DNA from: Chitinophaga vietnamensis
GTDB lineage: Bacteria > Bacteroidota > Bacteroidia > Chitinophagales > Chitinophagaceae
Assembly: GCF_902167635.1 (NCBI RefSeq)
Contig: NZ_CABHMS010000004.1
Coordinates: 248,001-312,000, forward strand
DNA: 64,000 nucleotides
Direction of reading: 5' to 3'
Shown: positions 1 to 64,000 of the stretch, in pieces
How the letters are laid out: each line of letters begins with the position of its first letter
How positions within the stretch are numbered: the first letter of the stretch is position 1
Translations under genes and position numbers: made by a program
The notes under the pieces: model-generated
The model's input: only the letters and a program-made list of their open reading frames with translations
Told to the model about the DNA's origin: nothing
The model's database searches: none

Positions 1-2
1 AG

Positions 3-362
3 TATGCCGTAATACGCATCGTGCCAAGAGTTGAGCGGGAAGAATTTCTCAATGTTGGTGTGATCCTTTATTCCCGTCAGCAACGTTTCCTGCAAACGCT
101 GATCACGCTGGATGAGGCACGGCTGCGGGCCTTCAGCGCTGCGGCAGATATTGCCGAAATAAAATCCTACCTGCACGCCTTCGAACAGATCGCAGCAGGC
201 AACTACGCTTATGGACCTATCGCACAGCTGGATGCCGCGGCCCGTTTCCGCTGGCTTACCGCCACCCGCAGCACCGTGATACAAACATCCAAAGTGCATC
301 CCGGCTTCTGTGGCGATACGCAGGCGGCCCTGCAAAAACTACATGCGGAGCAGGTATTGTAG
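3..362 (+). CDS. DUF3037 family protein, 5' end outside window
   Basis: The reading frame is open from the window edge (first full codon at position 3, encoding YAVIRIVPRVER), so the start codon lies upstream and about 119 residues are visible. The opening motif VPRVEREEFLNVGVIL is the hallmark of DUF3037, a small family of unknown function often found next to a HipA-like or DUF-type partner gene. No signal peptide or membrane segment is visible in the part present. The stop TAG at 360-362 is 21 bases before the TMEM175-type gene. Family assignment is from motif recognition. The biochemical role is unknown, and the upstream partner cannot be seen. Confidence 0.75.
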   Translation, partial: YAVIRIVPRVEREEFLNVGVILYSRQQRFLQTLITLDEARLRAFSAAADIAEIKSYLHAFEQIAAGNYAYGPIAQLDAAARFRWLTATRSTVIQTSKVHPGFCGDTQAALQKLHAEQVL

Positions 363-383
363 GCTATCAAAATTTTTTACCCT

Positions 384-992
384 ATGGAGAAAAACCGCCT
401 AGAAGCATTTTCCGACGGCATCTTTGCGATCGTTATCACCTTGCTCATCCTCGAAGTAAAAATACCGGAGGTAAGCGACGACGCCCTCTGGCCGGCGCTC
501 CAAGCGCTCGCACCCCGACTGGCCAGTTTCCTGCTCAGCTTCGTGATCATCGGCAGTTACTGGGTGGCGCATCACAGCCTGCTCGTATACGTAGAACGTA
601 CCGACCGAAACCTGCTATGGTTAAATATTCTGGTATTGCTCACCGTTGTATTCCTGCCGTTTCCGGCAGCATTACTCGGCCAGCATCCCGGCAAACTGGC
701 CACCATTGTCATATACAGCGTGTCGCTCAGCCTGGTGAATACCACCGATACCCTCCTGTGGCGCTATGCCACGAAGCACCCGAAGCTCCTCAAAAGGAAG
801 CTGTCGACCCGTTTCATACGCAACATCACCCTGATTCACATGAGTCCTGTTATCGTATATGCGTTAGCGATAGCCGCTTTCTTTATCAGCCCGGTCATTT
901 CTTATTTGCTTTACGCGGCTGTGCCGCTATTTTTCATGGTGCCCAACCCGGTGATGAAGCGGATTTTATCTGGCTCAGGATTTAATGATTGA
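384..992 (+). CDS. TMEM175-type (DUF1211) potassium channel family protein
   Basis: This 202-residue integral membrane protein opens with MEKNRLEAFSDGIFAIVIT, which contains the RxxxFSDG signature of the TMEM175/DUF1211 family. Bacterial members form tetrameric, potassium-conducting cation channels with six helices per subunit. Hydrophobic segments can be picked out near residues 10-28, 40-65, 80-105, 110-130 and 150-190, which fits six helices. The length is usual for bacterial members. The last residues (SGSGFND and stop) are encoded inside the left arm of the long palindrome 973-1191, so the C-terminus appears to have been set by that element. Ion selectivity is inferred from the family only. 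Confidence 0.85.
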   Translation: MEKNRLEAFSDGIFAIVITLLILEVKIPEVSDDALWPALQALAPRLASFLLSFVIIGSYWVAHHSLLVYVERTDRNLLWLNILVLLTVVFLPFPAALLGQHPGKLATIVIYSVSLSLVNTTDTLLWRYATKHPKLLKRKLSTRFIRNITLIHMSPVIVYALAIAAFFISPVISYLLYAAVPLFFMVPNPVMKRILSGSGFND

Positions 993-1191
993 AAGGATTA
1001 CCAGGATTTTTTTACAGGATTAAAAAAGATTAAAAAAAGATTGAGGAGAAGATCAACGAGGTTTCAGCCCTTGAAGCGCTTTGAGCGCTTCAAGGGCTAT
1101 CATCGCGAATATCTTCCCGCCAATTTTTTTTTAATCTTTTTTAATCCTGTAAAAAAATCCTGGTAATCCTTTCAATCATTAAATCCTGAGC
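973..1191. repeat. Long intergenic palindrome, family A copy 1
   Basis: The left arm begins GCTCAGGATTTAATGATTG at 973. The right arm ends with its complement at 1191. Both contain the family core GGATTACCAGGATT or its complement. The centre holds the short hairpin at 1066-1098. The element contains the stop codon of the TMEM175-type gene (990-992) and touches the stop codon of the lanB gene (1191-1193). Related copies lie at 10992-11204, 24708-24889 and 27477-27727. Confidence 0.9.
1066..1098. repeat. Short hairpin, family B copy 1 (nested in family A copy 1)
   Basis: Arms AGCCCTTGAAGCGCT (1066-1080) and AGCGCTTCAAGGGCT (1084-1098) are perfectly complementary around a TTG loop. The flanking core, including a downstream TCGCGAATATCTTCC, is shared with the copy at 27586-27618. 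Confidence 0.9.
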
Positions 1192-4100
1192 TAAACAACC
1201 TTCGCTTTCTTCGCTATTGCCAACTGTGAATCGTAATATTTCTGGAGGAAATGATAGATCACCAGTTCGTGTTTGCGTTGGTTGGATACTATCATGCGGT
1301 TCAGGAACATGTGGATGTAGCTGGAGAGGAGGTCATTGCGGAGCAGGAGCTTATTGCCGGAATGTGCGTCTATGGCGGATTGTATCCTTTGGGAGCGGAT
1401 GGTGAAGAGGGCGATGGCCTCTTCGATGCCGTTGGCTTCGTCCTGGGATGGGTCCATGATGCTGGCAATGCGGCGCATTTCTGCGCGGTATTTATCATTG
1501 AGCTGGTTGTGTAAAGGTTTGCCGCCACCAAATTCTTCGAAGAAGTTTTTTTGCAGCAGTTGCAGCAGCTTGCTTTTGGCGGGGAGGTCATAGCCGAAAT
1601 CCCGCAGCAGCATGTCGATGCCGCGTGCGGCAAGGAGCCAGCGGTATTGTTCGCCTTCTTCGCCATCGAGGAGGTCGAGGAAGGAGATGACGCTTTCGCT
1701 GTCGTAGTGGAATACGGACTCGCTGAACAGCATGGTGTCGGCGCCGTAGCGCTCTATCTCTCTTTCGTAAGTATCTGTTTGTATGCGATAGGAGAGGCCC
1801 TGGTCTGCCAGCGGTTGCAGGCAGCTGTAAAGGGCGTCCAGCGTGGCTTTCCAGAAATCTTTGTTGCTGCCGTGGTGGAAGCGGATGCGTATGTGGTTAT
1901 CAGGATCGCCGTAGCGGAGGAAGAACCATTGGTCGATGATGCCGGCTTCCATCAGTTCGGTGGTGAGCGGCCGCAGGGCCTGTTTCAGGATACTTTCCGC
2001 GCTGGTGGTGCCGCAATATATTTTTACGTATAGCCATTCGCTGCCGGGGATGAATTGCCTGCGGGGCATTTGCGCCGGCGGCGTTAGTATGGATGGCGTA
2101 TGAGCGGCGGCGGCAACGCTTTGTTTCAGCGGGATGATGAGTTCGTGCACATGAAGGCCGTCCGGGCCTTCCACCCAGCATTGCCCCTCGCCAAAGGTGA
2201 ACTCTTCCAGGGTGAGCTTTTCCTTTTTGATCAGGTTGGTGGCCAGCAGGTGTATGCAGGAGGCGTTGTCGAGGTCGATGAGCAGTTCATTGTCGCCCTC
2301 GGCAATCACGACATAGCGCGGCAGGTCGAGCTGCTGGCGGATGCGCGTGAAGAGGGCGACGTAATCCGTTGTCTGTTTTTGCAGCAGCTCGGGATAATCT
2401 TTTTTCTGTAGTATCCAGGTGCATTTGCTGAGCAGTATTTTTTTATAGACCACACGTGGCAGGAAGCTGGCTTCTGCGGGCAGCTGCCATTGCCAGATGA
2501 CCGGCCCGCTGAGTCCCTGTGATTGCAGGTCGCAGAGGAAACGGTAGGCGAGCAGCCCATTCCTGAAATTGTGGGCGGTGCTGAGGCGTGGTATAATTAT
2601 TTTGTTGAGCTTCTTTGAACGCAGTACAATTTTATTCTGACGTACGCTCACGAGCAGATCGCTCAGGGGTATCTGGTGTGATGCCGGCGTGCTGCTGTTG
2701 GAGAGGTACACAATTTCGTAGGGGCGTAAGCGTGGTCGCATGAGAATGTTGCCGGTGCGGGCTTCCGGGAGATGCACAATTTCGGCGAAGATGGCATCGG
2801 GATCGCTGGCTTCTTCACTGCGGAGGGCGTCCATCACTTTTTGTGTGAGGGTATCGTCGCCATGGCAGAACCTTCCGAGGAGGTTGGCCGCAGAAGGGCC
2901 GCTACAGCCGTTGAGCGAGAAGAGGTAGTCGCCCGCATCTATGGCGGCGGCACTGTTGGCGAGCAGGCTGCCCATCAGGTAGGTGCTGTAGGGCGGCGTG
3001 GGCGGGTCTTTATGTTTGAGTGCTTCGAGATGTTCATCAGTGAGGATGATCTCTTTGCGGTGCTCTTTTAAGCAACGTTGTAGCTCCTGTAACTGGAATG
3101 CCTGCATTTTGCTGCGCGGCATGCTGTCGGTGGTGGCGTTGCCGGGTGTGATGATATCGTCTACCAAAGGAGTATGGTCGCCACGGCCGCCACTGTGGCT
3201 GGCATAGCCGATACCGGATTCACTGTCCAGCGCAACCGCCAATGGTACTTCCTGTTCTTCAAAGCGTTCGCGGAAACGCTGCATGAAATCCTGCAGGTCA
3301 TTGTTCTGGTTGGGTAAAGATAGTTTCCAGAGCTGATCTACCTGTTGGGTGATATCCTTGATGGCGGCTGAACTGATGGTATTGGTGTGTGTTTGCAGAA
3401 AGAGGTCTGTTTGTATCAGGTCTTTGTTGCTGGTTTCCGGCAGGATGGATTTTACCAGCTGGTGCGCCGTAATATATTTGGCGGTGCCGTGCGCGGGATC
3501 CTGTAATAATTCGTGTATGCGTTGCAGTGAGTGCGTAAAATTTTCACTGCCGGGTATGTTGGCGAGCTGGCGGGAGAAATAACTGAAGAACTCTTCACCG
3601 GTAACGGTGGGTTCCAGTGCGCTCACCAGCAGCTGGCTGTCTACCAGTTCCTGTACAAAGTCGCGCGCTTCTTCAGGCGTGATGTCATCCGCTACGATGC
3701 TTTGGCTCAATGCCTCGAGGGTGGCGCCACTGGCGGCTTTCAGGAGGATGATCTCCAGGTATTCCGTGGCATTGACAGAGGTAAGGTAATAGTGCCGGTA
3801 TTTATCTTTGATCGTATAGGCGGCATATCTCCAGGTGCTGCCCATTTTATACAGGGAGCTGTTGGGATACCAGGTAAGTTGTTCGCGTATCGTTGGCGTG
3901 GCGGTGATGGTGGCGGCGAGTTCCGCTACGTAGTTCATATCCAGGCGGCTGTGTTTTTTATGCAGGTTTCTTTCCTGCAATTGTACCGCAGTATGGCTGC
4001 CGAAGGCGCCGGTGGCGCATCCGGCGAAGAGGCCATAGGGCGTACTTCTGCTGCTCATACGCAAAAGATAACGGAAGAGCGCGGACGTTAATTTATCTTC

Positions 4101-4316
4101 TTCTCTCGGAGAAAAGGGAATGCCTTCCAACCATTTCAGCAATTCCTGGTGCAATTCAGGAGAGGCAATATAAATGGCTTCCTGTAAATAAGGATCGGTG
4201 AGTAACTGCTTTAAAGTGGCTGCCAGCGCGGCATGCGGCAGATTGTTGAACCGGTCGAGAAAATTAAATGGTAAAAGCGGTGTCCTGATTAAATAGAAGT
4301 CTTCGGCTATCGTCAT
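1191..4316 (-). CDS. lanB: Class I lanthipeptide dehydratase (LanB)
   Basis: This 1041-residue protein is a full-length LanB. Such enzymes glutamylate Ser/Thr of a precursor peptide using glutamyl-tRNA and then eliminate glutamate to give dehydroalanine or dehydrobutyrine. The N-terminal part has the motif SSRSTPYGLFAG (residues 88-99) typical of the glutamylation domain. From about residue 752 the elimination (SpaB_C) domain follows, with GDPDNHIRIRF ending near 813 and SSYIHMFLNR at 998-1007. NisB is 993 residues, so nothing is missing. The gene is transcribed divergently from the precursor gene at 4533. Its last residues (AKVV, stop) are encoded by the motif that flanks the family A palindromes (GCGAAGGTTGT), so the palindrome shaped the C-terminus. 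The substrate is inferred to be the adjacent precursor. Confidence 0.93.
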   Translation of the reverse strand: MTIAEDFYLIRTPLLPFNFLDRFNNLPHAALAATLKQLLTDPYLQEAIYIASPELHQELLKWLEGIPFSPREEDKLTSALFRYLLRMSSRSTPYGLFAGCATGAFGSHTAVQLQERNLHKKHSRLDMNYVAELAATITATPTIREQLTWYPNSSLYKMGSTWRYAAYTIKDKYRHYYLTSVNATEYLEIILLKAASGATLEALSQSIVADDITPEEARDFVQELVDSQLLVSALEPTVTGEEFFSYFSRQLANIPGSENFTHSLQRIHELLQDPAHGTAKYITAHQLVKSILPETSNKDLIQTDLFLQTHTNTISSAAIKDITQQVDQLWKLSLPNQNNDLQDFMQRFRERFEEQEVPLAVALDSESGIGYASHSGGRGDHTPLVDDIITPGNATTDSMPRSKMQAFQLQELQRCLKEHRKEIILTDEHLEALKHKDPPTPPYSTYLMGSLLANSAAAIDAGDYLFSLNGCSGPSAANLLGRFCHGDDTLTQKVMDALRSEEASDPDAIFAEIVHLPEARTGNILMRPRLRPYEIVYLSNSSTPASHQIPLSDLLVSVRQNKIVLRSKKLNKIIIPRLSTAHNFRNGLLAYRFLCDLQSQGLSGPVIWQWQLPAEASFLPRVVYKKILLSKCTWILQKKDYPELLQKQTTDYVALFTRIRQQLDLPRYVVIAEGDNELLIDLDNASCIHLLATNLIKKEKLTLEEFTFGEGQCWVEGPDGLHVHELIIPLKQSVAAAAHTPSILTPPAQMPRRQFIPGSEWLYVKIYCGTTSAESILKQALRPLTTELMEAGIIDQWFFLRYGDPDNHIRIRFHHGSNKDFWKATLDALYSCLQPLADQGLSYRIQTDTYEREIERYGADTMLFSESVFHYDSESVISFLDLLDGEEGEQYRWLLAARGIDMLLRDFGYDLPAKSKLLQLLQKNFFEEFGGGKPLHNQLNDKYRAEMRRIASIMDPSQDEANGIEEAIALFTIRSQRIQSAIDAHSGNKLLLRNDLLSSYIHMFLNRMIVSNQRKHELVIYHFLQKYYDSQLAIAKKAKVV

Positions 4317-4361
4317 AACGCTACTATGTTGAATGAAAATGAAGATAAGGGTTTGCTGTTT

Positions 4362-4388
4362 TAAAAAAAATCACGCTTTTACGTGATT
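4362..4388 (-). terminator. Minus-strand intrinsic terminator in the lanB leader
   Basis: On the minus strand, arms AATCACG and CGTGATT (4388-4382 and 4375-4369) enclose a six-base loop and are followed by a run of eight T. It lies 46-72 bases upstream of the lanB start and faces lanB. It would stop a minus-strand transcript that begins further into the lanA-lanB gap, or act as an attenuator. Confidence 0.6.
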
Positions 4389-4532
4389 GGTGGGTCCATG
4401 AAATGTGCCTACATTTATTTCATCAATCCTGTTATCAATGAAAATCCTTTGGTGAAACCTGTATTGTAATCATGTAGCAGGGCCAACACTCACTTGGTCT
4501 TTTATTTTCCACCTATAAAATTTACAATTTTT

Positions 4533-4694
4533 ATGAGAAAAACATCTGAAAAAAAATTATCGCTGGGTAAAGTGAAAATTTCGAAATTGAATGCATCTGT
4601 AATGGAAAGAGGTGATGCGAAAGCGCCTACTTATACCGGCTGCAGCCTGATGGCAAAATGCACGCCTCCTGTTTCTAAAGACAATTGCTTCTAA
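4533..4694 (+). CDS. lanA: Class I lanthipeptide precursor peptide (LanA)
   Basis: This 53-residue peptide starts MRKTSEKKLSLGKVKISKLN. That Lys-rich leader, with its KLSL...ISKLN pattern, is typical of Bacteroidota class I lanthipeptide precursors. The C-terminal part carries Cys37, Cys43 and Cys52, each with a Ser/Thr on its N-terminal side (Thr33 or Thr35, Ser38, Ser48). Three separate, non-overlapping (methyl)lanthionine rings are therefore possible. The leader probably ends near the GDA at residues 27-29; this is inference. The ATG at 4533 was chosen because an in-frame GTG at 4494 would add an unlike extension. LanB is divergent on the left and LanC follows 121 bases downstream. Pinensins from Chitinophaga pinensis are known antifungal class I lanthipeptides from this lineage. 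Whether this peptide is related in activity is unknown. Confidence 0.88.
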   Translation: MRKTSEKKLSLGKVKISKLNASVMERGDAKAPTYTGCSLMAKCTPPVSKDNCF

Positions 4695-4722
4695 TCACCC
4701 ATGATATTGTAGCGAAAAATTT

Positions 4723-4738
4723 AAACCTTAAAAGGTTT
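4723..4738 (+). other. Small hairpin after lanA
   Basis: Arms AAACCT and AGGTTT enclose a four-base loop, 28 bases after the lanA stop codon. It could be a 3' stabilising hairpin for the short lanA message. It has no T run of its own. Confidence 0.4.
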
Positions 4739-4742
4739 ATCT

Positions 4743-4801
4743 ATGGCAAGGCAGGTACTGTTAAGCGTATTAACAGGACATGCTTTGCCATTATTTTATT
4801 T
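4743..4801 (+). terminator. Composite terminator between lanA and lanC
   Basis: An 11-base outer stem (ATGGCAAGGCA at 4743-4753 with TGCTTTGCCAT at 4781-4791, one G-U pair) encloses a second perfect 7-base stem, CTGTTAA (4758-4764) with TTAACAG (4770-4776). T-rich sequence follows, starting at 4792. The position between precursor and cyclase suggests partial termination, so that precursor mRNA exceeds lanC mRNA, as is common in lanthipeptide operons. Confidence 0.7.
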
Positions 4802-4815
4802 CATAAATTCATAAG

Positions 4816-6030
4816 ATGGATTATAAGAAGGATATCGCACTGGCATTGCAGGCCATCAACCGGGAACTGGATGGCATGATACAGCAAGACGTACACCCCG
4901 GCCTGCTGGGCGGCTATTCAGGGATGGCCTTGTTCTACGCCTATTATTATCAACATAGCGAGGCCGATGAACACCTGGAAAAAGTACACAGCCTGATAGA
5001 ACGCTGCGTAAACGACTTGTCGGAGATGCCGCTCACCGGCGCGCACAGCGCGGGTATCGCCGGTATTGCCTGGACCCTGCAACACCTGGTACGAATGGGA
5101 TTTATGGAAGAAGATGATATGGTAGATGCTTTTGAAGAGATCGACACTGCTATCGCCGGATTTATGGATACAGAACTGGCGGAAGGCAGGAACGATTTTC
5201 TGCATCAGGGCGTAGGCGTAGCGCTGTATTTCCTGGAACGCCTGCCCAACGAACATGCGGCCAAACAACTGTCGCGCTTTGTGCAATACCTCAAAGCGAG
5301 CGCTGTTGAAACGCCGTATGGCATTGCCTGGAAAGACCAGTTTTCGCGCAGCAGCCAGGAAGACCTGGAGAATGATTATTACAACCTCGGCCTCGCGCAC
5401 GGTATCCCGGCGATCATCGCCATACTGGCACGCATATACGAAAGCGGCATCGAGACTGAAACCACGCGTTACCTCGTGGAAAATAGTGTGCGCTGGGTGC
5501 TCTCTACGCATAATACGGATGTCAGCGGGTATCAATCGCGCTACCCGGTACTGATCAATGCCAACCATCAGGCAGTACATGAAAAGCATAGCCGTTTGGG
5601 CTGGTGCTATGGCGACCTTGGCATCGCTACCAGCTTATGGTATACGGGCGCACGCTTGCAACGGCCCGATTACCAGCAGGCGGCGATGGACGTATTCCAT
5701 CATGTGGTACAATATCGTGATGAAGAAAATGGCAACATCAAAGATGCCTGCCTTTGCCACGGCAGCGCAGGCGTGGCACACATCCTGCACCGGGTGGGCG
5801 CCGCATCTGGCGATGCGCAGGTACAGCAAGGCGCGCTGAAATGGTTGCAAACCACTTTGCAATTCAATCACCATCCCGAAGGGCCTGCAGGATACCGCTA
5901 TTTTCAACACCCTGATTATATAGACAGTTACAACCTGCTGGAAGGGATCACGGGCATAGGCCTCGCGCTGCTGGCCTTTCTCGATACCAACAACAGCCCC
6001 GACTGGGATGCCAGTTTGCTGATGTCGTAA
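4816..6030 (+). CDS. lanC: Lanthipeptide cyclase (LanC)
   Basis: This 404-residue LanC-like enzyme catalyses Michael addition of Cys thiols to dehydrated residues to form the lanthionine rings. The zinc-binding motifs are intact: WCYGD with Cys264 and CHG with Cys314 and His315. His195 in LGLAHG matches the conserved catalytic histidine region. Repeated GxxG helical-hairpin motifs (for example HSAGIAGIAW near 77-86 and LLEGITGIGLALL near 374-386) fit the alpha/alpha toroid. NisC is about 414 residues, so the length is normal. It follows lanA on the same strand behind a terminator-like hairpin. The start ATG at 4816 gives the usual N-terminus without extension. Confidence 0.93.
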   Translation: MDYKKDIALALQAINRELDGMIQQDVHPGLLGGYSGMALFYAYYYQHSEADEHLEKVHSLIERCVNDLSEMPLTGAHSAGIAGIAWTLQHLVRMGFMEEDDMVDAFEEIDTAIAGFMDTELAEGRNDFLHQGVGVALYFLERLPNEHAAKQLSRFVQYLKASAVETPYGIAWKDQFSRSSQEDLENDYYNLGLAHGIPAIIAILARIYESGIETETTRYLVENSVRWVLSTHNTDVSGYQSRYPVLINANHQAVHEKHSRLGWCYGDLGIATSLWYTGARLQRPDYQQAAMDVFHHVVQYRDEENGNIKDACLCHGSAGVAHILHRVGAASGDAQVQQGALKWLQTTLQFNHHPEGPAGYRYFQHPDYIDSYNLLEGITGIGLALLAFLDTNNSPDWDASLLMS

Positions 6031-6158
6031 ACTTTTCTTGAATTGTTTTCCTAATTATTTTTTCAGTAAATTAGGTGATTAGTAAATGAAACCCGAAGTG
6101 TGTTGTTCACCCGGAACAGCTATGCCAAAGAAAACACGTTACAGCAAACTGAAAAACC

Positions 6159-6788
6159 ATGATCCGATTATATTTCGTAGATGATCATCCATTAATACTG
6201 GAAGGGCTGCGCTCATTGCTATGCCTGGAAAAGGATATGCAGCTGGATGGTGAAACCAGGACAGGCAAGGCTTGTCTTAATTTTTTATTGCATCATTCCC
6301 CGGATGTGATCCTGTTAGATACACGCCTTCCTGATATTAGCGGCGCAGAGTTATGCACCATCATTAAAAGAAGATATCCACAGGTGATGGTGCTGGGCCT
6401 TAGTTATCACAAAGAATACAACAGCATCGCCGCGATGCTGGAAAGTGGCGCCAGTGGCTGCCTCATGAAGAATGCAGATAAAGCGGAACTGCTCAAAGCC
6501 ATTCACGCCGTATATGAAGGTAAAACCTGGCTCTCGGAAGAAATAGCCGAGTTGCTGAGAAAAGAAGGCGGCAACGGCGGTATGCTGCCACTGCATATTA
6601 CCAAAAGAGAGAAAGAAGTGTTGTCGCTTATCGCCAACGGGCACACGAACCACGAGATTGCAGAGAAACTTTTTATCAGCACTGATACCGTAGATAGCCA
6701 TCGCCGCAACCTGTTAGGAAAACTGAATGCGCGTAACACGGCTATGCTCATCAAGTGCGCGATAGATCACAAGCTGTTAGTTACATGA
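6159..6788 (+). CDS. LuxR/NarL-type response regulator
   Basis: This 209-residue two-domain regulator has an N-terminal receiver with acidic pair Asp8-Asp9, phospho-acceptor Asp54 in ILLDTRLPD and Lys near 104 in CLMKN. Its C-terminal LuxR-type helix-turn-helix includes TKREKEVLSLIANGHTNHEI. No histidine kinase is adjacent, so it is an orphan. It follows lanC by 128 bases on the same strand and may serve the lanthipeptide locus or respond to a distant kinase; the sequence does not decide this. The family B hairpin at 6794-6828 follows its stop codon and separates it from the convergent SWIB gene. Confidence 0.9.
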   Translation: MIRLYFVDDHPLILEGLRSLLCLEKDMQLDGETRTGKACLNFLLHHSPDVILLDTRLPDISGAELCTIIKRRYPQVMVLGLSYHKEYNSIAAMLESGASGCLMKNADKAELLKAIHAVYEGKTWLSEEIAELLRKEGGNGGMLPLHITKREKEVLSLIANGHTNHEIAEKLFISTDTVDSHRRNLLGKLNARNTAMLIKCAIDHKLLVT

Positions 6789-6793
6789 AGTAA

Positions 6794-6828
6794 AAGCCCT
6801 TGAAGCGCTCCTAGCGCTTCAAGGGCTT
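6794..6828. repeat. Short hairpin, family B copy 2, in a convergent gene gap
   Basis: Arms AAGCCCTTGAAGCGCT (6794-6809) and AGCGCTTCAAGGGCTT (6813-6828) are perfectly complementary around CCT. On the minus strand it is followed by TTTTACTT, so it may end transcripts from the convergent SWIB gene as well as from the regulator. Confidence 0.9.
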
Positions 6829-6841
6829 AAAAATTTATGCA

Positions 6842-7156
6842 TCAGCTCACATGTTTGCTCACCACTTTGGCCAGCTCGAACATGGAGATCTGTTTTTTGC
6901 CATCGAAAACCACCTTCAGGGTTTCATCAGCATTGATCATGCGTTTGTTCACCTTGTCCTGCAGGTCGTGTTTCTTGATGTACTCCCATATTTTTTTGAT
7001 GATCTCAGTTCTGGGCTGAGGAGTGGAACCTACCACCTTGGCCAGCTGGGCACTGGGCGTTACAGGGGCTTTGATACCAGTAGCGGCTGAACTGGCAGCA
7101 GCTTTTTTGGGCGCGGCTTTTTTGGTGTCGGTACCTGATGACTTGGTCTTTGCCAT
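6842..7156 (-). CDS. SWIB/MDM2 domain protein
   Basis: This 104-residue basic protein has two parts. Residues 1-32 are rich in Lys, Ala and Ser (for example TKKAAPKKAAASSAA), resembling a histone-H1-like tail. Residues 33-104 are a SWIB domain with PRTEIIKKIWEYIKKHDLQ and a C-terminal VVFDGKKQISMFEL that matches the conserved SWIB ending. In eukaryotes SWIB domains occur in chromatin-remodelling complexes. In bacteria they occur in Chlamydiae and widely in Bacteroidota, where a DNA-associated role is assumed but not established. It stands alone: the NUDIX gene upstream on the same strand ends 68 bases before its start. Confidence 0.9.
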   Translation of the reverse strand: MAKTKSSGTDTKKAAPKKAAASSAATGIKAPVTPSAQLAKVVGSTPQPRTEIIKKIWEYIKKHDLQDKVNKRMINADETLKVVFDGKKQISMFELAKVVSKHVS

Positions 7157-7224
7157 AATACGGAGGTTTTTATTGTTGAGTTTGGAATAATATGCTGCTA
7201 TTTCCCATTTATCATGCCAGCCTT

Positions 7225-7692
7225 TTATAATCCGGCATTTTTTAATTTCAGAAGCAGTTCATCGATCATCGGCGCCTGCGCTGCATGTATCTTTTTTTTA
7301 GCGGTAAGGACATCAAACCAGGCGCCCTGATCCACTTCCGGCACCTCTACCCATTTGCCTGAATGTGGCGGCCATTCCAGCTTACAGGTGTTGGACCGCA
7401 GCTGCGCCGGATCGAGATCGCCGGCCACCGCCCAGGCGCTCACCAGCTTGCCCGACTTCAATTTCACCGGACTGAGGGTGATAAAATCGCCGCTGGGCAC
7501 CAGGCCGGTCTCTTCCTCAAATTCCCGCACCGCTGCCTCAAGGGCCGTTTCGCCATCGGTATATTCACCTTTGGGGATCGACCAGGCGCCTTCGTCTTTT
7601 CCGCGCCAGAAAGGCCCGCCGGGATGTACCAGGAAAACGGCCGTGCTACCAGCTTTCCGCCTGTATAATAATATGCCCGCACTGGTTTTCAA
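7225..7692 (-). CDS. NUDIX hydrolase
   Basis: This 155-residue enzyme has a complete Nudix box at residues 42-64: Gly42, Glu48, then REFEEETG with Arg56, Glu57, Glu60 and Glu61. These are the metal-binding and catalytic residues for hydrolysing nucleoside diphosphate-linked substrates. Other conserved features are WSIPKGE near 37-43 and the N-terminal SAGILLYRR typical of the subgroup that often acts on diadenosine polyphosphates or dinucleotides. The substrate cannot be read from the sequence. The start codon lies six bases beyond the stop codon of the lectin-fold gene at 7699, so the two are probably cotranscribed. Confidence 0.92.
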   Translation of the reverse strand: MKTSAGILLYRRKAGSTAVFLVHPGGPFWRGKDEGAWSIPKGEYTDGETALEAAVREFEEETGLVPSGDFITLSPVKLKSGKLVSAWAVAGDLDPAQLRSNTCKLEWPPHSGKWVEVPEVDQGAWFDVLTAKKKIHAAQAPMIDELLLKLKNAGL

Positions 7693-7698
7693 AGTCTG

Positions 7699-8826
7699 TT
7701 ATTTTTCTATTTGCATTCCGTCCAGCTTGTCGAACCGGGCGATGATCCCCCAGCCGTAGAAGTCATTAGCTACGCCTATCAACAATTCGTTATCGCCTTT
7801 GTTCAATGGAACCGCAAAAGATGCATTTTCGAGCGAACAGCGACCCTCCGGCTTTTTGATGATAGGGGCAATGTACGTGTTCTTATCTATATAAAGATAC
7901 CTTCCGTTGAGGAATACATACACATCATCGCTGAAACCCAGCGATAGTACCCGGCTTTGGGCGCTATCGGAGCGGATATTGGTTTTCAAAAATACCAGTC
8001 TCCGGGCCTTGGGCACGAAGCCCAGCTGCCGCGTGAGGTTCACCAGGCCGCCGCGTTCCGCCTGTATGGCGGTCCAGGGGCCATCTTGTTTCGGGATGTA
8101 ATATTTACTGAAGTCGATACTGTCCGGCACTGCGATGGCCTGGCTCAAGGCCCATTTGCGCAGGTAGCGCGGATCATTGCTGGCAGGGTCGATGCCGGCT
8201 TGCGCGGGCAGGCCCTCTGTTTGTCCGGGTTTTACAACAAGGTTGGCGATGATCGCATGGCCATCGAAAGAGAGGGCGCCATGGCTGCTGCGGCTTTCCA
8301 GGAAAGGCACTTCGAGCGTGGGCCGGTTCATATCATTGACGTATACCCGCAACTGCTTGCCGGATACCACCAGTTTCACATGGTTCCAGCGGCCCGGGTC
8401 GAAGCTGGCATTGCCCTGGTATTGCGGGTACATATCCCACATGTTCACGCCATCGAGGTAGGGCGCGTATTGCACGGCATCGATCGCATTGCTGTTGCCG
8501 GCGCGGGCGCTCCTGAAATAAAAGTACTCGGTTTCTTTTGCGTTGCTGCGCCTGAAATAGAAGCCGGAGAATTTCGCATCCAGCAACTCAATGTCATATT
8601 CAATAGTGCCGTCGGTGAAGTCGAACTGTTTCAATATGGCGCTGTCCCTGCTGCCCGCTATGCGCATGGCAGGTACTGACTTGTAATTGATAAATTCCAC
8701 AGTACCGGGCTGGAAGTCCCAGCTGCTGGCCTGCAAAGGCACGGTGATGCCGGGTTTACGGGAAGGCTGCGCCACCGCACAGGTGGTGGCCAGCAGCAAA
8801 AAATGAAGGAGCAATGTTCTGATCAT
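7699..8826 (-). CDS. Secreted protein with concanavalin-like (LamG/DUF1080-like) domain
   Basis: This 375-residue protein has a signal peptide (MIRTLLLHFLLLATTCAVAQ). Residues about 25-210 resemble a laminin-G/concanavalin jelly-roll domain of the kind seen in DUF1080 or GH16-related proteins; a typical strand pattern is GRWNHVKLVVSGKQLRVYVND. The remaining C-terminal part, with FLKTNIRSDSAQ and VFLNGRYLYID, looks like a second beta-sandwich. No catalytic residues were recognised, so it may bind carbohydrate rather than cleave it. It is divergent from the membrane protein at 8939, which also carries a lectin-like C-terminal domain. This pairing suggests a common function, which is inference. 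Confidence 0.6.
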   Translation of the reverse strand: MIRTLLLHFLLLATTCAVAQPSRKPGITVPLQASSWDFQPGTVEFINYKSVPAMRIAGSRDSAILKQFDFTDGTIEYDIELLDAKFSGFYFRRSNAKETEYFYFRSARAGNSNAIDAVQYAPYLDGVNMWDMYPQYQGNASFDPGRWNHVKLVVSGKQLRVYVNDMNRPTLEVPFLESRSSHGALSFDGHAIIANLVVKPGQTEGLPAQAGIDPASNDPRYLRKWALSQAIAVPDSIDFSKYYIPKQDGPWTAIQAERGGLVNLTRQLGFVPKARRLVFLKTNIRSDSAQSRVLSLGFSDDVYVFLNGRYLYIDKNTYIAPIIKKPEGRCSLENASFAVPLNKGDNELLIGVANDFYGWGIIARFDKLDGMQIEK

Positions 8827-8890
8827 GTCAAAAAAATTTTGGTATGGGGCAAAGCTGAATAATAAGTAACTTGATCAGCATTCAAAGCGG

Positions 8891-8919
8891 CATCAAGTTG
8901 ATGCAAGTTGGTGCAAGCT
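8891..8919. promoter_or_regulatory. Palindrome and tandem repeat in divergent gap, possible operator
   Basis: The palindrome GCATCAAGTTGATGC occupies 8891-8905. It overlaps two tandem 10-base units, AAGTTGATGC and AAGTTGGTGC (8896-8915). They sit between the divergent genes starting at 8826 and 8939. The repeat character suggests a regulator binding site; the binding protein is not known. Confidence 0.4.
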
Positions 8920-8938
8920 CATAACCACCTTATGCTGA

Positions 8939-10198
8939 ATGGATAATAATTCTGAAAAGAGATACATACAGGCATGCCTGGCAATGGTTGAACAGCAGTT
9001 GAACCGGGGGAGCAGCCATGACTGGACAACTTACGATTTTGAAAAATTGAGTGAAGAGATACAGGAAGCCACGCAGGTGGCCCTGAGCGTGACTACCCTG
9101 AAACGTTTATGGGGGAAGTTGAAATACGACAATGCACCGGCCGTCACTACACTCAATACCATTGCGCAGTTTGCCGGCTATGCCGACTGGCGGGCATTCA
9201 AATATCAGCATGCGATGCCGGCTCCTGCATCTCCCGAAAAAATAAAAATAGCTCACCGGCGATGGCCTTATGCTTTACTGGGCATCATTCCATTATTGGT
9301 GATCCTGTATTTTCTTGTCTTTTCCGGCACTGATCCGAAAACTGCTGCCAATGCGGCTTCCTTCTATTTCAGCAGCAACAAGACCGTCACCAGCGGCGTG
9401 CCTAACTCGGTGATCTTTCACTATGAAGCCCATGCCGCCGCCGATACCGTATTCATTGCACAAAGCTGGGATGTGAGGCGGAAGGTGGCCGTACCCCGCG
9501 ACCAGCAAGAGTATTCGGCTATCTATTACCAGCCCGGATATTTCAGGGCGAAGCTGATGGTAGGCAAACAGATCGTAAAAGAACATGACCTGATGATCAC
9601 ATCCGACGGATGGGTGGCCTTGGTGGAGAATAATAAAACGGAGGCGCCGCTGTATTTCAGGCAGCAGGAATTCCGCCATGATAGCGGCGTGGCGGTAAGC
9701 AGGGCCACGATGGAGGCCTATCACCTGGGCTTGCAGCCCGAGGCGCCGAAGCTGCGCTTTATCAATGTACGCGATATGGAAGGTATCCAGAACGACCAGT
9801 TCGTTTTTGAAACCAGTTTAAAAAGTGATTTCAATGAAGGCACGGCGGCTTGTCAGCGTGTACAGGTGCTGATCCTTTGTAAAAATGATGTGATCACCAT
9901 CCCGCTCTGCGCCAAAGGCTGTGTGGGCGAGATGAGTTTATACGCCAATGGCGCTGCGGCCAGCAGCCGGTCGGCAGACCTTTCAAAATTTGGCTGCAAT
10001 ATGAGCGACTGGGTGAAACTGCGTGTGGAAGCCAATAACCGGCATCTCCGCTTTTTTGTAAATGGTGTAGAGGCCAGCGCGCTCGACTGCCCGAATGCAC
10101 CCACAGATATCGTAGGTCTGCAATACCGCTTCGATGGCCCGGGCGCTATCAAAGATACCCGGTTCATCAAAGGGAATCAGGTGATCAACTTTCAGTGA
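8939..10198 (+). CDS. HTH-like, single-pass membrane protein with lectin-like C-terminal domain
   Basis: This 419-residue protein has three visible parts. Residues about 5-90 contain LSVTTLKRLWGK followed by TLNTIAQFAGYADWRAF, a helix-turn-helix-like module common at the N-terminus of Bacteroidota membrane proteins. Residues 110-129 form one transmembrane helix (YALLGIIPLLVILYFLVF). The rest would lie outside the cytoplasm. Its last 150 residues resemble a LamG-like fold (FETSLKSDFNEG, WVKLRVEANNRHLRFFVNG). The topology suggests a one-component transmembrane sensor with a cytoplasmic DNA-binding head, but DNA binding is not proven. It is divergent from the secreted lectin-fold gene at 7699-8826, a plausible target. 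Confidence 0.6.
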   Translation: MDNNSEKRYIQACLAMVEQQLNRGSSHDWTTYDFEKLSEEIQEATQVALSVTTLKRLWGKLKYDNAPAVTTLNTIAQFAGYADWRAFKYQHAMPAPASPEKIKIAHRRWPYALLGIIPLLVILYFLVFSGTDPKTAANAASFYFSSNKTVTSGVPNSVIFHYEAHAAADTVFIAQSWDVRRKVAVPRDQQEYSAIYYQPGYFRAKLMVGKQIVKEHDLMITSDGWVALVENNKTEAPLYFRQQEFRHDSGVAVSRATMEAYHLGLQPEAPKLRFINVRDMEGIQNDQFVFETSLKSDFNEGTAACQRVQVLILCKNDVITIPLCAKGCVGEMSLYANGAAASSRSADLSKFGCNMSDWVKLRVEANNRHLRFFVNGVEASALDCPNAPTDIVGLQYRFDGPGAIKDTRFIKGNQVINFQ

Positions 10199-10431
10199 TA
10201 GCCCGATATTTTCTTCCTGTTTATTGCTGCTCCAAAAACCGGATATGTCATTTCCCTGCGATGGCATCAAACGGATATTTTTGTACCTTGAACATAGGCC
10301 GCTGTCACCGGCTATGCGCACCGCAGCATTTTCACGCGCCTTCAGGCAGCGCTATGGCATTACGCCGCTGCAACTATATAAGTAGTGATATGGAATTGGT
10401 ACGGATTTTTCATCTGAAAAGAAAAAAAGTT

Positions 10432-10608
10432 ATGATGCCACAGCCACCCAAACGCCGCCATGGGGAGATCACGCCCGAAGAACCCTGTTTGTCCGGAGAA
10501 AGCATTGAAAGCACTCCTGACGATATCATCGCCGCCGCTATCCGCGACGCCACCCTCGATGCCCCTTATGATGCCATAAATGATGATGGCGAAGACCAGG
10601 AAGATTGA
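10432..10608 (+). CDS. Small acidic hypothetical protein
   Basis: This 58-residue ORF starts MMPQPPKRRHGEITPEE and ends in a very acidic tail (NDDGEDQED). The frame is open further upstream to 10195, but that extension is Cys/His-rich with no homology-like character and overlaps the preceding gene, so the ATG at 10432 (or 10435) is preferred. No signal peptide, membrane segment or known domain is visible. Proline and acidic bias resembles small disordered proteins found near regulators. It could be non-coding. Confidence is low to moderate. Confidence 0.4.
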   Translation: MMPQPPKRRHGEITPEEPCLSGESIESTPDDIIAAAIRDATLDAPYDAINDDGEDQED

Positions 10609-10672
10609 TTCACTAAGTTTTTTCTAATAACTTTCTAAAGGTATGCTAACAGCCCTTTCCGAAGTGGCAGCG

Positions 10673-10680
10673 TATCTTTG
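10673..10680 (+). promoter_or_regulatory. Candidate -7 box (TAnnTTTG) upstream of small ORF
   Basis: TATCTTTG matches the Bacteroidota primary-sigma -7 consensus TAnnTTTG exactly. No clear -33 TTTG is seen at the usual spacing. A transcript starting near 10687 would have a leader of about 115 bases before the ORF at 10803. Confidence 0.35.
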
Positions 10681-10802
10681 CCATGCATTTTAAAAAATAT
10701 GCACCCACGTATCATGGATAGTATTCCGGAACGATCAAAACAACATTGTTAATCTCCCGCCACGGCGCTCCGCTGCCCCGTTGCGGGGCAAAACCAGCAG
10801 CC

Positions 10803-10985
10803 ATGTTCAAATTTCTTTTCAAAGCATTCCGTTTCGAATCAAACGACAAAGACCTGTTTCCTATCGGCGAAGATGTGCGCCCATTCATCAATAGCAGCAA
10901 CAACCGTCATGCCCTTTCCCATAAGAACAAACACTATTACAGCGGCATGCGGAAACGCAAAAGCCATCATATAGGCCTCATGTAA
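10803..10985 (+). CDS. Small basic hypothetical protein
   Basis: This 60-residue ORF starts MFKFLFKAFRFESNDKD and ends KRKSHHIGLM, with a predicted basic charge and several His/Lys. An in-frame upstream start at 10746 exists, but its extra residues (SRHGAPLPRCGAKPA) look like translated intergenic sequence, so the ATG at 10803 is chosen. A TAnnTTTG box lies 123 bases upstream. The stop is seven bases before the family A palindrome at 10992. No domain was recognised. The length and Lys-rich C-terminus would fit a small Bacteroidota-specific protein, but the evidence for coding is limited to frame and start context. Confidence 0.45.
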   Translation: MFKFLFKAFRFESNDKDLFPIGEDVRPFINSSNNRHALSHKNKHYYSGMRKRKSHHIGLM

Positions 10986-10991
10986 GGCGCG

Positions 10992-11204
10992 CGCGAAGGT
11001 TGTCGGGCTCAGGATTATTTTGATTAAAAGGATTACCAGGATTTTCGAATTTATTGATTTTCGGATTTATTGATTTAATTGGAGCGGAGATGAACAATGT
11101 TGTTATCTCCGCTCCAATTAAATCAATAAATCCGAAAATCAATAAATTCGAAAATCCTGGTAATCCTTTTAATCAAAATAATCCTGAGCCCGACAACCTC
11201 CGCG
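10992..11204. repeat. Long intergenic palindrome, family A copy 2
   Basis: The outer left arm CGCGAAGGTTGTCGGGCTCA begins at 10992. Its complement ends at 11204 with one mismatch. The outer part keeps the GGATTACCAGGATT core, but the inner 55 bases of each arm (AT-rich, then GGAGCGGAGAT) are unrelated to the other copies. Arms meet with almost no loop near 11097-11101. It lies just upstream of the sigma factor gene at 11243. Confidence 0.92.
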
Positions 11205-11242
11205 TAATTTTTTATCTTACGCTCCAAAATCTGTAACACGCT

Positions 11243-11845
11243 GTGAATATTAACGAGGACAGGATACTTTTTTCGCGGGTAGCGGAAGGTGATGAAGCTG
11301 CATTCCGTGAGCTGTACCATCGTTATAACGCGGTGCTGGCGGGATCGGTGAGGAAGTTGCTGAAGTCGGAGGAGGAAGCGGCGGAGGTATTGCAGGAGGT
11401 GTTCCTGAAAGTGTGGATGATACGTGAAACATTGACTGATATTGACAATCCCGGCGGGTGGTTGTATCGTTTGTCGGCCAATTATTGTTTATCGGTGTTG
11501 CGGAAGCATGCCAAAGAAAGATACCGCCAGGAAGGGATATTGGAGGAAGACATCAAAGACCAGCACGATCTGTCGGAGGGCTTTGATGCCAAAGAATTAC
11601 AGGGCCTCGTGAAAGAGGCTATTGAGCAGCTGCCGGCTTCGCGCAGAGAGGTATTTCTCCTGAGCATGCAGGAAGGCAAGAGCCGGAAAGAGATCGCCGG
11701 TCAGCTGGATATATCGGAGCATACGGTAAAGAATCAATTATTATCTGCCCGTAAATTTATACGGGAATACCTTGAAATGCAGACGGGTAGCAAGTTTCCG
11801 ATGGTGCTGGTGATGTTGATGGCCGGCCTCCGGAAATTTTTTTGA
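11243..11845 (+). CDS. ECF RNA polymerase sigma factor of PUL 1
   Basis: This 200-residue sigma-70 family protein has region 2 near residues 20-85 (EEAAEVLQEVFLKVW, GWLYRLSANYCLSVLRKHA) and region 4 near 125-180 (LPASRREVFLLSMQEG, KEIAGQLDISEHTVKNQLL). It starts with GTG at 11243, about 38 bases after the family A palindrome. The FecR-type anti-sigma gene at 11902 and the SusC/SusD pair follow on the same strand. This is the classical Bacteroidota arrangement in which substrate binding to SusC signals through FecR to release the sigma factor. The hydrophobic C-terminal tail (FPMVLVMLMAGLRKFF) is common in this subfamily. Confidence 0.93.
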   Translation: MNINEDRILFSRVAEGDEAAFRELYHRYNAVLAGSVRKLLKSEEEAAEVLQEVFLKVWMIRETLTDIDNPGGWLYRLSANYCLSVLRKHAKERYRQEGILEEDIKDQHDLSEGFDAKELQGLVKEAIEQLPASRREVFLLSMQEGKSRKEIAGQLDISEHTVKNQLLSARKFIREYLEMQTGSKFPMVLVMLMAGLRKFF

Positions 11846-11901
11846 GTAACGCGTAGTACAGCGCATTATTTTTTGCGTCTAGGCAGCAAAAGGACCGAAC
11901 A

Positions 11902-13056
11902 GTGGAAGCAAAGGCCTATTACAAATTTTTATTGGAGCGATATTACAACGGCACCGCCAGCGCTGCGGAAACGGAGGAGCTGTATGCCGCGCTGATAGCG
12001 CATCCTGAAGATGAGGACTGGCAGGAGCTGATCGCCGGGCTGCATGCTGCCGAGCCGGCAGATCCGAACTACGATCCGCAAAGATATGAGCAGCATATCC
12101 GCCGTATCCTGTTGGCAAGGCCGCGGCGTATTTCTTTCTTCCGGCGCTATGCCGCTGCTGCGGCCGTTTTGCTGCTGCTCCTCGCTGCTGTAGGATATTT
12201 CCTGCTATCTACCACCATCAAAAAAATAACGCCTGTCGCCACCACTGCCGATGTGAAACCTGGCCACAATGGGGCTATCCTCACGTTAGCCGATGGCAGT
12301 GAACTGGTGCTCGACAGTTTGCAGAACGGCGTTGTTACCACCCAGCAAGGCACCCGCGTGGTGATGCACAACGGCCAGCTGCGCTATGAAGCCGGCAGCA
12401 ATAGCGCCGTGAGCAGCAATACCATGTCCACGCCGAGGGGCCGCAAATTCAGGCTGCAACTGCCCGACGGCACCGTGGTATGGCTCAATGCCGCCAGCGC
12501 CATCACTTTCCCCACAGCCTTCACCGGTCATGAAAGACGCGTACAACTCAAAGGGGAAGCCTATTTTGAGGTAGCACAAAATAAAGAACAGCCTTTCCGC
12601 GTACAGCTCCACGATGAAATAGCGGTAGAAGTACTGGGCACACATTTTAATATCAATGCTTATGACGACGAGGCCAATATCAGCACCACGCTGATGGAAG
12701 GCGCCGTGCGCGTAAACGCCCGCCAGCGCCCGGAAATACTGAAGCCCGGCCAGCAGCTGCTGGTAGACAGGAACGCCGGTATGCGCCTGGTGAACCACGC
12801 CGATACCTCCGCCGTACTGGCCTGGAAAAATGGCGTGATGAATTTCCAGGATAAGCAATTAACAGAAGTAATGCGCTTGCTGGCGCGATGGTATGATATT
12901 GAAATAGTGTATGAAACAACGCCACCGGATATTACCTTCTATGGCGAAATAGGCAGTGATGTCAATCTCTCCAGCGTATTGACATTCCTGCGGGATTCGG
13001 GCGTGCCATTCCGGATCGAAGGACGAAAACTGATCGTTGGCGCGAAGCCGGCATAA
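11902..13056 (+). CDS. FecR family anti-sigma factor of PUL 1
   Basis: This 384-residue protein has an N-terminal cytoplasmic sigma-binding part (1-80), one membrane helix at about 82-102 (AAAAAVLLLLLAAVGYFLL) and a periplasmic FecR domain. The FecR domain shows FRLQLPDGTVVWLNAASAI, then EAYFEVAQNKEQPFRV and VLGTHFNINAYDDE. Its C-terminal part (LTEVMRLLARWYDIEIVYE) is the domain that contacts the STN domain of the receptor. A GTG start at 11902 gives the usual MEAKAYYKFLLERYYNG opening. It lies between the sigma gene and the SusC gene and is expected to transmit the signal from the receptor to the sigma factor. Confidence 0.93.
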   Translation: MEAKAYYKFLLERYYNGTASAAETEELYAALIAHPEDEDWQELIAGLHAAEPADPNYDPQRYEQHIRRILLARPRRISFFRRYAAAAAVLLLLLAAVGYFLLSTTIKKITPVATTADVKPGHNGAILTLADGSELVLDSLQNGVVTTQQGTRVVMHNGQLRYEAGSNSAVSSNTMSTPRGRKFRLQLPDGTVVWLNAASAITFPTAFTGHERRVQLKGEAYFEVAQNKEQPFRVQLHDEIAVEVLGTHFNINAYDDEANISTTLMEGAVRVNARQRPEILKPGQQLLVDRNAGMRLVNHADTSAVLAWKNGVMNFQDKQLTEVMRLLARWYDIEIVYETTPPDITFYGEIGSDVNLSSVLTFLRDSGVPFRIEGRKLIVGAKPA

Positions 13057-13140
13057 TTTATTCATCAACCAACAGCTATCGACAATAAACAGTGAACAGA
13101 CAAATTCCAGTTAGTTAGATAAAACGGCTTTGCCTGTAAA

Positions 13141-13175
13141 TAAAAAACCGAAGGTGCTTGGACCCACCTCCGGTT
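13141..13175 (-). terminator. Minus-strand intrinsic terminator in the SusC leader of PUL 1
   Basis: On the minus strand the stem AACCGGAGGTG pairs with CACCTTCGGTT (13175-13165 with 13156-13146, one mismatch). A T run (TTTTTTATTT) then follows on the minus strand. It faces away from the susC gene, so it would end a transcript antisense to the leader. The plus strand has no T run here. Confidence 0.7.
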
Positions 13176-13240
13176 GAATGGTTTACAGCTATGCAAAGCG
13201 ATAAGTGTGCAAATACAACTCTTTTTTCACAAGCCAAACC
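13141..13240 (-). ncRNA. Predicted antisense RNA to the SusC leader of PUL 1
   Basis: A minus-strand TAGCTTTG box (13252-13245) matches TAnnTTTG exactly, and an intrinsic terminator lies at 13175-13141. A transcript of about 100 bases starting near 13240 would cover the whole proximal leader just before the susC ATG at 13252. In Bacteroides, short RNAs antisense to susC-type leaders (DonS-like) are known to repress such operons. A good -33 element is not visible, so this remains a prediction. Confidence 0.5.
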
Positions 13241-13244
13241 GCTA

Positions 13245-13252
13245 CAAAGCTA
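13245..13252 (-). promoter_or_regulatory. Minus-strand -7 box TAGCTTTG next to the SusC start
   Basis: Exact match to the Bacteroidota TAnnTTTG -7 consensus on the minus strand, ending at the first base of the susC start codon. It would drive the antisense RNA predicted at 13141-13240. A matching -33 TTTG is not evident. Confidence 0.4.
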
Positions 13253-16200
13253 TGCAAAAAATTGCTCTTTGTTGCCGGCCCTGCCATGTGCCTATACCTC
13301 GGAAAGGTAGCAGCAGCCGCCGGTTTTCAACCAAAATGCTGTTAGTGATGAAACTGACATTTTTCTTTCTTACCGCCGCATTTCTCAATGTGAGTGCCGC
13401 AGGATATGCGCAACTCATTACCTGGTCGGGCAAGGATGTGCCGATCGAAAAGGTGTTCCGCGCCATCCGCCAGCAATCCGGTTATACGATCGTTGCGAGC
13501 CGGGATGTGCTGGAAAAGGCGCGCCCTGTAACGCTCAACGTGCAACACGCACCCGTAAGCACCGTGCTGGATCTCTTACTGAAAGATCAGCCACTCCGTT
13601 ACGTGATCGATAATAAATCTATCTTCATCTCTCCCAAACCCTTGCCGGTGGCTGATCACAATGATATGCTGCTGGCAGTGGCCGCGGCGATGGATATACG
13701 TGGTAAGGTGACCGATGAAAGCGGCAATCCGCTGCCAGGCGTTTCCGTGCGCGTGAAAGGCAGCTCGCTCGGCGTCACCACCGCGGCCGATGGCGCCTAT
13801 GCGCTGCATATACAGGCTGCGCCACCGCAAGTGATCGTGTTTTCCTATCTTGGCATGGAACCACAGGAGTTCACCGTCAACAACAGCCGTGAGCTGGATG
13901 TACAGCTGAAGATATCTACCACGCAACAGAATGAAGTAGTGGTGGTAGGCTACGGCTCGCAGAAAAGAAGCGATGTAACCGGCTCCATCGCCTCCGTGCC
14001 GAAAGAGCGCCTGAAGAACCTGCCCGTGACCAATGTGCTGCAAGCCATACAGGGCGCCACTCCCGGCGTGAACATCATCAACAACTCTACCCGTCCGGGC
14101 AGCTCTCCGGCCTTTTATATGCGTGGCCTGAAATCTATTTCTGCCAGCAATGCGCCCCTGATCGTACTGGATGGAATGCCCTTCAGCGGCAGCTATAACG
14201 ATATCAACCCGAATGATATTGAGTCGATAGATATGTTGAAAGATGTATCTGCTACCGCCATCTATGGCGCCCGCGGCGCTAATGGCGTGATCATGATCAC
14301 TACCAAAAGAGGGAAGTCCGGCAAGCCTGTAATATCCTATAACGGTTACGGCGGTCCGGAATTCCAATCGAATGTAATGAAGCCGATGAACGGAGAACAA
14401 TACCGTCAGAAGAACCATTGGTACAATATCCAGGCAGGACGCCCGAGCGCGCCCGACCTGCCTTATCTCTCCGAGCAACAGAATTTCGCCAACGGCGCCA
14501 AAGAAGTGAACTGGCTCAAGGAGATCAGCCAGCAGGGCTATATCCAGAGCCATGAGCTGAATATCTCCGGTGGAACAGATCAGGTACGGTATTATATCTC
14601 CGGCACTTATCTCAAACAACTCGGTACGCTGAAAGGCTACCAGTTCAACCGTTCCAGCGTGCGCGCCAATATTGATGCGAACATCACGCCCTGGTTGAAA
14701 TCGGGCCTCAATATGGCATTGGTGAATAACAATGAAGATGGCGGCAGGGCGGACCTCTTCAGCGCTAACTCATTAAGCCCTTACGGTACCTTGTACAATG
14801 CCAAGGGCGATTATGAAGTGTATCCTATCGCGCCGCAAACATTGTATACGAGCCCGCTCATCAATCTCTATAACCCTGCTCTCAACCGTGGAAAAAATAT
14901 CATCACCGGCGGTTTTGCAGAAGTGACACCCGGTTTTGTGAAAGGGTTGAAATACCGCCTCAATGCTTCCTATACCTGGCGGCCCAAGCGCACGGCCAGT
15001 TACAGCGGCCGCAATATGGGCGATATGCTCGGCACCGCCAATGTGTATAATGAGGAAAATAAACAGTGGATCGTAGAAAATATTCTCAGCTATCATCTCA
15101 CTATCAAAAAAAATGCGCTCGATTTCACAGCCTTGTATAGCGCGCAGAAAGATGAGCAGTTCACCTCCACGCTGGATGCCAACACCTTCGTGAATGATCA
15201 TCTCGATTTCAATAATCTCTCCGCCGCACAGGTGCAGAAAACATCTTCCTCTTATACCGGCAGCAGCCTGCTATCGCAGATGTTCCGGGTGAATTACAAT
15301 TACGACAGCCGCTATCTTTTCACGGCAACAGTGCGCCGGGATGGCTTCTCCGGCTTCGGGCGGGATAACAAATATGGTATCTTTCCTTCAGTGGCAGTAG
15401 GATGGAACATGCGGAACGAGCATTTTATGGCAGCCGTGCCCGCGATCTCACAACTGAAGCTGCGCGCTTCTTACGGCCGTTCCGGGAACCAGGCGGTAGG
15501 CGCTTATCAAACCCTCACCAGGCTCAATACCATCCAATATATTTATGATGGCGTGACCACCGTAGGGCTTACCCCCAGCAGTTTAGGTAATCCCAACCTC
15601 AAATGGGAGACCACCACAGGACTCAATGTGGGCGTGGATTTCGGGCTGTGGGACAATCGCCTGAGCGGTAGCATTGAAGGATACACTACCCGCACGTCCG
15701 ACCTGCTGCTGAGCCGCAAGATACCCGCTATCACCGGCTATAGCTCAGTGTTCGACAACATCGGTAAAACAGCGAACAATGGTATCGAAGTGCTGTTGAA
15801 CAGCCGGAATATCGAGCAGGGCAACTTTACCTGGAACACCTCTTTCAATCTCTCCGTAAATAAAAATAAAGTAGTATCGCTCTATGGCGATAACAAAGAT
15901 GACATTGGCAACAACCTCTTCATCGGCAAGCCACTGCTGGGCATTTACGACTATACCGTAGTAGGCGTATGGCAGGAAGGAGAAGATAATAAAGTAGATC
16001 CAAGCACCAAGCCAGGATACCTGAAGTTCAAAGACATGGACGGTAACGGGAAGATAGACGCCAACGACCGTTCTTACCTCGGTACCCAATTGCCGAAATA
16101 TATTGCTGGTCTTACCAACACGTTCAGCTACAAAAATTTTACGCTTAACATTTTCATACAGGATGTGCATGGCTCGCTGCGCGCCAACAATATCTTCGAT

Positions 16201-16599
16201 AACCGCGACCAGGCCGGGGTGATCAACCTGCCCGCCAGCATTCCTTACTGGACTTCAGACAACAAGATCAACACCAATCCTTCGCTGTTCTACAGCAACC
16301 CGAGAGGCTACAAATATGCGCAGGATGCGTCTTTCATCCGTTTGAAAGATGTGACCCTCAGTTATAATTTCAACAAGGCTTCTTTGCAACGCTACAAGAT
16401 CTCCAACCTGATGGTGTACATCAGCGGCCGCAACCTGGCCACCCTTACCAAATGGAAAGGATATGATCCGGAAACGGCGCCATCTTCTATCACATCCAGC
16501 AGCGCAAGGCTGAATAACGGACAGGGCGCGGGCCAGCAGAGCTCCGACTTTTATCCGCTCACCGCTACCGTAGTGATGGGGATCAATATCAGTTTATAA
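13252..16599 (+). CDS. SusC/RagA-type TonB-dependent receptor of PUL 1
   Basis: This 1115-residue outer-membrane receptor imports oligosaccharides with energy from TonB. After a signal segment (KLTFFFLTAAFLNVSAAGYAQ in part, residues about 30-50) comes an STN domain (VFRAIRQQSGYTIVASRD), a carboxypeptidase-like domain (MDIRGKVTDESGNPLPGVSV), the plug with NEVVVVGYGSQKRSDVTGSI, and a long barrel ending in VVMGINISL. The STN domain marks it as a transducer that signals to FecR. The start at 13252 is chosen because upstream starts (TTG at 13174) fall in a terminator hairpin. It precedes the SusD gene by 19 bases and forms a glycan-uptake pair with it. Confidence 0.92.
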   Translation: MQKIALCCRPCHVPIPRKGSSSRRFSTKMLLVMKLTFFFLTAAFLNVSAAGYAQLITWSGKDVPIEKVFRAIRQQSGYTIVASRDVLEKARPVTLNVQHAPVSTVLDLLLKDQPLRYVIDNKSIFISPKPLPVADHNDMLLAVAAAMDIRGKVTDESGNPLPGVSVRVKGSSLGVTTAADGAYALHIQAAPPQVIVFSYLGMEPQEFTVNNSRELDVQLKISTTQQNEVVVVGYGSQKRSDVTGSIASVPKERLKNLPVTNVLQAIQGATPGVNIINNSTRPGSSPAFYMRGLKSISASNAPLIVLDGMPFSGSYNDINPNDIESIDMLKDVSATAIYGARGANGVIMITTKRGKSGKPVISYNGYGGPEFQSNVMKPMNGEQYRQKNHWYNIQAGRPSAPDLPYLSEQQNFANGAKEVNWLKEISQQGYIQSHELNISGGTDQVRYYISGTYLKQLGTLKGYQFNRSSVRANIDANITPWLKSGLNMALVNNNEDGGRADLFSANSLSPYGTLYNAKGDYEVYPIAPQTLYTSPLINLYNPALNRGKNIITGGFAEVTPGFVKGLKYRLNASYTWRPKRTASYSGRNMGDMLGTANVYNEENKQWIVENILSYHLTIKKNALDFTALYSAQKDEQFTSTLDANTFVNDHLDFNNLSAAQVQKTSSSYTGSSLLSQMFRVNYNYDSRYLFTATVRRDGFSGFGRDNKYGIFPSVAVGWNMRNEHFMAAVPAISQLKLRASYGRSGNQAVGAYQTLTRLNTIQYIYDGVTTVGLTPSSLGNPNLKWETTTGLNVGVDFGLWDNRLSGSIEGYTTRTSDLLLSRKIPAITGYSSVFDNIGKTANNGIEVLLNSRNIEQGNFTWNTSFNLSVNKNKVVSLYGDNKDDIGNNLFIGKPLLGIYDYTVVGVWQEGEDNKVDPSTKPGYLKFKDMDGNGKIDANDRSYLGTQLPKYIAGLTNTFSYKNFTLNIFIQDVHGSLRANNIFDNRDQAGVINLPASIPYWTSDNKINTNPSLFYSNPRGYKYAQDASFIRLKDVTLSYNFNKASLQRYKISNLMVYISGRNLATLTKWKGYDPETAPSSITSSSARLNNGQGAGQQSSDFYPLTATVVMGINISL

Positions 16600-16618
16600 A
16601 GAGATTAAAAATATTGAC

Positions 16619-18199
16619 ATGAAGAACATCTTTTATACAGGCAGGATATGGATGATCGGTTTGATGATGACCGGCCTTTTTTCCTGTAGCCAGCATTTCC
16701 TGGACGAAGAATTGAAATCATCTTATACGCCTGGCAACACACTGGTAGATGAACTTGGCTTCGAAGCCGCCAGCACCGGCATGTTGAGCACTTTCCGTAA
16801 CGACTATGGCAATACGCAAGGCTTGCTGGCCACTTTCTATGTAGGCACCGATATGGCTTACACCGGTCAGCCCAATGCATTACAAGCGCCCTTCGACGAT
16901 TACCGCAACCTCAATCCACAGGTAGGTTCCGTGAGCACCATCTGGAACTGGTGCTATAACCTGATCAATAATGCAAACGGTATTATTGCGGCATCGGCCA
17001 ATCCGAAAGCCTCGCTCACCGATGCGCAGCGTGCCTTTTACAAAGCGGAAGCCAGTTTCTTCCGGGCTTACGCCTATAATCATCTCTCGATATTGTTTGG
17101 CGGCGTGCCCATTATCACCGCGCCGGTAGCTACGCCACGTACCGACTATGTGCGTGCTTCCGAAGCGGATGTGATCAAACTGATGATTGATGATCTCACC
17201 TTTGCAGAAGCCAATCTGCCCGATCCTGCCAATGTAAAAAAGCAGGGCCGTATCAGCAAATATGCGGCCTCGCAATTGTTGGCAGAAGCGCTGCTGCGCG
17301 CCAACAGGCCGGCTGATGCCGCCGCCGCCGCACAACGCATCATCGACAGCAAATTCTATACGCTCATTACGGCGAGGTATGGCGTGAAAGCCAATCAGCC
17401 CGGCGATCCCTTTGCCGATATGTTCACCTATGGCAATATGCGCAGGAGCCAGGGTAATACAGAGGCGATATGGGTGATAGAACAGCAGTACAATACGCCC
17501 GGCGGCGGCGCTTCATTTGATCAGCGGCGCCGGGAATGGGGACCTTTCTATGTGAACGTATCCGGTATGAAAGTAGCGGATTCCCTTGGCGGGCGCGGCA
17601 TCGGCAGGATCAGGCCTACCAACTGGTGGACCTATCAGCTGTATGAAACGAAAGATATGCGCAACTCGCCTTACAATATCCGTCGCCGTTTCTACTATAA
17701 CGATCCGGCTTCGCCTAAATACGGTCAGCCAGTGGTGGTGAGTGGATTTGATACCGTACAGAATATCTTTGCGCATACCACCAAATGGTACGAATTTCAA
17801 CCACAGGACCCGCAGGGCGCCAGCTCCTTCAAAGACAGGATACAGATGCGCCTCGGCGAAACCTACCTGCTGCTCGCAGAAGCGCAGCTGATGCAGGGCA
17901 ATACCGCCGCTGCCGCAGCCAGCATCAACGTGGTAAGGCAACGCGCCAATGCCACGCCGGTACAGGCTTCCGACGTAACGCTCGATTACCTGCTGGATGA
18001 AAGAGCCCGCGAGCTCACCGCAGAAGAGCTGCGCAGGCTTACCCTGGCGCGCACTAAAAAACTGGTGGACCGCGCCCGCCGCTACAACCCGAAGGCCGCT
18101 GTCAGCATCAGCGATTTTAACCAGCTGCTGCCGATCCCGCAATCCGAGATCGATGTGAACAAAGACGCCGTGCTGACGCAGAACGATGGATACAAGTAA
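16619..18199 (+). CDS. SusD/RagB-type surface glycan-binding lipoprotein of PUL 1
   Basis: This 526-residue lipoprotein has lipobox GLFSC near residue 23 and a SusD fold. TPR-like helical segments include YKAEASFFRAYAYNHLSILF with its RAYAY motif, and the C-terminal lid region has RLGETYLLLAEAQLMQGN and LLDERARELTAEELRR. SusD lipoproteins cap the SusC barrel and bind glycan at the cell surface. It follows the SusC gene by 19 bases and precedes the GH2 gene by eight, so all are one operon. The specificity is not readable from the sequence; the two enzymes downstream suggest a galactose- and fucose-containing glycan. Confidence 0.93.
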   Translation: MKNIFYTGRIWMIGLMMTGLFSCSQHFLDEELKSSYTPGNTLVDELGFEAASTGMLSTFRNDYGNTQGLLATFYVGTDMAYTGQPNALQAPFDDYRNLNPQVGSVSTIWNWCYNLINNANGIIAASANPKASLTDAQRAFYKAEASFFRAYAYNHLSILFGGVPIITAPVATPRTDYVRASEADVIKLMIDDLTFAEANLPDPANVKKQGRISKYAASQLLAEALLRANRPADAAAAAQRIIDSKFYTLITARYGVKANQPGDPFADMFTYGNMRRSQGNTEAIWVIEQQYNTPGGGASFDQRRREWGPFYVNVSGMKVADSLGGRGIGRIRPTNWWTYQLYETKDMRNSPYNIRRRFYYNDPASPKYGQPVVVSGFDTVQNIFAHTTKWYEFQPQDPQGASSFKDRIQMRLGETYLLLAEAQLMQGNTAAAAASINVVRQRANATPVQASDVTLDYLLDERARELTAEELRRLTLARTKKLVDRARRYNPKAAVSISDFNQLLPIPQSEIDVNKDAVLTQNDGYK

Positions 18200-18207
18200 C
18201 ACTGCCG

Positions 18208-20259
18208 ATGATAAAAAAAATTGTAATTGTTTGCGGCTTACTCACCTGGCTGTACGCTTTGGCGTATAGCCAGGATGGCCGCCAGACGCAGGCCTTCAAC
18301 GATGGCTGGCAATTCAGAAAAGGACCGCTGCCCGACAAAGCCGCACCCGATACCGGATGGACCGCCGTACAGCTGCCGCATACCTGGAACAGCCACGACA
18401 TGCAGGAAGGCCGCCACTTCTATGCCGGCGACGCCTGCTACCGTAAAACGCTGAAAGTAGCGGAACAACTGAAAGGCAAACGACTCTTCCTGCGTTTTGA
18501 AGGCGTAGGTTCCGTAGCAGATCTTTATGTAAACAACCGCTTCATCGGCCAGCACAGAGGATCTTACTCGGCCTTTTGTTTTGAAATTACACACTCCGTA
18601 AAGTATGGCGAAGAAAATACAATCCTCGTAAAAGCCAATAATACGCCACGGGAAGATGTGATCCCGGTGAATAATTTCCTCTTCGGCATCTTTGGCGGCA
18701 TCTATCGACCGGTATCGCTCATCGTTACCAATGATATCAATATCTCTACCACCGACTATGCCTCTCCGGGTATTTATATTAAACAAGATGCGATCAGCGA
18801 ACAACAGGCAGCGATTACGGTATTGTCGAAGATAGAGAACAAACGCCCGCATCATACCGATGTGGAGATACAAACGGTGATACGCGACCGTAACGGAAAG
18901 CGTGTAGCCGTTAACGTGAGCAAGCTTTCCGCCGCCCCGCAGGGGATCAATATTGTGCAGCAACGCTTATCCCTCTCAAAGCCGCACCTGTGGAAGGGTT
19001 TGAAAGATCCTTATCTCTACTCCCTCACTACTTCCGTGATCGACCATGGCCGCGAGATCGATGCAGTAACGCAGCCACTGGGCCTCCGTCATTTTGAGGT
19101 AGTGGCCGGCAAAGGATGTTTCCTCAATGGGCAACCTTATCCTATGCATGGCGTAACGCGGCACCAGGAGTGGCAGGACTGTGGCAATGCCCTGAGCAAT
19201 GCACAGCATAAAACCGATCTGGACCTGATCCGCGAAATAGGCGCCACCACCATTCGTTTTGCACATTATCAACAAGCGGAATATCTTTATTCGCAATGCG
19301 ATACCATGGGCTTTGTGATCTGGGCGGAGATACCTTTTGTCAACGCTGCTACCGGCAAAGAGGGCGACAATGCCAAGCAACAGCTCACAGAGCTGATACG
19401 CCAAAACTTCAACCACCCTTCCATCTATGTGTGGGGCATGCACAACGAAGTGTACGCCAAAACGCCGGATGAACAGATGGCAGTACTGACGCGCCAGCTC
19501 AACGACATCGCGAAAACAGAAGACCCTGGCCGCTATTCCGTGGCTGTAAGCGGCTATGGCGAAATGAACCGACCTGCCAACCTCGCCACAGATATACAAG
19601 GCATGAACCGCTACTATGGCTGGTATGAAGGCCGTATCGGAGATATTGAAGGATGGGTGAAAGGACTCGAAAAAGATTACCCGGATTATAAATTGATGCT
19701 CACGGAATATGGCGCTGATGGTAACATCCGCCAGCACAGCGATTCCCTGATCACTGATTTCGATCCGGTAAGCGGCCAGTTCTTCCCGGAAACCTATCAA
19801 ACGGCCACGCATGTACGACAATGGGCGGTGATAGAAAAACATCCGTATATACTGGCTTCCTACCTGTGGAATACCTTTGAATTTGCAGTGCCCATGTGGA
19901 ACCGCGGCGGCGTGAATGCCCGAAACCTCAAAGGTCTTATCACTTACGACCGTCAGCAAAAGAAAGATGCTTTCTTCTGGTACAAAGCCAACTGGAACCC
20001 GGAGCCGATGATCTACATCGCGGAGCGGAGGAATCATATCCGCAAGGATCCGAAAGTACAGGTGGAAGTATTCACCAACCTGCAACAGGTCAGGATCACG
20101 GTGAATGACGGGCCGCCCCTGACCGGCCACGCCGGCGCTAACGGCCATGATATGCTCTTCGATAACATCACCCTGCAACCCGGTAATAATGTGATCAAAG
20201 CCAGCGGCGTATATCAGGGCCGCGCGCTTACGGACACCATTACCTGGCAGCTGCAATAA
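18208..20259 (+). CDS. Glycoside hydrolase family 2 (beta-galactosidase-like)
   Basis: This 683-residue secreted enzyme has a signal peptide (MIKKIVIVCGLLTWLYALAYS). The sugar-binding jelly-roll domain begins FNDGWQFRKGP and LPHTWN; an immunoglobulin-like domain and the TIM-barrel catalytic domain with NGQPYPMHGVTRHQEW follow. The acid/base Glu414 lies in WGMHNE and the nucleophile Glu500 in MLTEYGADG, so the active site is complete. GH2 includes beta-galactosidases, beta-mannosidases and beta-glucuronidases; this size and motif set fit the beta-galactosidase-like group best. It works next to the fucosidase gene that follows by nine bases, which suggests trimming of fucosylated galactosides. 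Confidence 0.9.
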   Translation: MIKKIVIVCGLLTWLYALAYSQDGRQTQAFNDGWQFRKGPLPDKAAPDTGWTAVQLPHTWNSHDMQEGRHFYAGDACYRKTLKVAEQLKGKRLFLRFEGVGSVADLYVNNRFIGQHRGSYSAFCFEITHSVKYGEENTILVKANNTPREDVIPVNNFLFGIFGGIYRPVSLIVTNDINISTTDYASPGIYIKQDAISEQQAAITVLSKIENKRPHHTDVEIQTVIRDRNGKRVAVNVSKLSAAPQGINIVQQRLSLSKPHLWKGLKDPYLYSLTTSVIDHGREIDAVTQPLGLRHFEVVAGKGCFLNGQPYPMHGVTRHQEWQDCGNALSNAQHKTDLDLIREIGATTIRFAHYQQAEYLYSQCDTMGFVIWAEIPFVNAATGKEGDNAKQQLTELIRQNFNHPSIYVWGMHNEVYAKTPDEQMAVLTRQLNDIAKTEDPGRYSVAVSGYGEMNRPANLATDIQGMNRYYGWYEGRIGDIEGWVKGLEKDYPDYKLMLTEYGADGNIRQHSDSLITDFDPVSGQFFPETYQTATHVRQWAVIEKHPYILASYLWNTFEFAVPMWNRGGVNARNLKGLITYDRQQKKDAFFWYKANWNPEPMIYIAERRNHIRKDPKVQVEVFTNLQQVRITVNDGPPLTGHAGANGHDMLFDNITLQPGNNVIKASGVYQGRALTDTITWQLQ

Positions 20260-20268
20260 AAAGGAACT

Positions 20269-21678
20269 ATGCTCAAATGGATCATCGCCGGCCTGCTGCT
20301 GGCACAGCTGCACAGCCGTGCGCAAACACACGATACCATCCCGCTCCTGCACGGTGCGCACCGTAGCGGCAACAGAACCGACGCCGATATGGAACGCTGG
20401 CGCAGCCTGCGTTTCGGGCAGTTCATCCACTGGGGCGTTTATGCCATCGCCGGTGGTGAATGGAATGGTAAAGTATACAACGGCGCCGCCGAATGGATAC
20501 GCTCCTGGAAAGAGATGCCCAACAAGGATTATGATGCCTTGTACAAACAGTTCAACCCCGTGAACTATCAGCCGCAGGAGTGGGCGCAGATGGCAAAGAA
20601 CATGGGCGCAAAGTACATGATCATCACCACCAAGCACCACGACGGCTTTTGCCTCTGGCCCAGTAAGTATACTAGCTACACGGTAGCGGCCACACCTTAT
20701 AAAAAAGATATCATTGGTCCGATGGTAGCTGCTTACAACAAAGCGGGCATCGATGTATACCTGTATTTTTCTATCATCGACTGGCATCATCCGGATTGGC
20801 GTACATCGCTGAAAACGCCCGCCGATAGCGCCGCGTGGGGCCGTTTCAAGATATTTGTGAAGAACCAGCTGAAAGAACTGCTCACCAAATACCCCACCGT
20901 AAAAGGTTGCTGGTTCGATGGCACCTGGGATGAATCCTGGAAGAATGATGGCGCCTTCAGCGATGAACTGGAACAATACCTGCACCAGCTACATCCGGGT
21001 TTTATCATCGGCAGCCGCTTGCGCGCAGATGAAAAAGGCGCGCGCCACTTCGATTCCAACAACCATCTCATGGGCGATTACGAACAAGGCTGGGAACGCA
21101 AGCTGCCTGAGAAAGCCGCCGATGTGCATGGCAATGATTGGGAAGGTGTGATGACCGTGCCGGAAAATCAATGGGGCTACCATCAGCACTGGACGGGGCA
21201 TATTAAAACAGCCAATGAGATCATTGAAATGCTGGCGAGGTCCGTATCGTTGGGCGGTAACTTTGTGCTTAATTTCGGACCGAAGAGCGATGGCACTTTC
21301 AGGCCGGAAGAACAACAGCTGGCGCAAAACATCGGCCGCTGGATGCAAAAAAACGGCGCAGCTATCTATGGCGGCGCTTATGCCGGCTTTGATAAACAGG
21401 ACTGGGGCTACTATATCCGCAAAGCCGGTACAGATACGGTTTTTATGGTAGTGTGCAATATACCGGTATCCGGTAACCTGCGCGTGAAATTGCCCGCACA
21501 GCAAACGATCGTGCATGCGGCCACGATGGATCAACAAGATATTACGCCGGAAGTGATTGGCAGAAATGAATATTTTGTCGCCGTGCCGAAAGTAGCATAT
21601 GATGCGCCTTTGGTGATTGTGTTGAAGGTAGCGCAAGCCGCGGGGCAGGGAAGTGGTTTTGAGAAGGCAAAGACTTAA
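20269..21678 (+). CDS. Alpha-L-fucosidase, glycoside hydrolase family 29
   Basis: This 469-residue protein is a GH29 retaining alpha-L-fucosidase with a probable signal peptide (MLKWIIAGLLLAQLHSRAQT). Family motifs include RFGQFIHWGVYAI near 48-60, TKHHDGFCLW near 121-130 and WFDGTWDESW near 215-224, in which Asp217 is the catalytic nucleophile. The C-terminal part beyond residue 370 looks like the usual beta-sandwich domain. It is the last gene of the PUL 1 operon, nine bases after the GH2 gene. The hairpin at 21701-21735 lies just after its stop codon and may end the transcript. Exact linkage preference is not predictable from motifs. Confidence 0.93.
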   Translation: MLKWIIAGLLLAQLHSRAQTHDTIPLLHGAHRSGNRTDADMERWRSLRFGQFIHWGVYAIAGGEWNGKVYNGAAEWIRSWKEMPNKDYDALYKQFNPVNYQPQEWAQMAKNMGAKYMIITTKHHDGFCLWPSKYTSYTVAATPYKKDIIGPMVAAYNKAGIDVYLYFSIIDWHHPDWRTSLKTPADSAAWGRFKIFVKNQLKELLTKYPTVKGCWFDGTWDESWKNDGAFSDELEQYLHQLHPGFIIGSRLRADEKGARHFDSNNHLMGDYEQGWERKLPEKAADVHGNDWEGVMTVPENQWGYHQHWTGHIKTANEIIEMLARSVSLGGNFVLNFGPKSDGTFRPEEQQLAQNIGRWMQKNGAAIYGGAYAGFDKQDWGYYIRKAGTDTVFMVVCNIPVSGNLRVKLPAQQTIVHAATMDQQDITPEVIGRNEYFVAVPKVAYDAPLVIVLKVAQAAGQGSGFEKAKT

Positions 21679-21700
21679 AGCGTAAGCACTTAAAGCGAAG

Positions 21701-21735
21701 AAGCCCATGAAGCGCTCAAAGCGCTTCATGGGCTT
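21701..21735. repeat. Short hairpin, family B copy 3, in a convergent gene gap
   Basis: Arms AAGCCCATGAAGCGCT (21701-21716) and AGCGCTTCATGGGCTT (21720-21735) are perfectly complementary around CAA. Compared with the other copies, the T of CCCTTGAAG is A here and the partner base in the other arm changed to match. It separates the convergent fucosidase and thioredoxin genes. Confidence 0.9.
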
Positions 21736-21752
21736 CGGGCCTTAATAGCAAA

Positions 21753-22982
21753 TTAATCCCAATATTTTTCTCCTTTCTTCATCTTCTCGATAGTATCAGC
21801 ATATGTTTTCTTCTCATCGCCATTAGCCTGGTTCATAGCTTTTTCTTCCCAGGTGATGGCATCAGCTTTCTTACCGGACTTGAAGAGAAGGTTGGCGTAA
21901 GTATCCATGAAAGCAGGTACAGGCTGATCTTTTAAGGAACGTTTGCTCCATTCCAGCGCCTGTTCCACGCATTTCATATCATTACATTTTTCGAAGATGG
22001 TCCAGGCAAATTCGTTCAGCTCCATAGGGCTGGCTTTGTGGCCGAATTTTTTCATATAGGCGACGATGTTAGCCACGGCGTTGTTGGCATCCTTTACATA
22101 CATGAAGTATTGCACTTTCGATTTCAGGATGGCTTCTTCGGCTACCCTCGGATATTTGGCGGCTACATTTTTTTCGATAGCTTTCCAGTCGGGAGTGGAA
22201 CCATCTTTTTTCATCAGCTGCGGAAATATTTCTTCCTGTGCAACAATGGCTATCAGTTTTTTATCAGCAGCGCCGGGGCCGAGCACTTTATCTACTTTAT
22301 CGGCGTGGTGCAGGTACATGTCGAAACCTTTGTCCTTGCTGGTTTTAGTGAAGCGGTCCATGAATACCAGGTTCTCTTCTGTATACAGGTCTTTTTGTGT
22401 GGCCAGGTATTCATTGGAGAATTTGGCGGCATTATTCTGGTCGTATTTTTCTGACGCCAGCATGGCCAGCTCGCGGATGAAGGCAGGATCTTTCTTGCCT
22501 TTATCATAGGCCGCTAACTGGGTGTAGTACTGGTTTTCAGGGTTCAGTGACGCTTTGGAAGCTGCAATGAAATCGGCTGCTTCGCCGCCACCTACGTGGC
22601 GGTCTACCGCTTCGCCATCAGGAGAAAAATATAGGAAGGTAGGATAAGCGCGCACGCTGTATTTGTCTTCAATCATCTTGGCATCATCATACCATTTCTT
22701 TACATCGTCGTTATCATTCGCGGTACGGTCCATCTGTACCTTTACGCAGATGAATTTCTCATTCATAAAAGTACCTACTTCCTCCTGCGGGAAAATGTTG
22801 GCAGACATATATTTGCAGGGACCGCACCAGGTGGTGAAGCAATCCATGAAAATATATTTGTTTTCGGCTTTCGCTTTGGCTTTGATATCGGCCCAGCTGA
22901 GGTTGTGTTCAAAATGGATACCTTTCTCCTGGGCCACCGCCAGCATAGGCAGCAGCAATGCCAGTAACAGTAATCTTTTCAT
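21753..22982 (-). CDS. Secreted thioredoxin-like protein with helical-repeat C-terminus
   Basis: This 409-residue protein has a signal peptide (MKRLLLLALLLPMLAVAQ) and a thioredoxin fold with active site WCGPC (Cys53, Cys56) in the context DCFTTWCGPCKYMSANIF. A following stretch, FICVKVQMD then YSVRAYPTFLYFSPDGEAV, supports the fold. From about residue 180 onward the sequence is helical and TPR-like, as in the Bacteroidota thioredoxin family with C-terminal helical extensions. It is likely periplasmic and acts on disulfides of unknown partners. It is convergent with the fucosidase and stands alone, with 135 bases to the YdcF gene on the same strand. Confidence 0.9.
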   Translation of the reverse strand: MKRLLLLALLLPMLAVAQEKGIHFEHNLSWADIKAKAKAENKYIFMDCFTTWCGPCKYMSANIFPQEEVGTFMNEKFICVKVQMDRTANDNDDVKKWYDDAKMIEDKYSVRAYPTFLYFSPDGEAVDRHVGGGEAADFIAASKASLNPENQYYTQLAAYDKGKKDPAFIRELAMLASEKYDQNNAAKFSNEYLATQKDLYTEENLVFMDRFTKTSKDKGFDMYLHHADKVDKVLGPGAADKKLIAIVAQEEIFPQLMKKDGSTPDWKAIEKNVAAKYPRVAEEAILKSKVQYFMYVKDANNAVANIVAYMKKFGHKASPMELNEFAWTIFEKCNDMKCVEQALEWSKRSLKDQPVPAFMDTYANLLFKSGKKADAITWEEKAMNQANGDEKKTYADTIEKMKKGEKYWD

Positions 22983-23117
22983 AATGGTGTTGTTGTTTTT
23001 GATTGGGTGATTAATATCTGATAACAGGAAATGCTCTTGTACACGGGTTACATACGGATACTAATTTAAGGAATTATTAGTGCCAGCTGTAAATATTTCT
23101 ACATGACAAGTTGAATG

Positions 23118-23603
23118 TTAAAGGGTAGCGGTAAGGCTATTGATAGCTTGCAGTTCGTGTGCTTCCAGTTTGGCCATTTCTTCCGGTGTAACCGTGGAAG
23201 TGGCCGGCCAGTATAATGTTGCGGGATAGTTAACCCATCGCTTCTGTATGATGCCGGCTCTTTTCATGTGGAAGTCGGAGGTAACAACGATCAGCAGTTC
23301 CGGCGCCAGTTTGAAGATCAGGTCTTTTGCATTTTTAAAATCCTCCATAGTATTGGTGGAATACACGGCCGGCGCAAAGGCCGCTGCGGGAATGCCGCGT
23401 TGTTGCAGGTACTGTTGTGAATAAATGTAATGGGCTTGTTGGGTTTCGTTGAAATGTTTCCCGATGCCGCCGGTGCAGCATACCTGGAAGGAGGGATTGA
23501 ATCGGAATACCTGCCATACCGTATCCAGTCTGTTTTTTGCGATGGTGCTCAGTTGTCCGGCCGCGTCGTTAGGCGCTCCCAGCGATAGAATAAGTCCTTT
23601 CAT
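23118..23603 (-). CDS. YdcF/SanA-type (DUF218) protein
   Basis: This 161-residue protein belongs to the DUF218/YdcF family, recognised by MKGLILSLGAPNDAAG at the start, then CTGGIGKHFNETQQAHYI and STNTMEDFKNAKDLIF, followed by VVTSDFHMKRAGIIQKR. YdcF and SanA proteins in Gram-negatives are tied to envelope processes; the enzymatic activity is not settled for most. Unlike SanA it has no membrane helix here. The ATG at 23603 is preferred over a TTG at 23624, because the family sequence starts at MKGLILSLG. It is transcribed away from the PI-PLC-like gene at 23743, with which it shares the gap. Confidence 0.8.
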   Translation of the reverse strand: MKGLILSLGAPNDAAGQLSTIAKNRLDTVWQVFRFNPSFQVCCTGGIGKHFNETQQAHYIYSQQYLQQRGIPAAAFAPAVYSTNTMEDFKNAKDLIFKLAPELLIVVTSDFHMKRAGIIQKRWVNYPATLYWPATSTVTPEEMAKLEAHELQAINSLTATL

Positions 23604-23742
23604 AGTGAGGTGTATTTTTTCCAAGATACAACTTCATATTATGTAATTGTTAACCTGGAAAGAAGAGTAGTTATCAAGATCGGGAGGAGTGACTTACACT
23701 CGATAAACCCACTTATTTGTTAACGTAAAGAAAACCTTCATT

Positions 23743-24708
23743 ATGAAAGTAGCACACCTGGCCATCGGCCTGATGGCTGTATTATCCGCCACTGTAATGT
23801 CCTGCCGTAAAGACCTGAACGACACTGTCGCCCCTGCCACTGCCAAAGGGCTGACTGCAGGCGTTACAGCGGCTAACTGGTCTAACAACAACTGGATGAC
23901 GGCCATCCCGGATAACACGGTATTGTCTGCGCTCACTATCCCGGGCACGCACGATTCCGGCGCCCGTAACGAGCCATTTCCCGGCACTGCCAAAACCCAG
24001 ACGCTCAGCATCGGCGACCAGCTGAATGCCGGCATCCGTTTTCTTGATGTGAGGTGCCGCCACATCGGTGATGCTTTTGCTATCCACCATGGCTCGATCT
24101 ATCAGAACCTGAACTTCGATGATGTGCTCAATGCCTGCTTCGCCTTCCTGGCCAGCAATCCCGGCGAAACCATCGTGATGAGCGTAAAAGAAGAGTACGA
24201 CCCTACCAACAACACCCGCAGCTTTGAAGCTACCTTCGACAGCTACGTGGCCAAGAACCCTGGCGGCTGGTACCTCGGCGCTACCATCCCGCAGTTGTCA
24301 ACGGTGCGTGGCAAGATCGTATTGTTAAGAAGGTTCAGCTCTTCCAATACCAAAGGCATCGATGCCAGCGCCTGGGCCGACAACACCACTTTCTCCATCA
24401 ACAACAGCAACGCCAACCTGCGCATCCAGGACCAATACCAGGTTCCCGACAACAACGGTAAATGGAACGTCATCACCTCCCTGTTCAATGAAGCCACCAG
24501 CGGCAACAGTGCTACCCTGTATATCAATTTCACGAGCGGTTACAAATCGATGATCTTTGGTATCCCCAGCATCACCACCGTTTCCGATGATATCAATGGC
24601 AGGCTCGATAGCTATTTCAGCACCGCCGCACATGCGCGCTACGGCATCATCCCTATGGATTTTGCTACTGCGGATAGAGCAGGGAAGATGATTACGACGA
24701 ACTTCTAA
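23743..24708 (+). CDS. PI-PLC X-domain lipoprotein (phosphatidylinositol phospholipase C-like)
   Basis: This 321-residue protein has a lipoprotein signal with Cys21 in VMSCRKD and a PI-PLC X-domain fold. The two catalytic histidines are visible: His70 in IPGTHDSG and His115/116 in AIHHGSIYQN. Bacterial PI-PLCs cleave phosphatidylinositol or glycosyl-PI anchors by an acid-base mechanism with such a His pair. Its predicted site is the outer membrane surface or periplasm. The stop codon at 24706-24708 overlaps the first base of the family A palindrome. It stands alone with no sequence clue to its physiological substrate. Confidence 0.88.
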   Translation: MKVAHLAIGLMAVLSATVMSCRKDLNDTVAPATAKGLTAGVTAANWSNNNWMTAIPDNTVLSALTIPGTHDSGARNEPFPGTAKTQTLSIGDQLNAGIRFLDVRCRHIGDAFAIHHGSIYQNLNFDDVLNACFAFLASNPGETIVMSVKEEYDPTNNTRSFEATFDSYVAKNPGGWYLGATIPQLSTVRGKIVLLRRFSSSNTKGIDASAWADNTTFSINNSNANLRIQDQYQVPDNNGKWNVITSLFNEATSGNSATLYINFTSGYKSMIFGIPSITTVSDDINGRLDSYFSTAAHARYGIIPMDFATADRAGKMITTNF

Positions 24709-24889
24709 GCGAAGGTTGTCTTAGCTCAGGATTATACTGATTGAAAGGATTACCAGGATTTTTTACAGGATTAAAAAAGGATTCGCGAAGATCAATTCGA
24801 TATGATCTCCACGAATCCTTTTTTAATCCTGTAAAAAATCCTGGTAATCCTTTCAATCAGTATAATCCTGAGCTAAGACAACCTTCGCT
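24708..24889. repeat. Long intergenic palindrome, family A copy 3
   Basis: Arms start AGCGAAGGTTGTCTTAGCTC at 24708 and end with the complement at 24889. Outer core GGATTACCAGGATT is conserved, while the central part (GGATTCGCGAAGATCA with TGATCTCCACGAATCC, two mismatches) is unlike copies 1, 2 and 4. A T run follows the right arm. It lies between the PI-PLC-like gene and the molybdopterin enzyme. Confidence 0.93.
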
Positions 24890-24910
24890 TTTTTTCCGTA
24901 ACTTTTCTTT

Positions 24911-25603
24911 ATGGAAGAATCAGACAAGCTCCAGCGCATTGTAGAAGCGCGTATGAAGTTGAAGGCAAGATTTGAGCAGCAGATGGCGGCTACGCCTTCG
25001 GTGGCGGATCAGCGGCCGATGGGGAGTGGCAGGCCTAACCGGCATGGGATGCCGGTGTTGCCGGTAGGGCAGGTGGTGACGAAGAAATGGCCGGTGCTGG
25101 ACCTGGGCGTGCATCCAGATATTCCGCTGGCGCAATGGCAGCTGGTGGTAGATGGCGCAGTAGAGCATCCGCTGCAATTGAAATGGGAAGAGTTGATGGC
25201 ATTGCCGCAAACGGATGATACGTCTGATTTTCATTGCGTAACCACCTGGTCTAAACTGGATATCCCTTGGAGCGGTGTGCGCCTGCTGGATATCGCTGCG
25301 CTGGTGATGCCCCTTATAACGGCTACGCATATACTCTGTTACGGTTACGATGACTATACCACCAATCTCTCACTGGAAGAGGCTTTGAAGCCTGATGTAA
25401 TGCTGGTGCATACGGTGGATGGCCAGCCGCTGCCCAAAGAACATGGCGGCCCGCTGCGGATGATCACCCCGCAGCTGTATGCCTGGAAAGGCGCCAAGTG
25501 GATACAGCGCATCGAATTTCTGCAAGAAAATAAATTGGGTTTCTGGGAACAACGTGGCTACTCCAACACGGCCTATCCCTGGCGTAACGACCGCTACTCC
25601 TGA
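24911..25603 (+). CDS. Molybdopterin-dependent oxidoreductase, sulfite-oxidase-fold (YedY/MsrP-like domain)
   Basis: This 230-residue protein has a sulfite-oxidase molybdopterin domain. It shows FHCVTTWSKLDIPWSGVRL, in which Cys109 is the expected thiolate ligand to molybdenum, then DDYTTNLSLEEAL and EHGGPLRMITPQLYAWKGAKW, which bind the cofactor in this family. No Tat signal or membrane segment is present, so it is probably cytoplasmic. The N-terminal 40 residues, rich in basic residues, are not domain-like. Length fits the small standalone members. The ATG at 24911 lies 21 bases after the palindrome. Its 3' end overlaps the convergent gene at 25594 by ten bases. Confidence 0.85.
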   Translation: MEESDKLQRIVEARMKLKARFEQQMAATPSVADQRPMGSGRPNRHGMPVLPVGQVVTKKWPVLDLGVHPDIPLAQWQLVVDGAVEHPLQLKWEELMALPQTDDTSDFHCVTTWSKLDIPWSGVRLLDIAALVMPLITATHILCYGYDDYTTNLSLEEALKPDVMLVHTVDGQPLPKEHGGPLRMITPQLYAWKGAKWIQRIEFLQENKLGFWEQRGYSNTAYPWRNDRYS

Positions 25604-26655
25604 ACATCAATCCGGCTATTCATTGGCGTGAGCGCATGTGTTTTCAGGTTACTAAGACTGAAAGCAATGGCTGCGCCCGGGTTTTCAGCGGTGGCGCCGC
25701 GGAGTTGCTGCAAACTGGCGAACACCTGCTGTAATGCAGGCAGGTCGAGGGTTTGGGCGGTCATGATGCCGCCGGTGCCTTCGTGCTGCGCATAGTAGCG
25801 GATGTTGGTTCTGCCCAGCAATAACATTTCGGCGCCGGTCATGCCTTCATGGCGGGAAGCTTTGCCGGCGATGATGCGCAGTGCGGCGAGATCGAATGGT
25901 GTACTGTATTTGAGCGTGAACACCAGGATGCCCCTGCGGCCGTATTTGATGTCGCTAACATATAGCGGATTGTCTTGTGCGGTGGCTTCCGAAACCGGCG
26001 TGGTAAACAGCTGGCCGTCTTTCGGAATATCCATATATACGCTGTACAGCCTTTGTTCATAGCTCATGTAGAAACCTCCGCCGGTGCTGTCGGTAGCGCC
26101 GGTGGGCACAGGTGATTGATCTGCATAGGCCACCTGGATACGGTCGTAGTAAAGATCTCCGGAGATGCCCCATGAGATGCCATTTGAAGGATAGGTGGCG
26201 TTGCCCTGAAAAAATCTTTTGAGGAATAACTGCGTAGCACTGGCAGATGGCGGGTCCATCAGGGTGCTGGCATTGGTATAGGTGAGGGTAGCGCCTACGC
26301 TGGCGGGCTTGTAAGTGTAGCCTGTGAGGGGAGTGAAAATACCGTCCGTTACAGTGCTGCCTTTGAAGGCGGCGCCGGGGAATATTAATGCGGCATTGTT
26401 GGCGGTGATGGGAAAGGTATTGCTTTCCAGTAAGTACGTATGTCCGTCACCGTTAGGCCATGCGCTGTCTTTGGATACAAAGGAGCCTGGAGGCGTAATG
26501 AGCAGCAGGCGGCTTTTTTTGGTATTGCCGCCGGGTTGTACCGGCCGGAAGGAAGTATCTACCGGGTTGGGATCATGGATGACGGTTGTTTCCTCTTTTT
26601 TACAGGCATTGATAATGGTTGCCGTGAGGGCCAGTACAGTCAGGTATCTTTTCAT
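25594..26655 (-). CDS. Hypothetical lipoprotein
   Basis: This 353-residue protein has a lipoprotein signal, MKRYLTVLALTATIINACKK, with the lipidated Cys at position 18. The rest is rich in Thr, Ser and Tyr and has few charged motifs. It shows no known domain to me. Segments such as VPTGATDSTGGGFYMSYEQR and the C-terminal HALTPMNSRIDVQE are unlike familiar families. The ATG at 26655 is chosen because an upstream start at 26670 only adds five residues in front of the signal peptide. It is convergent with, and overlaps by ten bases, the molybdopterin enzyme gene. Function unknown. Confidence 0.7.
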   Translation of the reverse strand: MKRYLTVLALTATIINACKKEETTVIHDPNPVDTSFRPVQPGGNTKKSRLLLITPPGSFVSKDSAWPNGDGHTYLLESNTFPITANNAALIFPGAAFKGSTVTDGIFTPLTGYTYKPASVGATLTYTNASTLMDPPSASATQLFLKRFFQGNATYPSNGISWGISGDLYYDRIQVAYADQSPVPTGATDSTGGGFYMSYEQRLYSVYMDIPKDGQLFTTPVSEATAQDNPLYVSDIKYGRRGILVFTLKYSTPFDLAALRIIAGKASRHEGMTGAEMLLLGRTNIRYYAQHEGTGGIMTAQTLDLPALQQVFASLQQLRGATAENPGAAIAFSLSNLKTHALTPMNSRIDVQE

Positions 26656-26872
26656 GTGCGGAAAATACAATTGGTCAACGGTGTGAAGGTAAGGCCATTG
26701 CGCGTTTGTGGCAGTTGATTTTTTTAGCTAGATATCTTCAAAAGGACCGTTGTATTTATAAAACCTTTTGTCTATTATTGTCAGTGGAATTATATCAACC
26801 GAAATAGCAGCCAAAACAACGACGACCGATTTTTTCTTTTTTTTGTCCGTACAGCAAAAACGTTTTAGCCAC

Positions 26873-27475
26873 ATGAACGTGGAGGATATCCGTGAATGGC
26901 AGGTGCAGATTGCCGGAGATGATGAGCAGGCTTTTGCGCGCCTGTTCCGTTACTTTTATGAGCGTTTGTTGCACTTCTGTCTGCAATATGTGCCGGCGCG
27001 GGAAGCGGCAGAAGAGATCGTATCGGATGTATTTGTGAAATTATGGAATCGCCGTCATGAGCTGGAAAGTATCCTGAACCTGCAGGTATATCTTTTTGTG
27101 GCGGTGAAAAATCACTCGCTCAACTACCTTGAACAATATTCCCATTTGCGCATTGTGCCGCTGGCAGAATCAGGCGTGGCGGACCTGCGCAACAGCGTTG
27201 ACCTGGAACGCGATCTCGAATGGAAAGAGATGCGTTTTAAAATGGACCAGGCAGTAGCTTCCCTGCCCGCCCAATGCCGGCGCATCTTCCAGCTGATAAA
27301 AGAAGATGGCTTCCGCTACAAAGAGGTAGCGGAGATCCTCAATATCTCACCACGTACCGTTGAAACACAGCTATTCCGCGCCATGCGCCGCCTGAATGAA
27401 GAGCTGTCGCGTTTAGGTAAGGGCAGCAATATCCTGCCGCCTTTGATTGCCTTGGTGATAGCACAGTTGTTTTGA
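26873..27475 (+). CDS. ECF RNA polymerase sigma factor of PUL 2
   Basis: This 200-residue sigma-70 family protein has region 2 (EEIVSDVFVKLWNRRHELE) and region 4 (LPAQCRRIFQLIKEDGFRYK, then EVAEILNISPRTVETQLFRA). The ATG at 26873 fits the usual N-terminus MNVEDIREWQVQIAGDDEQA. A further in-frame start upstream at 26768 would add an unlikely low-complexity segment. It is followed by family A palindrome copy 4 and then the FecR gene at 27798. The 322-base sigma-FecR gap is almost entirely palindrome. Confidence 0.92.
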   Translation: MNVEDIREWQVQIAGDDEQAFARLFRYFYERLLHFCLQYVPAREAAEEIVSDVFVKLWNRRHELESILNLQVYLFVAVKNHSLNYLEQYSHLRIVPLAESGVADLRNSVDLERDLEWKEMRFKMDQAVASLPAQCRRIFQLIKEDGFRYKEVAEILNISPRTVETQLFRAMRRLNEELSRLGKGSNILPPLIALVIAQLF

Positions 27476-27476
27476 G

Positions 27477-27727
27477 AGCGAAGGTTGTCTGGCTCAGGAT
27501 TATTTTGATTAAAATGATTACCAGGATTTTTTTTATAGGATTTATAAAGATTAAAGAAGATTGGCGGGAAGAACAACGAGGTTCCAGCCCTTGAAGCGCT
27601 CAAAGCGTTTCAAGGGCTATCGTCGCGAATATCTTCCTGCCAATCTTCTTTAATCTTTATAAATCCTATAAAAAAAATCCTGGTAATCATTTTAATCAAA
27701 ATAATCCTGAGCCAGACAACCTTCGCT
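27477..27727. repeat. Long intergenic palindrome, family A copy 4
   Basis: Arms begin AGCGAAGGTTGTCTGGCTCA at 27477 and end with the complement at 27727. The left arm has AAAATGATTACC and the right arm the matching GGTAATCATTTT, a compensated change from the other copies. The centre holds family B hairpin 4. It fills the gap between sigma and FecR genes of PUL 2. Confidence 0.93.
27586..27618. repeat. Short hairpin, family B copy 4 (nested in family A copy 4)
   Basis: Arms AGCCCTTGAAGCGCT (27586-27600) and AGCGTTTCAAGGGCT (27604-27618) pair around CAA with one G-U wobble pair. The surrounding core matches that of copy 1 at 1066-1098. Confidence 0.9.
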
Positions 27728-27797
27728 AAAAAATATTTTTATCCCCTGTACGTAGTTCTCTTCCCGCTACCTGTCCTTATAGGAGAACATTCCACTT

Positions 27798-28802
27798 ATG
27801 ATGAACGAAGAGCGTTTCGTTTTACTGATCACCCGCAAAATGGCCGGTTCGGCGGCGCCGGAAGAGCTACAGGAGCTGGAAGCCTTATTGGAGGCTCATC
27901 CTGCCTGGAAGGAGCGGTATCAGCACCTGGTGCATTATTTTACTGACCAGCCCAATCTGGCGGCCGAACAAACGGAGCTGGCCCTGCAACGCACGCTGTC
28001 CAGGATCAGGGCGCAGCAGGAAGCTGGTCCGGTGATGAAACCGGTACGTAATCATTATTGGCGATGGGCTGCTGCGGCGCTGCTCCTGCTGGCCGCAGGA
28101 GGCGCCTGGTTTTTTTTCGGGAAGGCGCCGGCGCCCGGCATCGCTGCTAACGTACAAGCGCATCACAATGGCAAGGCTACCCGCTCTTTCATGGAGCTGG
28201 CCGACGGTAGCAAGATATGGCTCAATGCCTCGAGCACCGTTACTTATCCGCCTAAATTCAAAGGCAATACCCGCGAAGTATCGCTGGAAGGAGAAGCCTT
28301 CTTCGATGTGGCTTCCGATCCCCGCCGGCCTTTCATCATCCATCTGAAAAATGGTACCATCAAAGTGCTGGGCACCTCTTTCAATATACGTGCTTATGAC
28401 AACGAACCTGTACAAGCCGCTGTGGTAACAGGAAAGGTGGCTTTCATATCACGCTATCACCAGGAGAACCGGGCAAGCGATACCATCCTCATCACACCGG
28501 ATGTAAAGGTGACCTATGCCTATGATCAGGCAACCCTGGTGAAAGACCATACCATCGGCGCAGAAGAAAAAGCCTGGACAGAAGGCCGCCTCATCTTCCG
28601 GAATGCTACGCTCGAAGAGATCGGCGCTACACTGGAACGCAGCTTCAACAAACATGTGGTGTTCGATGCCAATGCTCCACGCGAATACCGCCTCACCGGC
28701 GCTTTCCACAACAATTCCCTGGAAGAGATCATGTATTATTTCAGCCGCTCAAAAGCATTTCATTATCACATTACAGATAGCACGCTGGTCATCAGCGAAT
28801 AG
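27798..28802 (+). CDS. FecR family anti-sigma factor of PUL 2
   Basis: This 334-residue protein has a cytoplasmic N-terminal part, one membrane helix near residues 85-107 (WRWAAAALLLLAAGGAWFFF) and a periplasmic FecR domain with FMELADGSKIWLNASSTVTY, GEAFFDVASDPRRPF and VLGTSFNIRAYDNE. A C-terminal segment, LEEIGATLERSFNKHVVFD, is the STN-contact part. It starts MMNEERFVLLITRKM, the typical opening. It is followed by the SusC gene at 28838, with 35 bases in between. The sigma factor gene lies upstream across the palindrome. Together they form the standard sigma/anti-sigma/receptor signal chain. Confidence 0.92.
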   Translation: MMNEERFVLLITRKMAGSAAPEELQELEALLEAHPAWKERYQHLVHYFTDQPNLAAEQTELALQRTLSRIRAQQEAGPVMKPVRNHYWRWAAAALLLLAAGGAWFFFGKAPAPGIAANVQAHHNGKATRSFMELADGSKIWLNASSTVTYPPKFKGNTREVSLEGEAFFDVASDPRRPFIIHLKNGTIKVLGTSFNIRAYDNEPVQAAVVTGKVAFISRYHQENRASDTILITPDVKVTYAYDQATLVKDHTIGAEEKAWTEGRLIFRNATLEEIGATLERSFNKHVVFDANAPREYRLTGAFHNNSLEEIMYYFSRSKAFHYHITDSTLVISE

Positions 28803-28837
28803 CAACCATTCTTTCATTATTAATTCACCACTACGTT

Positions 28838-31800
28838 ATGAGAAAGGAATTCCACCCGCCTTCTTTCCGTTCGCCTTTCCTGTCGCTGATCCTGTGCCTC
28901 GCGCTGTTCAGCGTGCTGGACCTCCGCGCCCAGGTGGCCTATGCTTCCACGCAACAGGTGAAAGGGCAACATAAGTCCGCATTGTCCGACTATCTCGTGA
29001 GTTTGCAGGTCGAGCAAGCCAGTCTCGTGGCGGTGCTCGACAAAATAGAAGCGCAAACAGCGCTCGTATTTGTATATGCCAACGATGATATCAAGTCGGC
29101 GCCTCCCGTTACGCTGCACGTTACCAACAACAAACTCGATGAAGTACTGCAACAGCTCCTGCAACCGCTGGACATACGTTATGAGCTGATCAATAACAAG
29201 ATCGTGCTGAAACGTAATGCCCTGGCCGGTTTGCAGCAACAAGAGCTGGTGATTAACGGCCGCGTGGTCAATAACAAGGGAGAAGGCATCCCCGCGGTGA
29301 ATATCCGCGTGCAAGGCCTCAGCATCGGCACCACTTCCAACGGAGATGGCGCCTGGTCGCTCAAAGTGCCCGCCGCACAGGCGAATGGCACGCTGGTATT
29401 TTCCTGCGTAGGCTATATCCCTTCGGAGATCGCGATCGGCGGTCGTACAGCCATCACCGTTATACTCACGCAGGATGCGAAAGACCTGGGAGAAGTAGTT
29501 GTAACGGCTTACAGTCAACAGAAGAAAACGCAGGTAACTGCCGCCATCAGCACGGTAGCCGCGAAGGATATCACCAGCCGCCCTGCTACCAATATGTACC
29601 AGGCTTTACAAGGCCTCGCGCCTAATCTCATCCTGCAACAAAATACGGCCGAACCCGGCGCCCCGCTTACCATGAATATCCGCGGGGTAGGCAGCTTAAC
29701 CGGCAACGCCCCACTGGTGATCATCGACGGCGTACAAGGCGGCGGTACCGCCTTGCAGAATCTCAACCCCTATGATGTGGAAAATATTTCCGTATTGAAA
29801 GATGCCGCGTCTGCCGCTATCTACGGCTCGCAGGCCGCCAATGGCGTGATCTATATCACCACTAAAAAAGGTAAGAAAGATGAACGCCCCTCTGTGCAAT
29901 ACAATGGCATGTATGGCTGGCAAACGCCTACCACACTGCCCCGCCAGGTAGAAGCATGGCAATACATGACGCTGAAAAATGAAGCGCTGGTGAACTCGGG
30001 TAAAACGCCGCAGTTCGCACCGTCGGATATACAATACTGGCATAACCACGGCTCCGAACCAGCGATGCTGCATGAGATGATCCGTAAATACACGCCGCAG
30101 CAAAACCACAACCTGAGCGTTACCGGCGGAGGCAAAACCAGCAGCTACCTGTTTTCCCTCGGTTATGTGGATCAGGGAAATATGCTGCAAAACAAATGGT
30201 TGCCCTCTGATCAGCAGTTTTACTACAAACGTTACAATGCCCGCCTCAACGTATCTGTAGATGTAAGCAAGTATGTGAAAGTGACGGGCAATGCGGCATA
30301 CACACGCTCGCTCATCCGCAACCAGGTATTTGATATGGGCCTGCTGATGCGCGATGCCATGCGTGTGCCACGCATCTATCCCGTAAAGGATTCGCTGGGC
30401 AACTGGGTAGTGCCGAGCCTTACGAGCAACAGCGTGTTTGCCTTGCTTGCTGATGGCGGTTTTAAACTCAACACCATCGATAACCTCATGGGCGGAGTAG
30501 ATGTAGTGATCACACCGGTGGATCATTTCAGGATCAACCTGAACGCCTCCGGTAATTACAATATCAATAATGAACAAAGACGTATCAACAAATTTACTTA
30601 CGCGCCCTATTATACTACGGCTACGCCGCCGCAGTACAACGAAATGCATCAGCAGGAATACAAAGATCTTTATACCAACGTATATGCGACCGCTGAATAT
30701 GAGAATACTTTCGGCCGCCACTACGTAAAAGGACAGGTAGGTGTGCGCAGCGATGCGATCAACGAGGGCTACGGCTTCCGGGCAGATCGTTTTGGCACCA
30801 CCAACCTCGACCCAACATGGTCTATCGGCGGAGGCTACATCCCCAAGCCGGATGGCACTTTTGACTATTCGCAGATCGGTACCTACAACGATTTCTCCAA
30901 TCCTAATTTATACGCGCTCAATTCTCTCTTCGGAAGATTGAACTATGTGTATAACGATAAATACCTGGCAGAATTTACCTGGCGCTATGATGGCTCTTCC
31001 AAATTAGCGCCCGGACACCGCTGGCAGTTCTTCCCCGCATTCTCGCTCGGGTGGCGGCTCACAGACGAATCGTTCATGCAGTATGTGAAAGAGCATATCG
31101 GTAATGTGAAGCTGCGCTACTCCTGGGGGCAGGTGGGTAATTCCAATATCGGCGGCTTCAATTATCTCGCAAGGGTGAGCATCAACCAGGGCTATTATTC
31201 TTTCAATAATACGCCGGTGGCAGGATCTACTTTCTCTACCTTCAACGACCGTTTGAAATGGGAAGTATCTGCCATGAGCAATTACGGTATCGATGCCGAT
31301 TTCTTCAAAGGCAGGCTCACGGCCTCTTTCGACTACTTCGATAAAGTAACTACCGGTATCTATCTTTTTCAAACGGCGCCCGGTACCGCTGGCACCAATG
31401 CACCGCTGGAAAACGTAGGCAAGGTAGATAACAGGGGATGGGAGCTGGCATTAACCTACCGCGCTGCTACCGGCGCTTTCAGACATGCCGTGAGCTTCAA
31501 TGTATCCGACAACCTGAACAAAGTGGTGCGCTTTGGCCAGGAATCCATACGCGGCGCGGATTTCACCTATATCATCAAAGAAGGCTATCCGATCGCATCG
31601 TATTATGGCTATAAATCTGCGGGCCTCTATCAAAACCTGAACGACCTGAAAAACGCACCCAAGGTGCCTTTCGCGTATAACCAACAGGTGATGCCCGGCG
31701 ATATCCGCTATATAGACCGCAACGGCGATGGCGTGATCGATGAAAACGACCGTTACGTATTCGGTAATCCTTTTCCGCGCTACACCTTCGGCTTTTCGTA

Positions 31801-32299
31801 TAATGTTACCTGGAAGAACTTCGACTTCACCATGTTCTGGCAAGGCGTAGGCAAACGTTCGCAGTTCCTGCGCGGCGATATCGTGGAAGCCTTCCACAAC
31901 AACGAAGACCACGCGATGGTGCAGCACCTCGACCGATGGACGCCCACCAATCCCGGCGCTTCTTACCCGCGCCTCACCATCGGCGCCGCGGACGCCAACA
32001 ACTTCGCCTATTCCGATTACTGGTTGTTTGATACCAAATACCTGCGCCTCAAGAACCTGCAAATTGGTTATTCATTGCCGGCATCATTACTGAACAGGGT
32101 GCGCATACAACAGCTGCGGGTATATTTCACCAGCCAGAACATTATAACGATCATGCCTAAACGATTCCGCGAACTGGGCGTAGATCCCGAGTTTACACAG
32201 TACGACGACAAACTGGATATGTCCAACTACAACCCGATCGCAGGCCGCAATTACCCGAATGCCGCCACTTACGCCATCGGCCTGGATATCAAGTTCTGA
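28838..32299 (+). CDS. SusC/RagA-type TonB-dependent receptor of PUL 2
   Basis: This 1153-residue receptor has a signal peptide (LSLILCLALFSVLDLRAQ in part), an STN domain (VLDKIEAQTALVFVYANDD), a carboxypeptidase-like domain (ELVINGRVVNNKGEGIPAV), a plug starting LGEVVVTAYSQQKKTQVT, and a barrel. The STN domain makes it a signal transducer towards FecR. Unlike the receptors at 13252 and 55200, there is no minus-strand terminator in its 36-base leader, so no antisense RNA is predicted. It pairs with the SusD gene 17 bases downstream. Its substrate is suggested to be mannan from the GH76 enzymes nearby. Confidence 0.93.
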   Translation: MRKEFHPPSFRSPFLSLILCLALFSVLDLRAQVAYASTQQVKGQHKSALSDYLVSLQVEQASLVAVLDKIEAQTALVFVYANDDIKSAPPVTLHVTNNKLDEVLQQLLQPLDIRYELINNKIVLKRNALAGLQQQELVINGRVVNNKGEGIPAVNIRVQGLSIGTTSNGDGAWSLKVPAAQANGTLVFSCVGYIPSEIAIGGRTAITVILTQDAKDLGEVVVTAYSQQKKTQVTAAISTVAAKDITSRPATNMYQALQGLAPNLILQQNTAEPGAPLTMNIRGVGSLTGNAPLVIIDGVQGGGTALQNLNPYDVENISVLKDAASAAIYGSQAANGVIYITTKKGKKDERPSVQYNGMYGWQTPTTLPRQVEAWQYMTLKNEALVNSGKTPQFAPSDIQYWHNHGSEPAMLHEMIRKYTPQQNHNLSVTGGGKTSSYLFSLGYVDQGNMLQNKWLPSDQQFYYKRYNARLNVSVDVSKYVKVTGNAAYTRSLIRNQVFDMGLLMRDAMRVPRIYPVKDSLGNWVVPSLTSNSVFALLADGGFKLNTIDNLMGGVDVVITPVDHFRINLNASGNYNINNEQRRINKFTYAPYYTTATPPQYNEMHQQEYKDLYTNVYATAEYENTFGRHYVKGQVGVRSDAINEGYGFRADRFGTTNLDPTWSIGGGYIPKPDGTFDYSQIGTYNDFSNPNLYALNSLFGRLNYVYNDKYLAEFTWRYDGSSKLAPGHRWQFFPAFSLGWRLTDESFMQYVKEHIGNVKLRYSWGQVGNSNIGGFNYLARVSINQGYYSFNNTPVAGSTFSTFNDRLKWEVSAMSNYGIDADFFKGRLTASFDYFDKVTTGIYLFQTAPGTAGTNAPLENVGKVDNRGWELALTYRAATGAFRHAVSFNVSDNLNKVVRFGQESIRGADFTYIIKEGYPIASYYGYKSAGLYQNLNDLKNAPKVPFAYNQQVMPGDIRYIDRNGDGVIDENDRYVFGNPFPRYTFGFSYNVTWKNFDFTMFWQGVGKRSQFLRGDIVEAFHNNEDHAMVQHLDRWTPTNPGASYPRLTIGAADANNFAYSDYWLFDTKYLRLKNLQIGYSLPASLLNRVRIQQLRVYFTSQNIITIMPKRFRELGVDPEFTQYDDKLDMSNYNPIAGRNYPNAATYAIGLDIKF

Positions 32300-32316
32300 C
32301 GCTAAAACATGTTTGT

Positions 32317-33924
32317 ATGAAGCAACTACTTTTGATCATCATCATCGCTATAGGCTTGTATGGCTGTCGCAAGCTGGACCAGCCCATCACCCGCGAATTT
32401 ACGGAAACAGCCTACTGGCGCAATACGCAGGATGCGCTGGATGCTTTGTCGGCCTGCTATGAACATCTTTCCAAGGACGATTATTTTTATGGAGATGAAG
32501 CCCTGAGCGATAACGCCTATGTTTACGGCGATGGCCTGCTGGCGGTAGACAAGATATCCAATGGCAGTTACGACGGCTCCAATGCCCGTGTGAAAGATAC
32601 CTGGGGATATTATTATACCACCATCCGCCGTTGCAACGAGGTAACGAATAATATCAACAAGGTGCCGGCTATAGACAGTACGCTCAAGCATCGTATCCTG
32701 GCCGAGGCGCGCTTTATCCGCGCCTATGCTTATTTCCAGCTCACCGCCTGGTATGGCGATGTACCCTTCTTCACCGACCTGATCTCCATCGATGATTCCC
32801 GTAAGATCAGTCGCACCGATAAAAATACCATACAGCAATTCGTATTACAGGAGTTGAATGATATCCGCAAAGACCTGCCTGTGAACACGGCGCTGGCCGA
32901 CAACGACCGTGGCCGCGTGACCCGCGGCGCCGCCATTGCCATGAGTGCGCGCGTACACCTGTTCCGCAGCGAATGGCAGGCCGTGATCAGCGATTGCGAA
33001 CAGCTGATCAACAACAGCAGCAACGGCGCCTATGGCCTGTTCCCCAGCTACAGCGGCCTCTTTACAGTAGCCAATGAATACAATAGTGAAGTGATCCTCG
33101 ACCTGGAATATGGCGGTGGCCGTACGAGCGACAAACAACGCATGTTCATGCCGCAGACCATTGCCGCATTGCGCAGCGTGCTGGTACCCACACAAGACCT
33201 GGTGAATGATTATGTGATGAGCAATGGTAAAGGGATCAGCGAAGCCGGATCGGGGTATGATGAGAACAATCCTTATGTGAACAGAGACCCGCGTTTCGAG
33301 GCTACCATATTGCATCACGGCTCCAAAGTGACAGACTTTAACGGTAACGTACAAACGATTTTAACGCAGCCGGGTTCCGTGCCTGCTACCAATAGTGTAG
33401 ATGATCAGGGCGCTTCTCCCAGCGGTTATTATTTCTATAAATATTATGACCGCACGGCCACCAATTATCAATCCACGCTCAATCTCATCCTGATCCGTTA
33501 TGCAGATGTGTTGTTGATGTATGCCGAAGCGAAGAATGAGCTGGGGCAGATGAATACCGCCCTCTGGAACCAGACCATCCAGCCCCTGCGCGTGCGTGCA
33601 GGCTTCACCGATGCCGGCGCTACACAGTTCAATGCCAGTCTTTCGCAGGATCAGCTGCGCACCGTGATACGCCGCGAAAGGCGCGCGGAGCTGGCTTTTG
33701 AAGGCCTGCGCATTTTTGATATCCGCAGATGGAAAACATCGCAGGACGTGCTGAACCGGCCTGTCAGGGGTATTAAAGTGTCGTCAGGCGCATTCAACAA
33801 AGATCCGAATGGCTATATCATTGTAGAGAACAGGATATTCATCAATCCCAAACATTACCTCTGGCCGGTGCCTACGTTTGAAAGGGATCAGAACAAGAAC
33901 CTCTCACAAAACCAGGACTGGTAA
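32317..33924 (+). CDS. SusD/RagB-type surface glycan-binding lipoprotein of PUL 2
   Basis: This 535-residue lipoprotein has the lipidated Cys in IGLYGCRKLDQ near residue 16. The SusD fold shows ILAEARFIRAYAYFQLTAWY (with the RAYAY motif), a region RNTQDALDALSACYEHL near the N-terminus and LIRYADVLLMYAEAKNELG in the C-terminal half. It would sit on the SusC barrel and bind oligosaccharide at the cell surface. It is followed by the SusE gene with a 29-base gap. It shares the RRERRAELAFEGLRIFDIRR end motif common to SusD proteins. Confidence 0.93.
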   Translation: MKQLLLIIIIAIGLYGCRKLDQPITREFTETAYWRNTQDALDALSACYEHLSKDDYFYGDEALSDNAYVYGDGLLAVDKISNGSYDGSNARVKDTWGYYYTTIRRCNEVTNNINKVPAIDSTLKHRILAEARFIRAYAYFQLTAWYGDVPFFTDLISIDDSRKISRTDKNTIQQFVLQELNDIRKDLPVNTALADNDRGRVTRGAAIAMSARVHLFRSEWQAVISDCEQLINNSSNGAYGLFPSYSGLFTVANEYNSEVILDLEYGGGRTSDKQRMFMPQTIAALRSVLVPTQDLVNDYVMSNGKGISEAGSGYDENNPYVNRDPRFEATILHHGSKVTDFNGNVQTILTQPGSVPATNSVDDQGASPSGYYFYKYYDRTATNYQSTLNLILIRYADVLLMYAEAKNELGQMNTALWNQTIQPLRVRAGFTDAGATQFNASLSQDQLRTVIRRERRAELAFEGLRIFDIRRWKTSQDVLNRPVRGIKVSSGAFNKDPNGYIIVENRIFINPKHYLWPVPTFERDQNKNLSQNQDW

Positions 33925-33953
33925 GCATTTCATCATCTGCAAAAAATCATCAC

Positions 33954-35078
33954 ATGCAACGATATTTCATTTTGATCATCGGAATTTTATTTTTCAGTTG
34001 TAAGAAAGACAATTATAAACTGAACACCAATCTGAAACCGGTGGATAAACTGATGGCGCCGGCGGATAACAAATATATCAAGCTGCAACCCACTACCAGC
34101 GCTACGGTGAGCTTTGAGTGGAACCAGGCCTATGCAGAAGATGGCTCGCTGGTACTATACCAGGTGGCCTTCGATAAAGAGGGCGGCGATTTCAGCAACC
34201 CTGTAGCCATCTATGCTGCAGACGGCGGCGGCGTGCAAAACAAACTGACCTTGTCGCACAAAGACCTCAACTCCATTGCCGGCAAAGCGGGCATTGCCTC
34301 TCTGGCCACCGGCAAGTTAAAATGGACCGTGCTCGCATCCAAGGGATATAATGTGCAGAAAGCGCAGGAATCGCGCCTGGTGGAGGTAGAGCGGCCTAAC
34401 GGCTTCGCAGAGATACCCGCTGATGTGTATCTCACTGGCGACGCCACAGAAGCAGGTACGGATCTCTCTAAAGCGCTCCACCTGAAATCCACCGCGCCGG
34501 GTGTCTATGAAATTTATACTTCACTGGCAAATGGCAAGTATCATTTCACGAACCGCAATACCGGTACGCCCTCTACGTATTCCATTAGCGGCGCAGCTTT
34601 GAAAGAAGGCGGCGAAACACAGCAAACCGCCGGTACCAAAACCTACCGCCTGCGCCTTGATTTCAACAATGCGGCGGTTACCGTTACAGAGATCAAGAGC
34701 ATCGGGCTGTGGTTTGCGCCTTTGAATAAATTCCTCTTTGAGCTGAGCTACAAAGGCAGCAGCACCTGGACGGCGCAGAACCAGCTGATCACCTTCAAGC
34801 AGGAATCATGGGGCCGCGATGAACGTTACAAGTTCCGCATTGCCACCATCGGCAGCGATGGCACGCCCGCAGATGAATGGATCGGCAGCTCCAATGCGGA
34901 CAACAGTCGCCCCACCAGCGGCACGCCTGCCGCCTATTGGGAACTGCATCCCATCAGCAATAACGACCAGTGGAACTACTGTTTCAAATTCGCAACAGAA
35001 GCAGACACCAAAAATTGCGATGTGAATGTGTACTTCAACCCGGATAAAAATTATACGCACGAAGTGATCGTTAAATAA
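33954..35078 (+). CDS. SusE-like surface lipoprotein of PUL 2
   Basis: This 374-residue lipoprotein has a signal MQRYFILIIGILFFSCKK with lipidated Cys16. The N-terminal region matches SusE (IKLQPTTSATVSFEWNQAYA, then LYQVAFDKEGGDFSNPVA), which forms an Ig-like spacer. The rest resembles carbohydrate-binding modules of SusE/SusF proteins (YRLRLDFNNAAVTVTEIKSI). SusE-type proteins are non-catalytic surface glycan-binding partners of SusCD. It lies between SusD and two GH76 genes in one operon, with 29 bases upstream and seven downstream. Confidence 0.9.
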   Translation: MQRYFILIIGILFFSCKKDNYKLNTNLKPVDKLMAPADNKYIKLQPTTSATVSFEWNQAYAEDGSLVLYQVAFDKEGGDFSNPVAIYAADGGGVQNKLTLSHKDLNSIAGKAGIASLATGKLKWTVLASKGYNVQKAQESRLVEVERPNGFAEIPADVYLTGDATEAGTDLSKALHLKSTAPGVYEIYTSLANGKYHFTNRNTGTPSTYSISGAALKEGGETQQTAGTKTYRLRLDFNNAAVTVTEIKSIGLWFAPLNKFLFELSYKGSSTWTAQNQLITFKQESWGRDERYKFRIATIGSDGTPADEWIGSSNADNSRPTSGTPAAYWELHPISNNDQWNYCFKFATEADTKNCDVNVYFNPDKNYTHEVIVK

Positions 35079-35085
35079 ACTAACT

Positions 35086-36231
35086 ATGACGCATATACGC
35101 TATTTTATATTATTGCTGATGCTCGCCTGCAACTCCTGCCTCAAAGAGCCGGTGGACGATGGCCCTGGCCCGGGCGCCGGCAAAGCGCGCTACAGTTTCG
35201 ACTGGCAAAAGATCGCCGACTCGGCACAAACCAGTTTGCAGGCCAATTTCTGGAATGCAGATAAATACTTCAACCAGAACAGCAGCGGTAACACCACCTT
35301 CAACTATTGGCCGCAGGCGCATGCGCTCGATGTGCTCACCGATGCCTGGCTGCGGAAAAGCGACCCGGCTATCAAAGCCCGCATGGCCGATCTGCTGGAT
35401 GGCGTGAAGAACAAGAACGGCAACACCTACATCAATTTTTTCTACGATGATATGGAATGGATGACGCTGGCCTGTTTGCGCGCCTTTGAAGCCACCGGCG
35501 ACACCCGTTACAAAGACGTAGCCACCCTGCTCTGGACCGATATCAAAGGCGGCTGGGATGATGTATGGGGCGGCGGCATCCACTGGAATAAAGACAAATC
35601 GAAACAATACAAGAACACGCCGGCCAACGCGCCCGCCTGTATCATCGCCTGCCGCATGTATGGCATCACGCAAAACCCCGATGATATCGCCTGGGCCAGA
35701 AAGATCTACGACTGGGAAAAGAAAACGCTCGTAGATCCGCAATCCGGCTTCGTTTGGGACGGTATCAACCAGGATGGCAGCGGCACCGTTAATAAAAGCT
35801 GGGCCTTCACTTACAACCAGGGCGTTTTTATCGGCGCAGGCGTAGAGCTGTATAAACTCACCGGCGAAAGCGTGTATCTTAACGATGCGCTGCGTACGGC
35901 CAACTATGCATTAGGCGGCGCCTTCACCAAAAATAATATCCTGAACAGTGAAGGTGGCGGCGATGGCGGATTGTTCAAAGGCGTGCTGGTACGCTACCTG
36001 ATGCTGCTCATCACCGATGCGGGCCTCAGCAGCACAGATGCTTCCAAATATGCTAATTTCTTACAGCTGAATGCGCAAACCCTGTGGTTGCAAGGCACCA
36101 CCCGTCCGCAACTGCTTTTCAATACCAGCTGGCAAAGCACTGCGGCCACCAGCGATCTCACTACACAGCTCAGCGGCATAATGGTGATAGAGGCCACTGC
36201 GCAGCTCAAAGCGTTGGGTCTGATCAACTAA
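35086..36231 (+). CDS. Glycoside hydrolase family 76 (alpha-1,6-mannanase), first copy
   Basis: This 381-residue lipoprotein (lipobox in LLLMLACNSCLK near residues 10-19) has a GH76 (alpha/alpha)6 barrel. The key catalytic pair lies in FFYDDMEWMTLA (Asp121, Asp122), as in family members such as Bacillus circulans Aman6. Downstream GGIHWNKDK and KNTPANAPACIIACRMY add conserved elements. GH76 enzymes cleave the alpha-1,6-mannan backbone of yeast mannan. It stands seven bases after the SusE gene. With a second GH76 downstream it defines the locus as an alpha-mannan PUL. No GH92 is present here, so side-chain removal would need enzymes elsewhere. Confidence 0.92.
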   Translation: MTHIRYFILLLMLACNSCLKEPVDDGPGPGAGKARYSFDWQKIADSAQTSLQANFWNADKYFNQNSSGNTTFNYWPQAHALDVLTDAWLRKSDPAIKARMADLLDGVKNKNGNTYINFFYDDMEWMTLACLRAFEATGDTRYKDVATLLWTDIKGGWDDVWGGGIHWNKDKSKQYKNTPANAPACIIACRMYGITQNPDDIAWARKIYDWEKKTLVDPQSGFVWDGINQDGSGTVNKSWAFTYNQGVFIGAGVELYKLTGESVYLNDALRTANYALGGAFTKNNILNSEGGGDGGLFKGVLVRYLMLLITDAGLSSTDASKYANFLQLNAQTLWLQGTTRPQLLFNTSWQSTAATSDLTTQLSGIMVIEATAQLKALGLIN

Positions 36232-36240
36232 ACGGATAGC

Positions 36241-37308
36241 ATGAAAAAATTATTTCTTTTCTTCACTTGTTTGCTGCCCGCAGCAATGTCCCTGGCCCAG
36301 CATAATGCACAGCGGGCCGACAGTCTGCATGCCGCTATCTACCGGCATCTCTACGAACCCGGAACAGGCCTGTTCATCCAGACCAGCGACCCTGGACATA
36401 ATAACAAGCCCCACGCCGATCTGTGGGGCTTGTGCGCGTTGATACAAGCCGCCAATGAAATGGAACGCTTGCATCCCGGAAAACCTTATCTGCCGCCGGT
36501 GGTGGCCGCCGTGAATCAATATTATGATCATTCGCCGCCCGCGCCGGGCTATGCCTCTTACGTGGTAAAGGAAAAGCGGGAAGACCGTTACTACGACGAT
36601 AACCAATGGATAGGCATTGCATACATGGATGCTTATGCCCGCACCGGGCAGCCATTATATCTGCACAAAGGCCGCGAGATCTATCACTTCATGATGACAG
36701 GTTATGATACCATCGCTGGCGGCGGCCTCTATTGGAAGGAGCGCGATAAAACCACCAAGAACGCCTGTTCCAATGGCCCCGGCATCCTGCTGGCATTGCA
36801 GCTATACGAGGCCACGCACAAGCGTTCTTATCTCGATACTGCCAGGCTCCTGTACGATTGGGTGAACAAGCGCCTGCGCGCGCCTGCCGGCATCTTCTGG
36901 GATGCTATTAAACCAGAGGAGCAGGGCCGTATCGATTCCGCTGCTTACACGTACAATGCCGGCACTATGCTGGAAGCCAATGTGAAACTGTACCACCTCA
37001 CGCATCAGGCGCAATACCTGCGGGAGGCGCAACATATCGCGGAAGGAAGCTACCAGCGCTTCTTTCGCCGGGGTCGCTTTCAATCCGGCTATTGGTTCAA
37101 CGCCGTATTGTTGCGGGGTTATATCGCTTTGTATAAAACAGATGGCAACAAAAAATACATCGCTGCCATGCAGGAATATGCAGATAAGGTATGGGAGCAA
37201 GACCGGGATCAACATACTAACCTACTGGGAAAGCATCCCGCGAAGGAGTTGCTGGGACAGGCAGGGATGATGGAGATATATGCAAGGTTAGGAGTGGTGA
37301 ATGATTGA
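36241..37308 (+). CDS. Glycoside hydrolase family 76 (alpha-1,6-mannanase), second copy
   Basis: This 355-residue protein has a plain signal peptide, MKKLFLFFTCLLPAAMSLAQ, so it is probably periplasmic, in contrast to the lipidated first copy. The catalytic pair is in RYYDDNQWIGIAYMDAY (Asp119, Asp120). GGLYWKERDKTTKNACSNGP matches the conserved second half. The difference in predicted location suggests one enzyme cuts at the surface and the other finishes oligosaccharides inside, which is inference from the signal peptides. The stop codon overlaps the 3' end of the convergent HxlR gene by 21 bases. Confidence 0.92.
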   Translation: MKKLFLFFTCLLPAAMSLAQHNAQRADSLHAAIYRHLYEPGTGLFIQTSDPGHNNKPHADLWGLCALIQAANEMERLHPGKPYLPPVVAAVNQYYDHSPPAPGYASYVVKEKREDRYYDDNQWIGIAYMDAYARTGQPLYLHKGREIYHFMMTGYDTIAGGGLYWKERDKTTKNACSNGPGILLALQLYEATHKRSYLDTARLLYDWVNKRLRAPAGIFWDAIKPEEQGRIDSAAYTYNAGTMLEANVKLYHLTHQAQYLREAQHIAEGSYQRFFRRGRFQSGYWFNAVLLRGYIALYKTDGNKKYIAAMQEYADKVWEQDRDQHTNLLGKHPAKELLGQAGMMEIYARLGVVND

Positions 37309-37665
37309 CGACTTCACCACTTCCCGGTGATGAAGCCCCCACTGGATCAGCGTATTCATCACCGGGATCACGCTGTGGCCATAGTCGGTGATGGCATATT
37401 CTACGCTGCCATCAGCTTGTTGGGTGCGGGTGATGAGCAGGTTACTTTCCAGTTCACGCAGTTCTTTGCTGAGCATCTTGGCCGACAGGCCTTCAATCTC
37501 TCTTAATATCTTTTTAAAATGATGCTGTTCTGTGGTGCGCAGGGCGAGATACAGCATGATCCGCAATTTCCATTTGCCACCCAGCACATCGAGGCTGTCG
37601 CGCAGCGCGATCAGTTCTGTTTTGCATTTCGTTTGTGCATGGGCGTTATCATTCTTTATTTGCAT
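37288..37665 (-). CDS. HxlR family transcriptional regulator
   Basis: This 125-residue protein has the HxlR-type winged helix with the family pattern SLDVLGGKWKLRIMLYLAL (residues about 23-41) and the wing region SAKMLSKELRELESN. HxlR regulators usually sense electrophiles or aldehydes and control neighbouring, divergent genes. It is divergent from the cupin gene at 37760, and the gap holds an imperfect palindrome at 37685-37709. Its 3' end overlaps the second GH76 gene by 21 bases. Signal molecule unknown. Confidence 0.9.
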   Translation of the reverse strand: MQIKNDNAHAQTKCKTELIALRDSLDVLGGKWKLRIMLYLALRTTEQHHFKKILREIEGLSAKMLSKELRELESNLLITRTQQADGSVEYAITDYGHSVIPVMNTLIQWGLHHREVVKSSIIHHS

Positions 37666-37709
37666 ACCGGGCCGGTTTATTACAGGTAACCGGTAACATA
37701 CCGGTAACC
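37666..37709. promoter_or_regulatory. Operator-like palindromes between HxlR and cupin genes
   Basis: GGTAACCGGTA (37685-37695) and TACCGGTAACC (37699-37709) form an imperfect 25-base palindrome with one mismatched position per arm. A second short palindrome, ACCGGGCCGGT, sits at 37666-37676, directly before the HxlR start. The ACCGGT half-sites suggest the HxlR-type regulator binds here and controls both genes. Confidence 0.5.
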
Positions 37710-37736
37710 ACTGTCAAAGATAGATCAATGTTACAG

Positions 37737-37744
37737 TAGTTTTG
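37737..37744 (+). promoter_or_regulatory. Candidate -7 box of the cupin gene
   Basis: TAGTTTTG matches TAnnTTTG, 16 bases before the cupin ATG, giving a transcription start close to the start codon. The predicted operator lies just upstream. No clear -33 TTTG at the ideal spacing. Confidence 0.4.
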
Positions 37745-37759
37745 CATCAAAGCATACAT

Positions 37760-38233
37760 ATGAGCATAGCTACTATTCCGCGCAGGATCGTTACTGGCCT
37801 GCGCGACGGCCGTTCTGTGATCATCAGCGACGCTGTGTCCGACAACGTGTCTGAACATATTCCCGGCCTGATCATGTCTGATATCTGGGCTACGGATTCC
37901 ATGCCGGTAGATCTGCATCGTACCCTGGTGCCGGAAAACACCCTGTTCCCACAAACGCCGGCCAACGGCACTTATTTCAGGTATGTGCAGATACTGCCCG
38001 ATGAATTGCTGGAAACGCCGCCACAGGCGGGCCAGCCGCATCCGCTGATGCATCAGACAAACACGCTTGATTACGTTGTGATCCTCTCCGGCGAAGTATG
38101 GCTGGTGATGGAAGAAGGGGAGACCTTGGTACGCGCCGGCGATATTGTGATACAAAGAGGTACCAACCACGCATGGAGCAACCGTTCCGGGCAACCCTGT
38201 ATTCAGCTGGCGGTGCTGGTGGCCGCAAAGTAA
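37760..38233 (+). CDS. Cupin-domain protein
   Basis: This 157-residue single-domain cupin has the barrel motifs TNTLDYVVILSGEVWLVMEE and GDIVIQRGTNHAWSNRSGQP, in which His in TNHAW and other residues are typical metal ligands, though the first motif has His only in PLMHQTNT. The enzyme function cannot be read from the sequence. It starts at the ATG 37760, since the upstream in-frame ATG at 37742 is closer to the promoter box. It is divergent from the HxlR regulator, probably its regulator. The perfect palindrome at 38228-38287 overlaps its stop codon and likely ends its transcript. Confidence 0.85.
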   Translation: MSIATIPRRIVTGLRDGRSVIISDAVSDNVSEHIPGLIMSDIWATDSMPVDLHRTLVPENTLFPQTPANGTYFRYVQILPDELLETPPQAGQPHPLMHQTNTLDYVVILSGEVWLVMEEGETLVRAGDIVIQRGTNHAWSNRSGQPCIQLAVLVAAK

Positions 38234-38287
38234 TCCTGATAAATAAAAGATCCCCGCGAGGGGATTTTTTATTTATCAGGATTACTT
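38228..38287 (+). terminator. 60-base near-perfect palindrome with GNRA tetraloop
   Basis: Arms 38228-38255 and 38260-38287 are complementary over 28 bases, with one G-U pair, around the tetraloop GCGA. The inner GATCCCC-GCGA-GGGGATTTTTT is a typical intrinsic terminator. The left arm covers the cupin stop codon (38231-38233). The outer TAATCCTGA resembles the ends of family A. Confidence 0.8.
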
Positions 38288-38346
38288 ACTTATATTGCAG
38301 CCGTTTTTTAACCATAGCCCCGTCATGTTTTAAACCCAACATACAT

Positions 38347-39447
38347 ATGAAGAAACCTGTCATCTATTGTCTCCTGGCCCTTTTGCTCAACATCCCTCAA
38401 ATTGTTTCCGCTTGTACCGGTATTCGTTTGAAAGCAAAGAATGGCGCCATTGTTTATGCACGTACCCTTGAATTTGGTGTGTCCCTTCCTTCCACCGGCA
38501 TTTTTGTTCCCAGAGGTCATGCCTTTATTGCTGTAGGTCCTGAAGGCAGAAGGAACGGCATGGGCTGGATGTCCAAATATGCTTTTGCCGGTATCAGCGC
38601 GGCAGAGAAAGAGATGGTGATGGATGGGGTGAATGAGAAAGGCCTGGCGGCCGGCGCCTTCTACCTGCCTGGTTTCACGGAATACCAGGACGTGAGCGGA
38701 GCAGATATCAACCGCTCCCTCAGCAGCGTAGATGTAGTAGGCTGGATACTTTCCAACTTCGCCACCGTAGAGGAGGTGAAGCAGGCTATTCCCGCCGTTC
38801 CGGTGAACAAGGCCACCATCGCGGAACTGGATAATAAGGTCGTACCGCTGCATTACAGTGTGCAGGATGCCCAGGGCAATGCCATTGTGATCGAATATGT
38901 AGGCGGTAAAGTGAATGTGTACGACAACCCCGTAGGCGTGATCACCAATGCCCCTACGTTCGACTGGCACCTCACCAACCTGCGTAATTACATCAACCTC
39001 TCCGCGATCGATGTACCTGCCGCCAAACTGGATGGCCTTACACTCGCGCAAACAGGCCTGGGCAGCGGGCTGCTGGGATTACCCGGTGATTTTACACCGC
39101 CTTCCCGCTTTGTACGCGCGGTTGCTTTTACAACGAGCAGCGTACAGGTAGATAACGCAGAAGCCGCCGTAGATCAGGCTTTCCACATCCTCGATAATTT
39201 TGATATCCCCAAAGGCGCGAGCCGTACGGCAGACAAACGGGAAACGGAATACACCCTCTGGACCAGCGCCAACGATCTTCAAAATAAACGTTTCTATTTT
39301 CATACCGCTGATAACCGCCAGCTACAGATGATCGATCTGATGAAAATGAACCTCAACGGCCGCAATGTGCTGTACTTCAGCATGGACGAGCCACAGGCCG
39401 TGAGAACATTGATCAATGGTACTACGCCGCGCAAGCGTAAAAAATAA
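38347..39447 (+). CDS. Secreted linear amide C-N hydrolase (choloylglycine hydrolase-like, Ntn)
   Basis: This 366-residue protein has a signal peptide ending QIVSA, immediately followed by Cys23 in CTGIRLKAKNG. This Cys becomes the N-terminal nucleophile after cleavage, as in choloylglycine/penicillin V acylase Ntn hydrolases. Arg39 in VYARTLEFG matches the conserved Arg18 of bile salt hydrolases, while Glu42 replaces the usual Asp/Asn at position 21, arguing against simple assignment as a bile-salt enzyme. Substrate probably an N-acyl amide, perhaps a lactone-type signal, but this is inference. It is preceded by the cupin palindrome and followed by the hairpin at 39452-39505. Confidence 0.88.
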   Translation: MKKPVIYCLLALLLNIPQIVSACTGIRLKAKNGAIVYARTLEFGVSLPSTGIFVPRGHAFIAVGPEGRRNGMGWMSKYAFAGISAAEKEMVMDGVNEKGLAAGAFYLPGFTEYQDVSGADINRSLSSVDVVGWILSNFATVEEVKQAIPAVPVNKATIAELDNKVVPLHYSVQDAQGNAIVIEYVGGKVNVYDNPVGVITNAPTFDWHLTNLRNYINLSAIDVPAAKLDGLTLAQTGLGSGLLGLPGDFTPPSRFVRAVAFTTSSVQVDNAEAAVDQAFHILDNFDIPKGASRTADKRETEYTLWTSANDLQNKRFYFHTADNRQLQMIDLMKMNLNGRNVLYFSMDEPQAVRTLINGTTPRKRKK

Positions 39448-39451
39448 AATG

Positions 39452-39505
39452 ATCCTATACTATTAAGAAGATCAAACGAGCTTGATCTTCTTAATAGTAT
39501 AGGAT
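39452..39505. terminator. Long perfect hairpin after the Ntn hydrolase gene
   Basis: Arms 39452-39475 and 39482-39505 (start ATCCTATACTATTAAGAAG) are perfectly complementary over 24 bases around a six-base loop. The T-rich run is on the minus-strand side (TTTTATTTTTTA). It lies five bases after the gene's stop codon and before the ABC permease gene. Confidence 0.75.
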
Positions 39506-39636
39506 TGTTCATTATCGAACAAGCCCTGTGCTCATCCGGACACTCAATTAATACACTTCATAGTTAAGTCGCTGTACTTCATATGTCTGCAAAGTGGCAT
39601 GATAATTCATGCCATCCCGCAATACTTCCTTTGCAT

Positions 39637-42087
39637 ATGAAACTCCTGATCAAAACTATCTTCCGCCAGCTATGGCGTCAACGGCTCTTTACCTTTCTCA
39701 ACATCCTGGGAATTGCCATTGGTGTCAGCGCCTGTTGGGTGATTTACCGCATCGTTAGTTACGAGTATAACTTTGAAAGCCAGTTGCCTGATCGCACGAA
39801 TACTTACCGGCTGATAACGGGGATGATGTTTGATCAGAAAGAAAGTTACAGTGGCGGCGCTTCAGCTCCGCTATACCAGTATTTGCGCGAAGAAGTGCCC
39901 GGCCTGAAATGTGTAGTACCTGTTTTTGGACAATGGATCACTACGGTGGAAACTACAGATCAACGGCAACAACCGGTTGTTGCGGACAATGTAAAGAATG
40001 TAGTGGCTACCGATTCTTCCTACTTTACTATGGTGCCCTATACGTGGGTGGCTGGTAGTCCGGCTACCGCATTGAGTGCACCGGAAAATGTGGTGCTTAC
40101 AGAAAGTCGCGCAAAAAGTTATTTCGGTACGGCCAACCCTGATACGGTACTAGGTAAAATAATTACTTATAATAAAGAGAAAAAACGGACAGTAACCGGT
40201 ATCGTAAAAGATCTTAACTACCCTACAGAATTTACTGCGCAAGAGATCTTCAGGCTTCCTCCTGCAACATATACGTTGGGCGAATGGACCAGTACAGACG
40301 GATCTAACCGGGTGTATCTCCAGTTAGGCGCGGGCACGGATACCGCAAAGGTGCTGGCGATGATAACAAAGGTGGCCGGTGAAAAATGGGAGGAGAATTT
40401 ACAGCATACCCAACTTCCGCGCAGTATCAAACGCTGGTTCAAATTAATGCCCCTTGCTGAATCGCATTTTTCAACCTTCATGCCTGAGTGGCAGGTGCGC
40501 AAAGCCAGCAAACCGGTGATGCACGGGCTTATCGCTCTTGGCCTGCTGCTGATCATAGCGGCCGGTATCAATTTTGTAAACCTCACCACTGCCCAGTTGC
40601 CGCAACGTACAATGAGTATCGGGGTACGAAAAGTATTAGGCAGCAATAATGGATACCTTGTAAAAACAATGCTGGGAGAGACATTTCTGATCGTACTGTT
40701 GGCAGTTGCTTTCTCTTTTCCGCTCACCAGAATGGCATATCATCTTTTGGGCGATATGATCCCTGAAGGGATGTTTAATTTTTCTACCGGCTGGGGTTTT
40801 GCCATTTTCATTGCGGCCATGCTGGCAAGTGTTACGCTGCTCTCCGGCGCCTACCCGGCCTGGCTGATCACTAAAGTAAAGCCCATCGCCATTATTCAGG
40901 GTCATGGTACCATGATCACCGCTGGCAGCCACCGGCAGCCGCTCAGGAAAATACTCATCGTATTCCAGTTCGCGATTGCGCAGATATTCATTGCCGGCGC
41001 CCTGATCATGAGCTTCCAGCTGAAATATACTTTGAAGAAGGACCTGGGATTTAATAAAGACGCAGTAGTATTTGTGGAGATGCCCCGGAAAATACTGGGG
41101 GATTCAGCGTACAAAAACAAACATTATGTTTTTGCAGAAGCCCTGAGAAATGAAACAGGCATCGCTGCAGTGTCTGTGGGTCGTGAACCAATGACCGAAG
41201 GCTGGATGTCCACTATTTACGAATATCACAGGCAGCAAGGGCAGGAGCCCGTCAGGCACCAGGTATACAAGAAGTGGGTCGATACTGCTTATCTCCACGT
41301 ATACGACCTGAAACTGCTGGCTGGCCGCAATATCAGCGCATCTGATACCACAAATGAATTTGTGATCAATGAAACAGCGGTAAAGGCTTTCGGATTTGCC
41401 TCTCCACAGGATGCCATCGGTAAAATGATCGGACAGCCAGGCAGCCAGCAATTTCCTATCGTGGGAGTGATAAAAGATTTTCACCTGAGAAACTTCCATG
41501 TGGCGATCGACCCCGTAGCGTTAATGGCTGATAAAAAGGAAGCCAACAATATCAATATCCGGTTAAGTGGAACCGATCCTGCAAAATGGCAGGCCACCCT
41601 GAAAAAGATTGAGCATCGCTGGCATGCCATATATCCCACGGAACAATGGAACGGCAAGTTCTACGACCAGCTGCTGGCCGCTATGTACAAACAGGAGCGT
41701 GACCTGGCCAGGCTCGTGAACCTTGCTACTACTATCGCTATTATTATCAGTTGCCTTGGTCTTTTCGGACTCGCAGTAGTCATCGCGTTCCAGCGTACAA
41801 AGGAAATCGGTATCCGGAAAGTGCTGGGCGCTACGGTCACCGGCATCATTCAGATGCTGATGTCAGACTTTGTTAAGCTGGTGGTCATCGCATTGCTGAT
41901 CGCTGCTCCCATTGCATGGTGGGGTATGTCGAAGTGGTTACAGAATTTTGTGTACCGGATTGCTATTGAATGGTGGATGTTTGCGTTGTCGGGCGTTGTG
42001 GTGATCATCATTGCTATGCTTACCGTGGGCTTTCAGGCGGTGAGGGCGGCGCTGGTCAACCCGGTGAAGTCGCTGCGATCAATGTAA
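39637..42087 (+). CDS. ABC transporter permease, MacB/FtsX type
   Basis: This 816-residue membrane protein has an N-terminal helix (FTFLNILGIAIGVSACWVIY), a MacB-like periplasmic core of about 230 residues, then three helices, a second periplasmic part and a final FtsX domain, including RTKEIGIRKVLGATVTGI near 720-737. It is one of the standalone, two-FtsX-domain permeases common in Bacteroidota. No ATPase gene is adjacent, so the partner must be elsewhere. Such proteins work in export or in mechanotransmission of MacAB-type pumps; the substrate is not readable. The ATG at 39637 is chosen for MKLLIKTIFRQLWRQRL, the standard family start. Confidence 0.88.
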   Translation: MKLLIKTIFRQLWRQRLFTFLNILGIAIGVSACWVIYRIVSYEYNFESQLPDRTNTYRLITGMMFDQKESYSGGASAPLYQYLREEVPGLKCVVPVFGQWITTVETTDQRQQPVVADNVKNVVATDSSYFTMVPYTWVAGSPATALSAPENVVLTESRAKSYFGTANPDTVLGKIITYNKEKKRTVTGIVKDLNYPTEFTAQEIFRLPPATYTLGEWTSTDGSNRVYLQLGAGTDTAKVLAMITKVAGEKWEENLQHTQLPRSIKRWFKLMPLAESHFSTFMPEWQVRKASKPVMHGLIALGLLLIIAAGINFVNLTTAQLPQRTMSIGVRKVLGSNNGYLVKTMLGETFLIVLLAVAFSFPLTRMAYHLLGDMIPEGMFNFSTGWGFAIFIAAMLASVTLLSGAYPAWLITKVKPIAIIQGHGTMITAGSHRQPLRKILIVFQFAIAQIFIAGALIMSFQLKYTLKKDLGFNKDAVVFVEMPRKILGDSAYKNKHYVFAEALRNETGIAAVSVGREPMTEGWMSTIYEYHRQQGQEPVRHQVYKKWVDTAYLHVYDLKLLAGRNISASDTTNEFVINETAVKAFGFASPQDAIGKMIGQPGSQQFPIVGVIKDFHLRNFHVAIDPVALMADKKEANNINIRLSGTDPAKWQATLKKIEHRWHAIYPTEQWNGKFYDQLLAAMYKQERDLARLVNLATTIAIIISCLGLFGLAVVIAFQRTKEIGIRKVLGATVTGIIQMLMSDFVKLVVIALLIAAPIAWWGMSKWLQNFVYRIAIEWWMFALSGVVVIIIAMLTVGFQAVRAALVNPVKSLRSM

Positions 42088-42135
42088 ATCAGGAAGGGGC
42101 GCTATCTTATCGGAACAATAGGTATATTACATATT

Positions 42136-43029
42136 ATGGACTCCGATACCCACACCGCCGCTGCTCTTTCCGACATCCACCGCAACTTCCCGCAGCTGGA
42201 CACGCAGGTGATCCGCTTTTGCGGCGAAGGCATGGATAGCCGTGCTTTTGAATTGAATCATTCTCTCATCTTCCGCTTCCCGAAATATGATCATGTGGCG
42301 GAGCAGCTGCGAGTAGAGCGCTGCCTGCTGCCCCGGCTGCGCAGCCATGTGAGCGTTGCTATCCCTGACTTTAGCTACTTCGGATACCAGCAGGAGAATG
42401 GCCTGCCCTTTGCCGGTTATGAAAAGATCAATGGTATACCGTTAACGGATATACGCCGTTTACCGTCACCGGAGCTGATCAACGATATCGCGGCATTTAT
42501 CCGGCAGGTACATGCGTTTCCGGTGGCCGATGCACTGGCATGCAATACCAACCTGATTGAGCAGCGATCGCATTACGAGGAGTTGCTGGAGATCGCACAA
42601 ACCACCTTGTATCCGCATATCGAAGCGCACAGCTATGTGGAAACGCTCTTTCATGATTATCTCTCTGAAGAAAAAAACTTCGTATATACGCCGGTGTTAT
42701 TGCACGCTGATCTTAGTGCGGATCATATCTTCATCGATCCTGCTACGCAAAGGTTAAGCGGTATTATTGATTTCGGGGATGTATGTATCGGCGATCCTGA
42801 TTTCGACCTGATGTACCTGTATGCCTATCCGCCCGCGGAGGGCTTCCTGCAGCAGCTCCTGGCTTATTACCCGCATCACGATACCATTGCGCTGCTAAAG
42901 AAACTGGATTTCTTCGCGCGCTGCAACACCATCGAAGATGTGCTCACCGGCATTGAAAGAAAAGATGATGCGATCCTGTCTTCTTCCATGGCGCAGTTTA
43001 AAGCAGAAGCTGCCAGCTATGTATCATGA
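42136..43029 (+). CDS. Aminoglycoside phosphotransferase (APH) family kinase
   Basis: This 297-residue protein has an APH-type kinase fold. The catalytic loop HADLSADHIF contains His190 and Asp192, and the metal-binding motif is IDFGDVCIGDPDFDLMY with Asp212 and Asp215. The N-terminal nucleotide-binding half shows HSLIFRFPK, where the Lys is a probable ATP contact. Family members act on antibiotics, choline, homoserine or other small alcohols, so drug resistance cannot be assumed. It follows the ABC permease by 48 bases and its 3' end overlaps the EamA gene by six. Confidence 0.88.
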   Translation: MDSDTHTAAALSDIHRNFPQLDTQVIRFCGEGMDSRAFELNHSLIFRFPKYDHVAEQLRVERCLLPRLRSHVSVAIPDFSYFGYQQENGLPFAGYEKINGIPLTDIRRLPSPELINDIAAFIRQVHAFPVADALACNTNLIEQRSHYEELLEIAQTTLYPHIEAHSYVETLFHDYLSEEKNFVYTPVLLHADLSADHIFIDPATQRLSGIIDFGDVCIGDPDFDLMYLYAYPPAEGFLQQLLAYYPHHDTIALLKKLDFFARCNTIEDVLTGIERKDDAILSSSMAQFKAEAASYVS

Positions 43030-43914
43030 CGTTACTTTGCGGTTGCTGAGCCAGATGCCTGTCAGCACTAACACTGCCCCCACCAGTTGCAGGCCGGTGA
43101 TATTATCTTTCAGAAATAAATAGGCGATCAGTGCGCCGATCACAGGATTTAAATTAAGGAAGTTACCTACCTGTGCTGCCGGAAGGCTTTCCAGTGCACG
43201 ATTATAGAGGAAGTAGGCCAATGCGGAAGAGAAGCAGCCCAGGTAAGCCATGCCAGCCCAGGCTTTCCAGGAAATAGGCGGCAGGCCATGTTGCGCGACT
43301 GTGATAAAGAAAACCGGCAAAAGGCAAGCCGTTCCAATGAAGGTGCTCACGGCGGTAACCACCACACTGTCCGAACTTTTCAAACTTCTGGACAGCATCG
43401 TGTATAGTCCCCACAACAATACCGCACATACCATCAAAAAGCTGCCCAGCAGTGAATTACCCGGCCCGTGCGCGGCGCCGACAAAGCCCACTAATATTAC
43501 CCCGATCACAGATAATACAATACCCGTTATCGTTTTCTTATGCAGGTGCTCTTTCAAAATCACCGCTGCCAGTACCGCGATCACCACGGGTATCAGCCCT
43601 TCCACCAAAGCGCCGGTGGAAGCGGTAATGCGGCTCATCGCCGAATTGAAGAAACAATAGTAAACAGCGATGCCGGTAAGGCCCATTAAAGTGAGCTTGC
43701 CATAAGGCAGCGGCCGTGTCACCTTTTTGCGGCGCATCAAATAAAACGGGAACAGTACAATACAGGCAATGATGTGGCGTAAAGTGGCAAATACAAATGG
43801 GTTCACTTCTGTTACTACTATCTTGCTGACTGTAAAAGAGCTGCCCCAGATGAGCATTACGAAGATGATACTGATAAAGCCTTTGGTCCGTTCGTCAAGG
43901 GTGATCTTGTTCAT
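43024..43914 (-). CDS. EamA/DMT family transporter
   Basis: This 296-residue protein has ten predicted helices in two EamA repeats. Motifs include FVMLIWGSSFTVSKIVV in the first repeat and a second repeat starting around residue 150 (AVLLWGLYTMLSRSLKSS), ending ALIAYLFLKDNITGLQLVGA. EamA proteins are drug/metabolite exporters; the substrate is unknown. The start overlaps nothing, with 230 bases to the XRE gene, with which it is divergent. A short palindrome TGTAATCAATTACA at 43926-43939 lies just upstream of its start. Confidence 0.9.
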   Translation of the reverse strand: MNKITLDERTKGFISIIFVMLIWGSSFTVSKIVVTEVNPFVFATLRHIIACIVLFPFYLMRRKKVTRPLPYGKLTLMGLTGIAVYYCFFNSAMSRITASTGALVEGLIPVVIAVLAAVILKEHLHKKTITGIVLSVIGVILVGFVGAAHGPGNSLLGSFLMVCAVLLWGLYTMLSRSLKSSDSVVVTAVSTFIGTACLLPVFFITVAQHGLPPISWKAWAGMAYLGCFSSALAYFLYNRALESLPAAQVGNFLNLNPVIGALIAYLFLKDNITGLQLVGAVLVLTGIWLSNRKVTS

Positions 43915-44125
43915 AGTGAACGCAATGTAATCAATTACAGATTACGAAGTAGTGGGAGAGGTGATGAGGCAGGTAGGGTATTACATTCTTCACAAATACG
44001 CTCCCTGAAAAGCAATGCCAGCTGTGACAACTTTGAATGAATGAGCAACAATTCATTTGCTTCTGTAAGTGATCTAATCATAATACTGAATTTTGATTAC
44101 GACGCTAAATTAATGATTATTTTCT

Positions 44126-44149
44126 TTCACTGGGCGATCACCCAGTGAA
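44126..44149. promoter_or_regulatory. Near-perfect palindrome upstream of XRE gene, probable operator
   Basis: TTCACTGGG (44126-44134) and CCCAGTGAA (44141-44149) are complementary around CGATCA. It lies 32 bases before the ATG at 44181. A second perfect palindrome, TTATTTCA and TGAAATAA (44173-44193, loop ATGAG), contains the start codon. Size and position fit an operator for autorepression by the XRE-type regulator. Confidence 0.6.
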
Positions 44150-44180
44150 TAAAATAGAAAATATTTCCACTTTTATTTCA

Positions 44181-44402
44181 ATGAGTGAAATAACAAAGGA
44201 AATATTGAAGGATTTCGGTGCGCATCTCAAAAAGTTAAGGGAGCGGAAAGGGTTGACCCTACTGGACCTGGAAGTGCGCAGCGGTATTAATAACGGAGAT
44301 ATTTCCCGGATAGAAGGAGGAAAGATCAATCTTGCATTTACCACATTAGCCAAGCTGGCCAAAGGATTAGATGTATCAATGAGCGAGCTGGTGAAATTCT
44401 GA
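44181..44402 (+). CDS. XRE family transcriptional regulator
   Basis: This 73-residue protein is one XRE-type helix-turn-helix domain. It has DFGAHLKKLRERKGLTLLDL, then SGINNGDISRIEGGKINLAF with the recognition helix, and ends LDVSMSELVKF. It would be a dimeric DNA-binding protein. The ATG at 44181 is preferred, since the GTG at 44145 lies inside the operator-like palindrome. It is followed eight bases later by the MFS gene and then the NTF2-like gene, forming a likely self-regulated operon that controls an exporter. Confidence 0.88.
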   Translation: MSEITKEILKDFGAHLKKLRERKGLTLLDLEVRSGINNGDISRIEGGKINLAFTTLAKLAKGLDVSMSELVKF

Positions 44403-44410
44403 TTTGCCCC

Positions 44411-45934
44411 ATGTCTACCGTCGCACTCCGCAGTACCGAAGGCCGCTGGATCATGGTATCCACGATCCTCGCCTCTTCCATGGCCTTTATTGACAGCACC
44501 GCGCTCAATGTAGTGTTGCCTTCGCTGCAACGCAGCCTTCATGCTTCCGGCGCCGACCTCTTCTGGATACTGAATGCCTACCTGCTCATGCTGGCTTCGC
44601 TGATATTGGTTGGCGGCGCTTTGGGTGATAAGCTGGGCCGCAAGAAAGTATTTATAACGGGTATCCTCATTTTTATTGGCGGCTCTATTGCCTGTGGTTT
44701 CGCCGCTACGGCGGGCCTGTTGATCGTGTGCCGCGTGCTGCAAGGCATTGGCGGCGCGCTGATGATACCGGGCAGCTTGTCGCTGATATCTTCGTCTATA
44801 CATGACAGTGAGCGTGGCAAGGCCATCGGCACCTGGTCGGCGGTAACAGTGCTGGTAACGATGGGCGGGCCGGTGCTGGGCGGCGCCCTGGCGGATGCCG
44901 GCCATTGGCGTTATATCTTTTTCATCAATGCACCGATAGGATTAGCAGCCGTTTTTTTCCTTTGGAAACATGTGACGGAAAGAAAAGATACGGACAGCCC
45001 GCCCGGACTGGATTTCACCGGAGCCCTTCTCACCGCATCGGGATTGGCCGCACTGACGTTCGGATTCCTGCGCATGCCGGCGCTGGGCTTTTCACATCCG
45101 CAGGTATGGGGCGCCATTGCTGGCGGTATCCTGCTGCTGGCGGTTTTCGTAGCGGTGGAAAAGAAAAGCCCGCATCCGATGATGCCGCTACACTTGTTCG
45201 CTAACCCGGTATTCACGGGTACTAATTTGCTTACACTTTTCCTGTATGCAGGATTGGGAGCGGGCATGCTGTTCCTCTCGCTCAATATGGTGCAGGTGCA
45301 GGGCTATAGCCAGTTACAGTCCGGCCTTACATTTTTGCCATTTACCATATTGATGATATTGATTGCGAGATACGCGGGTACGCTGGCAGACAAATACGGC
45401 GCCAGGCCTTTCCTGGTGGGAGGCCCGCTGATGGCTGGCATCGGGATGCTGTTGTTGTCGATGGTGAAGCAAACGAAAGGCCCCTCGGAATATTGGACCA
45501 CCTTCTTCCCGGGCGTGCTGGTATTGGGTTTGGGGATGTCTTTCACAGTAGCGCCACTGACAGCGGCCGTGATGGGGGCCGTTAGCAATCATTTGTCGGG
45601 CGTGGCTTCCGGTGTGAACAACGCTATCAGCAGGATCGCAGGCGTGTTTGCGAATGCGGTTTTCGGCGCGCTGGCTGTACTGCTGTTTACGGCGGCCTTA
45701 CAGAAGGAAGTGCAATCGCTGCCGCTTACGCCGCCACAGCAGGAGGCCGTGATGCAACAGGCTGTCGACCTGGGCAATGCCGCGGTGCCGCCGGGTATCG
45801 ATAACAAAGCGCCTGTGGTAAAGGCTTATCACAACGGTTTCATCAATGCCTATCGCAAGATACTCGCCCTCTCCGCTGGCCTCGCCTTCCTCGGCGCTTT
45901 GATGGCATTGATTTTTTTCAGACCTTCGCGTTAA
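44411..45934 (+). CDS. MFS transporter, DHA2 (EmrB/QacA) type
   Basis: This 507-residue protein fits the 14-helix DHA2 drug:proton antiporter family. Motif A is seen as GALGDKLGRKKVFITGI near 75-91, motif C around RYAGTLADKYGARPFLVG at the middle part, and the first helix has MAFIDSTALNVVLPSLQ, the family signature (SSMAFIDSTALNVALP type). The substrate cannot be deduced. It follows the XRE regulator by eight bases and is followed by the NTF2-like gene at a distance of ten bases. Confidence 0.92.
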   Translation: MSTVALRSTEGRWIMVSTILASSMAFIDSTALNVVLPSLQRSLHASGADLFWILNAYLLMLASLILVGGALGDKLGRKKVFITGILIFIGGSIACGFAATAGLLIVCRVLQGIGGALMIPGSLSLISSSIHDSERGKAIGTWSAVTVLVTMGGPVLGGALADAGHWRYIFFINAPIGLAAVFFLWKHVTERKDTDSPPGLDFTGALLTASGLAALTFGFLRMPALGFSHPQVWGAIAGGILLLAVFVAVEKKSPHPMMPLHLFANPVFTGTNLLTLFLYAGLGAGMLFLSLNMVQVQGYSQLQSGLTFLPFTILMILIARYAGTLADKYGARPFLVGGPLMAGIGMLLLSMVKQTKGPSEYWTTFFPGVLVLGLGMSFTVAPLTAAVMGAVSNHLSGVASGVNNAISRIAGVFANAVFGALAVLLFTAALQKEVQSLPLTPPQQEAVMQQAVDLGNAAVPPGIDNKAPVVKAYHNGFINAYRKILALSAGLAFLGALMALIFFRPSR

Positions 45935-45944
45935 AGTACGTCTT

Positions 45945-46322
45945 ATGAAAAACCGGGAAGCGATCATACACCACTACGTTGCTGCTTACAATAATTTCGA
46001 TGTACCCCGCATGATGACCCACCTGGATGAAAATATCCGCTTTGAAAATATCTCCAAAGGCCAGTCCAGGCTGGTGCTCGACGGCCTCCTGCAATTTCGT
46101 AACCAGGCCGAACAATCCAGGCAATTCTTCTCTGAAAGAAAACAAACGATCCGCTCTTTCGATCACATCGATGATCAAACCACCATCGAGGTAGACTATC
46201 ACGCTGTGCTGGCCATCGACTTGCCCAATGGCCTGAAAAAGGGACAGACACTGCAACTCAGCGGAAAGTCCATCTTCACTTTTGCGAAAGATAAAATTAT
46301 CGCCCTCACAGATATCAGCTGA
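45945..46322 (+). CDS. NTF2-like/SnoaL-type protein
   Basis: This 125-residue protein has the SnoaL/NTF2-like alpha+beta barrel fold with YVAAYNNFDVPRMMTHLDEN and TIEVDYHAVLAIDLPNG patterns. These proteins can be cyclases, isomerases or ligand-binding, and no catalytic residues are distinctive. It forms an operon with the MFS transporter (ten-base gap). It is convergent with the hydroxylase-like gene at 46323, whose stop codon follows at once. Confidence 0.85.
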   Translation: MKNREAIIHHYVAAYNNFDVPRMMTHLDENIRFENISKGQSRLVLDGLLQFRNQAEQSRQFFSERKQTIRSFDHIDDQTTIEVDYHAVLAIDLPNGLKKGQTLQLSGKSIFTFAKDKIIALTDIS

Positions 46323-46931
46323 TCAATCGAAGAAAGTACCGAATATACGATCCCATAATGAAGAGCTGACACCGAAACCTTTCTCTTCACTTTTGTAGTG
46401 ATGCAGGTGATGGTTACGCCACAGCGGTTTCATAAACGCAAATGGCGGATTCCACGCATGGATAGCATAATGTATACTGCCATAGATGAGATAGCCCAGT
46501 AAAAATCCGGGAAAGAAAGAGAAGGCCGCTTGCCGCATTACGAGGTACATGCCGCCGAATATGATGCTGGCCAGTATCAGGCTGGGCACAGGCGGCATGA
46601 ATAGCCGCTGTTTGTCGCGCGGGTATTCATGATGGTTGCCATGCAAAGTGTATATCACTTTTTGCACGCGGCGGTTTTCGCTGATCATATGAAATACAAA
46701 ACGGTGCATGATATATTCAAACAGCGACCAGCTGAACAGCGCGCCGGTAAATACCATCGCCACTGTGCTGACGCGGTAGCCTAAAGTAGTAGCGCTGTAA
46801 TACAGCATATATGTGATCAACGGGAGGTACATGCCCCATATCACGAGCGGATGGGTTTTTGTCAGCATTTCCAGGTAGCGGCTTTCAAACAGCCGTGCCT
46901 GGCCTTTGTTCTTCGGTTTGGCGTGTTGCAT
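46323..46931 (-). CDS. Fatty acid hydroxylase/sterol desaturase superfamily protein
   Basis: This 202-residue di-iron membrane enzyme has the histidine cluster of the superfamily: HRFVFH (His76-His81), HGNHHEYPRD (His97-His101), GSIHYAIHAW (His154, His158) and NHHLHHY (His174-His178). Hydrophobic helices lie near 30-50, 55-75, 110-130 and 135-155. Members hydroxylate or desaturate lipids, fatty acids or carotenoids; a fatty acid 2-hydroxylase or carotenoid-type role is most likely. It is the last gene of a minus-strand operon with SDR and steroid-dehydrogenase-like enzymes, 20 bases after the LytTR regulator. The exact substrate is unknown. Confidence 0.88.
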   Translation of the reverse strand: MQHAKPKNKGQARLFESRYLEMLTKTHPLVIWGMYLPLITYMLYYSATTLGYRVSTVAMVFTGALFSWSLFEYIMHRFVFHMISENRRVQKVIYTLHGNHHEYPRDKQRLFMPPVPSLILASIIFGGMYLVMRQAAFSFFPGFLLGYLIYGSIHYAIHAWNPPFAFMKPLWRNHHLHHYKSEEKGFGVSSSLWDRIFGTFFD

Positions 46932-46951
46932 GGTTTCAGCGTTTTTCGCGT

Positions 46952-47716
46952 TTATAAACTGGCGCCTTTTCCTTCGAGCCAGTTCTTGAATTCAGCCACT
47001 CTCTCGCGGCTAATAATAACATCAGTATCAACATCAGGTTCCAGTTGTAGTATTAAGCGGCTATTGTAATAGGTCAGTATTTTTTTGATGGCATCGATGT
47101 GAACGATAAACTGGCGGTTGATGCGGAAGAATTGATTTCTGTCCAGCAGCTTCTCGATCTGATCCAGTGAATAGTCCAGCGGCATGCGTTGTTTAGCCGC
47201 TGTGGTGGCCCAGGTCACGCCTTTCACGAAATGGATATAAGCGATATCTTTTGCTTTTACATAGATGAGCTGATTGTTAACCCGCCCGATGAAGCGGGTG
47301 CTGTCGCGCTTCAGGAACTCTTCTGCAATGCGGCTGATATCCACCGTGTAGTTCACCGCCGGTTTGAACTGCTCATATTTCTGCAAGGCCTTTTGCAGGT
47401 CTTTGCTATCGATGGGCTTCATGAGATAATCGATACTGTTCACTTTAAAGGCTTGCAGCGCAAAACCATCGTAGGCGGTGGTGAAGATGATGGGCGTTTT
47501 CACTTCGGTTTGACTGAACAGCTCAAAGCAGTTGCCGTCCGACAGCTGTATATCCATCAGCATCAGGTCTACCTGGTTTTTCTGTTCCATCCATTTCATG
47601 CCTTCGGCTACAGAGCCGATCACTGCTACGATCTCGATGTCTGGTGCACACTGTTTCAGCAGTTGCATAAGCCTTTCGGCATTGTGTATTTCGTCTTCGA
47701 ATATGGCTACCTTCAT
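46952..47716 (-). CDS. LytTR-type response regulator
   Basis: This 254-residue regulator has an N-terminal receiver with Asp55 in LMLMDIQLSDG and a C-terminal LytTR DNA-binding domain (FIGRVNNQLIYVKAKDIAYI through FRINRQFIVHIDAIKKIL). It is the cognate of the histidine kinase encoded directly upstream: the kinase stop and the regulator start overlap as ATGA (47713-47716). LytTR regulators in Bacteroidota usually act on the adjacent operon. Here that operon makes lipid-modifying enzymes, so control of lipid composition in response to a membrane signal is a natural but unproven guess. Confidence 0.95.
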   Translation of the reverse strand: MKVAIFEDEIHNAERLMQLLKQCAPDIEIVAVIGSVAEGMKWMEQKNQVDLMLMDIQLSDGNCFELFSQTEVKTPIIFTTAYDGFALQAFKVNSIDYLMKPIDSKDLQKALQKYEQFKPAVNYTVDISRIAEEFLKRDSTRFIGRVNNQLIYVKAKDIAYIHFVKGVTWATTAAKQRMPLDYSLDQIEKLLDRNQFFRINRQFIVHIDAIKKILTYYNSRLILQLEPDVDTDVIISRERVAEFKNWLEGKGASL

Positions 47717-48795
47717 ATTTGTTGTGTAATGACAGGAATTTTTACAATGAACATATTGTTATCGCGGGAGATGATGATGCTTTGTCCGTCCAGCAGGAGA
47801 TAGCGTTTCCGGATATTTTCGAGGCCGATGCCTGAAGAGATCTCGGGGTGCAGTTTCTCCCGGATATGATTGCTCACCACCAGGTATCCGTCTTCACTCT
47901 TCACTTCAATCACCAGTGGGTCATTCACGGAAAAGCGGTTATGCTTGATCGCATTTTCAATAAGCAATTGCAGGGTGGCGGGCGGTATCATGCCGCGCAT
48001 TTTTATTTTGTCGTCAATAGCCGCTACAAAGCGGATGCTTTGCTGGTGCCTGATCTGGATAAGGAACAGGTAAGCGTCGAGGAAATCCAGTTCTGTTTGT
48101 ATCGTTACGAGGTTCTCGAATTTTTTATCGAGAATATAGCGGTATGTTTTCGCCAGCTGTGTGATGTAATCGGCCGAGAGGTCCGGGCTTTTGTACACCA
48201 GGTTGGTGAGCACGCTCAGTGAGTTGAAAAAGAAATGCGGATCTATCTGGTTGCGCAGCGCATCGTATTTGGCTTGTATATTTTCGCGCATCAGGCGTTC
48301 TGTTTGCACCTGGTATTCTTTCCAGGCGCTGTAGTAGAACATGATCCCGTTGAAAGCCAGCAACATCAGGTAGAACATGAAGATGCCGAAATTGAGGTCG
48401 TAGCTCATCCGGCGGAAACTTTCCCAGGCTTCGTAACGCTTGAAGAATACAATATCTGCCAGGCCATAGAAAAATCCGAAGCCGTAAGCGGCCGCCAGCC
48501 CGAATAGCAGCAGGCCGCCACTCAGCATGATGAGGCGCTGCGAAGCATTCTTGTGCACCATTTTCTTTTCAATGAAGCGGGCCAGCCAGGAGGCGCCTTC
48601 CCATATGATCAGCCCGTACAACACGTAGCAGACGCTGAACACCTGCCCGCGGATATTCAGTATGCCGAGCTGTTTCACAAAAGTGTGATCGAATGTTTTG
48701 AAGATGACGCTGAACGCATACAGGACCAGTATCCTGGACAGATACAGCAGCAGCTTGCTGGAAAATATTTTCTCGGGTGCTTGTGCAGGCTTCAT
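47713..48795 (-). CDS. LytS/YehU-type sensor histidine kinase
   Basis: This 360-residue kinase has four predicted helices in its N-terminal half (near 18-33, 50-68, 88-112 and 136-156) and a His_kinase domain with phospho-accepting His187 in NQIDPHFFFNSLSVLTN. It ends with the ATP-binding GHKL part (LIENAIKHNRFS and SSGIGLENIRKRYLLLDG). The ATG at 48795 overlaps the stop of the epimerase-like gene as ATGA and is preferred over an upstream start, which would lie inside that gene. Its sensor domain is membrane-embedded with no recognisable periplasmic ligand domain. Confidence 0.93.
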   Translation of the reverse strand: MKPAQAPEKIFSSKLLLYLSRILVLYAFSVIFKTFDHTFVKQLGILNIRGQVFSVCYVLYGLIIWEGASWLARFIEKKMVHKNASQRLIMLSGGLLLFGLAAAYGFGFFYGLADIVFFKRYEAWESFRRMSYDLNFGIFMFYLMLLAFNGIMFYYSAWKEYQVQTERLMRENIQAKYDALRNQIDPHFFFNSLSVLTNLVYKSPDLSADYITQLAKTYRYILDKKFENLVTIQTELDFLDAYLFLIQIRHQQSIRFVAAIDDKIKMRGMIPPATLQLLIENAIKHNRFSVNDPLVIEVKSEDGYLVVSNHIREKLHPEISSGIGLENIRKRYLLLDGQSIIISRDNNMFIVKIPVITQQI

Positions 48796-49781
48796 TGATA
48801 ATACTCGTTTTCCTTGAACCATGTGAGGGCCGTGGATATTGCTTCTTCCATGCCCGTGTACCTGATCATTAATTCCCTTTCTGATTTCTTTCCTGAATAG
48901 TAGTTGTCAAGGCATAACAGGAAAGCGGAGGTATTGTTCAGCTTTACAGAGATACGGGTCAGTCGTTCCAGCAGCGAACCCGCCATCCCGGCCAGTTTGA
49001 GCAGCGCCGCAGGGATGGTGATCAGGATACCGGAAGTATGCGCCGACTGCTGTACCATCCGGAAAAATTCGCGGTAGCTGAGGTTATGCCCCGCCAGCAG
49101 GTAGCAGTCGCCGATACGGCCTTTTTCGATGGCGCTGATGATACCCTGGCATACGTCAAAAATATGAACAAAATTTTTTCCGCCGGGAGGGCAGAAGAGT
49201 ATCTTTTTCTTCACGCCGTACAGCAACAATTTGCCGGAGCTGGGCTTCACATCATGCGGGCCTATCATGAAGGTAGGATTTACCACGATGGCCGGAAGCC
49301 CGCGTGCCGCCGCCTGTTCCAGCACATATTGCTGTGCGAGATATTTGCTGTTGATATAACCGGAGTTGGCATGAAAGAGGGTGAAGCCATTCAGCTCTGT
49401 GCCTGGTAACTGTTTGTTGCCCGGCCCTATGGTATTGGCGGTGCTCACATAAATGAAACGGGTCACGCCGTGCGCGATGCAGGCATCTGCCATATATCGT
49501 GTAGCCGTGAAGTTGATCCGCTCATATTCCTCGAATGGAATGGCCCACTGGTCGGTGATGCAGGCCGCATGTATCACAATATCGCATCCTTCAACGGCCT
49601 GCATCACATCTTGTTGCCGGTCGATGTTACCGAAAAATATTTCACAGGGAATGTCTGCAATACCTTTGAGATCGGCGGCAGGCCGCACGATCACTTTTAC
49701 TTCGTATCCGAGGCGGTACAGCTCCCGTGTGAGGTTGGAACCGAGGAAGCCGCTGGCGCCGGTGATGAGGACTTTGTTCAT
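48792..49781 (-). CDS. NAD-dependent epimerase/dehydratase (3-beta-HSD-like extended SDR)
   Basis: This 329-residue enzyme has an extended SDR fold with Rossmann motif TGASGFLGSNL (Gly8-Gly14) and catalytic Tyr142 and Lys146 in YINSK. It resembles 3-beta-hydroxysteroid dehydrogenase or dihydroflavonol reductase type proteins, which act on a hydroxyl group of hydrophobic compounds; the substrate is not known. Its C-terminal 30 residues show no helix motif of note. It overlaps the kinase gene by four bases at its 3' end, and two family B hairpins lie between it and the upstream SDR gene. Confidence 0.88.
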   Translation of the reverse strand: MNKVLITGASGFLGSNLTRELYRLGYEVKVIVRPAADLKGIADIPCEIFFGNIDRQQDVMQAVEGCDIVIHAACITDQWAIPFEEYERINFTATRYMADACIAHGVTRFIYVSTANTIGPGNKQLPGTELNGFTLFHANSGYINSKYLAQQYVLEQAAARGLPAIVVNPTFMIGPHDVKPSSGKLLLYGVKKKILFCPPGGKNFVHIFDVCQGIISAIEKGRIGDCYLLAGHNLSYREFFRMVQQSAHTSGILITIPAALLKLAGMAGSLLERLTRISVKLNNTSAFLLCLDNYYSGKKSERELMIRYTGMEEAISTALTWFKENEYYQ

Positions 49782-49803
49782 TGATTCGCTTTTATCTTCG
49801 CCT

Positions 49804-49834
49804 GCCCTTGAAGCGCTTTGAGCGCTTCAAGGGC
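49804..49834. repeat. Short hairpin, family B copy 5
   Basis: Arms GCCCTTGAAGCGCT (49804-49817) and AGCGCTTCAAGGGC (49821-49834) are perfectly complementary around TTG. It lies in the gap between the two SDR-type genes of the minus-strand operon. Confidence 0.9.
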
Positions 49835-49859
49835 TTTATTCGTGTTTATCTTCGCGTTA

Positions 49860-49890
49860 GCGCTTGAAGCGCTCAAAGCGCTTCAAGCGC
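49860..49890. repeat. Short hairpin, family B copy 6, with compensated change
   Basis: Arms GCGCTTGAAGCGCT (49860-49873) and AGCGCTTCAAGCGC (49877-49890) pair around CAA. The third base of the left arm (C in other copies) is G here, and the partner G in the right arm is C. It sits 26 bases from copy 5. Confidence 0.9.
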
Positions 49891-49906
49891 GGGAACCGCA
49901 ATATGC

Positions 49907-50704
49907 CTATCCTTCATATTGCATTTCTTTCTTCACTTCTCTTGACACAATGCGCAGCTTCATGAGCGGTGGCAGCAACCGCATCAGCAGGTGGTTCACC
50001 TGGTTCATCATACCGGGGATGATGAGGGAACGCTGCGCCAGCGTGCCTCGCAGCGCTATCTGCGCGATGGTGGCGGCGGGCAGCAATCCCATCTTGCCTT
50101 TCAGTCCCTGGCTGATGATGCGGCGGCTCGTGCGGGAATTGGTCATCATCGGGCCGGGGCACACCACGCTCACGGAGAGGCCGGTGCCGGAAAATTCTTC
50201 TCTCAGTCCTAAAGAAAAAGAAGAGATGAATGCCTTTGATGCAGGGTATACCGTTTTATAGGCGATGGGCGTGAAAGCCGCCATGCTGGAGATATTCATG
50301 ATATAACTCTTTTCATGCTGCAAGAGCTGCGGGATGAGCAGGCGGGTGAGCATCACCGTGCTGCGCACATTGAGCAGGATGATACGGTCGATCCTTTCGA
50401 GGGAAGTTTCCGTGATGGAAGAGGTGCCGCCCATGCCGGCATTGTTGATGAGGAAGTTGATGGCATAACGGCTCATAATCTCGTCTGTATGGGTTTTCAG
50501 GGCGATAGGGTCGGTGAGGTCGAACTCATATGCCACCACTTCCACGGGATAGTTGCGCATGATCTCCGCTGCCAGTGAAGCCATATTGCCGCCCGGCAAC
50601 GCCGTAAGGATCAGGTGCATGCCTGCGGCTGCGCAACAAAGCGCCAGCTCTTTTCCCAGGCCGGTGCTGGCGCCGGTGATGAGCGTATATTTAGTGTGAT
50701 CCAT
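49907..50704 (-). CDS. Short-chain dehydrogenase/reductase (SDR)
   Basis: This 265-residue classical SDR has NAD(P) motif ITGASTGLGKELAL (Gly11-Gly17), the NNAG motif (FLINNAGMGGTSS near 84-96), Ser139/140 and the catalytic Tyr153-Lys157 in YPASK. C-terminal motifs such as VVCPGPMMTNSRTS support the class. SDRs oxidise or reduce carbonyl/alcohol groups of diverse, often lipid, substrates. Its 5' end overlaps the START-domain gene by 14 bases, so the two are coupled in one operon. Confidence 0.93.
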   Translation of the reverse strand: MDHTKYTLITGASTGLGKELALCCAAAGMHLILTALPGGNMASLAAEIMRNYPVEVVAYEFDLTDPIALKTHTDEIMSRYAINFLINNAGMGGTSSITETSLERIDRIILLNVRSTVMLTRLLIPQLLQHEKSYIMNISSMAAFTPIAYKTVYPASKAFISSFSLGLREEFSGTGLSVSVVCPGPMMTNSRTSRRIISQGLKGKMGLLPAATIAQIALRGTLAQRSLIIPGMMNQVNHLLMRLLPPLMKLRIVSREVKKEMQYEG

Positions 50705-51332
50705 AGTAATGATTTTCCAATAATGATTTAAAACGGGTCATGGTTTTAAAGAGATGATCATGTATGACGGGATCAGCGATCCATCGCGGTACCTTTTTGT
50801 TACGGTCGGTCGTAACAAGATAAGTAACCTGCAAGGTGCCTGCACCTTGTTCTTCCATGATCCATTTACCACGGGTGCCGGTAATGCGCGTGGTATTGTG
50901 CTGCACCGGAAAGCGGCTGTTGGTGGCGCTTTCAAAGGCCACCTCCGATTGCGTGCCGCTGCTTTGGTAATGATAGTGCAGGCAGGCATCCTGGTCGTCC
51001 ATCGGCCAGGGGATGTTATAGCGTATATACGTGAGCCAGCTGCTGGTATCGTTGGATGGGATGATGCGGTATTCGCAGGCATTGATATTCCATTCCCGTC
51101 CTTTCTGCTGATCTTTGAAGAGGCCGATCACTGCGGCTACATTTGTCTTCACCTGGAAAACGGCTTTGATCTCCCGCACTTTATCACCACTGCCGGTGCT
51201 GATCCATCGTTCATAGAGCGCGATCACTGCATCTTTTTTTACCAGCCGGAAAGTATCGACGCCTGCACTTTCCGCCAGCAGCGGCAGCAGGAGCCATATA
51301 CAGCTGATCATACTTGTCCGTAAGCGTTCCAT
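50691..51332 (-). CDS. START/SRPBCC domain lipid-binding protein
   Basis: This 213-residue protein has a signal peptide (MERLRTSMISCIWLLLPLLA) and a START-like domain. Recognised parts are RWISTGSGDKVREIKAVFQV, DDQDACLHYHYQSS and WIMEEQGAGTLQVTYLVTTD, followed by FKTMTRFKSLLENHYYG. START domains bind sterols or other hydrophobic ligands. The ATG at 51332 is chosen because it precedes the signal segment directly. It is the first gene of a six-gene minus-strand operon, overlapping the SDR gene by 14 bases. Its secretion fits delivery of a lipid to or from the envelope, which is inference. Confidence 0.75.
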   Translation of the reverse strand: MERLRTSMISCIWLLLPLLAESAGVDTFRLVKKDAVIALYERWISTGSGDKVREIKAVFQVKTNVAAVIGLFKDQQKGREWNINACEYRIIPSNDTSSWLTYIRYNIPWPMDDQDACLHYHYQSSGTQSEVAFESATNSRFPVQHNTTRITGTRGKWIMEEQGAGTLQVTYLVTTDRNKKVPRWIADPVIHDHLFKTMTRFKSLLENHYYGSH

Positions 51333-51483
51333 ACGTCTTGCAATATTTTCTTGCAAAAATGCGGTGATGTGGCAGCGCTGCCGCCGATTTTTCCCTGAAC
51401 TGTAGAAATAATGGCCTGACCTGTCATTAAACGGCATGGAGTTCTTAACAATTATTTTATATACGAGCCAGCCGCAGGCTGTT

Positions 51484-51491
51484 TACTTTTG
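51484..51491 (+). promoter_or_regulatory. -7 box of the sigma factor gene at 51508
   Basis: TACTTTTG matches the TAnnTTTG consensus exactly, 16 bases before the start codon. A weak TTTTAT lies at the expected -33 distance. The start codon would then be about ten bases into the message. Confidence 0.5.
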
Positions 51492-51507
51492 AAACGAAAT
51501 TGATCAT

Positions 51508-52092
51508 ATGGGTATCGATAAGGGAGAACTGCCTGGCGAGTCTTTTCTGGTAGAAAGATTACAACAGGGAGATGAGAAAGCATTCCGGGAAATTTACGAC
51601 TACTACTGGGAGAAACAGTATGATCTTGCTTTTTATAAACTGGGCCTGAAAGAGCTGGCAGAAGAGATCACCCAGGAAGTATTTGTGGCCCTGTGGCTTA
51701 ACCGCTCGGAGCTGGACCCGGAGCGCCCGCTGGGCGCCTATCTCTACGGTGTGATGAAGAACAGGGTATTGAATGCTTACCGGAAGAAGATGAACCACCA
51801 CAAATTCCTGCAACAGGCTCCCCTGCAGGAGATCACCAACAATACGGCCGACCAGCTTTCCTACAACGAATTAAACGCGGTGGTGAACCAGAGCATCAGC
51901 CGCCTGCCTGAAAAATGCCGCGAAGTATATATGCTCAGCCGTGTAAACGGCTTCAATGTGCAGCAGATCGCCGATACGCTCAATATCTCGCCTAAAACCG
52001 TGAACAACCACCTGGTAAAGGCTTTGAAGATCATCCGTGGTAACCTCAAAGATTATATCACCATTATATTGGTCATCACCCTGAAGCACTGA
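51508..52092 (+). CDS. ECF RNA polymerase sigma factor
   Basis: This 194-residue sigma-70 family protein has region 2 (LAEEITQEVFVALWLNRSEL, then LGAYLYGVMKNRVLNAYRKK) and region 4 (LPEKCREVYMLSRVNGFNVQ, then NISPKTVNNHLVKALKII). It has a good -7 box upstream. Its likely partner FecR gene lies 1961 bases downstream at 54053, separated by an AraC regulator and a SnoaL-ABM gene. In the other two modules of this window sigma and FecR are consecutive genes, so an insertion between them is likely. Confidence 0.92.
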   Translation: MGIDKGELPGESFLVERLQQGDEKAFREIYDYYWEKQYDLAFYKLGLKELAEEITQEVFVALWLNRSELDPERPLGAYLYGVMKNRVLNAYRKKMNHHKFLQQAPLQEITNNTADQLSYNELNAVVNQSISRLPEKCREVYMLSRVNGFNVQQIADTLNISPKTVNNHLVKALKIIRGNLKDYITIILVITLKH

Positions 52093-52155
52093 TGTATCAG
52101 GCAGCAATTTTTAGTACCTTGAGGAAGCTCCGGTAAATTTCCCGCAGCAAATAAA

Positions 52156-52935
52156 ATGAAAATCGAAAAATTTCTTCCTTCACTTCCACTAAGGCCTTTT
52201 ATCAGGGAAATCATGATCATCGAAAGTGAGCTGGCTACAGACAGCAGCATCACGCCAGATACTTCGATCGTGATGGCTTTCCGTTTTATGGGCCATGTTG
52301 CAAAGAAGGAAGGAACGGAGAAAGCCATCATTCCTGCCAGCTCCATCACCGGTATCAGGAAATCTGTACGCACCCTTTTCTATGAAAAGGCAAGCGCCAA
52401 CCTGCTCGTGATGTTCAAAGAAGGCGGAATGGCCGCATTTTCCCGGACGCCCGCGCATGAACTGTTCGGTCTTCATGTTTCGACAGATAATATATTCCTT
52501 TCCAGTGAACAGGAGGAGATACTGGAAAGACTGGTAGCGGCGCCTGACAACCAGCGCAGGATTGCGATCATCGAAACCTTCCTGCTGAAAAAATTATTCG
52601 ATGGAAAAACAGGCCCTGATCCACGCATCGATCATGCTATACAGCTGATCAAACAGCAGCATGGCATCGTCAGGATCAAAGAGCTGGCGCCCGCGCTGCA
52701 TATCAGCCAGGACGCCTTCGAGAAAAGATTCAGGGCGCTGGTTGGCGCTACTCCCAAACAATATGCTTCCATCGTCCGCCTGAAAAACCTTATTAACAAC
52801 TACGCTTCCTATACTTCTCTCACTGATGCTTCTTATGAGGCCGGTTATTTCGACCAATCTCATTTCATAAAAGACTTCCGGGGATTTACTGGACAAACGC
52901 CCAAAGATTTCTTTAAGTCTCCACTGCTCATGTAA
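52156..52935 (+). CDS. AraC family transcriptional regulator
   Basis: This 259-residue protein has an N-terminal sensing domain of about 155 residues without known fold and a C-terminal AraC helix-turn-helix pair with DAFEKRFRALVGATPKQYAS and SYEAGYFDQSHFIKDFRGFT, the consensus for the second HTH. It is located between the sigma factor gene and the SnoaL-ABM fusion gene, with 63 bases upstream and 71 downstream. The start ATG at 52156 opens MKIEKFLPSLPLRPFIREIM, the standard start of this Bacteroidota subgroup. It may regulate the following gene. Confidence 0.9.
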   Translation: MKIEKFLPSLPLRPFIREIMIIESELATDSSITPDTSIVMAFRFMGHVAKKEGTEKAIIPASSITGIRKSVRTLFYEKASANLLVMFKEGGMAAFSRTPAHELFGLHVSTDNIFLSSEQEEILERLVAAPDNQRRIAIIETFLLKKLFDGKTGPDPRIDHAIQLIKQQHGIVRIKELAPALHISQDAFEKRFRALVGATPKQYASIVRLKNLINNYASYTSLTDASYEAGYFDQSHFIKDFRGFTGQTPKDFFKSPLLM

Positions 52936-53006
52936 GGCGACAAGATCAATGATTTTTTACAATTTCCCCGTCCGGGGCCGGGATAATTTTGTCAAAAAAT
53001 CAAACA

Positions 53007-53831
53007 ATGGGATCGATACGCACCCGTCTGGGCCTGGCCCTGCTGCTGCTTACAGGGGTATCCAATGCACAGACTATTCATTACAACAACAAAAACAAGG
53101 AGCTTACTATGTCTACTATTCAAAAAAACAAAGAAACAGTGAGAAGGCTGTTTGAAGAATCGCTGAACAAAAAGAAGATGGAATTATTGAATGACCTCAT
53201 ATCCGAGGAATTTTCCGGTCCGCAAGGATCGAAAGGCGTGGCTGGTTTTGCAGCGCCCATTACAGCGCTGATCCAGGCTTTCCCCGATGCCCAGTGGAAG
53301 ATCGAAGCGCTCCTGGGTGAAGGCGACCAGGTAGCGGCCAGGTGGAGCTGGAAAGGAACACAGCAGGGGCCCTTCAACAACATTCCGGCCAGCGGCCAGC
53401 TGATCAGCAGCGAAGGGATGGCCATCTTCCAGCTGCGTGAAGCCAGGATCATCTCTTCTCATACACTGACAGATCGTTACGGGTTTTTACAACAGCTGGA
53501 AAAAGCCCGCCCGGAGCGGATTTCATTGATCGATAAATTCACGGTTCCTCCCGCTGCCAAACAGGAGTTTTACGAAAGGATGAAGATCAACCGGGACCTT
53601 ATCAGCAAGTTGCCCGGGTTTATTGAAGATGCGGTTTATGAACATACCGCTGAAAATGGCGACCTGGTTTGTGTAACGGTAGCGCAGTGGCAAAACCAGG
53701 AAAGTATCAACAAGGCCAGGGAAGCGGTGCAGGCGACCTATCAGCGGGAAGGGTTCGATATGCCCGCCATGCTTAAACGGCTGCATATTGTGATGGACCG
53801 TGGTATCTATACCAGTGTGCAAAGCCGGTAG
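53007..53831 (+). CDS. Secreted SnoaL-like ester cyclase / antibiotic biosynthesis monooxygenase (ABM) fusion
   Basis: This 274-residue protein has a signal peptide (LGLALLLLTGVSNAQ, residues about 8-23) followed by a SnoaL-like polyketide-cyclase domain (about 35-165, with FPDAQWKIEALLGEGDQVAA and RWSWKGTQQGPFNNIPASG). An ABM-type ferredoxin-like domain follows at about 170-270, with KQEFYERMKINRDLISKLPG and LVCVTVAQWQNQESINKARE. The fusion is unusual in that both domains are normally separate small cytoplasmic proteins. An internal ATG at 53109 would give a cytoplasmic form without the signal peptide. The neighbouring AraC gene suggests inducible control. Reaction unknown. Confidence 0.8.
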   Translation: MGSIRTRLGLALLLLTGVSNAQTIHYNNKNKELTMSTIQKNKETVRRLFEESLNKKKMELLNDLISEEFSGPQGSKGVAGFAAPITALIQAFPDAQWKIEALLGEGDQVAARWSWKGTQQGPFNNIPASGQLISSEGMAIFQLREARIISSHTLTDRYGFLQQLEKARPERISLIDKFTVPPAAKQEFYERMKINRDLISKLPGFIEDAVYEHTAENGDLVCVTVAQWQNQESINKAREAVQATYQREGFDMPAMLKRLHIVMDRGIYTSVQSR

Positions 53832-53836
53832 TGGAT

Positions 53837-53958
53837 TTTCATGCAGAGGCGCAAAGCAGCAAAGCAGCAAAGGCGCGCTCCGCGCGTAAAAAATATTCTT
53901 TATACCTGCGGGCGAAGCCCACCTTTGCTGCTTTGCTGCTTTGCGCCTTTGCGTGAAA
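53837..53958. repeat. Long stem with two inner hairpins (palindrome E)
   Basis: Left arm 53837-53873 and right arm 53922-53958 pair over 37 bases, with two G-U pairs in the outer ten. Direct units CAAAG/CAGC are repeated. Inside are two small hairpins, CGCGC-TCC-GCGCG (53874-53886) and GGGC-GAA-GCCC (53910-53920). It ends the SnoaL-ABM gene and precedes the FecR gene. Confidence 0.85.
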
Positions 53959-54052
53959 CAAGTTGTTCATATTAATTTAACGTTGGACGGCGTAGGTGTA
54001 AACAAATGTTCGCGGTAAATATAGTTTCGGAAAACATCCTCAACTATTTTAC

Positions 54053-55021
54053 ATGCAGGACGAGAGAATACACCGGCTGATCGGCCGGTACCTCGCAGGC
54101 CACGCTACGCCTGCGGAACAACAGGAGCTCGACATTTGGTTCGCGCAGCTGCACACACCGCCAACGGCTACTGATGATACGCCCCGTGCGCTGCTGGGCG
54201 AAAAAATATACGGCGCCATACGGGAACGTATACACGAAAAGGAAGGCGCCCGTGTGATCCCGATGCGCGCTTCCCGCACCTTACGCTGGCGCCTGGCCGC
54301 CTCCGTGATATCCGCCGCCATTGTCACAGCGGGCGGATTGCTCTATCGCGCTAAAATGCCTGCACGCAAAGCGCCTGTCAAATACCTCGATCTCTATACC
54401 CGCGCCGGCCAGCTCTCTAAAGTAATACTCACCGATAGCTCCATCGTATGGCTCAATGCCGGCAGCCACCTGCGCTACCCGGAAACGTTCACCGGCAACA
54501 GAACAGTATACCTACAGGGAGAGGCCTGCTTCGATATCCACCAGGATCCGCAACATCCCTTCATCATCGAGAGTGAAGGCTATCATACACAAGTGCTGGG
54601 TACCACCTTCAGCATACGTTCCTATCCCGCGCCGGATGTTTATAAAGTAACCGTAGCCTCCGGAAAAGTGGCGGTATACAAGCCGGGCGACAGCGCCCGC
54701 GCCGTGCTGCTCACTGCCGGACAGGAAGTACGCATGCAACACGATGGCCCGCAGGAAGTGAGAAACGTACATGCCGATGCATTACTGTCATGGCGCAGCG
54801 GCAAACTCACCTTCGAAAAAGATCCCTTGCAGGAAGTGATCGTATCCCTGCAAAACCGCTACAACGTTACGTTTGAGATCACCCGCACTGCCCTCCGGCG
54901 CATGGAGGTGAGCGGCACCTTCGATCATAGCCAGTCGCTCAACGATATCCTGAAAATATTAAGCAAAGTATATGGCCTGCATTTCTCCAAAAATGCAAAT
55001 GGCATCATCCGTATTTCCTGA
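54053..55021 (+). CDS. FecR family anti-sigma factor
   Basis: This 322-residue protein has a cytoplasmic N-terminal part (MQDERIHRLIGRYLAGHATP), one membrane helix near 83-105 (LAASVISAAIVTAGGLLY) and a FecR domain with VILTDSSIVWLNAGSHLRY, GEACFDIHQDPQHPFII and VLGTTFSIRSYPAPDV. The end part, LQEVIVSLQNRYNVTFEITR, is the receptor-contact module. It precedes the TonB-dependent receptor at 55200. The sigma factor it should bind is most likely the one at 51508, since no other is adjacent. Confidence 0.92.
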   Translation: MQDERIHRLIGRYLAGHATPAEQQELDIWFAQLHTPPTATDDTPRALLGEKIYGAIRERIHEKEGARVIPMRASRTLRWRLAASVISAAIVTAGGLLYRAKMPARKAPVKYLDLYTRAGQLSKVILTDSSIVWLNAGSHLRYPETFTGNRTVYLQGEACFDIHQDPQHPFIIESEGYHTQVLGTTFSIRSYPAPDVYKVTVASGKVAVYKPGDSARAVLLTAGQEVRMQHDGPQEVRNVHADALLSWRSGKLTFEKDPLQEVIVSLQNRYNVTFEITRTALRRMEVSGTFDHSQSLNDILKILSKVYGLHFSKNANGIIRIS

Positions 55022-55069
55022 CCGAAAAAAAATATTTATGACTGAAAGATTTACGTAACCATCAGCCAA

Positions 55070-55102
55070 CAAAAAAACCGGATCACGCACGCGTACCCGG
55101 TT
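55070..55102 (-). terminator. Minus-strand intrinsic terminator in the leader of the receptor at 55200
   Basis: On the minus strand, AACCGG (55102-55097) pairs with CCGGTT (55081-55076), with an inner CGT/ACG stem, and a T7 run (55077-55071) follows. It faces away from the receptor gene and would end a transcript antisense to its leader. It is the same architecture as at 13141-13175. Confidence 0.65.
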
Positions 55103-55182
55103 CCTGTGCGATGCAGCTGATACCAGGCCTGAGAAACCGCATCACTGCACCGCTGTCATTAACTAACCCGAAGGATTAACTA
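55071..55182 (-). ncRNA. Predicted antisense RNA to the leader of the TonB receptor
   Basis: A minus-strand TACCTTGT box (55194-55187) is one base from TAnnTTTG. A terminator follows at 55102-55070, giving a transcript of about 110 bases just before the ATG at 55200. Size, position and direction match the antisense RNA predicted at 13141-13240, which makes both more believable. Confidence 0.4.
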
Positions 55183-55199
55183 ATTAACAAGGTAAAAGT

Positions 55200-58100
55200 A
55201 TGAATTTTTTCCTGGGGAAACCCTGTGCTTATTTAAAATGGGTTATGCGCATCTCCTTTTACGTAATGGCGTTTGCTCTAACGGCTACTAACCTGATGGC
55301 CAGCGTGGCAGGTAAGGGACAGTCGGTAAAACGGATACGGATGTCGGTAGATATCCACCATCAGCCGCTGCGGGCCGCCCTGGACGAGCTTTCCAACCGT
55401 TCAGGCATAAGGATCTATTTCAATGATGAAAAGGTAGACAAGGTACGTAATGTGAGCATCCATGCCGACGATGCCCCATTGATGGACATCCTCACCAGGT
55501 TGCTCCAGCCTGCCGCCATGGTGCCGCAGGTATATGATGATAACCGCATTACCATCGTGGCCGCTACTACGCTGCCGCCGCCTGTAAAAGGAACGGTGAT
55601 CGACAAAAACACCGGCACGCCATTACCCGGCGTAGGCGTACGCATCAAAGGCCAGAACACCGGCGCCATCACCGATGGCAACGGGCATTTCAGCATCAAC
55701 ATACCGGAAGAAGGCGCCACCCTCGTGATCACCTACATCGGCTACCAGCCGCAGGAGCTGAAAGTGGCCGCCGGCGCCACTTCCGTGCAGATCGCATTGA
55801 AGCCCTCCCGCACACTGCTCAACGAAGTACAGGTACAGGCACGCAGGCGTACCAACACCGAAGCCGCCGTACTGCTCGAACGTAAATCGTCGGCCATCGT
55901 GCAGGACGCCATCTCCGCCGCCAATATCGAAAAAACGGCCAGCATCACCACCACACAGGCATTGCAACGCGTATCCGGCGTAACCATCACCGATGATAAA
56001 TACGTAGCCATCCGCGGCCTCGGCGACCGCAGCGTGATCGGGCAGCTCAACGGCGTACGCCTCGCATCTTCCGATCCCGACCGCAGCGCCATCCCGCTGG
56101 ACCTCGTGCCCGCAGGCCTGCTGGACAATATCACCATCTACAAAACTTATACGCCCGATAAACCCGCTGATGCCGCCGCCGGTATCATCGAGCTGAAAAC
56201 AAGATCAGTACCCGATTCCGCTATTCTCAACATCACCGTACAAGCCGGCTTCAATACCAACATCGGCCTCGGCGGAAAAGTGAACAGCTTCTATAACAGC
56301 AATCCCGGTTTCCTCGGACAGAAAGTAAAACAAGCCGGCCTGCCCGATGATTTCACCGCCCTCGGAACGCAATACCCCGGCGGATTTGCGCAGGTGCAGA
56401 ACATGATCGCCAACAGCGGCAATGATCCGTCTATCCGCAAAGAAGTAGACCGCATCAACGGTATCATGCACCGCTTTGATCCCGTGCTTACCACCCACTA
56501 TGCCCCGGCAAAAATGAACCAGATCTATTCCGTGACCTATGGCAACAGCTTCAACGTGTTCCACAAACACAAGCTGGGCCTGATCGCGGGCGTGAACTAC
56601 TATCAGCGCGCTACTGATATTCACGGCGGCGATCTCACGCAGTGGAGCATCTACCAGGGTGTGCTCACCGGTAACAGCCAGGTGAACAGCACGCGCATCA
56701 TTCCGAACTATATCACACCTAACAATATCAATCTCGGAAAATATATTTCTTATAAAGAGAATACGGGAACATCCACACTCAACTATGGTTTTCTCGGCGG
56801 GCTTACCTACCGCTTCAATGCGCGTAATGAAATCAGTGTGCAGTATATGGGCAGCAGGGGGGCGGAGGTACAGGCCAGCAACCTGTATGGCGCCTATGAA
56901 TACACCGGCCTCACAGGCCCCGTATCCAACATCGTGTATTCGTTGAAGAGAAGCTACCGTACACTGAATACTTTCAACCTGCAAGGTGAGCACAAGCTCA
57001 CGGGCGGCCAGTATTCGCCACGACTGAGCTACAACATCGCCACCTCTAACTCCAGCCAGGAAGATCCGGATTATCGCTTTGTGAACCTGGCCGTGTATCG
57101 CCCGAATGGCGGCGGCGCTGTGCCAACAAATGGCAGCCTGCCCGGCGGTGATGGCGGCGTATCGGGCACGCCGGTGTATTATTCACTGGTGTCAGGATAT
57201 GTGAATGGTTACGGCCCCTATGGCATCATACAGGCCGATCCCAACGGACGCCGCTATCGTACGCTCAGCGAAACCAACTACAACTACAAAGCAGATCTCA
57301 CCCTGCCTTTCCGCCTGCTGGGCCAGCGCCAGGAATTTAAAGGCGGTGTGAACTACCTGCACCGTGATCGTACTTTTAATGAGAATGTATTGTCGCTGCC
57401 CGGCTCTAACTTCTCTTCCACCGGCAACCAGGCATTGTATACCGTACATGGTAACCTCGATCATCTCGTAGGTTATGACCAGATCGGCATACGCCAACCA
57501 ACCGGCGCCACCGGCGAAGGACAGCCCGCTGTTGGCGGATTTTTGTACAACGCACAGAAATCGCCTAACAATTACAAAGGCTTTTATGAAACGCGCGCAT
57601 TCTATGGTATGCTCGACCTGAAGTTGCGTGAGAACCTGCGCCTCACAGGTGGCGCGCGTTTCGAGCTCACCAACATACAGGCTGCCGTAGATACTGCCGG
57701 CGTATTCCTCGATCCTTCACTCACCGCGCCTAACAAAGACGGACAAACAGTGAAGCTGATATTAACAGAACCTAACTCCGTTTATAAAACAGACTACAAG
57801 CCCTATTATTCCCTGAACCTGACCTATACCCTTAAGCAGGATATGAACTTCCGCCTGGGCTACAGCACTACGCTGGCAAGGCCGGAGCTGCGCGAGATCA
57901 CCAACGTGTTTGAATTTGATCCCTTCCAGTTTGCGCTGGTGGTGGGTAATCCGAAATTGAAAAATCAGTCTACCACCAACTACGATTTCCGTTGGGAATG
58001 GTTCACTGCACCGGGCGAGGTGCTGGCGGCATCTGCTTTTTATAAACAGATAGATAACCAGCTCACCAAAGTGTATACACAAAACTCTACCGGTTTGAGC

Positions 58101-58685
58101 GCACGTTTTCCCGAGTTCCCAGCGATCCATTTCGAGAACGATCCTAACAAAGGCCATGTATACGGAGTAGAACTGGAAGTGGTGAAGAACCTGGGCAGAT
58201 GGTGGCATCCGCTGGATCATTTTTTCCTGGGGGCCAACCTCCTGCTGGCGCAGAGTGAAATTAAAAAGACACCTGAACGGCTAAACGATTCCCGCATTGT
58301 AGACAGGCGTTCTCCTTCCAACAGCCCGTTGTTTGAGCAGGCGCCTTATGCTATCAACGTATATCTCAACTACAGCAACCCGCGTTCACGCACGGATCTC
58401 ACCCTTACTTTCAATGAAGTGGGCGAGCGCCTGATACAGGTGAACCTCACCGGTGAACCTGACCTCTACAGCAGGCCGGCGCCTGTGCTGGACTTTGTGT
58501 TCAGTCAATATCTCACCAGGAGACTTCAATTAAAAGGATATGCCAAAAACATACTGGACCCGGCCTGGCGCGAAGTATATGCCAACCCCGGCACCGGCGG
58601 AAAATATTATGGCAATACGTATATCCGTCGCAGTTACCACAGAGGCAGCGAGTTGATGCTCGGCCTCAGCTATAATATTTTTTAA
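55200..58685 (+). CDS. STN-domain TonB-dependent outer membrane receptor
   Basis: This 1161-residue receptor has a signal segment (MRISFYVMAFALTATNLMAS in part), an STN domain (ALDELSNRSGIRIYFNDEKV), a carboxypeptidase-like domain (KGTVIDKNTGTPLPGVGVR), a plug with EAAVLLERKSSAIVQDAISA and IRGLGDRSVIGQLNGVR, then a barrel ending MLGLSYNIF. The plug is unlike the SusC type (no EVVVVGYG motif), so it belongs to another TonB-receptor group and there is no SusD next to it. The STN domain implies signalling to the FecR protein encoded upstream. The genes that follow code lipoproteins and FAS1 proteins instead of glycosidases, so the substrate is unlikely to be a plain polysaccharide. Confidence 0.9.
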   Translation: MNFFLGKPCAYLKWVMRISFYVMAFALTATNLMASVAGKGQSVKRIRMSVDIHHQPLRAALDELSNRSGIRIYFNDEKVDKVRNVSIHADDAPLMDILTRLLQPAAMVPQVYDDNRITIVAATTLPPPVKGTVIDKNTGTPLPGVGVRIKGQNTGAITDGNGHFSINIPEEGATLVITYIGYQPQELKVAAGATSVQIALKPSRTLLNEVQVQARRRTNTEAAVLLERKSSAIVQDAISAANIEKTASITTTQALQRVSGVTITDDKYVAIRGLGDRSVIGQLNGVRLASSDPDRSAIPLDLVPAGLLDNITIYKTYTPDKPADAAAGIIELKTRSVPDSAILNITVQAGFNTNIGLGGKVNSFYNSNPGFLGQKVKQAGLPDDFTALGTQYPGGFAQVQNMIANSGNDPSIRKEVDRINGIMHRFDPVLTTHYAPAKMNQIYSVTYGNSFNVFHKHKLGLIAGVNYYQRATDIHGGDLTQWSIYQGVLTGNSQVNSTRIIPNYITPNNINLGKYISYKENTGTSTLNYGFLGGLTYRFNARNEISVQYMGSRGAEVQASNLYGAYEYTGLTGPVSNIVYSLKRSYRTLNTFNLQGEHKLTGGQYSPRLSYNIATSNSSQEDPDYRFVNLAVYRPNGGGAVPTNGSLPGGDGGVSGTPVYYSLVSGYVNGYGPYGIIQADPNGRRYRTLSETNYNYKADLTLPFRLLGQRQEFKGGVNYLHRDRTFNENVLSLPGSNFSSTGNQALYTVHGNLDHLVGYDQIGIRQPTGATGEGQPAVGGFLYNAQKSPNNYKGFYETRAFYGMLDLKLRENLRLTGGARFELTNIQAAVDTAGVFLDPSLTAPNKDGQTVKLILTEPNSVYKTDYKPYYSLNLTYTLKQDMNFRLGYSTTLARPELREITNVFEFDPFQFALVVGNPKLKNQSTTNYDFRWEWFTAPGEVLAASAFYKQIDNQLTKVYTQNSTGLSARFPEFPAIHFENDPNKGHVYGVELEVVKNLGRWWHPLDHFFLGANLLLAQSEIKKTPERLNDSRIVDRRSPSNSPLFEQAPYAINVYLNYSNPRSRTDLTLTFNEVGERLIQVNLTGEPDLYSRPAPVLDFVFSQYLTRRLQLKGYAKNILDPAWREVYANPGTGGKYYGNTYIRRSYHRGSELMLGLSYNIF

Positions 58686-58706
58686 CAGGAAGACCGAAAA
58701 TAAATC

Positions 58707-60446
58707 ATGATGCAAGCTGTAAAATATTTTCTGGCAATGCTGCTGTTCACCGGGTTGTGGGCCTGCACCAAAAGCAAGTCCGACTTCGTGTACCAGGAGC
58801 AGCCTTTGCCGCCGCTTTCCGCTTCCACCGTGCGTTTGATTAATGTGGGCCGCAAAGCAACAGAACTCCTGATCAACGATACGCCTTTGACCAGCCTTAC
58901 GCCGCCGAATATTGAAGGAAACTACCTCAGTGATCAGACAAAGCCTACGATCTATTTTCCTACCGGAAGAATAGGCACTACCTTCGCCATCCCGCAACGC
59001 TTTATCCGTGGCGATGGTACGGCGCGTATCACCATTGGTTATATGATGTACGGTACGCCGGGACTGGTAGCGCCCAAGAACATCGACATCAAGGAGAATG
59101 TGAATGAACCAGCAGATTATTACAACGTATTGTACGGGCCTCATCCCGGTTCCGATATCCTGGTGAACGACAGTACGTTCCGTGTGCCGCGTTCCATCTC
59201 TCCTCCCGCCAATCCCGAACATTTCAGGATACGTGTGCTGAACCTCAGCAACCCGGGCGACAGGGCCTCGCTGCAAGGCAATATGAGCCTGTCTTTCGCC
59301 GATGGCACGCTCGTGAGCAATACTACCAGCCACGTTGCACCGGGCAATTATTCTGATTACATAGAACTGCCTTATGGCACTTATCAGTTCAAGATAAAGA
59401 CAGATGATGGCAGGATCGTGCCTGGCGTGCCGCTTAATTCCGGCGAGATGCTGGGTAATGTGAACCCGCTCACCGGCACGATGGTAACAGGAGACAACCA
59501 GCCGAAGGATATCTGGCTCTCTTATGCAGCCTCACAAACCTTTCAACCCGGCGGCGTATATACGGTGCTGGTCAGCTCCAATACCGCTTTCAAGTATCTC
59601 ACGCCCGGTAATACCAGCGCTACCGACCTTACGCTCAACAGCTTCCGGGTGATTGCGGATGTGAAAGAGTCGTTGAACATCACCTATGGCCGCGTACAGG
59701 CCGTAAATGCGATCGCCGGCGCTAACATCTCCGTAACAGCCGATGGCCTGCCCTTGCAGGAGAACGTGATCGGCTATACGAATGCATCGGCTTATAAAAC
59801 GCTGGTGAGCGGCCCGCATGTGATCACCGCGAAAGATGCCAGCGGCAACAAGATCGCGGAAGCTACGCTCAACATCAATGGCAGCGATAACTATAGCGCC
59901 TGGCTCTTCAACGATGCTAATGGCAAGCCTGTGATGAAACTGGTGAACAATAACCTGAGCGGCAGTTTCTATCTGCCCACCGCTGGCAGCAACAAGGGCG
60001 ACGACGGCGCTAACAGCCAGTATAAAGTAACCATGCCTTACTGGGTGCGCTTCCTCAACCTCAGCACTGATGTGCCGGAGATCACTTTCACCGAAGCCAA
60101 TGGTCAGCTGCTCACCGGCTACCTCACATTTATCGCTACCGGCAGCCAGCATCTCAGTCAGGGCCAGGTGGTGACCGATCAGCCTTATGTGCAGTTCAGC
60201 CCGCTCATAGGCATCAACCGCCTGAATGTATATGCTTCCAAACCGGGCGTGTTGCCGGGCGACTGGATCACCACTATACCAGCATTGAAAGGCAGCGATT
60301 TTATCGCGCGGCCTGATTTGTACGCTGGTGGCCAATTGCCGCTGTTTGAAACAGGTATCTACACCGTTGCGCTTACCGGTACCTTACATCCGAAGCAAGC
60401 AACAGACGTACCTGCAAAAATGATCATCGTAAAGCATAACCAATAA
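58707..60446 (+). CDS. DUF4397-domain lipoprotein
   Basis: This 579-residue lipoprotein has lipobox GLWACTKSKSDF near residue 20. Repeated beta-rich modules with VRLINVGRKATELLINDTPL and FRVIADVKESLNITYGRVQA, and further FKYLTPGNTSATDLTLNSFR, resemble DUF4397 domains, which have an Ig-like fold of unknown function. It follows the receptor gene by 21 bases, and its stop codon overlaps the next start (TAATG). Its size and repeats suggest a surface or periplasmic structural protein. Function of the family is not known. Confidence 0.7.
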   Translation: MMQAVKYFLAMLLFTGLWACTKSKSDFVYQEQPLPPLSASTVRLINVGRKATELLINDTPLTSLTPPNIEGNYLSDQTKPTIYFPTGRIGTTFAIPQRFIRGDGTARITIGYMMYGTPGLVAPKNIDIKENVNEPADYYNVLYGPHPGSDILVNDSTFRVPRSISPPANPEHFRIRVLNLSNPGDRASLQGNMSLSFADGTLVSNTTSHVAPGNYSDYIELPYGTYQFKIKTDDGRIVPGVPLNSGEMLGNVNPLTGTMVTGDNQPKDIWLSYAASQTFQPGGVYTVLVSSNTAFKYLTPGNTSATDLTLNSFRVIADVKESLNITYGRVQAVNAIAGANISVTADGLPLQENVIGYTNASAYKTLVSGPHVITAKDASGNKIAEATLNINGSDNYSAWLFNDANGKPVMKLVNNNLSGSFYLPTAGSNKGDDGANSQYKVTMPYWVRFLNLSTDVPEITFTEANGQLLTGYLTFIATGSQHLSQGQVVTDQPYVQFSPLIGINRLNVYASKPGVLPGDWITTIPALKGSDFIARPDLYAGGQLPLFETGIYTVALTGTLHPKQATDVPAKMIIVKHNQ

Positions 60447-61624
60447 TGAGCGCCATGAAATTGATATATCTGAAACGCATACACGCAGTGGGGATGCTGA
60501 TACTGGCAGGCTGCCTGCTGATGGCCAGCTGCCGTAAAACGGATTTTCCGGATGTTAGTAATCCTGCCTATCTGCGGGTATTCAACTGTTTAACTTATAA
60601 CGCTACCATCGCCAGCAAGGATGCGCCGCCACCTTTCCTGGCCATGCTGATAGATCCGAAGCTGGACGCGGCCGGCGTACCCGTGGATGCCGCCATCACC
60701 TTCGATTTCCTCGATACCCGCGGCCCGCTCGCCAGGCCTTATCCTGATGCCGGCAACACTACGCTCTGGCAGAAAGAATTTCCGGGAACGGCTAAAATAC
60801 CAGTAGGCCCTATTGTGAATGGATTTGACCTCTCCGGCTATGGCATGGTATCTGGCGGCAAACATCGCTTTATGTTCGTAGCCAGGCCGCAAAGCAATGA
60901 CCCTTTCTATTCGCTCAATGCCGACCTGCGCAAACGGGTGATGATCGATACCACCGTGGACCTTACCTCAGGAGAGATATATACGATGAATGTGCTGGAA
61001 AAGTCCGTCTACACCCGTGTTCCCGGCATCTACCTGCGCAATGAGCAGTTCACCAAGATACCTTTCTCCGATTCGATGGTGTATGTGAACTTCTACAACC
61101 TCAGCTCGGAAGGCTATTCGCAAACATATTTCTACAATAGCAACGGACCATTTAACCACAACATAAAGGACACGATGAACGTGTTCTACACGCTGTATGG
61201 GGCGCAGTCGAATCCGATCAAAGGCTTTTCCAACGTGTACATGACCACCCTGATGAGGTCGCAGGATACGAAAGTGAGCCCCTACAGCAGCTTTCCGCTG
61301 TTCCCCGATACAACGGCCAGTCACATTTTTGCCGGTAATGCCGGGCAGATGTTCAACTTCCTGGTGCCAGGCACTCCGCCGGATTATCAGTACGGCGCCA
61401 ATAATGAGTCAGGCGGCATCTACACCTCGCTTTCAATCGGCCCCAATGCGCCGGTAGCGGTGTACAACTTCGTAGGAGACGTGCGTACCGGTATGGTGAT
61501 CTCTGTACACTCCGGCATCTACAACCCGCGCTCCTTTGCTACTGTCAACACCGTGGAATTTGTGAATGGCAACATGTACGTGACTACGTTGCAACGCCGC
61601 TATGATCCGCCGGTTTATCAATAA
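60446..61624 (+). CDS. Hypothetical lipoprotein in FAS1 cluster
   Basis: This 392-residue lipoprotein has a signal with Cys near residue 28 (LAGCLLMASCRKTDFPD). The body shows RVFNCLTYNATIASKDAP near its start and several beta-rich stretches (AITFDFLDTRGPLARPYP, KHRFMFVARPQSNDPFYSLN). It might be a distant relative of the DUF4397 protein encoded before it. I could not assign a family. The start overlaps the preceding stop by one base (TAATG), so both are translated together. Confidence 0.65.
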   Translation: MSAMKLIYLKRIHAVGMLILAGCLLMASCRKTDFPDVSNPAYLRVFNCLTYNATIASKDAPPPFLAMLIDPKLDAAGVPVDAAITFDFLDTRGPLARPYPDAGNTTLWQKEFPGTAKIPVGPIVNGFDLSGYGMVSGGKHRFMFVARPQSNDPFYSLNADLRKRVMIDTTVDLTSGEIYTMNVLEKSVYTRVPGIYLRNEQFTKIPFSDSMVYVNFYNLSSEGYSQTYFYNSNGPFNHNIKDTMNVFYTLYGAQSNPIKGFSNVYMTTLMRSQDTKVSPYSSFPLFPDTTASHIFAGNAGQMFNFLVPGTPPDYQYGANNESGGIYTSLSIGPNAPVAVYNFVGDVRTGMVISVHSGIYNPRSFATVNTVEFVNGNMYVTTLQRRYDPPVYQ

Positions 61625-61635
61625 AAAATGTCAAG

Positions 61636-62670
61636 ATGAAACTTATACACAGACTTCATACTTGTTGCTTGCCATTGCTGCTGGTGCTGTTAGCATTGGC
61701 GGCAGGCTGCAACAAAACAGACCTGCAAGTGTCTAATGAGCACAGCGCCGGGCTCCGTAATATGGGCGATTTTATCCGTAACAACTACGACCTGAGCCTG
61801 CTGGCTGCCGGCCTGCAAAAGATCGGTATGCTCGATAGCCTCAACAGCACCGAGCTGCACACGATATGGGCGCCCGATAACAACGCTTTCAATGCCATCG
61901 GCGTGAAAAGGCCGTCCGACTTCAATACCATGAACACCGACAGCCTGCGCTATGCACTGAAAAACTTAATCATGCCGCAGCGTATATACGTGTCCGATAT
62001 ACCCACGCAGATGGACAACAAATACACCGGCCTTGCCGGAGGCCCCTTGCTCATCTCCATCAATAACATCGGCAGCAACAATGCAGATGCTTTCCGCGCC
62101 ACGGTGAACGGTTGCCCTGTGTATGATGCGCCCAGGCGTAACATCGCTTTGCAGAATGGCGTGTTACACCTCTTGCAGGCTGTGCCGAAATATTTCCCGG
62201 AAACGGCGCAAGACTTCCTGGCAGCGGATTCTACCCTGTCTATCTTCACTGCACTGATGAAGAAAACAGGACAGTGGGACGCCCTGAAACAAACCGGCCC
62301 GTACACTATTTATGCGCCGGTGAATGACGCCTTCCGTCAGTATGGCCTTACCGCCGACAGCATCGCACGACTGGATGTGAGCCGCTACAAAGCGCTTGCA
62401 TTTAATATTTACACACTGGAACTGAAACCCTATCACCTCTTTCAAAGTGATCCGGGCATGATGCAGGTGACGGACATTAACATCTATCTCACCGGCGGAT
62501 ACTATATGCAAGCCAGCTACGGCATCAGCATCTGGGCGCCGGGCGGCCGTTATGCCTATCACAGCCCCAGTGGCATCGGGTATGTCAGGAAAGACGATAT
62601 GACCAACAACAGCGTCATCTTCCATCTCGATAATATCATGCTATACCCCGATTCTCTTTTAATCAAATAA
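61636..62670 (+). CDS. Fasciclin (FAS1) domain lipoprotein, first copy
   Basis: This 344-residue lipoprotein has lipobox LALAAGCNKTDLQV near residue 25 and two FAS1 domains. The first (about 45-185) has LLAAGLQKIGMLDSLNSTEL followed by IWAPDNNAFNAIG, and LQNGVLHLLQAV as the conserved H2-like end. The second (about 195-340) has SIFTALMKKTGQWDALKQ and TIYAPVNDAFRQYG, ending FHLDNIMLYP. FAS1 domains mediate adhesion or ligand binding in bacteria and eukaryotes. It follows the preceding lipoprotein gene by 11 bases in the operon. Confidence 0.9.
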   Translation: MKLIHRLHTCCLPLLLVLLALAAGCNKTDLQVSNEHSAGLRNMGDFIRNNYDLSLLAAGLQKIGMLDSLNSTELHTIWAPDNNAFNAIGVKRPSDFNTMNTDSLRYALKNLIMPQRIYVSDIPTQMDNKYTGLAGGPLLISINNIGSNNADAFRATVNGCPVYDAPRRNIALQNGVLHLLQAVPKYFPETAQDFLAADSTLSIFTALMKKTGQWDALKQTGPYTIYAPVNDAFRQYGLTADSIARLDVSRYKALAFNIYTLELKPYHLFQSDPGMMQVTDINIYLTGGYYMQASYGISIWAPGGRYAYHSPSGIGYVRKDDMTNNSVIFHLDNIMLYPDSLLIK

Positions 62671-62681
62671 AATCTGTGGAA

Positions 62682-63851
62682 ATGAAGAAACAATATTTCA
62701 TATATGCGTCGCTGTTAGTAATGCTGCTCATGGCAGCATGCCGGCAGAAAGATGCGCAGGTAGCACCTGTTGGCAAGCCGCTGGAATATAAAGGGCCGCA
62801 GAAAACGATCCGGCAACTGCTGGACAGTACCAACTTCAGCATCTATAAGGCCATGTGGAAAATAGTGAACATGGACTCTGTTATACAAGCGCAAACCTTG
62901 CAGGGCTATACGCTGCTGGTGCCTACTGACGAGGCTTTCAAAGCCTTTGGTATCACAGCCGGCAACATCAGCAGCCTGGATGCAACGACCCTCGATACCC
63001 TGCTCCGCTACCATATCATCGATAGCTGGCTGCCGGGCGACAGGATCAGATCCATTGCGGGTAACATGTCGCTGCACTCGCTGCTGCGGGCTACCGACTT
63101 CGGCGATTACAACTCCTGGTCTTTTTACACCTACCTGCAATACCTCGGCGTACATAACGGCAAACTGATGATCAACGGAAAGCCGCACCCGCTCAATACT
63201 TTAGAGGCTACCAATGGTACCATCTATGTGATCGATGAAGTGCTGCAGAAACCACAGCAGGATATGATCGACTACCTCAGCAACAACCCGGATTTCACTT
63301 TCCTCATGGAAGCCTTCCGGCTCAACGATAGCGTGTATCAAAGCAATTGGGGACAACCGCTCTTCACACAACAGCTGTTGTCATCCACCCAGCGGTTTCA
63401 CCAGCTTACGCTGTTTGCGCCCACCAATCATGCCTTTCAGCAGGCGGGCTTCAAAACACTGGACGATCTCCGCCAGCGCGCTAACCTTTACCCGGTGGGC
63501 TATCCGTACTACGACGATAATCAATATTACCAGTGGCCGCTTACATCACTGGACTCGCTATTGTCGGTCAATCGCCTGGATTATAACGGCGCTGCTACAC
63601 CTGATTATCCCATGCAGCTTTTTTCCAATGATCTCACCGATAATCCTGCGCTCGCCAACTATCTCATCAAAGCTGGCTCACCGTCTCACAACGGCCCGCA
63701 AAATATCCGCCTGATGTTTGGCATGGCCGGCGGCAGCATTACCGCAAAACAGTTGGGCGCCAGCACACCGGCACTGCCGCTGCTTAGCACCGACCTGCTG
63801 TTCCGCAACGGCGTGATACACGTGATCAACGACGGATTATTTGGACGATAA
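62682..63851 (+). CDS. Fasciclin (FAS1) domain lipoprotein, second copy
   Basis: This 389-residue lipoprotein has a signal with lipobox LLMAACRQKDAQV near residue 20. Two FAS1 domains are visible: one near 45-195 (TIRQLLDSTNFSIYKAMWKI, YTLLVPTDEAFKAFG, TNGTIYVIDEVLQKP) and one near 205-385 (FTFLMEAFRLNDSVYQSNW, LTLFAPTNHAFQQAGF, FRNGVIHVINDGLFGR). The ATG at 62682 is preferred over a GTG two codons upstream. It follows the first FAS1 gene by 11 bases. Likely the same adhesive or ligand-binding role as its neighbour. Confidence 0.88.
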   Translation: MKKQYFIYASLLVMLLMAACRQKDAQVAPVGKPLEYKGPQKTIRQLLDSTNFSIYKAMWKIVNMDSVIQAQTLQGYTLLVPTDEAFKAFGITAGNISSLDATTLDTLLRYHIIDSWLPGDRIRSIAGNMSLHSLLRATDFGDYNSWSFYTYLQYLGVHNGKLMINGKPHPLNTLEATNGTIYVIDEVLQKPQQDMIDYLSNNPDFTFLMEAFRLNDSVYQSNWGQPLFTQQLLSSTQRFHQLTLFAPTNHAFQQAGFKTLDDLRQRANLYPVGYPYYDDNQYYQWPLTSLDSLLSVNRLDYNGAATPDYPMQLFSNDLTDNPALANYLIKAGSPSHNGPQNIRLMFGMAGGSITAKQLGASTPALPLLSTDLLFRNGVIHVINDGLFGR

Positions 63852-63865
63852 AATCATTTAACAAA

Positions 63866-64000
63866 ATGAAAAAAAATATATGCCTTGCCGTGATGCTGTT
63901 GTGCTGTTTCGCCTGCAAAAAAGATGATAACAAAACGGCTGCACCGGACCAGAACAACCTGTTGTATGTGATACAAGACAACCGGTTCAACTTCTCCTTT
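63866..64000 (+). CDS. Fasciclin-type lipoprotein, third copy, cut by window end
   Basis: Only 45 residues are in the window: MKKNICLAVMLLCCFACKKD gives a lipoprotein signal with an acidic/Lys-rich tail after the Cys (CKKDDNK), a pattern associated with surface export in Bacteroidota. NNLLYVIQDNRFNFSF then looks like the first helix of a FAS1 domain. The gene begins 14 bases after the previous FAS1 gene, so it is a further member of the same operon. The C-terminal part is outside the window, so the domain call is provisional. Confidence 0.7.
   Translation, partial: MKKNICLAVMLLCCFACKKDDNKTAAPDQNNLLYVIQDNRFNFSF

Follow-up and report, generated by a model that had tools for sequence, protein, structure and literature searches.

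Self-complementary word-array palindromes in a Chitinophagaceae genome: a candidate mobile element associated with a GxxExxY gene

Introduction

How can long palindromes of one family differ from copy to copy while each copy stays complementary to itself? Four such palindromes, here called family A, lie in the window (the whole 64,000-nucleotide stretch of DNA that was analysed), and an earlier note had ascribed their compensated variation either to selection for pairing or to a mechanism that rebuilds palindromes, such as template switching. We follow this family through the genome, compare the arms of its copies and consider the genes that such arms enclose, in this genome and in others.

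Results

The four palindromes are real and contain the arm variants and mirrored partners quoted in the earlier note. They are the four longest among the inverted repeats listed for the window:

957-1207, no strand assigned: family A copy 1, arms of 124 nt, 85% complementary, type B centre
10992-11204, no strand assigned: family A copy 2, arms of 100 nt, 99% complementary
24707-24890, no strand assigned: family A copy 3, arms of 88 nt, 98% complementary, type A centre
27477-27727, no strand assigned: family A copy 4, arms of 96 nt, 99% complementary, type B centre

Their sites agree with those first given, and copy 1 is longer than the 973-1191 originally assigned to it. The core of copy 1 (C4a 48958 in the genome-wide listing), AGCCCTTGAAGCGC...GCTTCAAGGGCT, lies at about 1066-1098, and inside its edges are the ends of a TMEM175-like ORF (384-992, + strand) and a lantibiotic dehydratase ORF (1191-4316, - strand). 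Copy 2 has family A outer arms, and its inner arms are type C, with words of the GATTTATT family; this inner half had been taken as unrelated, but palindromes elsewhere in this genome have arms of the same GATTTATT/GATTTTCG type (e.g. C1:893657 and 701693). The stop codon of a PI-PLC ORF (23743-24708) is the start of copy 3, and copy 4 begins 1-2 bp past the stop codon of a sigma-factor ORF (26768-27475).

Family A comprises approximately 100 copies scattered over the 6.3-Mb genome, the copy number being a point that the earlier note had left to a genome-wide search; its motif, with at most one mismatch, has 206 matches, and the reversed motif used as a control has none. In C1, all 20 family A arm pairs are found among called protein genes: 19 are intergenic and the remaining pair encloses a gene. 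The location relative to genes, also raised at the outset, has two features: a palindrome edge lies within -6..+2 of a stop codon at 53 of the 92 ends with an incoming ORF, and divergent gaps are avoided (4/79 palindromes vs 126/727 gaps). Between convergent genes, the stop-to-stop gap is filled by palindromes of several families, with both residuals at most 20 bp in 24 of 32 cases. Another type of palindrome was seen with family A in its loop, and it occurs without family A as well. The idea that the arms supply signal peptides was considered and rejected, since just one of 13 candidate outgoing ORFs is a clear case.

There is no target-site duplication: in the 36 copies with both ends intact, flank identity at the edges is 23-31% for 2-9 bp, set against 5-47% at shifted offsets, where the high value corresponds to the 2 bp inside the element ends. 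Comparisons within the genome and with congeners revealed neither a transposition event nor an empty site or a strain difference. The flanks of 62 copies have no paralogous empty site in the examined part of the genome, and congener G106 (400 kb sampled) is too diverged for such a comparison, with a single alignment of at least 400 bp to the compared sequence of our genome, at 70.5% identity. The exact family A motif has 0 and 1 matches in two congeners, the single match not being an arm, and a second genus contains gene-less palindromes with the same arm start.

Arms were aligned over the core in 62 unique copies, and covariation was assessed by counts and by permutation of the right arms. 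The compensated variation described for the window holds genome-wide, as mirrored non-consensus states exceed those in one arm (165 vs 93). The mean number of core differences is 1.5 between the arms of one copy vs 5.4 between arms of different copies, and the summed core distance of 93 compares with a mean of 328.5 and a minimum of 286 when the right arms are shuffled at random (10,000 deals). The matching of arms is therefore far beyond chance.

Long-tract template switching at replication, or the copying of one arm into both at the birth of an element, is an unlikely source of this matching, if one with real points in its favour. It would fit the very high arm identity (40 of the 62 copies have identical arms over the core) and the mirrored changes of whole modules at the ends, for example the GCTCGCGTAATT that the two arms of element 6 share. 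However, copying through the centre should have overwritten the asymmetric centre, and the same asymmetric centre is kept between mirrored arms in 17 of the 20 readable type B copies (one further copy being unreadable), which makes long switching of this kind less likely.

Selection for RNA pairing, in which the palindromes behind stop codons serve as bidirectional transcription terminators or stabilise mRNA 3' ends and compensatory mutations keep the stem, seems to us rather improbable. The stop-codon edges, the avoidance of divergent gaps and the filled convergent gaps are what it would predict, although a position at gene ends may merely reflect tolerance. The mirrored base changes, however, are mainly transversions (101 of 146), with no excess of transitions among the one-arm changes (31 transitions, 30 transversions); mirrored transversions cannot go via G-U pairs, and rebuilding is therefore favoured over selection on RNA pairing. 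Seven variants private to a single copy are present in both of its arms, neither the window nor loci L290 and L091 have an Rfam match at gathering thresholds, and near-perfect arms of 100 bp are not required for a terminator. Judging from these patterns, correction within the stem of a hairpin, at the level of DNA, accounts best for the mirroring.

The sole GxxExxY gene found in the genome sits between two family A arms, an association not foreseen when a check for linked genes was first suggested, and the palindromes therefore look like gene-less derivatives of this arrangement. Its product matches TIGR04256 (E 1.8e-38) and PF13366 (E 1.8e-37). The positions invariant among 14 aligned proteins include G21, E26, Y29, D65, E75, K77, Q89 and Y93, and the D, ExK and QxxxY residues are kept; these residues and the superfamily name suggest a putative small PD-(D/E)XK nuclease. 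A sequence search of solved structures gave an unrelated enzyme as the best match (E 1.7). A RibD_C gene is likewise enclosed by family A arms, the cargo of the gene-bearing copies found being either GxxExxY or RibD_C; a single GxxExxY gene against approximately 100 copies could thus be a coincidence or a passenger, as with RibD_C.

GxxExxY matches occur in 67 of 98 genomes of this bacterial family. In other genera of the family, inverted arrays of degenerate 8-10-nt words lie on both sides of the gene at 22 of 27 loci, vs 3 of 54 neighbour-gene controls. The protein subgroup goes with the arm word: by a strict count (two or more GATT per arm), GATT arms accompany 8/10 GNGFQE and 0/24 GPGLLE genes, and by a looser one (GATG also included, the largest of the small counts taken) 10/10 and 2/24. 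Two of the ten GNGFQE arms miss the strict count, one of which (L328) has other words. Arms were undetected around 5/15 GNGFQE, 8/32 GPGLLE and 2/8 GYGFLE genes, 12 of 71 loci being unusable, and arm calls at some loci vary with the flank taken (L276, L279). Among named records, a Persicobacter plasmid scored 15 and a Bernardetia plasmid 20; Treponema and Fusobacteria flanks scored 12 and 13, under the 99% shuffle level of 14.66.

The same bracketed layout surrounds IVP (four-helix-bundle, 23S IVP) genes at 21 of 24 loci, and four-helix bundle/IVP matches occur in 112 of 147 genomes of this bacterial family. At least seven GATT-array matches were found in 17/67 genomes with a GxxExxY gene and 0/31 without one. 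IVP counts also track GATT matches (15/73 against 2/25 genomes) and are correlated with those of GxxExxY (rho 0.66); the association of GxxExxY with GATT arrays across genomes is therefore confounded.

These data bear on the view that GxxExxY is passive cargo and that all word-array palindromes owe their movement to an IVP protein or a host factor, a view to which we give little credence. The shared kind of arm and the greater number of GATT matches in IVP-bearing genomes speak for it, as does the genome's single IVP match, which is flanked by other word arrays. Against it, the IVP arm words in the loci seen (AAGT, AGGCA, GACAG) differ from those of GxxExxY, and two genomes rich in GATT matches, G077 (93) and G090 (22), each have one GxxExxY match, which in G077 is weak (E 2.8e-11), and lack any IVP match. 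The IVP gene was considered first as the partner of family A, given the word arms at IVP loci, and was placed behind GxxExxY when family A arms proved to enclose the gene for the latter.

Most doubtful of all is an ordinary MITE or REPIN moved in trans by a RAYT (Y1) or DDE transposase: copy number, defined ends and the lack of target duplication fit a single-strand type of movement, but a duplication of the DDE kind is missing, and the one RAYT gene found, of a kind named for checking at the outset and the genome's single PF01797 (Y1_Tnp) match, was rejected as the mobiliser since it lies in its own GCCCC...GGGGC repeat array, unlike family A.

Discussion

We consider it somewhat probable that family A represents a mobile element, palindromic, multicopy and non-autonomous, with a GxxExxY-bearing full form and with arms corrected in a hairpin. 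The full form would be an element of approximately 630 bp, in which two inverted arms, each an array of GATT plus about 5 nt with the outer end GCGAAGGTTGTCTxxCTCAGGATT, surround the GxxExxY gene; most palindromes of approximately 180-255 bp would be copies that lack this gene and settle at gene 3' ends. The putative nuclease may act on the extruded hairpin or cruciform, or on the arm words, and so drive the movement of copies. When the arms pair in the hairpin, one arm would correct small mismatches in the other, and each copy would therefore preserve its self-complementarity even as the copies diverge from one another. Large internal loops would not be corrected, in keeping with the conserved asymmetric centre. 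Family A would then be a natural record of arm homogenisation in DNA hairpins, and approximately 100 copies in one genome make the rates of mirrored and one-arm change measurable.

The wider proposal, that GxxExxY and, separately, IVP proteins are the hallmark of a new class of bacterial mobile element, bounded by inverted arrays of degenerate 8-10-nt words that are read by protein subgroup and with self-correcting gene-less palindromes that spread to gene 3' ends, is put forward tentatively, as a little short of an even prospect. For two small families of unassigned function it offers a single, testable layout in which inverted word-array arms flank a gene. If it is true, two widespread families gain a function, and many word-array palindromes of Bacteroidota, perhaps also beyond Bacteroidota, are explained.

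Among papers on palindromes and repeats, mostly from outside subscription journals, titles and the opening parts of abstracts mention nothing on family A, and 'PDDEXK_3' appears in no paper of the search. The passage of PMC8934634 on GxxExxY does not concern repeats, and the passages of PMC13155455 and PMC4060949 are not on family A. The four-helix-bundle literature includes work on Coxiella IVS. We provisionally regard a GxxExxY-carrying palindromic element as undescribed, as the search mostly lacks subscription papers.

Family A resembles bacterial MITEs, whose gene-less copies have inverted ends in common with a gene-bearing element, but differs in that nearly the entire element is palindromic, in the lack of target duplication and in that a non-exhaustive search found no transposase with these ends. 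Intervening sequences of 23S rRNA similarly have a small ORF between inverted repeats, are suspected to be mobile and occur patchily, according to the part of PMC4990558 that describes them; they lie in rRNA genes, however, and carry the S23/IVP four-helix protein, whereas family A is located at the ends of genes and goes with GxxExxY. Its C1 pairs lie between or around called protein genes and not in a 23S rRNA gene, the window has no Rfam match, and no IVP four-helix ORF is inside family A, the genome's one IVP match being outside its arms. Intrinsic terminators are also inverted repeats downstream of genes, and in the relevant passage of PMC13155455 they peak at +50 to +80 bp past stop codons; family A differs in that its edges lie right at the stop codon, its arms are much longer and it has approximately 100 near-copies. 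REPINs and their RAYT gene, the subject of PMC3116915, share with family A the many short palindromic, mainly intergenic copies and a single-copy candidate mover gene. Unlike them, family A has arms that are word arrays of approximately 90-120 bp, repeats separate from those of the RAYT gene in this genome, and a gene for a putative PD-(D/E)XK nuclease instead of a Y1 transposase; if this nuclease moves the palindromes, they represent a type of mobile element without a recognised transposase.

Family A palindromes in the host genome

The genome that contains the window is 6.3 Mb in size, and its closest named relatives are Chitinophaga and related Chitinophagaceae (about 80% identity for one 230-aa protein, with own-genome records possibly excluded). 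No inverted repeat listed for the window is longer than the four family A palindromes. The window also holds three further palindromes:

38228-38287, small GATT-type hairpin
49801-49893, CCCTTGAAGCGC core alone
53837-53958, palindrome of the CAGCAAAG word

The core motif GGATTACCAGGATT occurs at 206 genome sites with at most one mismatch (positions were taken for the first 100), and a whole-genome control search with the same motif read backwards gave 0 sites. Both core motifs are exact, with a gap within the searched range, in 46 copies (25 + 21). An outer-arm profile found 20 arm pairs and 3 single arms on contig C1 (1.098 Mb), from which about 100 family A copies are expected genome-wide. 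Exact GGATTACCAGGATT gave 0 and 1 matches in two congeners; the single match is no family A arm. Chitinophaga polysaccharea has a related palindrome, whose end is TTGTCTGACTCAGGATTATGATGATT (L206:9235-9450).

The family A arm is an array of GATT at a spacing of about 9 nt. Among 62 copies the centre modules are A (32), B (21), C (6) and others (3), and module C recurs elsewhere in the genome as the arm type of other palindromes. On C1 (loci L093-L147), 94 palindromes with at least 25 matched arm bases were found over 1.1 Mb; the arms of many consist of periodic words (GATTTACG, AATTACG, TTATTTGG, CAGCAAAG). No palindrome with that many matched arm bases was found in 400 kb of the congener G106. 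One family A copy (C1:966558-966754) sits inside the loop of a CGCAAAG-type palindrome; similar outer arms occur at C1:951053-951172 without family A in the loop. No target duplication was found at family A edges. The sole RAYT-like (Y1) match of the genome (contig C4, 222211-222555; L092) lies within long GCCCC...GGGGC repeat arrays.

Mirrored variation between the arms

Removal of duplicates and of elements lying too close to a locus end reduced 107 arm pairs from overlapping loci to 62 unique elements; in their alignment, columns 14-56 were taken as the core and 13 columns as the outer part. The earlier note had claimed that the copies differ, yet stay self-complementary, and this is borne out genome-wide. 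The arms are identical over the core in 40 of the 62 copies, the mean core difference is 1.50 within a copy versus 5.36 between copies, and the core distances within copies sum to 93, whereas 10,000 permuted deals average 328.5 and never fall below 286. With gaps counted as states, a non-consensus state is common to both arms in 165 cases, where independence predicts 42, against 93 otherwise. The outer 13 columns are less symmetric (166 mismatches versus 66 in the core), and 53 of 62 copies have a mirrored spacer following CAGGATT. When gaps are left aside, the mirrored base changes comprise 101 transversions and 45 transitions (17 and 12 of the 29 distinct changes) and seven mirrored variants are private to one copy; one-arm changes comprise 31 transitions and 30 transversions, and 25 bases occur once among the 124 arms. 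End types and spacer types are found in many combinations, every one mirrored, a pattern suggestive of exchange between copies, or of repeated mutations that were then mirrored.

In type B centres the sides of the CCCTTGAAGCGC hairpin are asymmetric in the same way, AACGAGGTTCC-like versus ATTCGCGACGAT-like, in 17 of the 20 readable copies, although the arms outside this centre are mirrored; the remaining type B copies are three with variant sides and one that is unreadable. The rebuilding of palindromes suggested previously stands in part. Mirroring is best explained by correction of mismatches between the arms in the paired stem, as this would need no G-U intermediates, would produce private two-arm changes and would spare large internal loops. 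The asymmetric centre should be wiped out by long template switching (template switching was the example given in the earlier note), and likewise if one arm were copied into both when an element is born; we regard either as less likely.

Position relative to genes

Gene calls come from a simple hexamer model instead of a standard gene finder. The 20 family A pairs of C1 lie in 10 tandem and 9 convergent gaps, with one enclosing a gene and none divergent, and all C1 palindromes with at least 30 matched bases are distributed as 42 tandem, 32 convergent, 4 divergent and 1 within a gene. The depletion of divergent gaps has p = 0.003 for all palindromes and p = 0.057 for family A alone. An incoming ORF is present at 92 of the 124 family A ends, its stop lying at -6 to +2 from the edge in 53 of the 92 and at -20 to +36 in 86. 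In convergent gaps of C1, palindromes from several families take up almost exactly the stretch between the two stop codons, both residuals being at most 20 bp in 24 of 32 and at most 8 bp in 15. This location at gene ends would allow selection on RNA pairing to keep the arms mirrored, an explanation that we consider less probable than correction in the stem. At L290:1208-2314 (minus strand), a family A arm codes for the start of a CBM9-like neighbour protein, including the signal-peptide-like KILLILSIIIILSKTTFAQ.

Word-array arms around GxxExxY and IVP genes

The genome has one match to GxxExxY (PF13366/TIGR04256), a family of small predicted PD-(D/E)XK nucleases, and this gene is flanked by two family A arms to form a 631-bp element. 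Its two arms agree in spacer (ATGATG) and in end type (CTTGC) and differ at one core position. A RibD_C-domain gene also lies between two family A arms, both with the TTTATGATGG variant (C1:649666-650484); this is a possible gene capture and shows that other genes are also carried.

In other genomes of the family, 30 GxxExxY loci were fetched, of which 3 were too short; 22 of the remaining 27 have inverted arms that score above the 99% level of shuffled sequence, versus 3 of 54 neighbour controls. For genes of the four-helix IVP (PF05635), 30 loci were fetched and 6 were too short; such arms flank 21 of the remaining 24, versus 1 of 48 controls. Pairing of an upstream flank with the downstream flank of another locus passes in 83 of 702 GxxExxY and 100 of 552 IVP cases, likely because of shared words. 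The IVP loci (L091 at C4:66332-66631 of the window's own genome, and L153-L182) likewise have inverted arrays on either side; these are built of 7-9-nt words (AAGT, AGGCA, GACAG) that differ from those of GxxExxY arms.

Arm words were compared with protein subgroups at 71 GxxExxY loci (30 best-scoring, 40 hand-picked from listed places and the own gene), of which 59 were usable. By a strict count (at least two GATT per arm, among loci with an arm score of at least 15), GATT arms flank 8/10 GNGFQE, 0/24 GPGLLE and 2/6 GYGFLE genes (p = 2.5e-6 for GNGFQE versus GPGLLE). Taking loci without arms as non-GATT gives 8/15 GNGFQE versus 0/32 GPGLLE (p = 2e-5), and a looser count gives 10/10 and 2/24. 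Plasmids of Persicobacter and Bernardetia carry related sequences to either side of the GxxExxY gene, with scores of 15 and 20; in plasmids of Treponema and Fusobacteria the flanks score 12 and 13, too weak to count, and such arms are absent around the single viral-contig relative (score 10).

At least seven GATT-array matches occur in 17 of 67 genomes with a GxxExxY match versus 0 of 31 without (98 genomes, p = 0.001; the PF13366-searched set is that without G106). IVP genes are a partial confounder here, the same level being reached in 15 of 73 genomes with IVP versus 2 of 25 without. In another genome, G021, the arm start of its own GNGFQE element occurs 44 times at no more than one mismatch (3 exact) versus 2 for the control, and the 30 arm-start places fetched include gene-less palindromes (L356, L378, L383).

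Proposed mechanism

In addition to mismatch correction in the stem, we propose that family A palindromes are gene-less copies of a GxxExxY element. The probable target of the predicted nuclease is the extruded hairpin or the arm words, judging from its superfamily, its kept D, ExK and QxxxY residues and the link between subgroup and arm word. In these residues the GxxExxY protein resembles nucleases of the RecB/Cas4 type.
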